Of a stretch of DNA of 36,809 nt, positions 1 through 36,809 are shown piece by piece (the first letter of the stretch is position 1; every line of letters begins with the position of its first letter). The position numbers and the translations under genes are program-made. This DNA is from a virus, in the IMG/VR virus record IMGVR_UViG_3300025151_000122, positions 1 to 36,809 of that record, one strand, 5' to 3'. The notes beneath the pieces were generated by a model. The model did not search any database. It was not told where the DNA came from and was given only the letters and a program-made list of their open reading frames with translations.

Positions 1-105
1 GTAAATTGTAGGCTTGTCGTATACTGGTAAGAGTTGTTTAGAAACTACTTTTGTGGATGGCCAAACTCTAGATCCAGTACCGCCTGCGAGAATGATACCC
101 TTCAT
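1..105 (-). CDS. rmlA: Glucose-1-phosphate thymidylyltransferase-like protein, N-terminus (partial)
   Basis: Only the first 35 codons are present; the gene runs off the left edge. The translation opens [13 protein letters not shown] and continues with a P-x-x-K element and [11 protein letters not shown]. This is the nucleotide-binding signature of the sugar-phosphate nucleotidyltransferases, and the wording is closest to RmlA/RfbA, which makes dTDP-glucose from glucose-1-phosphate and dTTP for rhamnose and related surface sugars. GSRVWPSTK differs slightly from the usual GTRLYPLTK. The gene is transcribed away from the tail sheath gene and has its own sigma70-like promoter just before the ATG. 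With only 35 residues, a related nucleotidyltransferase of another specificity cannot be excluded. With hldD in the same window it suggests that the phage supplies sugar-nucleotide or heptose precursors, an inference. Confidence 0.8.
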
Positions 106-111
106 ATATTT

Positions 112-140
112 AATATATAAACTATATTCTCAGTAATCAA
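112..140 (-). promoter_or_regulatory. Sigma70-like promoter of rmlA, near-leaderless
   Basis: Read on the minus strand: TTGATT at 140-135, a 17-base spacer, TATATT at 117-112, then six bases (AAATAT) to the ATG at 105. A start about six or seven bases after the -10 box would fall on or next to the A of the ATG, so the mRNA would have essentially no leader. The same geometry recurs before the genes starting at 29883 and 31865. A TTAAATA string at 113-107 also exists but lies one base from the ATG, not at the usual late-promoter distance. Confidence 0.55.
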
Positions 141-163
141 CTAAATTTTCTAGTTGAAGATGA

Positions 164-180
164 ATAAATAATTTTAAAGG
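164..180 (+). promoter_or_regulatory. Late-promoter-like motif and Shine-Dalgarno of the sheath gene
   Basis: ATAAATA at 164-170 matches the core of the T4 late promoter. It lies 16 bases before the ATG at 187, farther than at most other genes here. The extra space holds AAAGG at 176-180, a plausible ribosome binding site six bases before the start. The highly expressed sheath gene therefore seems to have a real leader, unlike many neighbours. Confidence 0.5.
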
Positions 181-186
181 TTTACT

Positions 187-2763
187 ATGAGTAGAAGAAC
201 TATACAATCCCCTGGTATTGAAATTAGAGAGATTGATTTGACGACCCGACCTGCGGCTCCGCTTGGGACAAGCGTGTTTGTTGCTGGGTTTTCAGATCAA
301 GGACCAACTGATGAAATTATAAACGTAGGAACGTTCGCTGAATTTGAAGAAATTTACGGAAAACCTACTAACGCAGCTGAAAGATATTTTTATCATTCAG
401 CGAGACAAGTATTCGATAGCGATGCTAATGTATATGTATCAAGATTACCATATGGTACAACAGCCGGTAGCGGTGGAAAAAACAGAACTGCTTTAGTATA
501 TCCTATCGCTGGTGTCAATACTATACCTCTTACATCTTTTGGTAGCGACGGTAACATAGGTATTGGAGATTCTCCTAATAATGATACTACCGCAATCCAA
601 ACAGCCATGGCATCCGTTACTGCCACAGGTTATGTTGAGGCAATTACAAAGGATGATAATGATAAAATCAAATATTATAGTTTTGAGTTAGGTAACGTTA
701 ATGGAGCTGCTGCTGGTATATTAGCCAGTGATGGTACATCTAATTCATCTTACGATGAACTTAAAGACGAGACTATTATTAAAGCAGAAATGTATCTAAA
801 AGAAGATAATATTGATGATACAACTAGTAGTCTTTCTGCTGCAAATTACTATGTTATTGGTGAACCTACTCAAGTAGAATTATCTGAAAGCGAATACAAC
901 GCTACATTACGTGGTGATGTTACTTGGTCAGATGATATTTCTGCGACAAATTCATTTACAGGGTCAAAAACAGATTTAGGGAAAGCTGGTTTAATTGTAC
1001 TTAATACTGGTAATACTACAACAAATAATGACTATGAAGGTTATTACGTAGGTATTGCTGATAATAGTAATATTAACCCTGCTACTAATTTTGACGCGAT
1101 CGGTAATGTATATTCAGTTACAAATACAGGAGATATAAGTGCTTTCGATACTGTACCTACTTCTCGTTTAGGTTTCGCATTAAGTTCTGAAAGTGGTGCT
1201 AATAACGAAAATACATCAAGTGTAAGTAGAGCATTAGAAACATTTTCTAAGTTTGATATTGATGGTGGTCAGTTTGTTGATACAATTAATATTGGAGTAT
1301 TCAAAATACGTAACACTCCGTTTTCAAATACTGACTTAGAATTAACGTCCTTCTTAGCTGAAGGGTACAGTGGTTCTCTTAATTCTTTTAGAAAAACGCA
1401 AAACGAAAACGGTGGTAATAAAGTATCATTCTTCTTAGAAGATTTAGATAACAATTCTCCTAATATTAAGTTATTAGTTAATCCTAATATTAGTGTTAAG
1501 GCAGGAGATTGGACATCAAATCAAGGAGATGCTCCTACAAAGTTTGTACGTACTACTAGAACAGCTGGTACATTTAATGCAGCAATTACAAAAGGATATG
1601 TAGAAGATACTCCTTTTAAAGATGCACTTATAAAGGTGCTTTTCACTAGAAATACAAACCAAGGCTTATATGCATTAGGTAGTTACAAATCTACTAACAA
1701 TACATCTGCAGCTAAAAACATTGGTAATGTTGGAACTAAATTGGATAGAATATTCAATATTGCTTCTAATGTTGATCAATTTAGAATTGATGTATCAATC
1801 GAAGCTGGTTTAGGTACTATCCAAGCGCTAGCAGAGGGTAGTACATTTGACGATACGACATATGTTGATGTTGATGGTTTTTATGTAACAAATGATAATG
1901 TAACCGATACAACAAATAAAGGACATATTACTAATTACAGAAGTATATTTACTAAGTTCGAAACCTTTGCTAGACAAACACGTAAAGATCATATCTTTAT
2001 CGCTGATCCGTTTAGACCATTATTAGTACAGGGAGATAATGGGAAGGTTCTTGATGATAAAACAAGATACTTTAGTAAGCATGTCTATTGGCCATTACGT
2101 CATCAGTTCGATTTTGCTAATAGTAACTTCGCTACTACTTACGGTAACTGGGCACAGGTTGTTGACGGTACAAGTAATAAACCAGTTTGGATTCCATTCT
2201 CTGGTGTTGCAGCAAAAATATATGCAAATAATGATGCTAATTTCGCACCATGGTTTGCACCAGCTGGTTTCACAAGAGGTGTTGTATCTGGGGTAACTGA
2301 TTTAGCAATTAGTCCAACTCAACGTCAAAGAGATCAATTATATAGAATCGCAGTTAATCCTGTAACTCAGTTCCCTGCTGAAGGAATGGTTGTATTTGGT
2401 CAAAAGACATTACAACGTAAACCAACAGCATTCGATAGAGTTAATGTTCGTAGATTGTTCTTAGACTTAGAGAAGAGAACAAGAGAGACATTAAAATTCT
2501 TTATATTTGAACCTAATACGTTCTTAACAAGAAATAAGGTTGTTAATACTTTAACACCTATTTTCGAAAACGCAAAACAAACAGAAGGTGTTTATGATTA
2601 CCTTATTGTTTGTGATGAGAGGAATAACCCTGCAAGTGTTATTGATAACAACGAACTTAAGGTTGACATTTATTTGAAACCTGTTCGCGCTGCAGAGTTT
2701 ATATTAGTTAATTTCTACGCTGTTAACACAGATGTTAATTTTGAAGAAATTATCGGGCAATAA
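187..2763 (+). CDS. Contractile tail sheath protein (T4 gp18-like)
   Basis: 858 residues. The N-terminus SPGIEIREIDLT is the typical opening of myovirus sheath proteins. The C-terminal third carries FAPWFAPAGFTRG, the ARG-rich stretch around VNVRRLFLDLEKRT, and the ending KPVRAAEFILVNF, all hallmarks of the gp18 sheath core. The middle (about residues 90-450) is rich in N, T, G and D and is probably the surface-exposed insertion that varies among sheath proteins. T4 gp18 is 659 residues, so this is a large version. The sheath polymerises round the tube and contracts on infection. The tube gene follows directly, the standard gp18-gp19 order. The start is supported by AAAGG six bases upstream. 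Confidence 0.96.
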   Translation: MSRRTIQSPGIEIREIDLTTRPAAPLGTSVFVAGFSDQGPTDEIINVGTFAEFEEIYGKPTNAAERYFYHSARQVFDSDANVYVSRLPYGTTAGSGGKNRTALVYPIAGVNTIPLTSFGSDGNIGIGDSPNNDTTAIQTAMASVTATGYVEAITKDDNDKIKYYSFELGNVNGAAAGILASDGTSNSSYDELKDETIIKAEMYLKEDNIDDTTSSLSAANYYVIGEPTQVELSESEYNATLRGDVTWSDDISATNSFTGSKTDLGKAGLIVLNTGNTTTNNDYEGYYVGIADNSNINPATNFDAIGNVYSVTNTGDISAFDTVPTSRLGFALSSESGANNENTSSVSRALETFSKFDIDGGQFVDTINIGVFKIRNTPFSNTDLELTSFLAEGYSGSLNSFRKTQNENGGNKVSFFLEDLDNNSPNIKLLVNPNISVKAGDWTSNQGDAPTKFVRTTRTAGTFNAAITKGYVEDTPFKDALIKVLFTRNTNQGLYALGSYKSTNNTSAAKNIGNVGTKLDRIFNIASNVDQFRIDVSIEAGLGTIQALAEGSTFDDTTYVDVDGFYVTNDNVTDTTNKGHITNYRSIFTKFETFARQTRKDHIFIADPFRPLLVQGDNGKVLDDKTRYFSKHVYWPLRHQFDFANSNFATTYGNWAQVVDGTSNKPVWIPFSGVAAKIYANNDANFAPWFAPAGFTRGVVSGVTDLAISPTQRQRDQLYRIAVNPVTQFPAEGMVVFGQKTLQRKPTAFDRVNVRRLFLDLEKRTRETLKFFIFEPNTFLTRNKVVNTLTPIFENAKQTEGVYDYLIVCDERNNPASVIDNNELKVDIYLKPVRAAEFILVNFYAVNTDVNFEEIIGQ

Positions 2764-2773
2764 TAACTTATAA

Positions 2774-2781
2774 CTTAAATA
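2774..2781 (+). promoter_or_regulatory. Late-promoter-like motif before the tail tube gene
   Basis: CTTAAATA lies between the sheath stop and the tube ATG at 2792, leaving 10 bases to the start. It matches the NTAAATA motif found before many late genes here. It would allow separate, strong transcription of the tube gene, which is needed in high copy number. Confidence 0.5.
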
Positions 2782-2791
2782 ATTAAAGATT

Positions 2792-3382
2792 ATGGCTGAC
2801 ATAAAACAAACTATACAGGACTTCTATAAAGTTGCACAGACTAGAGACTTTGCACGTGACTTCCAATTTCGCGTGCTAGATGTCTCTAATAAAGGGCTAC
2901 CTGTTTTTACTGAAGACGATTTAGTATATGCTACTACAGCTGTTCTTCCTGGTAAACAGATATCTCCTAAAGAGGTGCCTTATAACGGTTTCAACTTTAG
3001 AATACCTGGTACAGTTTCATATAACAACAGTGATGGTTTTACAATTGATTTCTATTGCGATGCTACAACAAATGCTCGTGTTGCAATAGAAAATTGGATT
3101 ACTGAAACGTTTAATGATGAAACAACTACTGGTGATGGGGTGATACATAATAACAGTACTGTTACATTAGCTCAATTGAATACACAATTCGAGCCTCTAA
3201 GAACATACAAGTTATTCGGTGTCTTTCCTGTCCAAGCTGGAGATATTACATACTCCATGGTAGGTACAGGGGAAGTCGCTACTGTTTCAATAACACTCGC
3301 ATATCAGTTTTTCAGAAGAGATAATGAATTAAACGCTGCTGTAAATTCCATCGGTAAATTAGCCGGTGCTGTTTTAGGTTAA
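2792..3382 (+). CDS. Tail tube protein (T4 gp19-like)
   Basis: 196 residues, close to the 163 of T4 gp19. It lies straight after the sheath gene, which is the conserved position. The N-terminus (MADIKQTIQDFYKVAQTRD, then FARDFQFRV), the central beta-rich part with PGKQISPKEVPYNGFNFRIPG, and the ending VSITLAYQFFRR fit the tail-tube fold shared by gp19 and related tube proteins. It forms the inner tube through which DNA passes. No clear Shine-Dalgarno is visible; the start codon is the first ATG after the late motif. Confidence 0.9.
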   Translation: MADIKQTIQDFYKVAQTRDFARDFQFRVLDVSNKGLPVFTEDDLVYATTAVLPGKQISPKEVPYNGFNFRIPGTVSYNNSDGFTIDFYCDATTNARVAIENWITETFNDETTTGDGVIHNNSTVTLAQLNTQFEPLRTYKLFGVFPVQAGDITYSMVGTGEVATVSITLAYQFFRRDNELNAAVNSIGKLAGAVLG

Positions 3383-3387
3383 TAGAC

Positions 3388-3394
3388 CTAAATA
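3388..3394 (+). promoter_or_regulatory. Late-promoter-like motif, 6 bases before ATG
   Basis: CTAAATA followed by ATTTAA and the ATG at 3401. The spacing implies initiation of transcription at or beside the start codon. It lies six bases after the tube gene's stop codon. Confidence 0.6.
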
Positions 3395-3400
3395 ATTTAA

Positions 3401-4093
3401 ATGAGCAGTGAGTATTCTAATATCGACAAAGGAAATCTGAGATTAGAGTTCTACTCTTTACTTCAAAGTTTTGAGACGTATCCTGCGTCTCAGAACTTTT
3501 TTCTTGTTCAAATAGAAAAGATACCTCAAAACCTTTTAACTACGGGAAACCTTAAATCTCTAGGGGTACAACGTACATATGGTAACATAGATAAGACAAA
3601 AGAGGTATTTAAAAAATACTTAGAAGGTTATTTTTATCTCGCTACAGGGGTAGATTTAACAGCTGAGAAAACAAACGTATCAAGTCAAGGTATAACTAAA
3701 AACGGTTTACTACCAGTAGGGCCGTTTATGGATTCTAGAGAGTATCCAGATGCAGATCTAGATATACAATTCCAAGAAACAAATGTAAGTTTTGTAGATC
3801 ATATAATACGTCCATGGATTCAATTATATGCTACATATGGAAACTTTGCTGATAACGATTTAACATCTAATGTTACTATATATTTTCTTTCTAAAGAAAC
3901 AGTTAGCTCTCGTAGTTTCTTCGCTACGTCTACAGCTAAACCTATTGTACGTAAAACATATAAGTATTATGATTGTATTCCTTATAATATACAATCAGCT
4001 AATGTTGCAGAGTATACTGGAGATTCTCAAATAGGTAGTATTGCAACAACATGGCGGTTTTCTAAATATGATGTGATAACCCCATTTAAGTAG
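3401..4093 (+). CDS. Tail-tube-fold protein, possible baseplate tube initiator (T4 gp54-like)
   Basis: 230 residues. Its second half has a tube-like pattern: a strand LDIQFQETN, a helix VDHIIRPWIQLYATYGN, then YDCIPYNIQSANVAEYTGDSQ and a final strand ATTWRFSKYDV. The same order (strand, helix with a conserved W, CIP, S-x-x-ELSY-x-GD, final strand) occurs in T4 gp54, the tail tube initiator, and in tube proteins generally. Its place between the tube gene and the tail chaperones is also compatible with a second tube-type or tail-terminator protein. The stop codon TAG shares its G with the GTG start of the next gene. The gp54 assignment comes from motif order, not from a search. Confidence 0.55.
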   Translation: MSSEYSNIDKGNLRLEFYSLLQSFETYPASQNFFLVQIEKIPQNLLTTGNLKSLGVQRTYGNIDKTKEVFKKYLEGYFYLATGVDLTAEKTNVSSQGITKNGLLPVGPFMDSREYPDADLDIQFQETNVSFVDHIIRPWIQLYATYGNFADNDLTSNVTIYFLSKETVSSRSFFATSTAKPIVRKTYKYYDCIPYNIQSANVAEYTGDSQIGSIATTWRFSKYDVITPFK

Positions 4094-4797
4094 TGTTTAC
4101 ATATAATGATTCTATTTTAATTTCTTCTTTATTTGAAGGTAAGAAGTATACAGAGTGTTTAGATTATGTATACAAAGAACTTAATTGTACCTGTTTAATT
4201 GATTTTCTTATCAAAGTAAAACAAAGTAAGTTTACTAGTGTTGATGCTTCTATCAAATTGTCTGATAAAAATAAAGAAATATTAATTTTTGAAGAAAACT
4301 TCTTAACTAATCTTCCGGATAAAATTAACTATAATAAACAAATATATGATTATACTGTAACATTTACAGCTCCTAAAATAATTGATGGTTGTTTAAATAG
4401 TGTTTATTGTATAGATTCTATAGTATACGAAGGAGAAGAACTGAAACTAAGAACATTAGAAGATTATAATATAATACCGTTTAAAATTATAAACAACTGT
4501 AAGAAAGATTTTACAGAAATTTACGAACGTATACAAGAATCCTTTTTGTATTATATTAATGATGAATATAAAAGTAGATTTCTATGTAATATAGATTCAA
4601 TATTAACAGTATTAAGTTATACGTTAATTGATAGCTACGAAAACTCTCTAAAAGAACAATTATTCCTTATGGAGAAATTTAATTTTTCTTATACGGATTT
4701 TGATAATATGAGTTTAGATAGAGGGAAAAAATTTATTAATTTAGGAATAAAAATATTAAATGAGCGGAATAGTCAGCAAACTCAAACAATTGAATAA
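4093..4797 (+). CDS. Hypothetical tail assembly protein (tape-measure chaperone position)
   Basis: 234 residues, starting at a GTG that overlaps the preceding TAG by one base, so translation is probably coupled. The protein is acidic and rich in I, N, Y and K; its last 90 residues look helical (KKDFTEIYERIQESFLYYI onward). No family was recognised. Genes between the tube and the tape measure in tailed phages usually encode tape-measure chaperones or hub assembly factors (lambda gpG/gpGT, T4 gp26/gp51), so this role is inferred from position. The next gene starts 38 bases before this one ends, in another frame. Confidence 0.6.
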   Translation: MFTYNDSILISSLFEGKKYTECLDYVYKELNCTCLIDFLIKVKQSKFTSVDASIKLSDKNKEILIFEENFLTNLPDKINYNKQIYDYTVTFTAPKIIDGCLNSVYCIDSIVYEGEELKLRTLEDYNIIPFKIINNCKKDFTEIYERIQESFLYYINDEYKSRFLCNIDSILTVLSYTLIDSYENSLKEQLFLMEKFNFSYTDFDNMSLDRGKKFINLGIKILNERNSQQTQTIE

Positions 4798-5407
4798 ATC
4801 TAAAGTCTTTTTACCTTCAATAAAAGAAGAAAAAGACATAGATAGAATCAACATTAACTTTCAAAGCAGGTTACAACAACAATTAAAAGATAACGATAGT
4901 GAGTTTGGAGTTGCTGTAAAATATCTATTACATATCAACGATACCCTTCAAAAACAATTACCTAATATCAGTTTAACATATATAGATAAATTATCTGTAT
5001 TATATACTTGGTCAAGTAAGAGTGAAAAAGTAGATTTTACTAATCTACCAGAACTTGACGGAAATACGTCAATGATTGATTTTGGAGAAGCAAAGGTAGA
5101 ATTTAAGTATAAAAACCCTACCTTAGATTACGAAAATACTTTACTAAAAGAAATAGTCAAAAAACCTACCATAACAGAATATGATTTCATATTCTTTGAT
5201 ACCTTTAGATTTATTAAAAGTATGTCATTTGAAGATGATATAGTTTATAATGTAAAAGATTTAAGTGTCAAAGAATTACATGAGATATATTCAAATCTCA
5301 CATTACCTTCTATTAAGAATATTAATGAATCTATATCGGGTAACTTAAAAGATATAGAAACTATAAGAGCTATTGAGGGAGATTTATCGTTCTATACTGA
5401 TTTGTAA
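4760..5407 (+). CDS. Hypothetical tail assembly protein, second of an overlapping pair
   Basis: 215 residues. It starts at an ATG inside the previous gene and overlaps it by 38 bases. A TAA in this frame directly precedes the ATG (4757-4759), so it is separately initiated rather than made by a long upstream frameshift. The N-terminus is basic (MSGIVSKLKQLNKSKV) and the rest is acidic with helical segments; a central stretch EYDFIFFDTFRFIKSMSFE is hydrophobic. No family was recognised. Its location just before the tape measure suggests a chaperone or baseplate hub assembly function, like T4 gp26/gp51, which is inference. Its stop codon lies within the TAAATAAATA late-promoter-like string that precedes the next gene. 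Confidence 0.6.
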   Translation: MSGIVSKLKQLNKSKVFLPSIKEEKDIDRININFQSRLQQQLKDNDSEFGVAVKYLLHINDTLQKQLPNISLTYIDKLSVLYTWSSKSEKVDFTNLPELDGNTSMIDFGEAKVEFKYKNPTLDYENTLLKEIVKKPTITEYDFIFFDTFRFIKSMSFEDDIVYNVKDLSVKELHEIYSNLTLPSIKNINESISGNLKDIETIRAIEGDLSFYTDL

Positions 5408-5414
5408 ATAAATA
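5408..5414 (+). promoter_or_regulatory. Late-promoter-like motif, 6 bases before ATG
   Basis: ATAAATA at 5408-5414, within TAAATAAATA from 5405, followed by TTTATA and the tape-measure ATG at 5421. The TAA at 5405-5407 is the stop codon of the preceding gene. Confidence 0.6.
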
Positions 5415-5420
5415 TTTATA

Positions 5421-7100
5421 ATGTCAGATATAGCTCTTTTTACCAAAGCGCTCAATTCATTAGCACAGAAGCAAGGCGATACTATTGCAGCTATCGAACT
5501 GCAAGGTGAGTCTGTGTCTACTGCTTTAGCTAAAGTTAATGATACAGTTAAAGATACTAGTAATAGACTTTTTAAACAGGTTAATACTGATCTATTAGAT
5601 ATAAGTCGAAACATAGTAGAAATAAAAAAATTCTTTCTTAAGAAGCAATTAGATCAAAAAAAGACTGAAGGTAATACAAGCACAGCAGATAAAGATATCA
5701 ATGTTACTAGAGTTAATTCTGGCAAATTAGTAAAACAAACAGTACAGGTAAACAATACTCTCAAGAAATTAGTACAGTTATCTGAAAATGAATTTAAAGC
5801 AACAGAAAAAGTACGTACTGAAGCGAAAGATAAAGAACAAAAAGAAAAAGAAGATAGAGAGTTACGTAAACAACAATTAGAAGAATCTAAGTCTTTAAAA
5901 GGTAAGTTTAAAACATTAGGGGCACAAATTTTAGGTAAAGAAGACCCGTATAAAGATGTAAGAGAAAAACAATTACAAGGCGCGACTAAAGATGCGCAAG
6001 GCGGTAACGTACGTAGTTTAAGCGGAGCAACCAAAGACCCTGGTAGTGGTAAAAAAAGTGGAGGTATTATAGCAGCGATAAAAGGCTCTGAAATGGGGCA
6101 AAGAACAAAAAAATCTGCTGAGACTGTCAAAGACACTTTTCCGATTTTAAAAGATTTAAAATCGCTATTATTAATAGGTATTGCTGCGTTTAGCGGTTTA
6201 TTAAAATTCATACCTAAACTATTAAAAGGTATAGTAAAGTTTGGAAGGTTGATAGGAAAGCTAGGTAGAGTTTTAGGTCGGTTTGCTGCAAAGATGTTTC
6301 GTGTCGCTGGTCGATTTTTAAGAGCTGTAGGTCGATTTGCTAAAAAAGCATTCGCATTTATAGGTCGGTTTTTAAAGGCTGTAGGTCGTATGGCGAGAAC
6401 TATAGGTAAGTCTATAGCAAAAGTAATAACTAATATACTTAGTAAGATACCTGGTATATCAAAGTTTTTTAAACCTAAAGCAAAAGCAAAAGCACCTACT
6501 CCAGATCCTAAAGCAAAGCCAAAACCAAAACCATCTGGCGCTACAAAGGCGACCCAGGAAATAGCAAAGAAAAAAATACAACAAGAAACAGCTGAGGCAA
6601 CTGCAAAAGCAGCTGCGTCATCTACAACAAAAGCTGTTGCTAAATCTGGCGGTAAGACACTAGTTAAATCTGGTCTTAAAAAAATTCCTTTAGTTGGAGC
6701 TTTATTTGGTATTGGTTTTGGGTTACAGAGAGCTTTTTCTGGTGATTTTGCCGGTGCTGCGTTAGAAGTAGCAAGTGGTGTTACTGGAGCTATACCTGGT
6801 GTTGGTACAGCTGCTTCAGCTGCAATAGACGTTGGTTTAGCAGCACGAGATATACATAAAGCGACAAGTGGTCTTAAGAGCGATATGGATTCAAAGGCAC
6901 AGGAAATGTATAATGAAAAACCTATGCGGAAAGTAAATCCTGATGGGTCAGCTTACGACTCGATACCACTACAAGGATCTGGGGTAAACAGACCAAATTG
7001 GTCGCTGCCTCCTGCGCCTCCTGTAATGATGAACAATCAAACTAATACATATAATATAATGCCAAACAATATTAAACCCGTAATGGAAGGTGCTTATTAA
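5421..7100 (+). CDS. Tail tape measure protein (T4 gp29-like in role)
   Basis: 559 residues; T4 gp29 has 590. Residues about 1-190 are charged and helical, with a heptad-like run around residues 120-160 (E/K-rich, probable coiled coil). A hydrophobic segment LLLIGIAAFSGLLKFI lies near residue 250. It is followed by a cationic stretch (about 272-340) in which G-R-hydrophobic units recur every 7-8 residues (LGRVLGRF, AGRFLRAVGRF, IGRFLKAVGRM). Next comes a K/P/A-rich linker (KAKAKAPTPDPKAKPKPKPS), and then a glycine- and alanine-rich hydrophobic region (KKIPLVGALFGIGFGLQRAF, residues about 420-480). This architecture is typical of short tape measures that set tail length and interact with the inner membrane. 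The position before the tube-cap gene supports the call. The stop TAA shares its last A with the next gene's ATG. Confidence 0.75.
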   Translation: MSDIALFTKALNSLAQKQGDTIAAIELQGESVSTALAKVNDTVKDTSNRLFKQVNTDLLDISRNIVEIKKFFLKKQLDQKKTEGNTSTADKDINVTRVNSGKLVKQTVQVNNTLKKLVQLSENEFKATEKVRTEAKDKEQKEKEDRELRKQQLEESKSLKGKFKTLGAQILGKEDPYKDVREKQLQGATKDAQGGNVRSLSGATKDPGSGKKSGGIIAAIKGSEMGQRTKKSAETVKDTFPILKDLKSLLLIGIAAFSGLLKFIPKLLKGIVKFGRLIGKLGRVLGRFAAKMFRVAGRFLRAVGRFAKKAFAFIGRFLKAVGRMARTIGKSIAKVITNILSKIPGISKFFKPKAKAKAPTPDPKAKPKPKPSGATKATQEIAKKKIQQETAEATAKAAASSTTKAVAKSGGKTLVKSGLKKIPLVGALFGIGFGLQRAFSGDFAGAALEVASGVTGAIPGVGTAASAAIDVGLAARDIHKATSGLKSDMDSKAQEMYNEKPMRKVNPDGSAYDSIPLQGSGVNRPNWSLPPAPPVMMNNQTNTYNIMPNNIKPVMEGAY

Positions 7101-8335
7101 TGAATCATTTATTTAAATTTGTAGATAACTCGAGTTTTAGCGGTGGTGATATTGATTGTGAACCTGGTTTAGCAAACGCTATAGCTAATACTGTTGAGCG
7201 TATTAACTCTGGTGGTGGTTTAGGTGGTAGTACTGCTCCGACCGCTGAACCAGATGGTAATAGCACAATCAATGTAACTAAAGATTTTAAATGGACTAAA
7301 ACTGCTAGAGGTTCAATTGGTAGAGAAGGTACACCTTCTATAGAGTTAGAAGAGCTTTATGTCGTACGACCAGCTTTTTATTCAAACTTAAACTTATTTT
7401 TAGATCAGCTCAATATCGGTACAGATTTAGTTGGAAATGGTTTATCTAATATATCAAAAGGTGTTGGTTTCGGAGAAGCTGGAGAAAGTATAACACAAGT
7501 ACAAGGTAAAGTAACAGGCTTATTAACTAATGTACAGAAAGAAGTACAAGCTGCTGGTTCTAAAGCATTTAAAACTGAAAAACAAAAACCTATAAAATAC
7601 TTAAAAGCCTATGAGGAATTATATGGTGTAAGAAGATCTGGGTTTAATTATAGATTACCATACTTAGAAGATAAGTTTAGATCTACTAGTAATACCTGGG
7701 GAGAGGACAAAGCTGGTGTTTCTTTTTTAGAAGGGTTGCCGTTAGTAGGTAATATCGCGGAGTCTATGAAAAGTCTAATGAAAGCAACAGCAACTGGTGT
7801 TGCTATAGATTATGCAAAAAGTTTTTCATATGGTGGTAATGAACCAGAGTATAGTTTTAGTTTCTACCTGGATAATACTAAGGACTCAGAGTACGGTCCT
7901 CAAAGTATGCAAAACAATATAGAATTTGTTACATTATTAATGTATCAAAATTTACCTAATAAACTCAATAGGTTAGCATTTTCTCCTCCGGTTATATATC
8001 GCGCGAAGCTACCAGGGGTGTTTTATTTTAATTATAGTTATTTAAGTAATATTACGGTTGAGTTTGTTGGTGTACGTAGAGAAAAAACAGTACGATTAAA
8101 GGTTGCGGAGTTTGGTAAAGAAGAAGAAAATATAATGATTGTACCAGAAGGTTACAAAGTAAATATAACTCTTAAAAGTTTATTACCAGAAACACGTAAT
8201 TTTATGTATGCATCATTAGACGATAAAGTATTTGCTACACAAGAAGAAATAGTTGCCCGAGATTTAGAAAATATACCACAACCTGATCCATTCGCTCTCG
8301 GTAATATGGATCCATATTCAACAGGAATAGCATGA
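7100..8335 (+). CDS. Baseplate tail tube cap protein (T4 gp48-like)
   Basis: 411 residues; T4 gp48 has 364. The C-terminal part has the gp48-type end: KLPGVFYFNYSYLSNITVEF, then VPEGYKVNITLKSLLPETRN. The motif GFNYRLPYLEDKF (about residues 180-190) and the segment EYSFSFYLDN followed by NNIEFVTLLMY also fit gp48/gp54-family caps. The first 80 residues are G-, N- and T-rich and probably flexible. In T4, gp48 closes the baseplate hub and starts tube polymerisation. It lies between the tape measure and gp53, consistent with a baseplate operon. Start and stop codons overlap those of both neighbours (TAATG before, ATGA after). Confidence 0.7.
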   Translation: MNHLFKFVDNSSFSGGDIDCEPGLANAIANTVERINSGGGLGGSTAPTAEPDGNSTINVTKDFKWTKTARGSIGREGTPSIELEELYVVRPAFYSNLNLFLDQLNIGTDLVGNGLSNISKGVGFGEAGESITQVQGKVTGLLTNVQKEVQAAGSKAFKTEKQKPIKYLKAYEELYGVRRSGFNYRLPYLEDKFRSTSNTWGEDKAGVSFLEGLPLVGNIAESMKSLMKATATGVAIDYAKSFSYGGNEPEYSFSFYLDNTKDSEYGPQSMQNNIEFVTLLMYQNLPNKLNRLAFSPPVIYRAKLPGVFYFNYSYLSNITVEFVGVRREKTVRLKVAEFGKEEENIMIVPEGYKVNITLKSLLPETRNFMYASLDDKVFATQEEIVARDLENIPQPDPFALGNMDPYSTGIA

Positions 8336-8697
8336 TAGAAGATCTTAATACATATAGAAATAAGACACCAGGTATATCTAAAATAGATGATACTCGATAT
8401 GAGAACATCTTTAAGATGAATAAAAATAATGGTTATTTAAATTATAACATAATAAAAAAAATAGATATTGGGGATGATTTGAATCCTGATTTCTTTTATG
8501 AGATAACTAATAACACAATTAAACCTTGGACTACTTTATCATTTCAGATATATGGTACGCAGGATTTATGGTGGTTAATTTGTTTAGTTAATAAAGTACA
8601 AAATCCAATTAATAATCCGGAATTAGGTAAAAAATATAAAATAATTAAACCAGACTTTGTTAGTGCTTTATTAAACTCTATTAAGTCTCAATTATAA
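8332..8697 (+). CDS. Baseplate wedge protein (T4 gp53-like)
   Basis: 121 residues, shorter than T4 gp53 (196). The diagnostic segment is YGTQDLWWLICLVNKVQNP (about residues 75-93), which matches the gp53 core where YG-x-x-x-LYW-x-x-x-x-x-N precedes a proline. Before it, ISKIDDTRYENIFKMN resembles the short N-terminal part of gp53 homologues. It joins wedges to one another and to the hub. It overlaps the gp48-like gene by ATGA and its TAA overlaps the ATG of the hub gene. Confidence 0.8.
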   Translation: MIEDLNTYRNKTPGISKIDDTRYENIFKMNKNNGYLNYNIIKKIDIGDDLNPDFFYEITNNTIKPWTTLSFQIYGTQDLWWLICLVNKVQNPINNPELGKKYKIIKPDFVSALLNSIKSQL

Positions 8698-10175
8698 TGG
8701 CAAATGTAATTAAATCAATTTTTGGTGGAGATACTGATACTACTATAAAACTAGATAGTGACGGTACGCAGTATTTTTTATCTATCAAAATATTGAATTC
8801 AAAAGGAGAGTACAAATCATTTACAAGTACTTCTTTTGTCGAATTAACATTTGAGTCGGATTTTAACTCTCCATTTATAGCTGGGCAATTGCAAATAGAT
8901 AATAGGGGTAATCAAAATTTGTTTAATAGTTTACCTGATGTATTTGATGAAATGCCTAAAAAAGTCAGACAGTATAGTTCTACTTTTGATGGTCAAGAGT
9001 TTTTATTTATACAAATACGTAAAAAGAACTTTAACACAAAAACATGTTCATATGCTGATGAAATCATGTTAGACAAACCATTTGTAATTACAAATACAAT
9101 AAATTCTACTTTATCTAATAACACGATCTCTAATTATTATTTTACAGATCTTATAGTAGCTGATTTATTATATACAAGAAAAGAGTGGACTAGTAATGTA
9201 TTAATAGGTAAGAACAAAAAGACCTTGAGTAAGTTTAGTAATGAAGAATTACAAGTTAATGGTAGCGCCGCTCTCAAAAGATTAATTACTGATTTTACAT
9301 ACCCTGAAATAATAGATAACAACGAATGGGATCGTGGCTTATCAACATTACAATATACTCTACCCAAAAATGCCCCAGCAATGCAAGCTATAACTTATAT
9401 GTTAGAGAACTACGTTTCAAGTAATGAAGATTTAGGTATACTAACTTACTTAGGAGGTCAGTTTCAATTAACATCTTTAAAAGACATCTTCGCACAAGTA
9501 TATCAAAAGAATAATAATCAAAAAATATTTAAAGAAAGATTTACCAATGCATTTAAAGTTCAAACTGAAGATACTGATGTAGTTTATACTAACAAAGAAG
9601 CAGAAAGATTATTACCTAATTCATTCCAGTTTATACCTATAAACCAAATTGATATAGATTTTACAGAACCAGACCCTATATCTGGTATTAACACTTTGAT
9701 AGATCATAGTTTAATAACATACAACAATGGTAGTAAAACATTTAACCTTTTTAACAAAACAGGTACTGTTGAAGAAGTAAGAAAAGATTTCAGTGATTAT
9801 TTAAAAACATTTCCTGATGCAGATGAAATAGAACTTAATGTACCAGCAAACGATTTTTATAAACTAAACAAAGTAACTAATTTTAATACATCTAATAGCC
9901 CGAGTCAAACTACATCTAATTCTCAAAAAAGCAAAATATCATTACAGAGAAAAATGCTACAATACTTATCGAGATGTAAATTTAAAGCACCCGGGAATTT
10001 TAATATATGTGCGAATAAATTCTTATACCTTACTGTAACGGTAAAAGAAAAGAATGACTTTTTAACTAAAGTACCTGGTTTTTGGTATATTACTAATTCT
10101 ATTACAACCTTAAAAAGTGGTACATTTAGGACAGAAGTAACAGCATCTAAATTTGATAGACCAATACCAGAATGA
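8697..10175 (+). CDS. Baseplate central hub protein (T4 gp27-like)
   Basis: 492 residues; T4 gp27 has 391. The opening half has beta-rich segments typical of hub domains (VELTFESDFNSPFIAGQLQIDN; FLFIQIRKKNF). The C-terminus GFWYITNSITTLKSGTFRTEVTASK resembles the last strands of gp27/gpD-like hub proteins. Position after gp48 and gp53 supports a hub role: a trimeric ring that holds the spike and forms the start of the tube. A region at about residues 395-410 (TSNSPSQTTSNSQKSK) is a low-complexity linker. No lysozyme or spike (gp5) domain is fused here and none was seen elsewhere in the window. Assigned by pattern and context. Confidence 0.6.
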   Translation: MANVIKSIFGGDTDTTIKLDSDGTQYFLSIKILNSKGEYKSFTSTSFVELTFESDFNSPFIAGQLQIDNRGNQNLFNSLPDVFDEMPKKVRQYSSTFDGQEFLFIQIRKKNFNTKTCSYADEIMLDKPFVITNTINSTLSNNTISNYYFTDLIVADLLYTRKEWTSNVLIGKNKKTLSKFSNEELQVNGSAALKRLITDFTYPEIIDNNEWDRGLSTLQYTLPKNAPAMQAITYMLENYVSSNEDLGILTYLGGQFQLTSLKDIFAQVYQKNNNQKIFKERFTNAFKVQTEDTDVVYTNKEAERLLPNSFQFIPINQIDIDFTEPDPISGINTLIDHSLITYNNGSKTFNLFNKTGTVEEVRKDFSDYLKTFPDADEIELNVPANDFYKLNKVTNFNTSNSPSQTTSNSQKSKISLQRKMLQYLSRCKFKAPGNFNICANKFLYLTVTVKEKNDFLTKVPGFWYITNSITTLKSGTFRTEVTASKFDRPIPE

Positions 10176-11248
10176 GCGCGATACCAGTAAAAACAGGAGT
10201 ACCAGATTTAATAAACACTAAACTTACTAATAGTGTTGATTTTCATATTGCATCAACAAACTTTTTATCTATACTTAAGTCATACGCTAATTATCTTGCT
10301 TTGGTAAAATATTATGATAGTTTAAAGTATCAACCAGACCCTATTACTGCCGAAGCGACATTTTGGGAAAACTTCGCTAACGGTAACTTAGACTTACAAG
10401 AGTTTGTCAAGAACCCTAAAGCTACAAAATACTTAAAAAAGATAGATGCTGAATTAGGTCCAGATCAAGTAATTAAAACTGACTCTGCTGGGAACCCATT
10501 AGTATATATTGATGCACAAGCTAACCTTGTAGCTGAAACAACAGACGGAGATATAATACCATTAACAACGAACAACACAGAGTTTGTTGAATCTGAAATT
10601 AATAAAATTGATACAAAGTTTGATATAGGTCAAGCGGATAGAAACGGAGAGTTTTTAGCATGGTGGGTTGATAGATATAATAAAGCTCACGCAGAGGTTA
10701 AAAAAATATTAGCTGATAAAATTAATATAGAAGACACTATATTACAAGAGTTGTCAGAGAGTATCGGTTTCTTATTCGCTCAATATCAATTACCGGGTAG
10801 CAGGTACACTCATTATGCAGACGATAACGTTGATGTTACTCCATATCCTTATAACAATGTTATAGATGAAAAACTATCATTTGACACTAAACTTAATATT
10901 ATAGAATTAACAAATAGAACTGAAGCTATTTTTAGACGAAATATATCACAAGTAATACCATTCGCAAACATCGCAAAAACAGCACATGGTAGTAATCTAG
11001 TTACTGATCATTATCACTATGAGAGACTTAAAAAGAACGAACCAGAGTTAAATGAACTTATGAGTGATGTTTTAGGTAATGCCTATAAAATATTAGTATG
11101 GATGGGGTCTAATAAATTAAATAACAAGCAAAGAAATATCGCTGGGGTTCATGAAGTAGTTATAGAAAACTCTAAAGTGAATGTTGATATTCTAATGAAT
11201 AAAATACAGAAACTGGAACGACCATTCAATAACGATGTACTTAAGTAA
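10172..11248 (+). CDS. Hypothetical structural protein, last gene of the first tail operon
   Basis: 358 residues, starting at an ATGA overlap with the hub gene. The protein is acidic and mostly helical in appearance. It has W-rich stretches (ATFWENFANG; GEFLAWWVDRYNKAH) and a histidine-rich part (TAHGSNLVTDHYHYERLKK, about residues 270-290). No known family was recognised. Tight linkage to the hub gene suggests a virion or tail-assembly role. It converges with the minus-strand gene at 11241-11714; the two coding regions overlap by 8 bases and no terminator hairpin is obvious between them. Confidence 0.75.
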   Translation: MSAIPVKTGVPDLINTKLTNSVDFHIASTNFLSILKSYANYLALVKYYDSLKYQPDPITAEATFWENFANGNLDLQEFVKNPKATKYLKKIDAELGPDQVIKTDSAGNPLVYIDAQANLVAETTDGDIIPLTTNNTEFVESEINKIDTKFDIGQADRNGEFLAWWVDRYNKAHAEVKKILADKINIEDTILQELSESIGFLFAQYQLPGSRYTHYADDNVDVTPYPYNNVIDEKLSFDTKLNIIELTNRTEAIFRRNISQVIPFANIAKTAHGSNLVTDHYHYERLKKNEPELNELMSDVLGNAYKILVWMGSNKLNNKQRNIAGVHEVVIENSKVNVDILMNKIQKLERPFNNDVLK

Positions 11249-11714
11249 GTTCTTCTGGTTTTTTAATTTCAGAGTCTACCTCGATTACATCTTTTGCGTT
11301 TAACAAATTAGCTAATACTTCCTCTCTACTCATAGTTAAAGCATGTTTTTGATCGGAATATTGTAACTCTTTTTTGGATTCTATCTCCATAGCCTTAGCT
11401 TTTATTGTTGTACTAGTTTTCTTATCTTGTAACACGAGTTTGTTTAGAGTTTCAATAGCACCTGTAGACGCCTTAACTAATTCAGATAAAGCAGACATAT
11501 TATCTGCTTCTGGTAAATGATGAACAACCTCTTTCATATTTTCTATCATCTCTAAACTATCGTGAATTAATTTAGATGACTTCTGTATGATAAAGTTTTC
11601 TAATTCTTCTTTTTTAATTTCTGGATGCTCGTTTGCGACTCTTTGAAGCTTTTTACTATCAGTAGGTAAGCTCTTAAGTTGCGAAATCAAATCATCTGGG
11701 TTAATATCATCCAT
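11241..11714 (-). CDS. Probable small terminase subunit (T4 gp16-like)
   Basis: 157 residues; T4 gp16 has 164. The middle part (about residues 48-105) has a long helical pattern: KLIHDSLEMIENMKEVVHHL, then SALSELVKASTGAIETLNKLVLQDKKTS. This resembles the central coiled-coil oligomerisation core of gp16-type terminase small subunits, in which two long helices are joined by a short D/N-containing turn. The N-terminus is acidic, and the C-terminus contains KELQYSDQKHALTMSREE. Small terminases recognise phage DNA and regulate the packaging ATPase. The large subunit is not in this window. The gene has its own late-type motif upstream, which fits a packaging gene. The assignment is from pattern alone; a generic coiled-coil protein is the alternative. 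Confidence 0.45.
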   Translation of the reverse strand: MDDINPDDLISQLKSLPTDSKKLQRVANEHPEIKKEELENFIIQKSSKLIHDSLEMIENMKEVVHHLPEADNMSALSELVKASTGAIETLNKLVLQDKKTSTTIKAKAMEIESKKELQYSDQKHALTMSREEVLANLLNAKDVIEVDSEIKKPEELT

Positions 11715-11719
11715 AAAAA

Positions 11720-11726
11720 TATTTAC
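11720..11726 (-). promoter_or_regulatory. Late-promoter-like motif, 5 bases before ATG
   Basis: On the minus strand GTAAATA, then TTTTT, then the ATG at 11714. The motif abuts the -35 box of the divergent dUTPase promoter (11727-11732), so a late and an early promoter lie back to back here. Confidence 0.55.
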
Positions 11727-11754
11727 TTGAATTACTTATGTTTTAAACTATATT
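11727..11754 (+). promoter_or_regulatory. Sigma70-like promoter of the dUTPase gene
   Basis: TTGAAT at 11727-11732, 16-base spacer, TATATT at 11749-11754, then 8 bases to the ATG at 11763. The transcript would have almost no leader. It would drive dUTPase and clamp loader early, independently of the surrounding late tail genes. Confidence 0.5.
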
Positions 11755-11762
11755 ACCGATAT

Positions 11763-12200
11763 ATGAGCGAAGTTAAAATGACATTTGTTAAGACCCATAA
11801 GAGTGCTAAGTTACCAGAACGCGCCCATGCAAGTGATTCTGGTTATGATTTGACCAGTGTAGAAGAAATGACTATCCCTGCAAAAGGATCTGCGGTCGTC
11901 CCGGTTGGTTTAACGTTAGGTTATTTAGAACCTGGTTGGTGGTTTAGGATTGAACCAAGAAGCGGTCTAGGTTTTAAGAAAAGCATACAACCTCATCTAG
12001 GTATTATTGATAACGGTTATCGTGGAGACCTTGGAGTAAAACTGTATAACTTTAGTGGTTCAGATTGGGTATTACCTACAGGTAGTAAAGTCGCTCAATT
12101 AGTATTATATCCTCATATTACTGCAGACATTGAATGGGCTGATGAAGTTACGGGAGCTGATCGTGGAGATGCAGGGTTTGGTTCTACTGACAAAGCATGA
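11763..12200 (+). CDS. dut: dUTP diphosphatase (dUTPase)
   Basis: 145 residues, the usual length of trimeric dUTPases. All five motifs are present: I, SDSGYDL (24-30); II, PRSGL (65-69); III, GIIDNGYRGDLGV (80-92) with the catalytic aspartate; IV, GSKVAQLVL (107-115); V, RGDAGFGST (134-142). It hydrolyses dUTP to dUMP and pyrophosphate, keeping uracil out of phage DNA and feeding dTMP synthesis. An in-frame ATG exists at 11679, but the extra 28 residues are unlike any dUTPase and would cross the promoter and the divergent gene, so the start at 11763 is preferred. The end overlaps the clamp loader start (ATGA), so the two are co-translated. Confidence 0.96.
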   Translation: MSEVKMTFVKTHKSAKLPERAHASDSGYDLTSVEEMTIPAKGSAVVPVGLTLGYLEPGWWFRIEPRSGLGFKKSIQPHLGIIDNGYRGDLGVKLYNFSGSDWVLPTGSKVAQLVLYPHITADIEWADEVTGADRGDAGFGSTDKA

Positions 12201-13111
12201 TGAAGATTACTGATATCTGGTGCGAAAAATATCGACCTACTACTCTTGACGAGATAGTATTAAAGAAAGATACGTTACAATATTTTAAGAACGTACAAGA
12301 GAGTGGTAATGTACCTAATATATTATTTGTAGGTCGACCAGGTATTGGTAAGACATCTTTATCAAAGATTGTAGTTAATAATCTGCTCAAATGTCAGTAC
12401 TTATATATTAACGCTTCAGATGAAAACGGTATTGATACTATAAGAACTAAGGTTATTAACTTCGCTCAAACTAAAAGTTTATTTGGTGGTATTAAAGTTA
12501 TCATCCTGGATGAGTGTGATGGGTTATCTATTGACGCTCAAAAGGCTCTTCGTAACTCTATGGAAGAGTTTCATGAAGTAACTAGATTTATTCTTACCGC
12601 TAATTACAAGCATAAAATTATTCCAGCTCTTCAAAGCAGATGTCAAATATTAGATATTGTATATGACAAATCCGATTATATTGAAAAGCTTATTTCTATA
12701 GTTAAAAAAGAAGATGTTAAAATATCAAAAGAAGAGTTCTTAAAGGTAGTTAACAATAGCTTTCCTGATTTTCGCAAAGGCATCAATAACCTACAACAAT
12801 ACTTTATATCAGAAGGTAAAGAAGAAGTAGATAGTAATTTAGATTCGTTTTTTACTGATATTATTGATAATTTGCTACCTCAAAAGAAATACACTAATAT
12901 TCGGAAATATATTATAGAAAACGAACATCTATTTAGTAACGATTATGATTTACTTTTCCGTAAGTTATTTGATCATTTGTATGAATGTTCTTTATCCGAA
13001 GACAAAAAAAGAGACTGTTTAATAACAGTCTCTAAATATTTTTATCAAAATAGTCAGTGCATCGATCAGGAGATTAATTTCTACTCCTGTATACTCGACT
13101 TAAGCATTTAA
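12197..13111 (+). CDS. Sliding clamp loader ATPase subunit (T4 gp44-like)
   Basis: 304 residues (T4 gp44, 319). AAA+ ATPase of the RFC/gp44 type: Walker A GRPGIGKTS (46-54), Walker B VIILDECD (101-108), sensor 1 FILTANYKHK (131-140) and the arginine-finger SRC motif (147-149). The N-terminus WCEKYRPTTLDEIV is the classical clamp loader opening. It loads the gp45-type clamp on DNA for replication; in T4-like phages the clamp also activates late transcription, so this gene links to the late motifs found here. A second ATG at 12200 is an alternative start. The partner small subunit (gp62) and clamp (gp45) are not in the window. A minus-strand terminator hairpin is embedded near the 3' end. Confidence 0.92.
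   Translation: MMKITDIWCEKYRPTTLDEIVLKKDTLQYFKNVQESGNVPNILFVGRPGIGKTSLSKIVVNNLLKCQYLYINASDENGIDTIRTKVINFAQTKSLFGGIKVIILDECDGLSIDAQKALRNSMEEFHEVTRFILTANYKHKIIPALQSRCQILDIVYDKSDYIEKLISIVKKEDVKISKEEFLKVVNNSFPDFRKGINNLQQYFISEGKEEVDSNLDSFFTDIIDNLLPQKKYTNIRKYIIENEHLFSNDYDLLFRKLFDHLYECSLSEDKKRDCLITVSKYFYQNSQCIDQEINFYSCILDLSI
13004..13033 (-). terminator. Rho-independent terminator inside the clamp loader coding sequence
   Basis: AGAGACTGTT at 13010-13019 and AACAGTCTCT at 13024-13033 form a perfect 10-bp stem with a TAAT loop. Read on the minus strand the hairpin is followed by a run of T (complement of the A run 13004-13009). It therefore stops transcripts of the gene at 13100-13597 about 70 bases after its stop codon. 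The DNA also encodes residues of the clamp loader on the plus strand. On the plus strand it is followed only by AAATATTTTTAT, so it would be weaker in that direction. Confidence 0.85.
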
Positions 13112-13597
13112 ATATTTTGCAGTATTTAACGTATAATCACCGTTAGGTACTTTAGTTGGTTGTCCTACACCGAGATCTTTATCTTCTACTACTTCTGGTT
13201 TTAACGTAGTATGATCTTTTTGATCGTTAGTAGGATCCTTTTGTGTACCACGAGCATCACTAGAACTAATAGCAAATTCTAGTAATTCTAGAGGAATAGT
13301 TAACTTCTGTGCATAAAAGCCCGGAGTAATCTCTACAGCGATATCTGCTAATTGTCTGTCTGAATCTGTATACTCAGTTTCATATACAGCCTTCTTAATT
13401 GTAGATAACATTAAATGCTTACCTTGCTCGGTTAGAGTTACTATTTCCTCAACATAATTTCTACGGGCTTCGTCTAAACCTTTATACCAATCAGAAGATT
13501 TCATCTTACTAGAAAACTTCACATAATCTCCAGCAATTGGTCCAGACTTCATAAACCTGCTTATTTGAGCCTCAAAAATTGTATCGAACTTACTCAT
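13100..13597 (-). CDS. Hypothetical late protein
   Basis: 165 residues, not recognised. The N-terminal 70 residues look helical and charged (SKFDTIFEAQISRFMKSGP, DWYKGLDEARRNYVEEIVTL). The middle (LTIPLELLEFAISSSD) could be one or two strands, and the last 50 residues are polar, P/D/K-rich and probably disordered. It has its own late-type motif and its own terminator, so it is an independent late transcription unit between the replication pair and the second baseplate operon. Its end overlaps the clamp loader end by 12 bases. A virion or assembly role is possible but not shown. Confidence 0.75.
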   Translation of the reverse strand: MSKFDTIFEAQISRFMKSGPIAGDYVKFSSKMKSSDWYKGLDEARRNYVEEIVTLTEQGKHLMLSTIKKAVYETEYTDSDRQLADIAVEITPGFYAQKLTIPLELLEFAISSSDARGTQKDPTNDQKDHTTLKPEVVEDKDLGVGQPTKVPNGDYTLNTAKYLNA

Positions 13598-13603
13598 TTA
13601 AAT

Positions 13604-13610
13604 TATTTAT
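13604..13610 (-). promoter_or_regulatory. Late-promoter-like motif, 6 bases before ATG
   Basis: Minus strand ATAAATA, six bases (ATTTAA), then the ATG at 13597. It lies about 20 bases from the plus-strand motif at 13630-13636, giving a divergent late promoter pair in a 45-base intergenic region. Confidence 0.6.
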
Positions 13611-13629
13611 TGTTTTTAGCACTTTTAAA

Positions 13630-13636
13630 TTAAATA
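13630..13636 (+). promoter_or_regulatory. Late-promoter-like motif, 6 bases before ATG of gp25
   Basis: TTAAATA, then ATTATA, then the ATG at 13643. It is the apparent start of the second baseplate operon, whose next genes (to 20725) have overlapping or nearly overlapping junctions. Confidence 0.6.
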
Positions 13637-13642
13637 ATTATA

Positions 13643-14125
13643 ATGGCAATAAAGCTAGACATACTTGATAATGTAAAAAACAAAGATGCGTATCGTAAGT
13701 ATACATACGCAGATTTACATTTAGACTTACAACTTAGTAGCAGAGTACCTGATAAACCTACTGGTGCTAGTAAAAATGCACAAGATTTAAAGTTGAGTTA
13801 TGATGTTTTAGCTATATACAATTCTATTAAAAATATTTTCAATACTAAGAAAGGACAAAAGATTTTAACACCTAATTTTGGGTTAGATTTAGAACAATAT
13901 TTATTTGATAATATAACCAAAGATAATGCAAAACAAATAGGTAAAACAATTTTAGAAGAGTTACCATTTTATGAACCGAGAATTACGGTAGAAAACGTAA
14001 GCGTTATTGCGCGACCAGATGCAAATGAGTATAAAATAAGTATATCTATCATTATACCTTCATTAAATAATAGAAAGGATAGTTTGTCTGGTACATTAAC
14101 TGAAACAACATTTACATACAACTAA
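13643..14125 (+). CDS. Baseplate wedge protein (T4 gp25-like)
   Basis: 160 residues (T4 gp25, 132). The gp25/lysozyme-like wedge core is clear: IYNSIKNIFNTKKGQKILTPNFGLDLEQYLFDNIT (about residues 60-95), then LPFYEPRITVENVSV with the conserved EPR motif. The final part has alternating strands (YKISISIIIP). gp25 links wedges to the sheath and hub and is among the most conserved contractile-system proteins. The extra 30 residues are at the N-terminus. The next gene, gp6-like, follows after 2 bases, the order seen in T4-like phages. Confidence 0.92.
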   Translation: MAIKLDILDNVKNKDAYRKYTYADLHLDLQLSSRVPDKPTGASKNAQDLKLSYDVLAIYNSIKNIFNTKKGQKILTPNFGLDLEQYLFDNITKDNAKQIGKTILEELPFYEPRITVENVSVIARPDANEYKISISIIIPSLNNRKDSLSGTLTETTFTYN

Positions 14126-14127
14126 TC

Positions 14128-15966
14128 ATGGCTAATTTTACAGAATTTAATTTACCTACTGATGCATATACAGGGTTTGATGCTCAAAGTTTACGAGACC
14201 TAATTATACAAAGGCTCAATAACGACACTACTATATCTTTTACTGATCAAAATTTTGAGGGTAGTAATATATCTGCTCTCATAGATATAATTGCTTACTC
14301 ATATCATACATTACTTTTTTACTTAAACCAAACTAGTTCAGAAAGTAATTTTAATGATGCATCATTATATGAAAACATAAACCGTATTGTTAAATTAATT
14401 GATTATAAACCAGTCGGTAAACAAACTTCTGTTCTCCCAGTCAATATACAAGCTACTGCAGACTTATCTGCAGGTTATTACACAATACCAAAATTTACTT
14501 TTGCATCAGCTCAAGGTAAAACATTTACATTTACATCTGATGTTACGTTTGAAAAATTTACTTCTAGTGTTGAAACAGTATCCGCTATTGAAAATCAACT
14601 TATGTATGAGGGTACATTAGAAGAGTATCCAGTAGTTAACCCTATAGGAGAAAAATTTGAAGTAATAAACTTACTACCTGGAAAAAATATAATAATTGAT
14701 CATTTTAATATTTTTGCATATGTAAAAGAAAATAATGCAGAAAATAAATGGTATGAATGGAAAAGAGTACCTAGTATATTTTTAGCTAAACCAAATGAAA
14801 GAGTGTTTGAAGTACGATACAATGAAAATAAAACATACGAATTGACATTTGGTAACGGAGTTAATGGTAAACAATTAACTAGTAATGACCAAGTAGCGTT
14901 ATATTATATTAAATCATCTGGTACAGACGGTAAGGTGACAAAAAACGCGCTTACTGATACTTCAATTAATGTTTATAATACTACCCAATATAATGATATA
15001 TATAATAATATCAAAGATACATCGTTAAATTATTTAACTATAGAAAACTCAATCAACGTTAACGTTAATAATTCAGAAGATAGCACTAGTTTCGGAGAAG
15101 AAGAAAATGTACAGGACATAAAATTAAACGCACCAAAATTCTTTAGCTCTGAATATAAACTAACAACTAAACCGGATTATAAAAGTTTTATTGAACGTAA
15201 TTATAAAAATTTAGTATACGATATACAGGTATTAAACAATAGTGATTATACTAATGATTATCTACAATATATCAATAACGATTTAGAATTAACAACATAT
15301 TCACAAGATACAAACGCACTATTTAATCAATATTATTTTGCAGATAGTTCTAATTCAAACAACATATACTTAGTTATTGTACCTAATTTACGAAAAAATA
15401 AATCAGTTGTTACAAGATCAAATTACCTCTCTACATCTCTCAAGGAAAAGATACAAACTGAAATTCAAGATTATAAATTACTCAATAGTGAAATTTTATT
15501 TCTAGATCCGGTTTACTTAAATCTAGATGTTTCCGCTACATTTACTGATGATGGAGAAGTAAATAAACTAACCTACAAAGATTATACCGAACTACAAATA
15601 ACAAAAGAAGCTCGAGCTTTAATAAATGAAGAAGATTTAAAGAGTAAAGTTTATAATACAATAGTTGATTATATTGACTCTATAAAATTAGGAGGTACAA
15701 TTGATGTAAGGTATCTCACAAATCTTATTGAAGAAATACCTTATATAACAAAAATAGAAACATATAGAACGGATTTAGAAAGAGCTATATCTGGTTTATC
15801 GTTATGTATTTTTAATCCTATTTATAACGGGAGAGATCATAAAACTATAGATACAAGATTACAATTAAGACCATATCAAATACCATATATAGAAAATAAA
15901 CAAACCTTAAAAAACAAAATTAAAATAAAAACCACTAATAAAAGCCAACGCGTTGTTGAATACTAA
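14128..15966 (+). CDS. Baseplate wedge protein (T4 gp6-like, gpJ family)
   Basis: 612 residues (T4 gp6, 660). The N-terminus FTEFNLPTDAYTGFDAQSLRDLIIQRLN, then SNISALIDIIAYSYHTLLFYLNQTSSESNFNDASLYENI, is characteristic of gp6: an N-terminal segment and the helix pair that precedes the beta domains. The motif YELTFGNGVNGKQL (about 236-249) is the conserved FG-GV element of gp6/gpJ proteins. Two copies per wedge form the inner baseplate ring that transmits the contraction signal. Gene order gp25-gp6 supports the call. The stop TAA overlaps the next ATG. Confidence 0.92.
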   Translation: MANFTEFNLPTDAYTGFDAQSLRDLIIQRLNNDTTISFTDQNFEGSNISALIDIIAYSYHTLLFYLNQTSSESNFNDASLYENINRIVKLIDYKPVGKQTSVLPVNIQATADLSAGYYTIPKFTFASAQGKTFTFTSDVTFEKFTSSVETVSAIENQLMYEGTLEEYPVVNPIGEKFEVINLLPGKNIIIDHFNIFAYVKENNAENKWYEWKRVPSIFLAKPNERVFEVRYNENKTYELTFGNGVNGKQLTSNDQVALYYIKSSGTDGKVTKNALTDTSINVYNTTQYNDIYNNIKDTSLNYLTIENSINVNVNNSEDSTSFGEEENVQDIKLNAPKFFSSEYKLTTKPDYKSFIERNYKNLVYDIQVLNNSDYTNDYLQYINNDLELTTYSQDTNALFNQYYFADSSNSNNIYLVIVPNLRKNKSVVTRSNYLSTSLKEKIQTEIQDYKLLNSEILFLDPVYLNLDVSATFTDDGEVNKLTYKDYTELQITKEARALINEEDLKSKVYNTIVDYIDSIKLGGTIDVRYLTNLIEEIPYITKIETYRTDLERAISGLSLCIFNPIYNGRDHKTIDTRLQLRPYQIPYIENKQTLKNKIKIKTTNKSQRVVEY

Positions 15967-18419
15967 TGAGTTCTTCGTCCCATAATCCAGGTTGCCCTTT
16001 ATCTATACCAGTACCTATTTCTATTACGGTAAATACATCTGGCTCGCCGGTGAGTCCTCTATCTGGAGTTCACAGTCTATCAGCGACTCATGGAGGTTTC
16101 ACTCGCATATCTAAGTTTACATTTAACCCAGTACTTACATCTACTGGGCTTGATATTAATGATTATTTACCATCAAACATCTCTACAGTGTATTCTGTAT
16201 GGGATTTTGGAGATGGTTATAGCTTGAGTGGTGCTGATACATTCACTAATGCGACCCATGTATATAATGTACCAGGTGTGTATACGGTGTCTTTATTTTT
16301 CTACGATTTGAACGGAAATCCATATTTAAATACATTAAGTGAAACAGTGTCGGTTTATAATTATGGAGAGACATTTCTTGAGTTAAACAAAGAAGATAAT
16401 CAAGCAGAAGGGTCAAATGTAACATTTAATACGAAAAAAATATTCGCCGGGAAAAAGGAATTATTTGATATTAACGTCACATCTACATGGCAAGATGTAC
16501 CAGTAGATGAAAAGTTTACTTTATACTTAACTGCAAGTGGTAGTAAATCTAAAGCATATGATACAAATAGTAAGTATTCTCATTTAATGCCATTCAATGC
16601 ATTTTACGATGAAAATAATAATCTTTTAGAAAATAATGATTTAGATATTTCAAAAAAACTCAAACCAAAATATTATGCAGTTGAACCAAGTACAAATAAA
16701 ATTTGGCAAATAGATATTTCAAAGCTAACAGTAGAAGAATTAAAAGAGGTTAATGTTGATGTATATAATTTAGCTCATTCGACAAAAGATACTATTGTTG
16801 ATAATGAACTAGTCGCTGTAGGTTATAACTCAACATCCCAAACCTTCTTAACTGGCAGTACTGATGGTACATCTGTAAAATTTAAATACCTAGATGACAC
16901 CCCAAATATATTGGATACTGGAACAGGGGTAAGAATTTTAGCAAAATTAGATACAAGTAAGCATCAGTCAAAAGGGTTTTATGTTGATGAGTTAAGCGGT
17001 AATTTAAATTTATCTGAAAAAAATTATTTACAAGGACCTGGGTTTTTAATAAAAAATGGGCCTGGTATATTAACAGAGATTGTTAGAGTTGATCCAGACT
17101 TTAACGATATATTTTCTTTTACATCTACTGGTGTACCAGAAATGTCGAGTATAGACTATAAAAGACAGGGAGATAAATTTCAAGTATTTGTTGCTTTACA
17201 AGATATAAATAAGAGTTTAATTAAAAACTACCCGGTATATAATAAAGCAGCAAATTTAAATAATGATTTCTCTTTTCTAGCTCAATGGGTAAGTGGTTCC
17301 TATACAAGCGATGTTAGTAGCATTAGTACTGAATACTTTCCATATAACACTTCGACTAGCACAACAGAATTAAGTAATTTTTTATATTTAAACGTCAATC
17401 CGCTAAGCGCCGGAACATGGTCCTTAAATGTAACAGCTAGAATAGATAGTCTGAGCGCTAGTTTTAGTGATACTAATTACGTTGCAAATCGGTTTTTCAA
17501 CGCAAATGTAAATTCTGGAAACTCGGGATTATTATCTGGTTCAAAAACCTTTACAGTACTACCTTCAACTAATGATGTCGAGCTGTATAAACAAAATGAA
17601 GATGTAGATTATTCTCAAGTATTAAAAGGTTATAGGTTTCAATCCTTTTTACATGAATATGAAAAACTGTTTGATGGTATTTTCACATCGTTTGTTGGAG
17701 AAGCTAGCTCTAGCCCTACTACATTCGGTAAAACTATAATAGAGAAAATTGCTAACTTTACTTCTAATCATAGTGATGTTGATAGTTGTAATATTAGTCA
17801 ATTACAGTCTTTTTATGATTTATTCAATGAAGACGTAGATATATTATTACCTACAGCCCCTCCAGGGTTAAAAAGATTGTATGACTTATTAAGCATTAAA
17901 TTATCAAAATTACTAGGAGACTATACTAGAGAACAACAATTAAGTACTAACTTTTCTACGACGTCTGCCGAAGCTAGAAATATAGATCTTGAAAATCCTA
18001 TAACTACATCAACATACACTGTTACTGCTTATACGGAGTTTGTCGCGCAACAAAAATTTAATAATGAGTTTATTTTGATTAAACCTCAAAAAGTCGCGAC
18101 CAAAAATGTAGATGGTACCTCGTCAGGTATATCAACAACATACCCATTATCTGCTTATAACGTTTACAGTAACTGGGGATGGCCGCTAGATACATCTGTA
18201 TCAGGAGCAGATGGTTTAGATAAATTTTATAATTTTTATCCATACGTAGAATATAATAGAGAATCAACTGCTCATAATATTGAAAATAACGTAATAGATT
18301 ATACTAATCAATATACAGGAGTATCTAGGACAGTATCTGCTGTTAGTGCATGGGAGGATACTGGAGGTGTTATTTATAAGAATTTAGATTATCAAATAAG
18401 AGAAGGACTTAATTTATGA
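15966..18419 (+). CDS. Baseplate or virion protein with a PKD domain
   Basis: 817 residues. Residues about 45-122 form a PKD-type Ig-like domain with the signature SVWDFGDGYSLSG, then ATHVYNVPGVYTVSLFFYD. The middle (150-540) is beta-rich and unrecognised. Residues about 550-680 are helical (SFLHEYEKLFDGIFTSF; PPGLKRLYDLLSIKLSKLLG). The C-terminus contains LDKFYNFYPYVEYN and ends after TVSAVSAWEDTG. No signal peptide is present. The place after gp6 is where T4 has gp7 and gp8, so a peripheral wedge protein is likely; the exact counterpart is not established. PKD domains often mediate protein-protein or carbohydrate contacts. It overlaps the next gene by ATGA. Confidence 0.7.
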   Translation: MSSSSHNPGCPLSIPVPISITVNTSGSPVSPLSGVHSLSATHGGFTRISKFTFNPVLTSTGLDINDYLPSNISTVYSVWDFGDGYSLSGADTFTNATHVYNVPGVYTVSLFFYDLNGNPYLNTLSETVSVYNYGETFLELNKEDNQAEGSNVTFNTKKIFAGKKELFDINVTSTWQDVPVDEKFTLYLTASGSKSKAYDTNSKYSHLMPFNAFYDENNNLLENNDLDISKKLKPKYYAVEPSTNKIWQIDISKLTVEELKEVNVDVYNLAHSTKDTIVDNELVAVGYNSTSQTFLTGSTDGTSVKFKYLDDTPNILDTGTGVRILAKLDTSKHQSKGFYVDELSGNLNLSEKNYLQGPGFLIKNGPGILTEIVRVDPDFNDIFSFTSTGVPEMSSIDYKRQGDKFQVFVALQDINKSLIKNYPVYNKAANLNNDFSFLAQWVSGSYTSDVSSISTEYFPYNTSTSTTELSNFLYLNVNPLSAGTWSLNVTARIDSLSASFSDTNYVANRFFNANVNSGNSGLLSGSKTFTVLPSTNDVELYKQNEDVDYSQVLKGYRFQSFLHEYEKLFDGIFTSFVGEASSSPTTFGKTIIEKIANFTSNHSDVDSCNISQLQSFYDLFNEDVDILLPTAPPGLKRLYDLLSIKLSKLLGDYTREQQLSTNFSTTSAEARNIDLENPITTSTYTVTAYTEFVAQQKFNNEFILIKPQKVATKNVDGTSSGISTTYPLSAYNVYSNWGWPLDTSVSGADGLDKFYNFYPYVEYNRESTAHNIENNVIDYTNQYTGVSRTVSAVSAWEDTGGVIYKNLDYQIREGLNL

Positions 18420-20725
18420 CAGTAGATTTAAATACGACTAACCCGCTTTCTTTTATTGAATGGAAGCAGTATTATAATAATATACTTGAAGCGTCAGAGC
18501 TTTCTAGTTTGTACAATAGTTATCTTGTCGAATGGAAGGATAATAAACTTACTACAAATACAAAAAAAGATAGTTTTGTAAAAGAACTATATGTACAATT
18601 TTTAAATAGTATTTCTACTGATACTCTTGATCCATCTACTAAAAGATTTTTAAGTCAAATAGATACGGATAATAATTATGAATTAGAACTCGCGGTTCAT
18701 TATTTTACTGATATTACTAAACAACAATTAGTTAATATAAGAGAGTTAAGAGATGAAAGTAAATTTAGTAATGTAAAAAACAAACTTAAAACATCTAAAA
18801 AAGGTATAGAGTTATATATAAAAAATTATATTTCTAAATTACTATCTATCAAAGAATTTATTACTAAGGAAACGAACACTAAAGTAAGTGATATCAACAT
18901 AAGTAAGATTGCTAATTCAATAAAGATAAACTTTGACAATTATGCTTCTGATGAGCACTTATATGATATACATAATTTAAATAAAAACGTTGTTACTGAT
19001 TTAGGAAAAAGAGTAAGAGAAGAAGCTCCTAATATAATACAATTGTTTACTATTAACAAAGATGGTAAAAAGTTAAAAGTACAAACAAACAATATTAGTA
19101 CTCCAAATAGTTTGTTGGGTATAAACGAATACTTTGAAGATTATAAAAGATTACCGTCGAGATATTTTCGTAATGAAATAAAAGAATTAGCTAATTTAAA
19201 ATATACTATAGAAAAAAATCTTATTGAAAAGTATATTGCTAATGATTTATATCTAATTACAGGTAATAGAGAAAAGGCTAATATTGAGAAAATATTTAAT
19301 AGTACTAACCCTACTAATAATTTAACTCAAAGATATGGTCCAAATTTATATAGAGATATAATAAACAGAAAAAATACTAATATATACCCATATCAGTTAT
19401 CATATAAGAATACAGGGTCGACTAATTTTTATTCTAAAGGAGTAACGTTCAACATACAACTAAGTAGTGTTAATAGTTGTGAGTATATTGTACCAGATCC
19501 TAATTTATATGAATCTGGGTTAAAACCTATAGGGTATATTAAGAATCCCGAAACCAATGAAACAATTGGTAACCTTAAAATAAAACAAATAACTCCATTA
19601 GTTTTTAGTAATAAAAATGACAGAATAAAAAACAACGATTTAACAAATAATGTTGAATTTTATGATAACAAAATTTTACGAACATATGGGTATCAAAGTC
19701 AAGAAAACAGTTTAAACTATTCAATTGCTGGTATAAACAAAAGAGAGGATACAATAAGCTTTTGGGAGGATAAACCGAATCAAATAAATTGGAAAAATAC
19801 TGATACATACCCTGTTAGTGTTCTCAATATATACCCTGAAGCTGAGCGTTTAGAGGATTTATTAATTAATAATAAAACTGGTATAAAACTGAGAAGTGAT
19901 ATATACGGTAATGAATTTTATTTTATCAAACCCGTACATCCGAAACGATTTGCCGGTACATCTTATATCACTAGTTCAGGATCAAGTTCAACTACAGAAT
20001 GCATTACAAGTGCAGAATATTATGATGGTTTATTTTTTAGTGGAGCTCTATGTGCTATATCAGCTGCAGAATATGAAACATACGGTACTGTTTGGGATGT
20101 AACTTATGACTCTGCAACAACTCAACTAACAGGTATATATGATACATTTATAGTAAGCGACGGGATAACATGCGATGGTGATACAGAGCAATTTAACGCT
20201 CCTATGAGTACAGCGTCGTGCAATGATATACATACTATGGGATTATCTTGCGGCTCGGTATCAGCTGTATCCGCAATTGAATGTGGAACATTTTTAAATC
20301 ATCCAGGTAATTCTACGGATTTACTCGAAGTATATTTTACAGATACAAGTGTACCTTATATAAGCGTGAATACAAGCTCTATATTTACAGGTACTACAAC
20401 AACGTATGAAGCAACTGGAACTAACAATCCTACAGTTTCATCTATACCTTTATATGAACATACATATGAAACAAACGGAGAAGTGTATGTTCGAAATGTT
20501 TATACCCAAAAAATACAAACGTTAAATCAAGCTATGAGCGGTATTTTGAATAAACATACAGGTTCAACTAGACTTAGAATACTAACTAGTAGTTATATAC
20601 AAGATTTTGATATTATTGAAGATACATTATATATACAGACATCTGCAGAAACATTAACTGAACGGTATAAATTTAAAGATGGTATTTTTAAGAATAATGC
20701 TAGTTCGAAATCTATAATATTGTAG
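18416..20725 (+). CDS. Large baseplate/structural protein, possibly gp7-like
   Basis: 769 residues. The N-terminal 180 residues are helical and charged (NPLSFIEWKQYYNNILEAS; FLNSISTDTLDPSTKRFLSQ; VKNKLKTSKKGIELYIKNY). The F-x-S-x-K-G-I-x-x-x-Y/L-like helix slightly recalls a C-terminal helical region of T4 gp7, a weak hint only. Residues about 180-510 are mixed. From about residue 515 on it becomes beta-rich, with several cysteines and repeated S-A-rich units (CITSAEYY, CAISAAEYE, SAVSAIECG). The last part resembles fibre-type beta repeats. It is encoded within the baseplate operon (ATGA with the gene before). Function inferred from context only. Confidence 0.7.
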   Translation: MTVDLNTTNPLSFIEWKQYYNNILEASELSSLYNSYLVEWKDNKLTTNTKKDSFVKELYVQFLNSISTDTLDPSTKRFLSQIDTDNNYELELAVHYFTDITKQQLVNIRELRDESKFSNVKNKLKTSKKGIELYIKNYISKLLSIKEFITKETNTKVSDINISKIANSIKINFDNYASDEHLYDIHNLNKNVVTDLGKRVREEAPNIIQLFTINKDGKKLKVQTNNISTPNSLLGINEYFEDYKRLPSRYFRNEIKELANLKYTIEKNLIEKYIANDLYLITGNREKANIEKIFNSTNPTNNLTQRYGPNLYRDIINRKNTNIYPYQLSYKNTGSTNFYSKGVTFNIQLSSVNSCEYIVPDPNLYESGLKPIGYIKNPETNETIGNLKIKQITPLVFSNKNDRIKNNDLTNNVEFYDNKILRTYGYQSQENSLNYSIAGINKREDTISFWEDKPNQINWKNTDTYPVSVLNIYPEAERLEDLLINNKTGIKLRSDIYGNEFYFIKPVHPKRFAGTSYITSSGSSSTTECITSAEYYDGLFFSGALCAISAAEYETYGTVWDVTYDSATTQLTGIYDTFIVSDGITCDGDTEQFNAPMSTASCNDIHTMGLSCGSVSAVSAIECGTFLNHPGNSTDLLEVYFTDTSVPYISVNTSSIFTGTTTTYEATGTNNPTVSSIPLYEHTYETNGEVYVRNVYTQKIQTLNQAMSGILNKHTGSTRLRILTSSYIQDFDIIEDTLYIQTSAETLTERYKFKDGIFKNNASSKSIIL

Positions 20726-20731
20726 TAAATA
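20725..20731 (+). promoter_or_regulatory. Late-promoter-like motif, 6 bases before ATG
   Basis: GTAAATA, ATTTAT, then the ATG at 20738. Its G is the last base of the preceding gene's TAG stop codon. It would restart transcription in the middle of the long structural operon. Confidence 0.6.
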
Positions 20732-20737
20732 ATTTAT

Positions 20738-23497
20738 ATGTTTAGCGCTAAAACATCAGATGTGTTTTATAACGATGAAGAAAAGGACTTATACGTATGT
20801 CAAGTAAGTGCTATTTCTGCTGAGCGATGTGAACCTGGGTTTACAGATGAAATTACATTTGGCGCATTACCTATAATTTATAAAATAATTAAAGGTACAA
20901 ATAAAAAGACTGTAGTATATCCTAAAAATCTAGATACATTTTTAACTGATACAAACTCAGATCTATTCGCTCTCACAACTAAATGTACAACAACATCTGC
21001 AACTAATTTTAGTAGTATATCAAAACCATTAGTTAGTTTTAATGAAAACTCAGAAAGATATTCTGTTACATTTCTAGGTAGATACGAAACCTCTGCGGAT
21101 GGTATTAGTATAAACAATTATGTTTTTCAATACGTAGATGATAGTTTTCATTTGCTAGACTATAAAACATATGTACCAGAAGATAAAAATGAGAGTATAA
21201 ATGTTGATGCTCGAAAATATACTTTTGAAAATGGTTTTATTAATTCTGATTATTATGCCGCTGGTAATACTATAAGACACAAATACGGTAGCTGGTATAA
21301 TGAAGCAGAAGTAGATACAACTGAAAGAGCTCCAAACTATATGGTAGCTCCGACATATGTTGAGTCTACAAGTTCATTAGGTTTTAATTTAATACAAGAT
21401 GAATTAACAGACCAAGATGCTACTACACAAGCTATTACCGGGGATGCAAACTTTCCGTTTATGTATTCTGGTGGTTTTATTACAGTTAACCCAAAATACG
21501 CTGCGTTTGATCCTAATGATTCTATAAGAGTAGAATTCCAGGCTAGATCATTTAATGTCGCGACTCCTACTGCATATGCCTCGACTCAAGCAACAGATGG
21601 TTTGACCGCGTCTAGATGGATTCAGCAATACTCTCCTTCTGGCCCGGGAGAAGGTTTTTGTGTTTATTTTTATAAAACTCCTTTATCAGGTTACTACACT
21701 ATACCGAACGGTGTTGGTGATACGTTAGGTTATTCTCCTTCTCAATTTTCATCTCTTGAAGTTGCAGGTACTATAAACAAAACAATCGGTGTATACGAAC
21801 ATTCTAGCTGGAATCCTCTATCTGGAGTTAGTGAAAGTGGTACCTTATTAGACGGTAAAAAATCAGATACATTTTTAGGTATAGGTTTTGATATAGGAGG
21901 GAGTTTTGGTGTGGAAGGGAGCAATGATAAACCTGGTTGGTTTACATATCAAGATACCTCATGGACTGCTACTCCCTGCTCTGTCGCTGTACGTGGTAGT
22001 TCATTTTATAATAATAGAGTACTTGGAGCAGTAGCGCTTTCAAGTATTGCAGCTGCTTCTGCTGCCCCGATGCATACGTCTGCTGCTAATGCTGAATTTG
22101 TAGACTACAGAATAGATTTAACTAATAAAGGTAACGACCTAACAATTTATAATAAACTAACTGGTGATACAGATTATAATATAATTCTACAACTTAGACT
22201 AGATAAGCTGTATAGCAGCGAAACAGAAAGTTATGTTCCGTGGAATGGAATGAAGGAAGGTAACAAGCTTCCATTACTCAATGTAGGTTTATCATTTACA
22301 ACTAGTACTAAAGTCAGTCAGTTTGAATTAAAGAAATTTAAAGTATCTGGTAATAAGATTACTAACCCATGGGAGAAGAAAAAGAAATTAAAAGAGTTTG
22401 AAAGTATTGCTCCAAAAGATAATGTAACAAACTATATCAATAAATCATCTGATAATTTAAGACAAAGAACCATAGATAAAAGTGTTGCTGAAGTTGATAT
22501 AATTATACCATCTAAATGCGATACTGTAGCGATAGAAAATAGTAATGCAGAAATTACATTATGCGATTATAGACCAGATGAAGAACAAGAACAAGTAGAA
22601 GCAAAAGCTACCGGTGTTGTAACAGAAATAAAAAGAACAGTCGAACAACGACCAATCGCTGAACCTCCTATAGAGGAACCAGAAATTGAAGTAGTAGATA
22701 ATATACCATTGATACTGCAAGATAATTGGAAGTTATGGTGTCAAGGAGAAAAATTTACGAGTTTTGATGACGGAGATACAAAGAAAGGATATCGATCTGC
22801 ATACGGAATATTATATAATGAACTCGTAACAAATATAGCAGGTCAGCAAAGAAAGTATATTTTATTCGCGAAAAATACAAATCTACCAGCTTCTGGTACT
22901 ATCATTGAATCGAAGTGGTCTGAAACTTTTCTCAGTACTCCAGGGTCGTACTGGACACAACTCGTAATACATATATTTAACCCTTACACAGGATCGAGAT
23001 ATCCGGAAGGGGAATATATTGACAATGGTCTAGATGATACAGGTTTTATTGTCGGAAGCGGGCCTCAACAGCGACAAAAAATAGAAAACACACCATTTAC
23101 TATACAATCTTCTACCGGGAGAGAGTTAGAATATTTGTGGGATATTGGTTTTATGAACTCCATATACCATCAATCTGCGTTAGATAAGATATCAGAACTA
23201 TTTTTTAGATCAATAAAAGGACAAGAAAATCAAATGTTTTGGTCGATTGGATATCCATTTAATGTAGATGATAAAAATATAGAATTAGCTGGTTTTGGTC
23301 TAGCAGAAGTTTATCCTCTTGACGGAGATGTATTTGATATAGATAAAGTAACTATTACTCCAATAACGGAATTAACCGAACCATCCCAACTAGATGCCTG
23401 GGTTGCAGAGGAAAACTTCACATCATGTAAAGTAGATACTGGTACAAAAGGAAAAGGGGAAGGGATTGAACCACTTCCACTATATAGAGAATTATAA
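20738..23497 (+). CDS. Virion protein with an L-type-lectin-like domain
   Basis: 919 residues. The N-terminus contains QVSAISAERCEPG, a unit similar to ones in the preceding protein. Residues about 215-540 look like a concanavalin/L-type lectin sandwich: SIRVEFQAR, then GEGFCVYFYKTP, TLGYSPSQF, TFLGIGFDIGGSFG, and a later VDYRIDLTNKGNDLTIYNK. The order (a G-x-GF-hydrophobic strand, a glycine-rich loop, a G-I-x-FD strand) is that of legume-lectin-like folds. Residues about 545-660 are a polar, E/P-rich linker. The last 250 residues form another domain with W and G residues (DNWKLWCQGEKFTSFDDGD). Likely a baseplate-peripheral or fibre protein binding host glycans. The lectin assignment needs structural confirmation. 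Confidence 0.65.
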   Translation: MFSAKTSDVFYNDEEKDLYVCQVSAISAERCEPGFTDEITFGALPIIYKIIKGTNKKTVVYPKNLDTFLTDTNSDLFALTTKCTTTSATNFSSISKPLVSFNENSERYSVTFLGRYETSADGISINNYVFQYVDDSFHLLDYKTYVPEDKNESINVDARKYTFENGFINSDYYAAGNTIRHKYGSWYNEAEVDTTERAPNYMVAPTYVESTSSLGFNLIQDELTDQDATTQAITGDANFPFMYSGGFITVNPKYAAFDPNDSIRVEFQARSFNVATPTAYASTQATDGLTASRWIQQYSPSGPGEGFCVYFYKTPLSGYYTIPNGVGDTLGYSPSQFSSLEVAGTINKTIGVYEHSSWNPLSGVSESGTLLDGKKSDTFLGIGFDIGGSFGVEGSNDKPGWFTYQDTSWTATPCSVAVRGSSFYNNRVLGAVALSSIAAASAAPMHTSAANAEFVDYRIDLTNKGNDLTIYNKLTGDTDYNIILQLRLDKLYSSETESYVPWNGMKEGNKLPLLNVGLSFTTSTKVSQFELKKFKVSGNKITNPWEKKKKLKEFESIAPKDNVTNYINKSSDNLRQRTIDKSVAEVDIIIPSKCDTVAIENSNAEITLCDYRPDEEQEQVEAKATGVVTEIKRTVEQRPIAEPPIEEPEIEVVDNIPLILQDNWKLWCQGEKFTSFDDGDTKKGYRSAYGILYNELVTNIAGQQRKYILFAKNTNLPASGTIIESKWSETFLSTPGSYWTQLVIHIFNPYTGSRYPEGEYIDNGLDDTGFIVGSGPQQRQKIENTPFTIQSSTGRELEYLWDIGFMNSIYHQSALDKISELFFRSIKGQENQMFWSIGYPFNVDDKNIELAGFGLAEVYPLDGDVFDIDKVTITPITELTEPSQLDAWVAEENFTSCKVDTGTKGKGEGIEPLPLYREL

Positions 23498-23500
23498 TTA

Positions 23501-24613
23501 ATGAATACATTTACTTATAACGTTATAGCAGCAACAACCCCAGGGTCAAATGGGAATGAGTTTTCGCGTTCACAGGGATTGACTGGTGTAACTAATGTAA
23601 CATTTGATTTTAGTCCTTTATCCTCTTATGACTTAACTACAGATAAAAAGGTTAATAAAATAATAGTAGATCTCCATGAAGACGGTATTGAAGATATTAC
23701 TATAAATAGACCATTGTCTGGTACTACAATACAACCTATATCAACAGTTAGTTTTAGTCATATTTTTGAACCAACGTTTTTTGATGGTGAGAAACGTAAT
23801 ATATATTTTTCAGTATTTAGAGACGACGGTGAAGTTGATATCGTAACGCTATCTTTAAAACTTTATCACTCTCCATTATCAGGATATGAAGATATTAATC
23901 TATTAAAAACTGATTATTTTAACGATTCGTTGGACGATGAAAAATTATTGTTAACTTTTATTAATAATAATCCAGAAAACTTAGGTTTAAGTCTAATGGA
24001 TATAAAACCTGATTATGCAGTATTTAACCCAGCGTTATCCGGGAGTCAGTATCAGAATACAAATACATTTAATGTAGGGTTTACAACAAACTATATTTTA
24101 GCTAACGCATCTCAATCTAATACAGGTCCTCATATACATATTGCTCTTTCAGATATATATGATACTAATACTGGAGAAGTTAAAAACAATGGTAGAATAT
24201 CTCTTAAGTTTAGAACTAGAGCTCCATTGCCTGGTATGGGTACTGCTGCTCCTGAGGATGTATTAGTTTTAAATGCAAACCCAGAACTTTTTTATGTACC
24301 TCTAACTGCTAATTCTGGTTTTACTCATTTGAGCGGAATGATAACATGGAACTGCGGTGACTTATTAAAAGATATAGACTTAACTACAAAGACAATTTCA
24401 ATACCATTAGTAGATATAATTGGTACAAGAACGAATTTAGCAGACTTTTATTTTACATCATATAATGTAGGAGCGGGTGTTTCATCATCAGACAACGCTG
24501 TACCAGATGGTGGTTACTTCTATGTTGATCTATATGATGTTCAAAGCTGTGATACAATTAATACTACAACCAGTACAATGACAGCTTTTGTAAATTATGG
24601 TAGTAGTAATTAA
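23501..24613 (+). CDS. Hypothetical beta-rich virion protein
   Basis: 370 residues, starting 3 bases after the previous stop. It is almost entirely beta-type in appearance, with S/T/N/G-rich strands and recurring PLSG or PLSS turns (DFSPLSSYD, NRPLSGTT, HSPLSGYED), also seen in its neighbours. A conserved-looking segment is DGEKRNIYFSVFRDDGEVDIVTLSLKLY. No known family was recognised. Location between a lectin-like protein and fibre proteins suggests a tail fibre or baseplate appendage component. There is no signal peptide or membrane segment. Confidence 0.7.
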   Translation: MNTFTYNVIAATTPGSNGNEFSRSQGLTGVTNVTFDFSPLSSYDLTTDKKVNKIIVDLHEDGIEDITINRPLSGTTIQPISTVSFSHIFEPTFFDGEKRNIYFSVFRDDGEVDIVTLSLKLYHSPLSGYEDINLLKTDYFNDSLDDEKLLLTFINNNPENLGLSLMDIKPDYAVFNPALSGSQYQNTNTFNVGFTTNYILANASQSNTGPHIHIALSDIYDTNTGEVKNNGRISLKFRTRAPLPGMGTAAPEDVLVLNANPELFYVPLTANSGFTHLSGMITWNCGDLLKDIDLTTKTISIPLVDIIGTRTNLADFYFTSYNVGAGVSSSDNAVPDGGYFYVDLYDVQSCDTINTTTSTMTAFVNYGSSN

Positions 24614-24621
24614 ACAAATAA

Positions 24622-24628
24622 CTAAATA
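24622..24628 (+). promoter_or_regulatory. Late-promoter-like motif, 5 bases before ATG
   Basis: CTAAATA, ATTAT, then the ATG at 24634. The 15-base string from motif through ATG is identical to that before the minus-strand gene starting at 29627. Confidence 0.65.
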
Positions 24629-24633
24629 ATTAT

Positions 24634-25569
24634 ATGGCCTTAGAAGACGAGATTATTAATATAGCAGATATCGATATAAGTACAGAAATACTTAAAGACG
24701 ATAAACTGTTGATAGAAACCAGTAACGGTACTAAATTAGTAGCGTTTAAAGATTTTGTTATTGGTGAAGATAATATATCTTTTAAACAAAAACTGTTAGA
24801 TGTTGCCGCTATAGGTTCAACACAAGCAACAACAACATCTGTTACCGGTTTTAATATACTCAGCGAAAATACTTCTCCCGGCCATGTTACAAGATATGCT
24901 GATATAAGCGGTACAGTTGAATTAGGTAAATTTAATTATAATGCTATAGTACAGCTAGCTGCTCTATCAGGAACGACTTCTAATAATACGGCTAGGATTA
25001 ATGAGGCTATAATTAACTTAGAGAAGTTAGGGGACATACTCGCTAATACAGATAATACTGCTCTCAATAGTATCACACTTACAACTTCAGCAGCTAACTG
25101 GGAAGTAACAGGCCCTGTTAACGGTACAGGAGGTTACAACATTGAAACCGGTGGGAACAAAGTTACAATGGGATTCTCAAATATAGCACTGAACCCGGCT
25201 GAAACAAATACAAATGTAACATTTCAAGCATCACCGTTTAAATGGACAGCACCATCAGCTACCGGACAAGGTTTTGATAATCCTTCAAGATTTATGATTA
25301 CTGGTTCTTTTAGACAAAGTGGAAGGGGTGATCGAGCCAGTGGTCCAGGTATGGCGAAGCCCGGTGAAATTGTCATCTACAAAAATAATACAGAAATCTT
25401 TAGGTCTCAGACTTCTGTTATAGGAAAAAAGGAAACCGGTTATAATTATTTTAGCTTTGTTGAAACAATAGGTATTAATGATATAATTACTATAGACAAC
25501 CCAATGGCCAGTGGAAATGACGGTGGAAATGTTACATCAGGTACCTTTAGAGGTTTTAAAATAGGTTAA
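24634..25569 (+). CDS. Putative tail fibre or fibre-adaptor protein
   Basis: 311 residues. The N-terminus (LEDEIINIADIDISTEILKD, then DKLLIETSNGTKLVAFKDFVIG) is of the kind found at the virion-proximal end of phage fibres. A short helical stretch around residues 110-145 (ALSGTTSNNTARINEAIINLEKLGDIL) may trimerise as a coiled coil. The C-terminal 165 residues are beta-rich and glycine-rich (MITGSFRQSGRGDRASGPG; FVETIGINDIITIDNPM), resembling a compact jelly-roll tip. The specific family is not known. It ends directly before the 1168-residue putative adhesin, so the two may form one appendage. Confidence 0.65.
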   Translation: MALEDEIINIADIDISTEILKDDKLLIETSNGTKLVAFKDFVIGEDNISFKQKLLDVAAIGSTQATTTSVTGFNILSENTSPGHVTRYADISGTVELGKFNYNAIVQLAALSGTTSNNTARINEAIINLEKLGDILANTDNTALNSITLTTSAANWEVTGPVNGTGGYNIETGGNKVTMGFSNIALNPAETNTNVTFQASPFKWTAPSATGQGFDNPSRFMITGSFRQSGRGDRASGPGMAKPGEIVIYKNNTEIFRSQTSVIGKKETGYNYFSFVETIGINDIITIDNPMASGNDGGNVTSGTFRGFKIG

Positions 25570-28500
25570 ATGAGCGTTCTATCTATAAACAACGGTACAA
25601 TAGTTCCTATCGAGTATAGTCATATGCACGATAGCGGAATACTATTCCGTAAATATAGAGAAGTATTTGACTTTGGATTATCAATTAACAACTATTATAT
25701 TAACAAAAATCCAAAAGATAAAAAAACTAATTATAACACTCAATACACGTTAACTAATTTACAACCTTTATCTACATTAGTAGAGTTAGATATACCTTAC
25801 ACGAAGTATGCTACGAGCAAATTTACAACTACTATTAAACTTGATACATCATTTTTAAAAACCAATTTTACTGACTATGCTGATGGTAGATCTGAATTAG
25901 AAGTATCGAGCATGTTTAGTAATTTAAGTAGTGGTTTCTTTTATACTTTTACTATTACAAGCTTTCCAACAGGTATAGCAAATATAGATGAAGAAAGAAT
26001 AATTATATCCTCAGAAGAAATTGTAGGGAACCAATCAACTACTTGGTATTTAAGCGCTCCAAAAAATCAAAATACATTTGCTAAATGGACGTCATCTGCT
26101 CCTACAATTGCTGATCAAACTTTTAGATTCACACTTGAAGATAATACATTAATGATTTTTAGTGCCCCTAATAATCTAGGTATTGCTTCAGGTAATATAG
26201 GAGCGGGTAATATCGGTGTAGGTATTGGATCTACTACAGAAAATATAGCTACAAACGTTGCAGTAATTTCTTCTAATGAGTTATATTGGCGAGCCCCAGG
26301 TATATGGCAATCTACAGCTAGTGAATTGTCTACTGGTCAATTTACAGTTAATAGAAAAAATTTAACTAAAGATAATAATAAAATACCTAACAGTTATGTA
26401 AAGTACACATCTTCATATAATGCTGATATTGTTGATCTCAATACATCTACAGTAACAGAAAATATTAGTAATAATTATTTTGTATATAGCAACAATTATA
26501 ACTTTTATCATAATAAAGATAGTGAGCAATTAAACACAGTGTCTGTTCATGCAGATCTTTTTGCTTTAAAGAACCAAGCTACCTTACATGAATATTACGC
26601 AGAAAATAATCATTTCAACTCTGAACCAAATTATTTGAATAGAGTGTATGAAAAAATTCATGGTGGAACTAATCAACAACGAGGCTATGAGAAAGTAGGG
26701 TTATCATATAATATTGGTACCTATGATATGAATTTTAAACCTAGTAAGCTAACATATTTTACAACTCCAAATTCATTAGCACCATATACTGTTTTAAATA
26801 TTAAAGACGCGAGGTTAGAAAAACTAGGTGCCATCGCTGGAGATAGCCCGTTACTGTCTGATAAAGTTTTTAAAAGAAGAGAGAATATAAAGAACAATAA
26901 TTTTACTGATGGTGTCGACCCTACTTACTTATGTAGTTGGTTATCTGGAAATAAAGACGGTGAAACTAAATGGGTTGATAGATATTATAACCCTAGGATA
27001 CAAAGCTTTCCGGATGCGCTCTCAGGATCAGATCAAACATATTACAATGTAGTGACGAGTGCTAGCGCTCAAACAACAGAGGTATTTGATGTTTCTTCAA
27101 GTCTAGCTTTTGAGCCGAACAATGATTATGCAATCTATCATATTGGGTCAAAAGATTACGAACAACTGTTTAGATCTTATTCGAAATATGACAAAGCAAC
27201 AGATCTAGAATTTTTAACTGATAAAAACGTCCCTACTACAACTAATAAAGTTTTACAAGATAAAGAGCTAGTTTTTGATGGAGAGAAATACGGAAAAGTA
27301 ACTCCTAATATATCTGGAGACTTTAGCGTAAATATGTGGCTCCATACTCCGGATAATTCTCAACCATTTGGTTATCTCATTGCCGGTAATTATTTTGAAG
27401 AAGGTTTTGGTATATTCAATACGGATCTAGTAACACCAAATATTATACTACCTATAAATAGAAACACATTACTATTTTTAAATAATGATTTAGAAGTATA
27501 TGATAAAGTTACTCTCACAGATAATGGCCATATTATTAATATCAAAGGTTTAGCGAGAAAAGATAATTTTTCTGAGTTTTATGTCTTAGGAGAAAATAAT
27601 ATTATCTACGTTTTTAATAGTAATAATAATTTAATCAGTAAGATAGAAAATCTAAAAGACTCCACAGCAACTATAGATGATTGGGATGTAGGAGATGATA
27701 GGTTAAATGTTTTGTTTAATCCTATAAATTATAAGCCTAATAGTAAGACTGATAAACCTTACTTCACATATGATATTAATACCAACAAATCATCAACGAG
27801 AGTGTCTGTTGCATCAGCTGATACTAAAGGCAAAAAAGGAAAAATAATTCGCAAAGACTGTAAGACATATATTTTTGAAGTAGATTCAGAAAATGGTTTC
27901 GGTAATGAAATAGCGTTTGATAGTGCTGGGAAAGCATATACAGTAAGACAAAGCTATCCTGATAATTTAACTAAACCTCAAAATTATGTACAAAAAGGTT
28001 CCCCTGCTATACAAGAAGCGGAGAACGATAGAAAAAATATAATAAAATCTGGTTTAGGTAAAAGAAGTACTATTCATGGTGTGTTGGTTGACGATGAAGA
28101 TAACATTATTGTATTGCATGATAATAATATTATTTCTATTTTAGATAATGATCGTAAATTAAAAACAACTAGAGAGTTCTGTAATTTAAAAAATCTTATA
28201 GCGCAACAATCTTATATAGATTTGATATATGATTTTGAAGATGGAGTCTATAAGAAATATATTTTGTTTGTACAAGAATTTAATGATGGTTTTAGATTAA
28301 CAAAAATTAATGAAAAGCTAAAAATTATTAGTACGAAAAGATTTTACAGTACAGCAACTGATCCGTTTAATCTATGTGACTTAAAGCTAACAAAAACAAT
28401 CACATCATATTCTTATCTTCGTAAAACTGGAGCAAATAAAAATAGATTCAAAGCAGTAATAAAAGCTAAACCTAAATTTTCCTCAACTGGTATTATTCCT

Positions 28501-29076
28501 AAAGACAGACAAGAGATAGATTTCGATATCTCTACTCTCAATACTGGATACAATCATTTCTTCTTAAACGTATCTATGCGCAAAGGTTTCATGGAACTGT
28601 ATGTGAATAGTAAACTATATAGTAAGATAAGATTCCAAGCAGGAAGATACGCATTAGATAATGTTCTTGGTACTGGGTGTTATATAGGTGCTGTGAGTAC
28701 TCCATTTTATTTAACATTTGCGAATAGAATATTACAACCTAAAAAATATTTTCTCAAAGATATAAAAATTAAAGGTTTAAAACTATATGATAAAACTATG
28801 AGCTATTTTGAAATGTTAGCTCATTACAATTATCATTTAGGAGAAAAAGACTTAATATGGTCATACCCATTAGGTCAAAGAACTTATATTGATACAATAG
28901 ATAAATTGGTTAAGTTTACTCTACCAGAGCGTATAAACAATAACTATCGTCTAACGTTGAACAATACTGGCATTAAAGACGAGAAATTAAAAGATAAGAT
29001 AAAAGAGAAAATAAACGACGAAGTATTAAAGCTTACTCCATACTATGATAAGCTTGATGATATTGTTATAAGCTAA
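25570..29076 (+). CDS. Large putative adhesin with LamG-like and propeller-like regions
   Basis: 1168 residues, the largest gene in the window, starting directly after the previous stop. Residues 1-550 are beta-rich and unrecognised. From about 565, ELVFDGEKYGKVTPNISGDF and VNMWLHTP look like the first strands of a LamG/concanavalin-like domain. The matching last strands appear only at about 945-1070 (HFFLNVSMRKGFMELYVNSK; YIGAVSTPFYLTF; LKDIKIKGLKLYDKTM). The intervening 630-930 contains repeated propeller-like strands (GHIINIKGLARKDNFSEFYV; NNIIYVF; GNEIAFDSAGKAYTV; HGVLVDDEDNIIVLHDNNI). This suggests a beta-propeller inserted in a lectin-like domain. The C-terminal 80 residues are charged and partly helical. 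Last gene of the structural operon, so probably a receptor-binding protein; inferred. Confidence 0.65.
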   Translation: MSVLSINNGTIVPIEYSHMHDSGILFRKYREVFDFGLSINNYYINKNPKDKKTNYNTQYTLTNLQPLSTLVELDIPYTKYATSKFTTTIKLDTSFLKTNFTDYADGRSELEVSSMFSNLSSGFFYTFTITSFPTGIANIDEERIIISSEEIVGNQSTTWYLSAPKNQNTFAKWTSSAPTIADQTFRFTLEDNTLMIFSAPNNLGIASGNIGAGNIGVGIGSTTENIATNVAVISSNELYWRAPGIWQSTASELSTGQFTVNRKNLTKDNNKIPNSYVKYTSSYNADIVDLNTSTVTENISNNYFVYSNNYNFYHNKDSEQLNTVSVHADLFALKNQATLHEYYAENNHFNSEPNYLNRVYEKIHGGTNQQRGYEKVGLSYNIGTYDMNFKPSKLTYFTTPNSLAPYTVLNIKDARLEKLGAIAGDSPLLSDKVFKRRENIKNNNFTDGVDPTYLCSWLSGNKDGETKWVDRYYNPRIQSFPDALSGSDQTYYNVVTSASAQTTEVFDVSSSLAFEPNNDYAIYHIGSKDYEQLFRSYSKYDKATDLEFLTDKNVPTTTNKVLQDKELVFDGEKYGKVTPNISGDFSVNMWLHTPDNSQPFGYLIAGNYFEEGFGIFNTDLVTPNIILPINRNTLLFLNNDLEVYDKVTLTDNGHIINIKGLARKDNFSEFYVLGENNIIYVFNSNNNLISKIENLKDSTATIDDWDVGDDRLNVLFNPINYKPNSKTDKPYFTYDINTNKSSTRVSVASADTKGKKGKIIRKDCKTYIFEVDSENGFGNEIAFDSAGKAYTVRQSYPDNLTKPQNYVQKGSPAIQEAENDRKNIIKSGLGKRSTIHGVLVDDEDNIIVLHDNNIISILDNDRKLKTTREFCNLKNLIAQQSYIDLIYDFEDGVYKKYILFVQEFNDGFRLTKINEKLKIISTKRFYSTATDPFNLCDLKLTKTITSYSYLRKTGANKNRFKAVIKAKPKFSSTGIIPKDRQEIDFDISTLNTGYNHFFLNVSMRKGFMELYVNSKLYSKIRFQAGRYALDNVLGTGCYIGAVSTPFYLTFANRILQPKKYFLKDIKIKGLKLYDKTMSYFEMLAHYNYHLGEKDLIWSYPLGQRTYIDTIDKLVKFTLPERINNNYRLTLNNTGIKDEKLKDKIKEKINDEVLKLTPYYDKLDDIVIS

Positions 29077-29414
29077 CGCCAATACTTATGAGGATAATCT
29101 GGCGTGTTCTCTTTACGTATTGCTTCTGTCCAATCTACATCTAAACCTTTATGATATAAGTTATGGTTTAATGTGTTTGTATCTGGACTAGGTTCCCAGG
29201 TCCTAGCTAAAGCAAAGAGCTGATTTTTCTCATATTCCTTTGCATGCACAACTTGACAAAATTTATTAAGGATAGATTTTTTAGGCGGAGGGTTTATACC
29301 TCTTTCAATCTTTCGCCAAACTTCATATTCTATTCTGAGTATTTTTGCTAGCTTAGTAATGTTTTTAAACTTCCGAGAACGAAGCTCAACGACGTATAAA
29401 TGAAACTTGTTCAA
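29073..29414 (-). CDS. XRE/Cro-type helix-turn-helix protein
   Basis: 113 residues. Residues about 17-60 fit a Cro/C1-type HTH: ITKLAKILRI (helix 2), YEVWRKIERG (recognition helix), then PPKKSILNKFCQVV. It would bind DNA and may regulate phage or host genes. The only plausible start is TTG, directly after the TAA of the upstream gene (stop 29417-29415, start 29414-29412); there is no ATG near the N-terminus. Its tail (TWEPSPDTNTLNHNLYHKGL) is polar with no recognised domain. It converges with the adhesin gene, overlapping by 4 bases. It is likely co-transcribed with the 70-residue gene upstream. Confidence 0.7.
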   Translation of the reverse strand: MNKFHLYVVELRSRKFKNITKLAKILRIEYEVWRKIERGINPPPKKSILNKFCQVVHAKEYEKNQLFALARTWEPSPDTNTLNHNLYHKGLDVDWTEAIRKENTPDYPHKYWR

Positions 29415-29627
29415 TTACCGGCCTGATAAAAACAAAGCTTTAATATTTTCTAACTCAGCAACGACTTGTTGCGCCAGATAATGTTTAGCATTATCAGAGC
29501 CTTCCATTATTAGAGATCGGCCTTGATATGTATGCTCATTTACAATCTGTCGATACTTGTTAATCATACCGTCTAATGCGGCATATGTTTCTCTTGGTTT
29601 TGTTCTTTCGAATTCTGATGGGTTCAT
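29415..29627 (-). CDS. Small hypothetical protein, late promoter
   Basis: 70 residues from the ATG at 29627: starts MNPSEFERTKPRETYAALDG and ends LENIKALFLSGR. It looks wholly helical and amphipathic (MINKYRQIVNEHTYQGRSL; AKHYLAQQVVAELENIKALF). The frame is open to 29690, but the longer form would overlap the previous gene, while the 29627 start sits five bases after a CTAAATA motif. No family was recognised. It is followed without a gap by the HTH gene, so the pair is probably one unit. Confidence 0.65.
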   Translation of the reverse strand: MNPSEFERTKPRETYAALDGMINKYRQIVNEHTYQGRSLIMEGSDNAKHYLAQQVVAELENIKALFLSGR

Positions 29628-29631
29628 ATAA

Positions 29632-29883
29632 TTATTTAGCTTTAGGGGATACAACATGCACGCCTGATCCACGACCAGTAAATCTACCATAAGGATTTAG
29701 TCGCCGATAATCAGAGAAGTTCTCCGCTGAAACAACCTGACAGTCTCCAGCAGTCTTATGACCATACACCATAATACCTTTCGGTCGAGAAATATCAGGT
29801 CGTCGAAAAGCACAGGGTTTACAAATCTTAAGATTGAGATTCGCTCGCTCTTGCTCAATAGGATTACCACAAACACATTTCAT
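29632..29883 (-). CDS. Small zinc-ribbon protein
   Basis: 83 residues. The N-terminal 27 residues hold two cysteine pairs, C-V-C at 3-5 and CKPC at 21-24, which could bind one zinc ion. The rest is basic with the stretch KGIMVYGHKTAGDCQVVS and a glycine/arginine-rich end (YGRFTGRGSGVHVVSPKAK). The pattern suggests a nucleic-acid or protein-binding accessory protein of unknown function. Its own sigma70-type promoter lies directly before the ATG, and its stop codon TAA is part of the late-promoter motif of the next gene. Confidence 0.65.
   Translation of the reverse strand: MKCVCGNPIEQERANLNLKICKPCAFRRPDISRPKGIMVYGHKTAGDCQVVSAENFSDYRRLNPYGRFTGRGSGVHVVSPKAK
29633..29639 (-). promoter_or_regulatory. 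Late-promoter-like motif overlapping a stop codon
   Basis: Minus strand CTAAATA, ATTAT, then the ATG at 29627. The TA of the motif plus the next A is the TAA stop of the zinc-ribbon gene. Confidence 0.65.
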
Positions 29884-29889
29884 ACAAAG

Positions 29890-29918
29890 ATAATATGCAA
29901 AACAAGAAATTAAATCAA
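29890..29918 (-). promoter_or_regulatory. Sigma70-like promoter of the zinc-ribbon gene
   Basis: Minus strand TTGATT at 29918-29913, 17-base spacer, TATTAT at 29895-29890, six bases (CTTTGT), then the ATG at 29883. The -35 box overlaps the last codons of the metallopeptidase gene. Same geometry as the rmlA promoter. Confidence 0.6.
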
Positions 29919-30397
29919 GCAGATTTTTTAGATAGCTTTTCTAGTAACCTGTAGATGTCTTTGAATTCGTTTTTATATTTGCGTTCAAATTCTCGCGCAT
30001 CTGCTTCCCATGGATTTTTATAATACGTATCCGTACAGTCATCACAATCTTGTACGGAGTAATTTAATTTAGATTCTGAAACTCCTAATATGTTATCTTG
30101 TATCCAATGTCTTAATTCATGAAGGTAATGACAAACGAATGTATCAAAAACCTTTTCCTTACTTTTACCGTTTTGATCTAACTGACTAGTCAAATAAATC
30201 TCATCAAAACCGAAAAAATATCCACTACAATCTGTCGGTTCTTTTATTATTTTAATTATCGGATACCTATCTTTATTATAACGGCGGATTTGATTCAATA
30301 ATATATTCGTAGTCTTTTCCACTAAACGAATATCCACATGTTTAGATTTTAACCATTTCCGCACATTCCATGATGATTTTAATGTGACAGATATCAT
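29915..30397 (-). CDS. Putative zinc metallopeptidase (HExxH)
   Basis: 160 residues. HELRH at 93-97 is an HExxH zinc motif in a helix (DTFVCHYLHELRHWIQDN). A glutamate in NPWEADAREFERKY (E131) lies 34 residues on and is a fair candidate for the third ligand, as in gluzincin-type minimal peptidases. C118 and C121 (DCDDC) lie in the loop between them. No signal peptide is present, so it would act in the cytoplasm or in the virion. Possible roles are processing of phage or host proteins; the target is unknown. A late-type motif precedes the start, arguing for a late function such as virion maturation. Catalytic activity is inferred from the motif only. Confidence 0.65.
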   Translation of the reverse strand: MISVTLKSSWNVRKWLKSKHVDIRLVEKTTNILLNQIRRYNKDRYPIIKIIKEPTDCSGYFFGFDEIYLTSQLDQNGKSKEKVFDTFVCHYLHELRHWIQDNILGVSESKLNYSVQDCDDCTDTYYKNPWEADAREFERKYKNEFKDIYRLLEKLSKKSA

Positions 30398-30402
30398 ATA
30401 AG

Positions 30403-30409
30403 TATTTAG
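30403..30409 (-). promoter_or_regulatory. Late-promoter-like motif, 5 bases before ATG
   Basis: Minus strand CTAAATA, CTTAT, then the metallopeptidase ATG at 30397. It stands in a 155-base intergenic region (30398-30552) that otherwise holds only the terminator at 30499-30526. Confidence 0.6.
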
Positions 30410-30498
30410 GCAGCGACTCTTACGCTATTTTAATTATTTGCTGCTTATCCGAACGGCGCTCTCTACGTTCGTTAATACTTATAATATATCACAGAGAA

Positions 30499-30526
30499 TA
30501 AAAAAAAGCCTCAGTCTCCTGAGGCT
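30499..30526 (-). terminator. Rho-independent terminator after the DUF932 gene
   Basis: Minus strand AGCCTCAG (30526-30519), loop GAGA, CTGAGGCT (30514-30507), followed by a run of T (complement of the A run 30499-30506). The perfect 8-bp GC-rich stem plus T-run begins 27 bases after the DUF932 stop codon. Confidence 0.92.
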
Positions 30527-30552
30527 CTGAATCTATGTTGACGAGTGTCTAA

Positions 30553-31560
30553 TTAGTTAGCATTGAAAACCACCGGTTCTAGCTTGCTCGTCCGGAGAAT
30601 GTTTAAAGCTCTACGCTTCATCCGATCAAGCTGCCCACCAGGAACATTCATGCTACCGATTCGATTTTGAACATATTCGTGATTCCCACGTTCAATAGCA
30701 TTAGCTAATCGAGTGGTATTTTGATGGTGATCCACATACTCAGTCACAGCGTTAAACGCATCCCAACGAGTGCGACCTAAATTACCAGCTCCATTCTTAA
30801 ACAAAGCAGTAATATCACTATGAATGTTCATAGTACGGTCATCCTCTTCATTCTTCACTGGATACAGTTTATTCAAGAATGTGGTTAGCTCTTCTTTGCT
30901 GATCACTTGACTATCTAGATCGCTAAAGCTCTTGTACATACTTGAGAGCTTATCCATATTTTTATGGAACAATCCACGAACCATATCGATCTTCTTTTCG
31001 TAATTCGAGAAGTGCTGGATACGCAAATCTCTAGTCGACTCTTGTAGCAACGAAACGAACTGATTGTTACAAAAACCGCGTTTCGAGTTCGGGTAGATAA
31101 CGTTAGAGACAATACCATCATGACCAATCAACATCGTGATCATTGAGTTGATTTCATCTCCATCTCTCCCTGGCATATTAAACGTATATTTTTTAGGAAG
31201 AGTTGCTTGAACCCAAATACGACTACCACCGCGCATCACTCCTGCAGCTGAATACTCTCCACCATACATTTGTCGAACTTCATCAAACGCGTCGATCAAT
31301 TCAGAGTTCTGAATCGGGGTATACTTCTTACCAACGATACTATAAATATCTCCAGAACGTGTGTTCTTAATACCATAGAATCGCCCGAACTTATCATCTC
31401 CAGTCAAATCACTAAGATTGACTGCCTCTACTTCAAAGTCAAGTCCGAGCTTATCATACAAGTCTGACTTACTTCTGATCTCACTGTTTACTCCTTCAAC
31501 TGGAGATTGAGCGAATTCGTTAATATTTTCTAACGCAACGTTTTGGTTATTAATTATCAT
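30553..31560 (-). CDS. DUF932 family protein
   Basis: 335 residues. It matches the DUF932 phage/plasmid family: an N-terminal part with YSIVGKKYTPIQNSELIDAFDEV (about residues 73-95), then GGRIW-like GGSRIWVQATLPKKYTF, and a central GHDGIVSNVIYPNSKRGFCNNQF. The family occurs widely in phages and plasmids; its biochemical role is not established. The gene is a single transcription unit: a near-perfect sigma70 promoter lies 10 bases before the ATG and a strong terminator directly follows. That suggests high early expression. Codon use looks less AT-extreme than in the tail genes. No alternative ATG exists near the N-terminus. Confidence 0.85.
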   Translation of the reverse strand: MIINNQNVALENINEFAQSPVEGVNSEIRSKSDLYDKLGLDFEVEAVNLSDLTGDDKFGRFYGIKNTRSGDIYSIVGKKYTPIQNSELIDAFDEVRQMYGGEYSAAGVMRGGSRIWVQATLPKKYTFNMPGRDGDEINSMITMLIGHDGIVSNVIYPNSKRGFCNNQFVSLLQESTRDLRIQHFSNYEKKIDMVRGLFHKNMDKLSSMYKSFSDLDSQVISKEELTTFLNKLYPVKNEEDDRTMNIHSDITALFKNGAGNLGRTRWDAFNAVTEYVDHHQNTTRLANAIERGNHEYVQNRIGSMNVPGGQLDRMKRRALNILRTSKLEPVVFNAN

Positions 31561-31570
31561 AACAAGAACT

Positions 31571-31599
31571 ATTATAGACTGTCTTTTATTTTATGTCAA
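31571..31599 (-). promoter_or_regulatory. Consensus sigma70 promoter of the DUF932 gene
   Basis: Minus strand TTGACA at 31599-31594, exactly 17 bases, TATAAT at 31576-31571: both hexamers equal the consensus. Only 10 bases separate the -10 box from the ATG at 31560, so the leader would be about three or four bases. The -35 box abuts the stop codon of the 36-residue gene. Confidence 0.88.
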
Positions 31600-31710
31600 C
31601 TATTTCTTTCTTCTGGAAACGCGAGTCTTAGTAACGGTGACTGTAGTACGAGTCTTGATACCTCGACTAGTCGTTTCCTTAACTTTCTGACGTGTAACTT
31701 TTTTTGCCAT
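31600..31710 (-). CDS. Tiny basic protein (36 residues)
   Basis: The frame runs ATG at 31710 to TAG at 31602-31600. The product begins MAKKVTRQKVKETTSRG and continues IKTRTTVTVTKTRVSRRKK; about a third of the residues are lysine or arginine and many are threonine or valine. AGAAAGGA lies six to eight bases before the ATG, a good ribosome binding site. It sits 32 bases after another tiny basic gene, so the two form an operon. It could bind nucleic acid or an acidic host protein, which is conjecture. The size alone makes the call tentative, but the start signals and reading frame fill a gap otherwise without genes. Confidence 0.6.
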   Translation of the reverse strand: MAKKVTRQKVKETTSRGIKTRTTVTVTKTRVSRRKK

Positions 31711-31742
31711 ATTTTTCCTTTCTAATGTATGAACCTTTTCCC

Positions 31743-31865
31743 TTACGAGGCTTGTGCACTCTTGTTCCTGTGTTGAATAACACTCTTGCTCTTACCCTTT
31801 TCATATCGTCTCACTTTGATTGAAAACTTCCGCTTATTGACCTGAATACGCATCTTAACGCTCAT
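31743..31865 (-). CDS. Tiny basic protein (40 residues)
   Basis: ATG at 31865 to TAA at 31745-31743. The product starts MSVKMRIQVNKRKFSIKVRR and continues YEKGKSKSVIQHRNKSAQAS. It is strongly basic, with an N-terminal alternating pattern (KMRIQVNKRKFSIKV) that could form a beta hairpin. A sigma70-type promoter ends six bases before the ATG and no Shine-Dalgarno is present, so the gene would be read from a leaderless mRNA. Probably an early gene, co-transcribed with the 36-residue basic gene. Function unknown. Confidence 0.55.
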   Translation of the reverse strand: MSVKMRIQVNKRKFSIKVRRYEKGKSKSVIQHRNKSAQAS

Positions 31866-31871
31866 AAGGTA

Positions 31872-31899
31872 ATTATATTTATGCCAGAGAGGTCATCAA
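31872..31899 (-). promoter_or_regulatory. Sigma70-like promoter of the basic-protein pair
   Basis: Minus strand TTGATG at 31899-31894, 16-base spacer, TATAAT at 31877-31872, six bases (TACCTT), then the ATG at 31865. An ATAAATA string (31881-31875) overlaps the -10 box, 10 bases or so from the ATG, so late use is also possible. Confidence 0.6.
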
Positions 31900-31907
31900 C
31901 TATTTTT

Positions 31908-32486
31908 CTAAATAGATATAAAATAAATAGACTGGATTTCCTCTAAGGTTAAGTTCACGAATTTATGCTCCTGTGGTTCGAAGAACGCAAGAGTTGGAGC
32001 CCCATCAGAGTCTGCTAGCACAATAATATTAATTGCATGAGCTCCACCAACTCTTCGGATATAATAAACTTCTCCCACTGCTGGGGAAGCAGCTTTAGGT
32101 TTAGATTTTTTAACGTAAGATTTTAAAAAGACAGTAAACGCTTTCGCAAAATCATCACAATCGCTATTATTTTTCTCCCATTTATTAAAACCTAATTGAA
32201 ATAAGAATTCTTTAAAGTCTGGTTGGGCATTATCTACTACCCAATCTTTAGCAAGAAGATTATATTCACTATCAGCAAATACAGTAGAATTTAAATTAAC
32301 TCCATATGCAAATAAGTAACCACGAACATCAGTATTTGAAATTGTATTTTTTACCGCTTTACTTAATTGTACATTATTAATAAAACTAACTTTTATTATT
32401 ACAAATAAGATAATTAAAACTGTAGCACCGATACCAAGAAACTTTACATTTTTCCCAAAAAAGATCTCTCTAATTTTATCATTCAT
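31908..32486 (-). CDS. Membrane-anchored transglutaminase/papain-like-fold protein
   Basis: 192 residues. A hydrophobic segment at about 16-33 (FLGIGATVLIILFVIIKV) after a basic N-terminus looks like a signal anchor, placing the rest in the periplasm. The soluble part shows a cysteine-histidine-acid order: SDCDDFAKAF (C110), GGAHAINIIV (H150) and FFEPQ (E170). This matches transglutaminase-like or papain-like folds, in which C, H and D/E form the active site. A late-type motif precedes the gene, and the upstream gene (32495) is a virion-type protein. Possible roles include modification of the cell envelope at lysis or superinfection exclusion, both speculative. Activity is inferred from residue order only. 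Confidence 0.6.
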   Translation of the reverse strand: MNDKIREIFFGKNVKFLGIGATVLIILFVIIKVSFINNVQLSKAVKNTISNTDVRGYLFAYGVNLNSTVFADSEYNLLAKDWVVDNAQPDFKEFLFQLGFNKWEKNNSDCDDFAKAFTVFLKSYVKKSKPKAASPAVGEVYYIRRVGGAHAINIIVLADSDGAPTLAFFEPQEHKFVNLTLEEIQSIYFISI

Positions 32487-32491
32487 AAAAT

Positions 32492-32498
32492 TATTTAA
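32492..32498 (-). promoter_or_regulatory. Late-promoter-like motif overlapping a stop codon
   Basis: Minus strand TTAAATA, ATTTT, then the ATG at 32486. The TAA in the motif (32497-32495) is the stop codon of the upstream 227-residue gene. Confidence 0.6.
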
Positions 32499-33178
32499 GT
32501 CTCATTTTTTTGTTCTAATTCTTCTTTTGTTTTATAAAAATATTTTGTATTGTCTCCTAAGCTCCATTTGTCACCAGTCTCGACGGAATAATCTTTAGTA
32601 CAGACATTAAAGTCAGGTGTTTTTGTTTCTGATGGTATTAAAGATTGCTCATACCATTTGATCCTATTGTTAGGTTGAGCTGCAAATTGACCGTTATCTA
32701 ATTTTATAATATTAAAACTTTTATGCTCTTGCTGCAATTCGCTATAACCAGTATCTAAAATATTAGGTTCTGGATGACATGAATCAATTGTTAAGTAATA
32801 GCTACCTTTGTAGAACTGCTTATCTTTGGATTGATATTTACACGGAAGACCAACTAATGCGTCTTTTTGTATTACTGTTATCCAATATGAAAAAGCATCC
32901 CATAATTCTAACATCTCTAAAGGTAGTTGTTTCTCTTTATCATAGTCTTCTTTCCATACAAACGCTGAAAGAGGTAGCTTATCATACAAAGCTCCATACT
33001 CTAAAAGTAAAGTTTCGAATAATAATGCACGCCCAGGCTTTGATTTAACTGTAACCCACGTACCTTCTACTAATTCTCCTTCACCTTTTAACTTATTATC
33101 TTCAATTTCTAAGTCGTATAAATACTCTTTTTTGACCCACACAGGGGTAACTGGTAAATTTGCTACTAAAAAACTCAT
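32495..33178 (-). CDS. Conserved phage protein, probable virion component
   Basis: 227 residues. The opening MSFLVANLPVTPVWVKKEYLYDL and the segments GTWVTVKSKPGRALLFETLLLEYGALYDKLPLSAFVW, YYLTIDSCHPEPN, EHKSFNIIKLDNGQFAAQPNNRIKWYE are recognisable, from memory, as a conserved protein of T4-like marine phages that is usually annotated as hypothetical or structural. No enzymatic motif is seen. The protein is compact and rich in aromatic residues. It starts at a TAATG junction with the previous gene, so translation is coupled and the pair form one late unit. Confidence 0.65.
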   Translation of the reverse strand: MSFLVANLPVTPVWVKKEYLYDLEIEDNKLKGEGELVEGTWVTVKSKPGRALLFETLLLEYGALYDKLPLSAFVWKEDYDKEKQLPLEMLELWDAFSYWITVIQKDALVGLPCKYQSKDKQFYKGSYYLTIDSCHPEPNILDTGYSELQQEHKSFNIIKLDNGQFAAQPNNRIKWYEQSLIPSETKTPDFNVCTKDYSVETGDKWSLGDNTKYFYKTKEELEQKNET

Positions 33179-33660
33179 TATTCTGTTGGTTTAAACGCTT
33201 CAACTAAGATTTGTAGTACGTCTTTCTCTTGTCCTACCACTTCTACATCGTCTTCCTCAATATCATTCTCATAATCCCCATAAATATCATCAGTTTCTGT
33301 GTCATCAAACACTAATGGTGCAGTAGAAACAGTAGTTGAAGGGGAAATATCTATATCTTTTAGGATTAAGTCCAATAATAATTGGGTTGATACATTTTTT
33401 TCTGCTCTTTCTACAAAATCTTCTATTTCATCTAACGTAAAAACCCCACCTAATGTGTTTAGAGGGTTAGACATCTTAGAATATACGATGTGAGGTATGT
33501 AATCTAATGCAATTTTAGCAGAATCTCGTATAACATAGTACGCAGACTTCTTAATTATCTTGACTCCAGTGTCAGGAGCCTCTTTTGCTTTGGTTGCTGC
33601 GCGATATAACTTGGTTTCTTTAACTCTAGACGACTTAATTATCTTATCCTCGAAGGTCAT
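33178..33660 (-). CDS. Hypothetical late protein
   Basis: 160 residues from the ATG at 33660 (MTFEDKIIKSSRVKE). The frame extends to an ATG at 33702, but that start lies inside the ferredoxin gene, while 33660 follows a late-type motif by five bases. The first 60 residues are basic and helical; the middle (FTLDEIEDFVERAEKNVSTQ) is helical; the final third is very acidic (TETDDIYGDYENDIEEDD), perhaps disordered. No family was recognised. Coupled with the following virion-type gene, so possibly an assembly partner. Confidence 0.7.
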   Translation of the reverse strand: MTFEDKIIKSSRVKETKLYRAATKAKEAPDTGVKIIKKSAYYVIRDSAKIALDYIPHIVYSKMSNPLNTLGGVFTLDEIEDFVERAEKNVSTQLLLDLILKDIDISPSTTVSTAPLVFDDTETDDIYGDYENDIEEDDVEVVGQEKDVLQILVEAFKPTE

Positions 33661-33665
33661 ATTGG

Positions 33666-33672
33666 TATTTAT
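33666..33672 (-). promoter_or_regulatory. Late-promoter-like motif overlapping a stop codon
   Basis: Minus strand ATAAATA, CCAAT, then the ATG at 33660. The TAA at 33671-33669 is the ferredoxin stop codon. Confidence 0.6.
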
Positions 33673-33899
33673 CCGTCGTCTCCTATAGCTTCCACTGGAC
33701 AATTCTCCATAGCTTCCTTACATTCAGCTAATTCTTCGTCATTTTGTGGTTGTTTATACACATATGAGTATCCTTCTTCAGATTGTCTTGTAAAATTATC
33801 AGGAGCATGCTCTCTACATAGGTCGCAATCAATGCATTGGTCATCAACATAGAAGTTCCCTTCAATATTCTCTGGGTATTTGCTTGAAATATCAGCCAT
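33669..33899 (-). CDS. 4Fe-4S ferredoxin
   Basis: 76 residues from the ATG at 33899. Cysteines C22, C25, C28 (QCIDCDLC) and C67 (NCPVEAIG) form a CxxCxxC...CP binding set for one 4Fe-4S cluster. C60 may pair with another group or form a disulfide, as in some single-cluster ferredoxins. The N-terminus SKYPENIEGNFYVDDQCIDC and the middle EEGYSYVYKQP resemble, from memory, bacterial ferredoxins of Verrucomicrobia-like groups. It would carry electrons in the cytoplasm, for example to a phage or host reductase. The frame is open to 33935, but the upstream part overlaps hldD. A late motif precedes the start. As a metabolic gene it is a probable acquisition from a host. Confidence 0.88.
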   Translation of the reverse strand: MADISSKYPENIEGNFYVDDQCIDCDLCREHAPDNFTRQSEEGYSYVYKQPQNDEELAECKEAMENCPVEAIGDDG

Positions 33900-33903
33900 A
33901 TAA

Positions 33904-34845
33904 TTATTTAAGTAAATAATTTCGTATATATACATCTACAGCATCAGATAAATCCATGATTTTTACATCATGTAGCATACTTTTAAGCTTACTAATGTCA
34001 GCTTGCGTGTGATTCTGATACTTTACCGATAAAGATCTCGGCATTTCAATATATTCTACGTTAAAATCTATGTCCATACTACGAAATATGCACTCTGCTA
34101 AGTAGTTCCACGTGTTAGACACACCAGATCCAACGTTATATATACCAGTTAAATCGTTTTCCTGTAAGTCTAGTGTGATATCTACTGCGTCTGTCACATA
34201 TAAAAAGTCTCTAGACTGTTCCCCGTCCTTAATATTAGGGTCATTACTCTTAAATAATCGAAGTTTACCAGTAGTCTGTATCTCTTTTACTGCTTTACTC
34301 ACTAAACTCCTCATATCTCCCTTATGTTCTTCACCTGGTCCAAAGATATTAAAGTATTTTAACCCTGTTATATCAGTTAATAAACCAGCTCCTTGGGCAT
34401 ATAAGTCAAATAATTGCTTAGAATAACCATATGCATTCATTGGCTTGTATATCGATACGTCTGAAACACGATCAGACATACCTCTCTCCCCGTTTCCGTA
34501 AGTGGCTGCCGACGAAGCATAAACAAAATGTATATGATTATCTAAAGCTATGTTACACAGGCGTTTTGTATATTCAAAATTGTTAGATATTAAATAATCA
34601 ACATCAGTCTCTGTAGTAGATGAACAAGCTCCTAAGTGATATATTGTCTCTATATCATTGAATATATTTGATTCTAATAAATTTCCGGCAAAAATATAAT
34701 CTCGATACTTCAAACCTACTAAATTTTGATACTTATCATCCCGGCCAAGCATATCTGATATTATAATATCGGAGGTACCATAAGCATTTAGCCTTTTAAC
34801 TAAATTACTACCTATAAATCCGGCTCCTCCTGTTACTAATATCAT
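33904..34845 (-). CDS. hldD: ADP-L-glycero-D-manno-heptose 6-epimerase-like protein
   Basis: 313 residues; E. coli HldD has 310. Extended SDR epimerase: NAD(P)-binding GGAGFIGSN (6-14), HLGACSSTTE (about 70-79), SSAATYG, the catalytic Y-x-x-x-K in YGYSK, and the HldD-type FNIFGPGEEHKGDMRS. Near the end, KYQNHTQADISKL matches the RYQ-x-x-TQADL motif of HldD. HldD epimerises ADP-D-glycero-heptose to the L-form used in the LPS inner core. It starts inside the stop of the preceding gene (ATGA) after an AAAGAG site. Phage versions may alter the host LPS or glycosylate phage parts. Substrate is inferred from family motifs; a related NDP-sugar epimerase is possible. Confidence 0.88.
   Translation of the reverse strand: MILVTGGAGFIGSNLVKRLNAYGTSDIIISDMLGRDDKYQNLVGLKYRDYIFAGNLLESNIFNDIETIYHLGACSSTTETDVDYLISNNFEYTKRLCNIALDNHIHFVYASSAATYGNGERGMSDRVSDVSIYKPMNAYGYSKQLFDLYAQGAGLLTDITGLKYFNIFGPGEEHKGDMRSLVSKAVKEIQTTGKLRLFKSNDPNIKDGEQSRDFLYVTDAVDITLDLQENDLTGIYNVGSGVSNTWNYLAECIFRSMDIDFNVEYIEMPRSLSVKYQNHTQADISKLKSMLHDVKIMDLSDAVDVYIRNYLLK
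33905..33911 (-). promoter_or_regulatory. Late-promoter-like motif overlapping a stop codon
   Basis: Minus strand TTAAATA, ATTAT, then the ferredoxin ATG at 33899. The TAA at 33906-33904 is the hldD stop codon. Confidence 0.65.
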
Positions 34846-35249
34846 AACTCTTTAAATCTGTTCTTTATTTCTTCTGTCGGAGCACTCTCTTCTGACTTCT
34901 CTTCTTCTAGCTGCTCTACAACATACAATATTAACTGAGATAATGCAGTGTTGAATAATATATCCTCCTCGAATATCATGAAACCCTCAGTAAACGTAGA
35001 ATGTAACTTCACATGATGTGCTATGTATTGCACTATCTCGTGCACTATGTCGTTTACGATCTCCTGATTCTCTCCTACTTGCTGCAGTTCCTTGTCACTT
35101 AAATCTAGTGGGTTTTCGCTTACCCAACGTATTAACGATTGTTGAGCAGTGGGGAGATAAAAATTACTATATAGAAGATCATTCAGGGTAGTGTTGTTCA
35201 TGTGAGCCTTCTGCATACGGAAGACGTGCTTGTGTTTACTAGATGTCAT
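34842..35249 (-). CDS. Hypothetical helical protein
   Basis: 135 residues, not recognised. The N-terminus is basic (MTSSKHKHVFRMQKAHM), the rest mostly helical: LNDLLYSNFYLPTAQQSLIRWVS, EIVNDIVHEIVQYIAHHVKL, FNTALSQLILYVVEQLEEEK. The end is acidic, then basic. It overlaps hldD by 4 bases (ATGA), so they are co-translated. Upstream are a late-type motif and a possible sigma70 promoter. Alternative ATG codons lie at residues 12 and 17. A role in sugar metabolism is possible through the coupling with hldD but has no direct support. Confidence 0.65.
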   Translation of the reverse strand: MTSSKHKHVFRMQKAHMNNTTLNDLLYSNFYLPTAQQSLIRWVSENPLDLSDKELQQVGENQEIVNDIVHEIVQYIAHHVKLHSTFTEGFMIFEEDILFNTALSQLILYVVEQLEEEKSEESAPTEEIKNRFKEL

Positions 35250-35260
35250 GGCTCTTTAAG

Positions 35261-35267
35261 TATTTAT
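35261..35267 (-). promoter_or_regulatory. Late-promoter-like motif before the hypothetical/hldD pair
   Basis: Minus strand ATAAATA, then 11 bases (CTTAAAGAGCC) to the ATG at 35249. AAAGAG in the gap could serve as ribosome binding site, although it is very close to the ATG. Confidence 0.45.
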
Positions 35268-35287
35268 CAACACGGCAAGTAAACCCC

Positions 35288-35316
35288 CATATAGGAAAAG
35301 CGCTCAGATTTGACAA
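35288..35316 (-). promoter_or_regulatory. Possible sigma70 promoter
   Basis: Minus strand TTGTCA at 35316-35311, 17-base spacer, TATATG at 35293-35288. It lies directly after the terminator at 35336-35358 and about 40 bases before the ATG at 35249. The -10 hexamer is imperfect, so it is a weaker candidate than the others. Confidence 0.35.
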
Positions 35317-35335
35317 AAAAATTTTCTGCATGCAA

Positions 35336-35358
35336 ATAAAAAACCCCCTTTCGGGGGT
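35336..35358 (-). terminator. Rho-independent terminator
   Basis: Minus strand ACCCCC (35358-35353), loop GAAA, GGGGGT (35348-35343), followed by TTTTTT and ATTTG. It is a strong GC stem with a GAAA tetraloop, 36 bases after the stop codon of the gene at 35394-35900, and ends the right-hand early block. Confidence 0.95.
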
Positions 35359-35393
35359 GTATATATAGAACGGATTCTCGTACTTACGGCTCT

Positions 35394-35900
35394 CTAGAAT
35401 GGGTTAGTTTCTAGCTCCGCAGTAAGCTCTGCCATTGCATCGTCGAACGTTGCTGGTTCCGGTGCGGGTGTAGGTGCAGCTGGTTTTACTTCTTTCTTTT
35501 CTACGTACTCATCTGTAGCTTTAGCTACGACCTCATCAAGCGTTACAGTCTTCTCTTCTTTCTTCTTAGGAGTAGGCTTAGCGGTATGGTATACTCCACC
35601 CTCGAACCAGAAGTTAGTTACTCGGCTCTTGCTATTCTTCTGAACAAGCTCTTTCAACTGCTCGTCAGTACCCATCCAAGGAGGGCAAGATTTATCAACA
35701 CGAGCTGCGATCAAGTCAGATACATTACGACCAGCACGCAATTGCGAGCATACGTACTTGCTTACGTAATTAGTAAGCAACCATTCACTAGTAACGCCCA
35801 AGCGTGCAGCTTTAGAGGCGAGGTAGTTGTGCGAAGTCTTTCTGGACACACCAGAGATTTGACAACGGAGTACAGGGGCTGGGTTCTTTTTAGTAGACAT
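35394..35900 (-). CDS. Hypothetical early protein with a charged C-terminal tail
   Basis: 168 residues. The first 60 residues are basic and look folded (VLRCQISGVSRKTSHNYLAS, then KAARLGVTSEWLLTNYVSKY); C12 and C51 are single cysteines, not a metal site. About residue 90 there is NFWFEGGVYHTAKPTPKKK, followed by an acidic/alanine-proline linker (VEKKEVKPAAPTPAPEPAT) and a short acidic tail (FDDAMAELTAELETNPF). An acidic C-terminal peptide after a flexible linker is typical of single-strand-DNA-binding proteins that recruit partners, but no OB fold was recognised, so no function is given. The terminator follows directly. The start lies 20-30 bases after an AAAGAAAG stretch. Confidence 0.7.
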   Translation of the reverse strand: MSTKKNPAPVLRCQISGVSRKTSHNYLASKAARLGVTSEWLLTNYVSKYVCSQLRAGRNVSDLIAARVDKSCPPWMGTDEQLKELVQKNSKSRVTNFWFEGGVYHTAKPTPKKKEEKTVTLDEVVAKATDEYVEKKEVKPAAPTPAPEPATFDDAMAELTAELETNPF

Positions 35901-35943
35901 ATTAATTAGTTTCTTTCTTTAGTTAGTTATTAAATAAAAATTC

Positions 35944-36090
35944 TTAATCGTTAACGCGCATTGCCTTCAACTTAGGATCAATCTCACGATGAATAGCTTT
36001 AAGCATTTTCATCATCGCACCCCAACGTCGCCAGCTCTTCAAGTTCTCGATCTCTTTTTCAGTTAGTTTGTTCATTTCGTTATCTCTCAT
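35944..36090 (-). CDS. Small basic helical protein (48 residues)
   Basis: ATG at 36090 to TAA at 35946-35944. The product is MRDNEMNKLTEKEIENLKSW followed by RRWGAMMKMLKAIHREIDPK and a short tail; it looks like one or two amphipathic helices. A second ATG lies five codons in (36075) and cannot be excluded as the start. A sigma70-type promoter lies 10 bases before the first ATG and GGAG lies two bases before it, rather too close. Function unknown. Confidence 0.6.
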   Translation of the reverse strand: MRDNEMNKLTEKEIENLKSWRRWGAMMKMLKAIHREIDPKLKAMRVND

Positions 36091-36100
36091 ATCTCCAAAT

Positions 36101-36129
36101 ATTATCGTCTATTTCGCTAAATACGGCAA
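36101..36129 (-). promoter_or_regulatory. Sigma70-like promoter of the 48-residue gene
   Basis: Minus strand TTGCCG at 36129-36124, 17-base spacer, GATAAT at 36106-36101, then 10 bases to the ATG at 36090. It occupies most of the short gap after the preceding gene. Confidence 0.5.
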
Positions 36130-36148
36130 CTGTTATTTTCCGGATATC

Positions 36149-36424
36149 TCAATTTTCTTCATCACGATCGCGCAAAGAAGATAGATCATTTCCCCAGACG
36201 CGATTAGAGTATTCTAGAAACTCCATAAACTTCTCATCACCCATATAGCTTCTCAGCTCATTCACAATATTGTATGCACCTTTCATTTCAGGTATCAATC
36301 CAGTCTCTTCCATTTCGTATAAAACATCATCAACATCATAGCTGACTTTTGGGACTGAGTATTCCATTCTGGTCTTACCTAACACAACAGCTGTCTTGAT
36401 CTTATCAATATATTCTACGCTCAT
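36149..36424 (-). CDS. Hypothetical early protein
   Basis: 91 residues, acidic, not recognised. It includes VEYIDKIKTAVVLGKTRMEY, then YDVDDVLYEMEETGLIPEMK and FMEFLEYSNRVWGNDLSSLR; mostly helical. It has a leader (AGAAAGAGATAGAT before ATG) nearly identical to that of the 73-residue gene upstream, so both belong to one SD-led early operon reading leftward. Function unknown. Confidence 0.7.
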   Translation of the reverse strand: MSVEYIDKIKTAVVLGKTRMEYSVPKVSYDVDDVLYEMEETGLIPEMKGAYNIVNELRSYMGDEKFMEFLEYSNRVWGNDLSSLRDRDEEN

Positions 36425-36439
36425 ATCTATCTCTTTCTA

Positions 36440-36661
36440 TTAGTGTTTAATGTAATCGTAAATGTCTTCTACCGCTTCGATAATTAATTCACTAGCAGCA
36501 CTAGCTTTATAATCACTCATGTATTGAATCTTATTCAAAAGATTTCTGATCTCTTCCATATTGGAATCAAGCTCTGCAACAGTATCCATATTACCATCAT
36601 CATGAGCTTCTTTATGATTGCCAATCGTCATCTCGATCGTCTTAGTATCTATCGTTATCAT
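36440..36661 (-). CDS. Hypothetical early protein
   Basis: 73 residues: an N-terminal strand-like part (MITIDTKTIEMTIGNHKEAH) and two helices (NMEEIRNLLNKIQYMSDY; SELIIEAVEDIYDYIKH). No family was recognised. AGAAAGGATAGAT precedes the ATG, giving AAAGGA about six bases upstream, a clear ribosome binding site. It lies 15 bases after the partial gene at the right edge and 15 bases before the next gene, so it is an internal operon member. Confidence 0.7.
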   Translation of the reverse strand: MITIDTKTIEMTIGNHKEAHDDGNMDTVAELDSNMEEIRNLLNKIQYMSDYKASAASELIIEAVEDIYDYIKH

Positions 36662-36676
36662 ATCTATCCTTTCTAA

Positions 36677-36809
36677 TTAGAGAAGTCCTTCTTCTTCACA
36701 CATCTTTTCATATGCTTCACTTTCAGTCATAAACTTCACACCAGTAAAAGTGACCTTCTTACCAAATACTAATTCATAAAGTTTAGCGATCTCTAATTCG
36801 CTAGCATCT
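36677..36809 (-). CDS. Hypothetical early protein, C-terminus (partial)
   Basis: The last 43 codons of a gene entering from the right edge, with TAA at 36679-36677. The visible end reads DASELEIAKLYELVFGKK, then VTFTGVKFMTESEAYEKM and CEEEGLL. The frame is open through the edge. It is followed by the AAAGGA-led 73-residue gene and is the upstream member of the early operon. Too short to classify. Confidence 0.6.
   Translation of the reverse strand, partial: DASELEIAKLYELVFGKKVTFTGVKFMTESEAYEKMCEEEGLL

What the first reader, a model, noticed from the sequence alone, without database searches (positions are those of the whole stretch)
112..31899. Early sigma70 promoters also placed for leaderless transcripts
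rmlA (TTGATT-17-TATATT-6-ATG), the zinc-ribbon gene (TTGATT-17-TATTAT-6-ATG) and the 40-residue basic gene (TTGATG-16-TATAAT-6-ATG) share the same distance from -10 box to ATG. dUTPase has 8 bases, and the DUF932 gene and the 48-residue gene have 10. Such spacing puts +1 on or within a few bases of the ATG. Together with the late motif, two unrelated promoter classes converge on leaderless or near-leaderless mRNA, suggesting that the host ribosome accepts such messages well.
Basis: partly seen in the sequence, partly recalled or inferred. Interest (0 to 1): 0.7.

Follow-up and report, generated by a model that had tools for sequence, protein, structure and literature searches.

The report
Phage early promoters make leaderless messages
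A little-known group of marine T4-like phages places its early gene switches so close to the first codon that the messages probably start at, or within about four letters of, the start signal, without the usual ribosome landing site, and their likely hosts, marine Verrucomicrobia, also seem to do without that site.

Summary
All six geometries in the finding are in the sequence. Within the window, 6 of 39 starts have a sigma70 pair ending 5-10 nt before the ATG, none have one at 11-28 nt, and 0 of 300 shuffles match this. Relatives make it firm. In about 30 relatives the rmlA promoter keeps its place. dUTPase keeps TTGAA-16-TATA(T/C)T-6-ATG although its N-terminus differs by up to about 35 residues. 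Where the first gene of the small basic operon is missing, the promoter sits 6-7 nt before the next gene. Across eleven genomes of this T4-like lineage, sigma70 pairs cluster 6-9 nt before ATG (49 against 17 at 10-31 nt; 18 of 28 gene families). T4, HTVC008M, Melnitz and P-HM1 show no such cluster. Shine-Dalgarno (SD) motifs are near background (5.5% against 56-71% in T4, HTVC008M and Melnitz). A DUF1552 gene in four relatives has all 26 of its retrieved GTDB homologues in Verrucomicrobiota, mostly marine Opitutia. Opitutia genomes also lack SD signal and show sigma70 pairs 6-9 nt before ATG. Best reading: early messages start at, or 0-4 nt before, the AUG, suited to an SD-poor host. No transcript ends were measured; host identity and early timing are inferred.

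The parts
112..140 (-). rmlA sigma70-type promoter: -35 TTGATT 135-140, spacer 17, -10 TATATT 112-117, 6 nt to the ATG at 105
   Evidence: Read directly. Conserved in about 30 relatives as TTGATT...TATAATATAAATAT-ATG.
1..105 (-). rmlA 5' part (window ends inside the gene); start anchored by [13 protein letters not shown]
   Evidence: Pfam NTP_transferase residues 2-34 aligned from profile position 1.
11727..11754 (+). dUTPase promoter: TTGAAT-16-TATATT, 8 nt to the ATG (6 nt in relatives)
   Evidence: Distance of 6 held in relatives with different N-terminal extensions.
11763..12200 (+). dUTPase
   Evidence: Pfam dUTPase E=7.7e-25; TIGR00576.
29890..29918 (-). zinc-ribbon gene promoter: TTGATT-17-TATTAT, 6 nt to the ATG at 29883
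   Evidence: Relative L145 has TTGATT-16-TATTAT-7-ATG.
29632..29883 (-). 83-residue Cys-rich (zinc-ribbon-like) protein
   Evidence: No Pfam hit. One orthologue, 70% identical, in L145.
31571..31599 (-). DUF932 gene promoter: TTGACA-17-TATAAT, 10 nt to the ATG at 31560
   Evidence: Conserved at 9 nt in seven relatives with AGACAGTCTATAAT invariant.
30553..31560 (-). DUF932 protein
   Evidence: Pfam PF06067 E=8.6e-32.
31872..31899 (-). promoter of the small basic operon: TTGATG-16-TATAAT, 6 nt to the ATG at 31865
   Evidence: Relatives have TTGACT-17-TATAAT-10-ATG, or 6-7 nt before the next gene where the first gene is missing.
31743..31865 (-). 40-residue basic protein, first gene of the operon
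31679..31804 (-). 41-residue ArfA-like protein, second gene of the operon
   Evidence: Pfam PF03889 ArfA E=1.3e-6, 28.2 bits over the cut-off of 25.5; conserved in the family.
36101..36129 (-). weak promoter of the 48-residue gene: TTGCCG-17-GATAAT, 10 nt to the ATG at 36090
   Evidence: Relatives have TTGACG-16-TATAAT-6-ATG.
13643..14125 (+). example of the second promoter class: gp25-like late gene with TTAAATAATTATA-ATG
   Evidence: TAAATA peaks 5-6 nt before ATG family-wide.

Best explanation
The window is part of a T4-like phage lineage whose sigma70-type (host RNA polymerase, presumably early) promoters are placed so that transcription starts on, or up to about 4 nt before, the A of the first gene's AUG. 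The first cistron is then read by ribosomes engaging a 5'-terminal or near-terminal AUG, without a Shine-Dalgarno sequence. Later cistrons of the same transcript are reached by translational coupling or a residual SD. The phage's late (gp55-type, TAAATA) promoters follow the same design. The host, probably a marine Opitutia (Verrucomicrobiota), uses little or no SD and appears to carry leaderless genes itself. Shown: promoter sequences, distances, conservation, SD depletion, contrast with other T4-like phages, and the same trends in Opitutia DNA. Inferred: the transcription start, early timing, host identity and the initiation route.
For: Geometry confirmed and non-random in the window. rmlA promoter conserved in about 30 relatives with rmlA's start fixed by homology. 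dUTPase distance fixed at 6 in relatives while N-terminal extensions vary from 0 to about 35 residues, so the adjacent in-frame ATG is the start. Promoter 6-7 nt before the ArfA-like gene when the 40-residue gene is absent. Across eleven genomes, 49 pairs at 6-9 nt against 17 at 10-31. By gene family, 18 of 28 have medians of 6-9, p=2e-10, and the peak persists where the intergenic gap is 60-100 nt (18 against 2). TATAAT at 6-10 against 16-35 nt is 38:10 in the family and 1:18 in the control phages, p=2e-8. Many TATAAT hits 25-39 nt away are reverse-strand late motifs of the divergent neighbour. The base before the ATG is mostly a pyrimidine, as expected for a start at A. SD at background level (5.5% against 3.8%). 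In D. radiodurans a -10 motif 6-7 bp before the ORF was shown by reporter tests to drive leaderless genes (PMC12340547), and TANNNT about 12 bp upstream marks leaderless genes in a survey (PMC3160421). Host: 26 of 26 DUF1552 homologues in Verrucomicrobiota; Opitutia SD 6.7% against background 5.7%, and 14 pairs at 6-9 against 13 at 10-31, p=1e-5.
Against: No 5' end has been mapped. RNA polymerase can start 4-9 nt after the -10 box, so leaders of a few nt are possible, and DUF932 and the 48-residue gene should have 3-4 nt. SD depletion at promoter-proximal genes is partly forced, because the -10 box occupies the SD position. A few family promoters sit 11-18 nt before ATG, for example a recurrent TATAAT-16-ATG class. 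Some operon-internal genes keep SD-like motifs (13%). Gene starts in the relatives and hosts were called by my own script, and related genomes are not independent (the family-level count corrects for this). The host link rests on one gene family in four relatives plus 53-56% identity of the window's HldD to the best genomes of the Opitutia class. No phage of this lineage was found in 384 genomes of that class, and 16S ends could not be read.
Confidence: 0.83

Rival explanations
1. The promoters are real but give short SD-less leaders (about 3-10 nt); translation uses unstructured AT-rich 5' ends and ribosomal protein S1 or 30S standby, not true leaderless initiation.
For: DUF932 and the 48-residue gene have 10 nt and DUF932 relatives 9 nt. 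Bacteroidota and similar SD-scarce groups use AT-rich, SD-less starts (PMC3160421; PMC10783764). Some family promoters lie 11-18 nt away.
Against: The peak is at 6-7 nt (41 listed cases: 31 at 6, 10 at 7), where the standard start falls on A of ATG, and dUTPase keeps exactly 6 in relatives.
Confidence: 0.2
2. Packing artefact: in compact genomes promoters end up against the gene without selection for leaderless messages.
For: Phage genomes are compact, and some gaps are only 40-48 nt.
Against: Peak persists for gaps of 60-100 nt (18 against 2). Equally compact T4, HTVC008M, Melnitz and P-HM1 put TATAAT mainly 16-35 nt away and, P-HM1 apart, mostly use SD.
Confidence: 0.05
3. Chance matches in AT-rich DNA.
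For: AT-rich (32.5% GC) sequence gives many TATA-like hexamers.
Against: 0 of 300 shuffles reach the count; conservation and family-wide peak.
Confidence: 0.01

Closest known systems
Leaderless genes with an ORF-adjacent -10 box in Deinococcus-Thermus (PMC12340547) and TA-led genes in bacteria (PMC3160421)
   Same: -10 box ends about 6-7 nt before the start codon; no SD between; predicted 5' UTR of 0 to a few nt.
   Different: Those are cellular genes and often lack a -35; here the promoters are phage-borne, carry a clear TTGA -35 with 15-18 nt spacing, and serve a T4-like phage.
T4 early promoters
   Same: Recognised by host sigma70 RNA polymerase; TATAAT-type -10.
   Different: In T4, TATAAT lies mostly 16 nt or more upstream of the ATG and 62% of genes after a gap carry SD; here 6-10 nt and SD at background.
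Pelagibacter phage HTVC008M (marine T4-like)
   Same: About ten of its genes have TAAATA (mostly ATAAATA) ending 3-8 nt before ATG, so its late promoters look leaderless-placed too.
   Different: Its sigma70-like pairs are scattered and 56% of its genes after a gap carry SD.
Leaderless phage transcripts named from memory: lambda cI from PRM; Thermus phage phiYS40
   Same: Messages start at the AUG.
   Different: Recalled, not tested here. Lambda has single cases, and phiYS40 is a different phage of a Thermus host, a group known for leaderless genes.

Membership tests
Leaderless (TA-led) bacterial genes | -10 box about 6-7 nt before the start codon, clustered at that distance | tested here: met
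Leaderless (TA-led) bacterial genes | No Shine-Dalgarno sequence between promoter and start | tested here: met
   0/86, partly by construction; whole family at background, 5.5% against 3.8%.
Leaderless (TA-led) bacterial genes | Transcription starts at or within a few nt of the AUG | not testable with these tools
   Needs 5'-end mapping.
sigma70 promoter | TTGACA-like -35, 15-18 nt spacer, TATAAT-like -10 | tested here: met
   conserved in relatives. The 48-residue gene's own pair is weak.
T4-type early promoter class | Active immediately after infection, before phage protein synthesis | not testable with these tools
   Inferred from sigma70 type only.
T4-like phages | gp18, terminase, gp20, gp23 and gp55 homologues | tested here: met
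   Sheath homologues in T4-like phages; terminase, gp20, gp23 and gp55 in relatives.
Phage of marine Opitutia | Host genes shared, or a phage contig inside a host genome | tested here: inconclusive
   DUF1552 homologues all Verrucomicrobiota; HldD up to 56% identical; no phage copy in 384 genomes.

The most novel reading that the evidence does not exclude
A whole T4-like phage lineage has moved both its sigma70 and its gp55-type promoters to leaderless positions because its hosts, marine Opitutia, initiate translation largely without Shine-Dalgarno and often on leaderless messages, which would make Opitutia a new bacterial group with widespread leaderless translation.
Probability: 0.45. Interest if true: 0.75.

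Novelty: new variant of a known kind. Interest (0 to 1): 0.62.

Why it matters
Leaderless messages in Gram-negative bacteria and their phages are usually treated as single cases. Here an entire phage lineage appears to have rebuilt two unrelated promoter classes around them, and the likely host group shows the same signs. If true, promoter-to-AUG distance in a phage becomes a readout of its host's way of starting translation, useful for linking uncultured phages to hosts, and gene callers that rely on SD will misplace starts in both.

Tried and rejected
(1) DUF932 as a viral-contig query gave no confirmed relatives; whole-genome searches of relatives found them instead. (2) The tube-protein alignment found no relative in genome contigs or in 384 Opitutia-class genomes. 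(3) 16S 3' ends of candidate hosts could not be recovered; the control also rang in only 9 of 14 genomes, so the anti-SD was not checked. (4) A possible second class of promoters 25-39 nt upstream turned out mostly to be the reverse strand of the divergent gene's late motif. (5) HldD and terminase searches in plasmid and phage collections gave no close relative. (6) A Bacteroidota-type promoter (TAnnTTTG) fits only the zinc-ribbon gene by eye; the others are plain sigma70, so that host idea was dropped.

Full report
What it is. The window (36.8 kb, 32.5% GC) is a fragment of a T4-like phage record. It holds gp18-like sheath, tube, gp25, baseplate genes, a clamp loader and dUTPase, an early-looking block on the minus strand at 29-37 kb, and sugar genes (rmlA, hldD). 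IMG/VR holds many relatives (sheath 38-63% identical over most of its length; tube 64-90%), including contigs of 75-201 kb. Ten relatives were read. They encode gp55, gp23, gp20 and terminase, about 27-45% identical to Melnitz proteins, and are not close to any cultured phage.

Observation. The six promoter-to-ATG geometries are exactly as stated; the 48-residue gene lies outside the stated range and its own pair is weak. Over 39 window starts, 6 have a scored sigma70 pair at 5-10 nt and none at 11-28 nt; shuffles give a mean of 1.55 and never 6.

Conservation. The rmlA promoter is kept in about 30 relatives, and rmlA's start is fixed by its family motif. dUTPase is the cleanest case: relatives carry N-terminal extensions of different length and sequence, yet all have TTGAA-16-TATA(T/C)T-6-ATG, so the ATG next to the promoter is the start and the distance is held. 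In the small basic operon the promoter sits 6-10 nt before whichever gene comes first: the 40-residue gene in some genomes, the ArfA-like gene in G001 and G007. DUF932 keeps AGACAGTCTATAAT and 9-10 nt.

Family-wide statistics. In 1193 called genes of eleven genomes, sigma70 pairs upstream of ATG starts peak at 6-9 nt (49 against 17 at 10-31 nt). By gene family, 18 of 28 have medians of 6-9 nt (p=2e-10). The peak persists for gaps of 60-100 nt. The base before the ATG is mostly a pyrimidine, as for a start at A. T4, HTVC008M, Melnitz and P-HM1, run through the same pipeline (only about 50-100 kb of each), show no peak there and place TATAAT mainly 16-35 nt away. The late motif TAAATA peaks 5-6 nt before ATG in this family, so both promoter classes share the design.

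SD use. SD-like tetramers at 4-11 nt occur in 5.5% of family genes after a gap (background 3.8%), against 62% in T4, 71% in Melnitz, 56% in HTVC008M and 18% in P-HM1. For promoter-proximal genes the absence is partly forced, because the -10 box occupies that place; the family-wide level is not. Operon-internal genes keep a little SD (13%), for example AGAAAGGA before the 36- and 73-residue genes.

Host. A DUF1552 protein in G003, G004, G006 and G012 has 26 confirmed homologues in GTDB, all Verrucomicrobiota, mostly Opitutia from seawater. The window's HldD reaches 56% identity in genomes of the Opitutia class, against at most 43% in the plasmid set; other phyla were not searched for it. About 931 kb of Opitutia DNA (three single-cell genomes, two MAGs) shows SD at background (6.7% against 5.7%; E. 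coli 67%) and TTG[AC]-TAnnnT pairs enriched 6-9 nt before ATG (14 against 13 at 10-31, p=1e-5). PMC10783764 lists Akkermansia and Verrucomicrobia bacterium IMCC26134 as SD-scarce.

Mechanism. Host sigma70 RNA polymerase starts about 7 nt after the -10 hexamer, which for a 6-nt gap is the A of ATG (established knowledge). Ribosomes then load on a terminal AUG. PMC12340547 tested this geometry by reporter in D. radiodurans, and PMC3160421 uses it to call leaderless genes. Genes with 9-10 nt would have 3-4 nt leaders.

Verdict. Observation confirmed, interpretation supported. Leaderless messages are a known kind; a T4-like lineage with both promoter classes so placed, paired with an SD-poor host group, is a new variant as far as the literature searched here shows.

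Noticed in passing
window 31679-31804 (-): A 41-residue protein matches Pfam ArfA (alternative ribosome-rescue factor A, E=1.3e-6) with the KGKGSYIRK motif; it is conserved in seven relatives and is the first gene of its operon in two.
   Followed up: partly
KC465899 (L213, L300): In the cultured SAR11 phage HTVC008M about ten genes have TAAATA (mostly ATAAATA) ending 3-8 nt before ATG, so its late promoters look leaderless-placed although most of its genes use SD.
   Followed up: partly
window 106-117 and rmlA upstream in relatives: The 14 nt before rmlA (TATAATATAAATAT) are nearly invariant in relatives, more than a -10 box needs; a T4-late-like TATAAATA overlaps but would start inside the gene. 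Unexplained.
   Followed up: no
L170:3444-4688, late gene in G003, G004, G006 and G012: A DUF1552 protein typical of marine Opitutia sits under a late promoter (CTAAATAATTCT-ATG in three of the four); possible host-derived gene.
   Followed up: partly
G002 and G006, four genes: A recurrent promoter TTGAC-16-TATAAT-16-ATG (two genes in each genome) ends in GTTGTTAGAG or GTTGTCAGAG before ATG; in-frame GTG or TTG codons lie a few nt after the -10, so leaderless GTG or TTG starts are possible.
   Followed up: no
window 33669-33899 (-): A short ferredoxin-like protein (IDCDLC...NCPVEA) whose counterpart is next to rmlA in G003.
   Followed up: no
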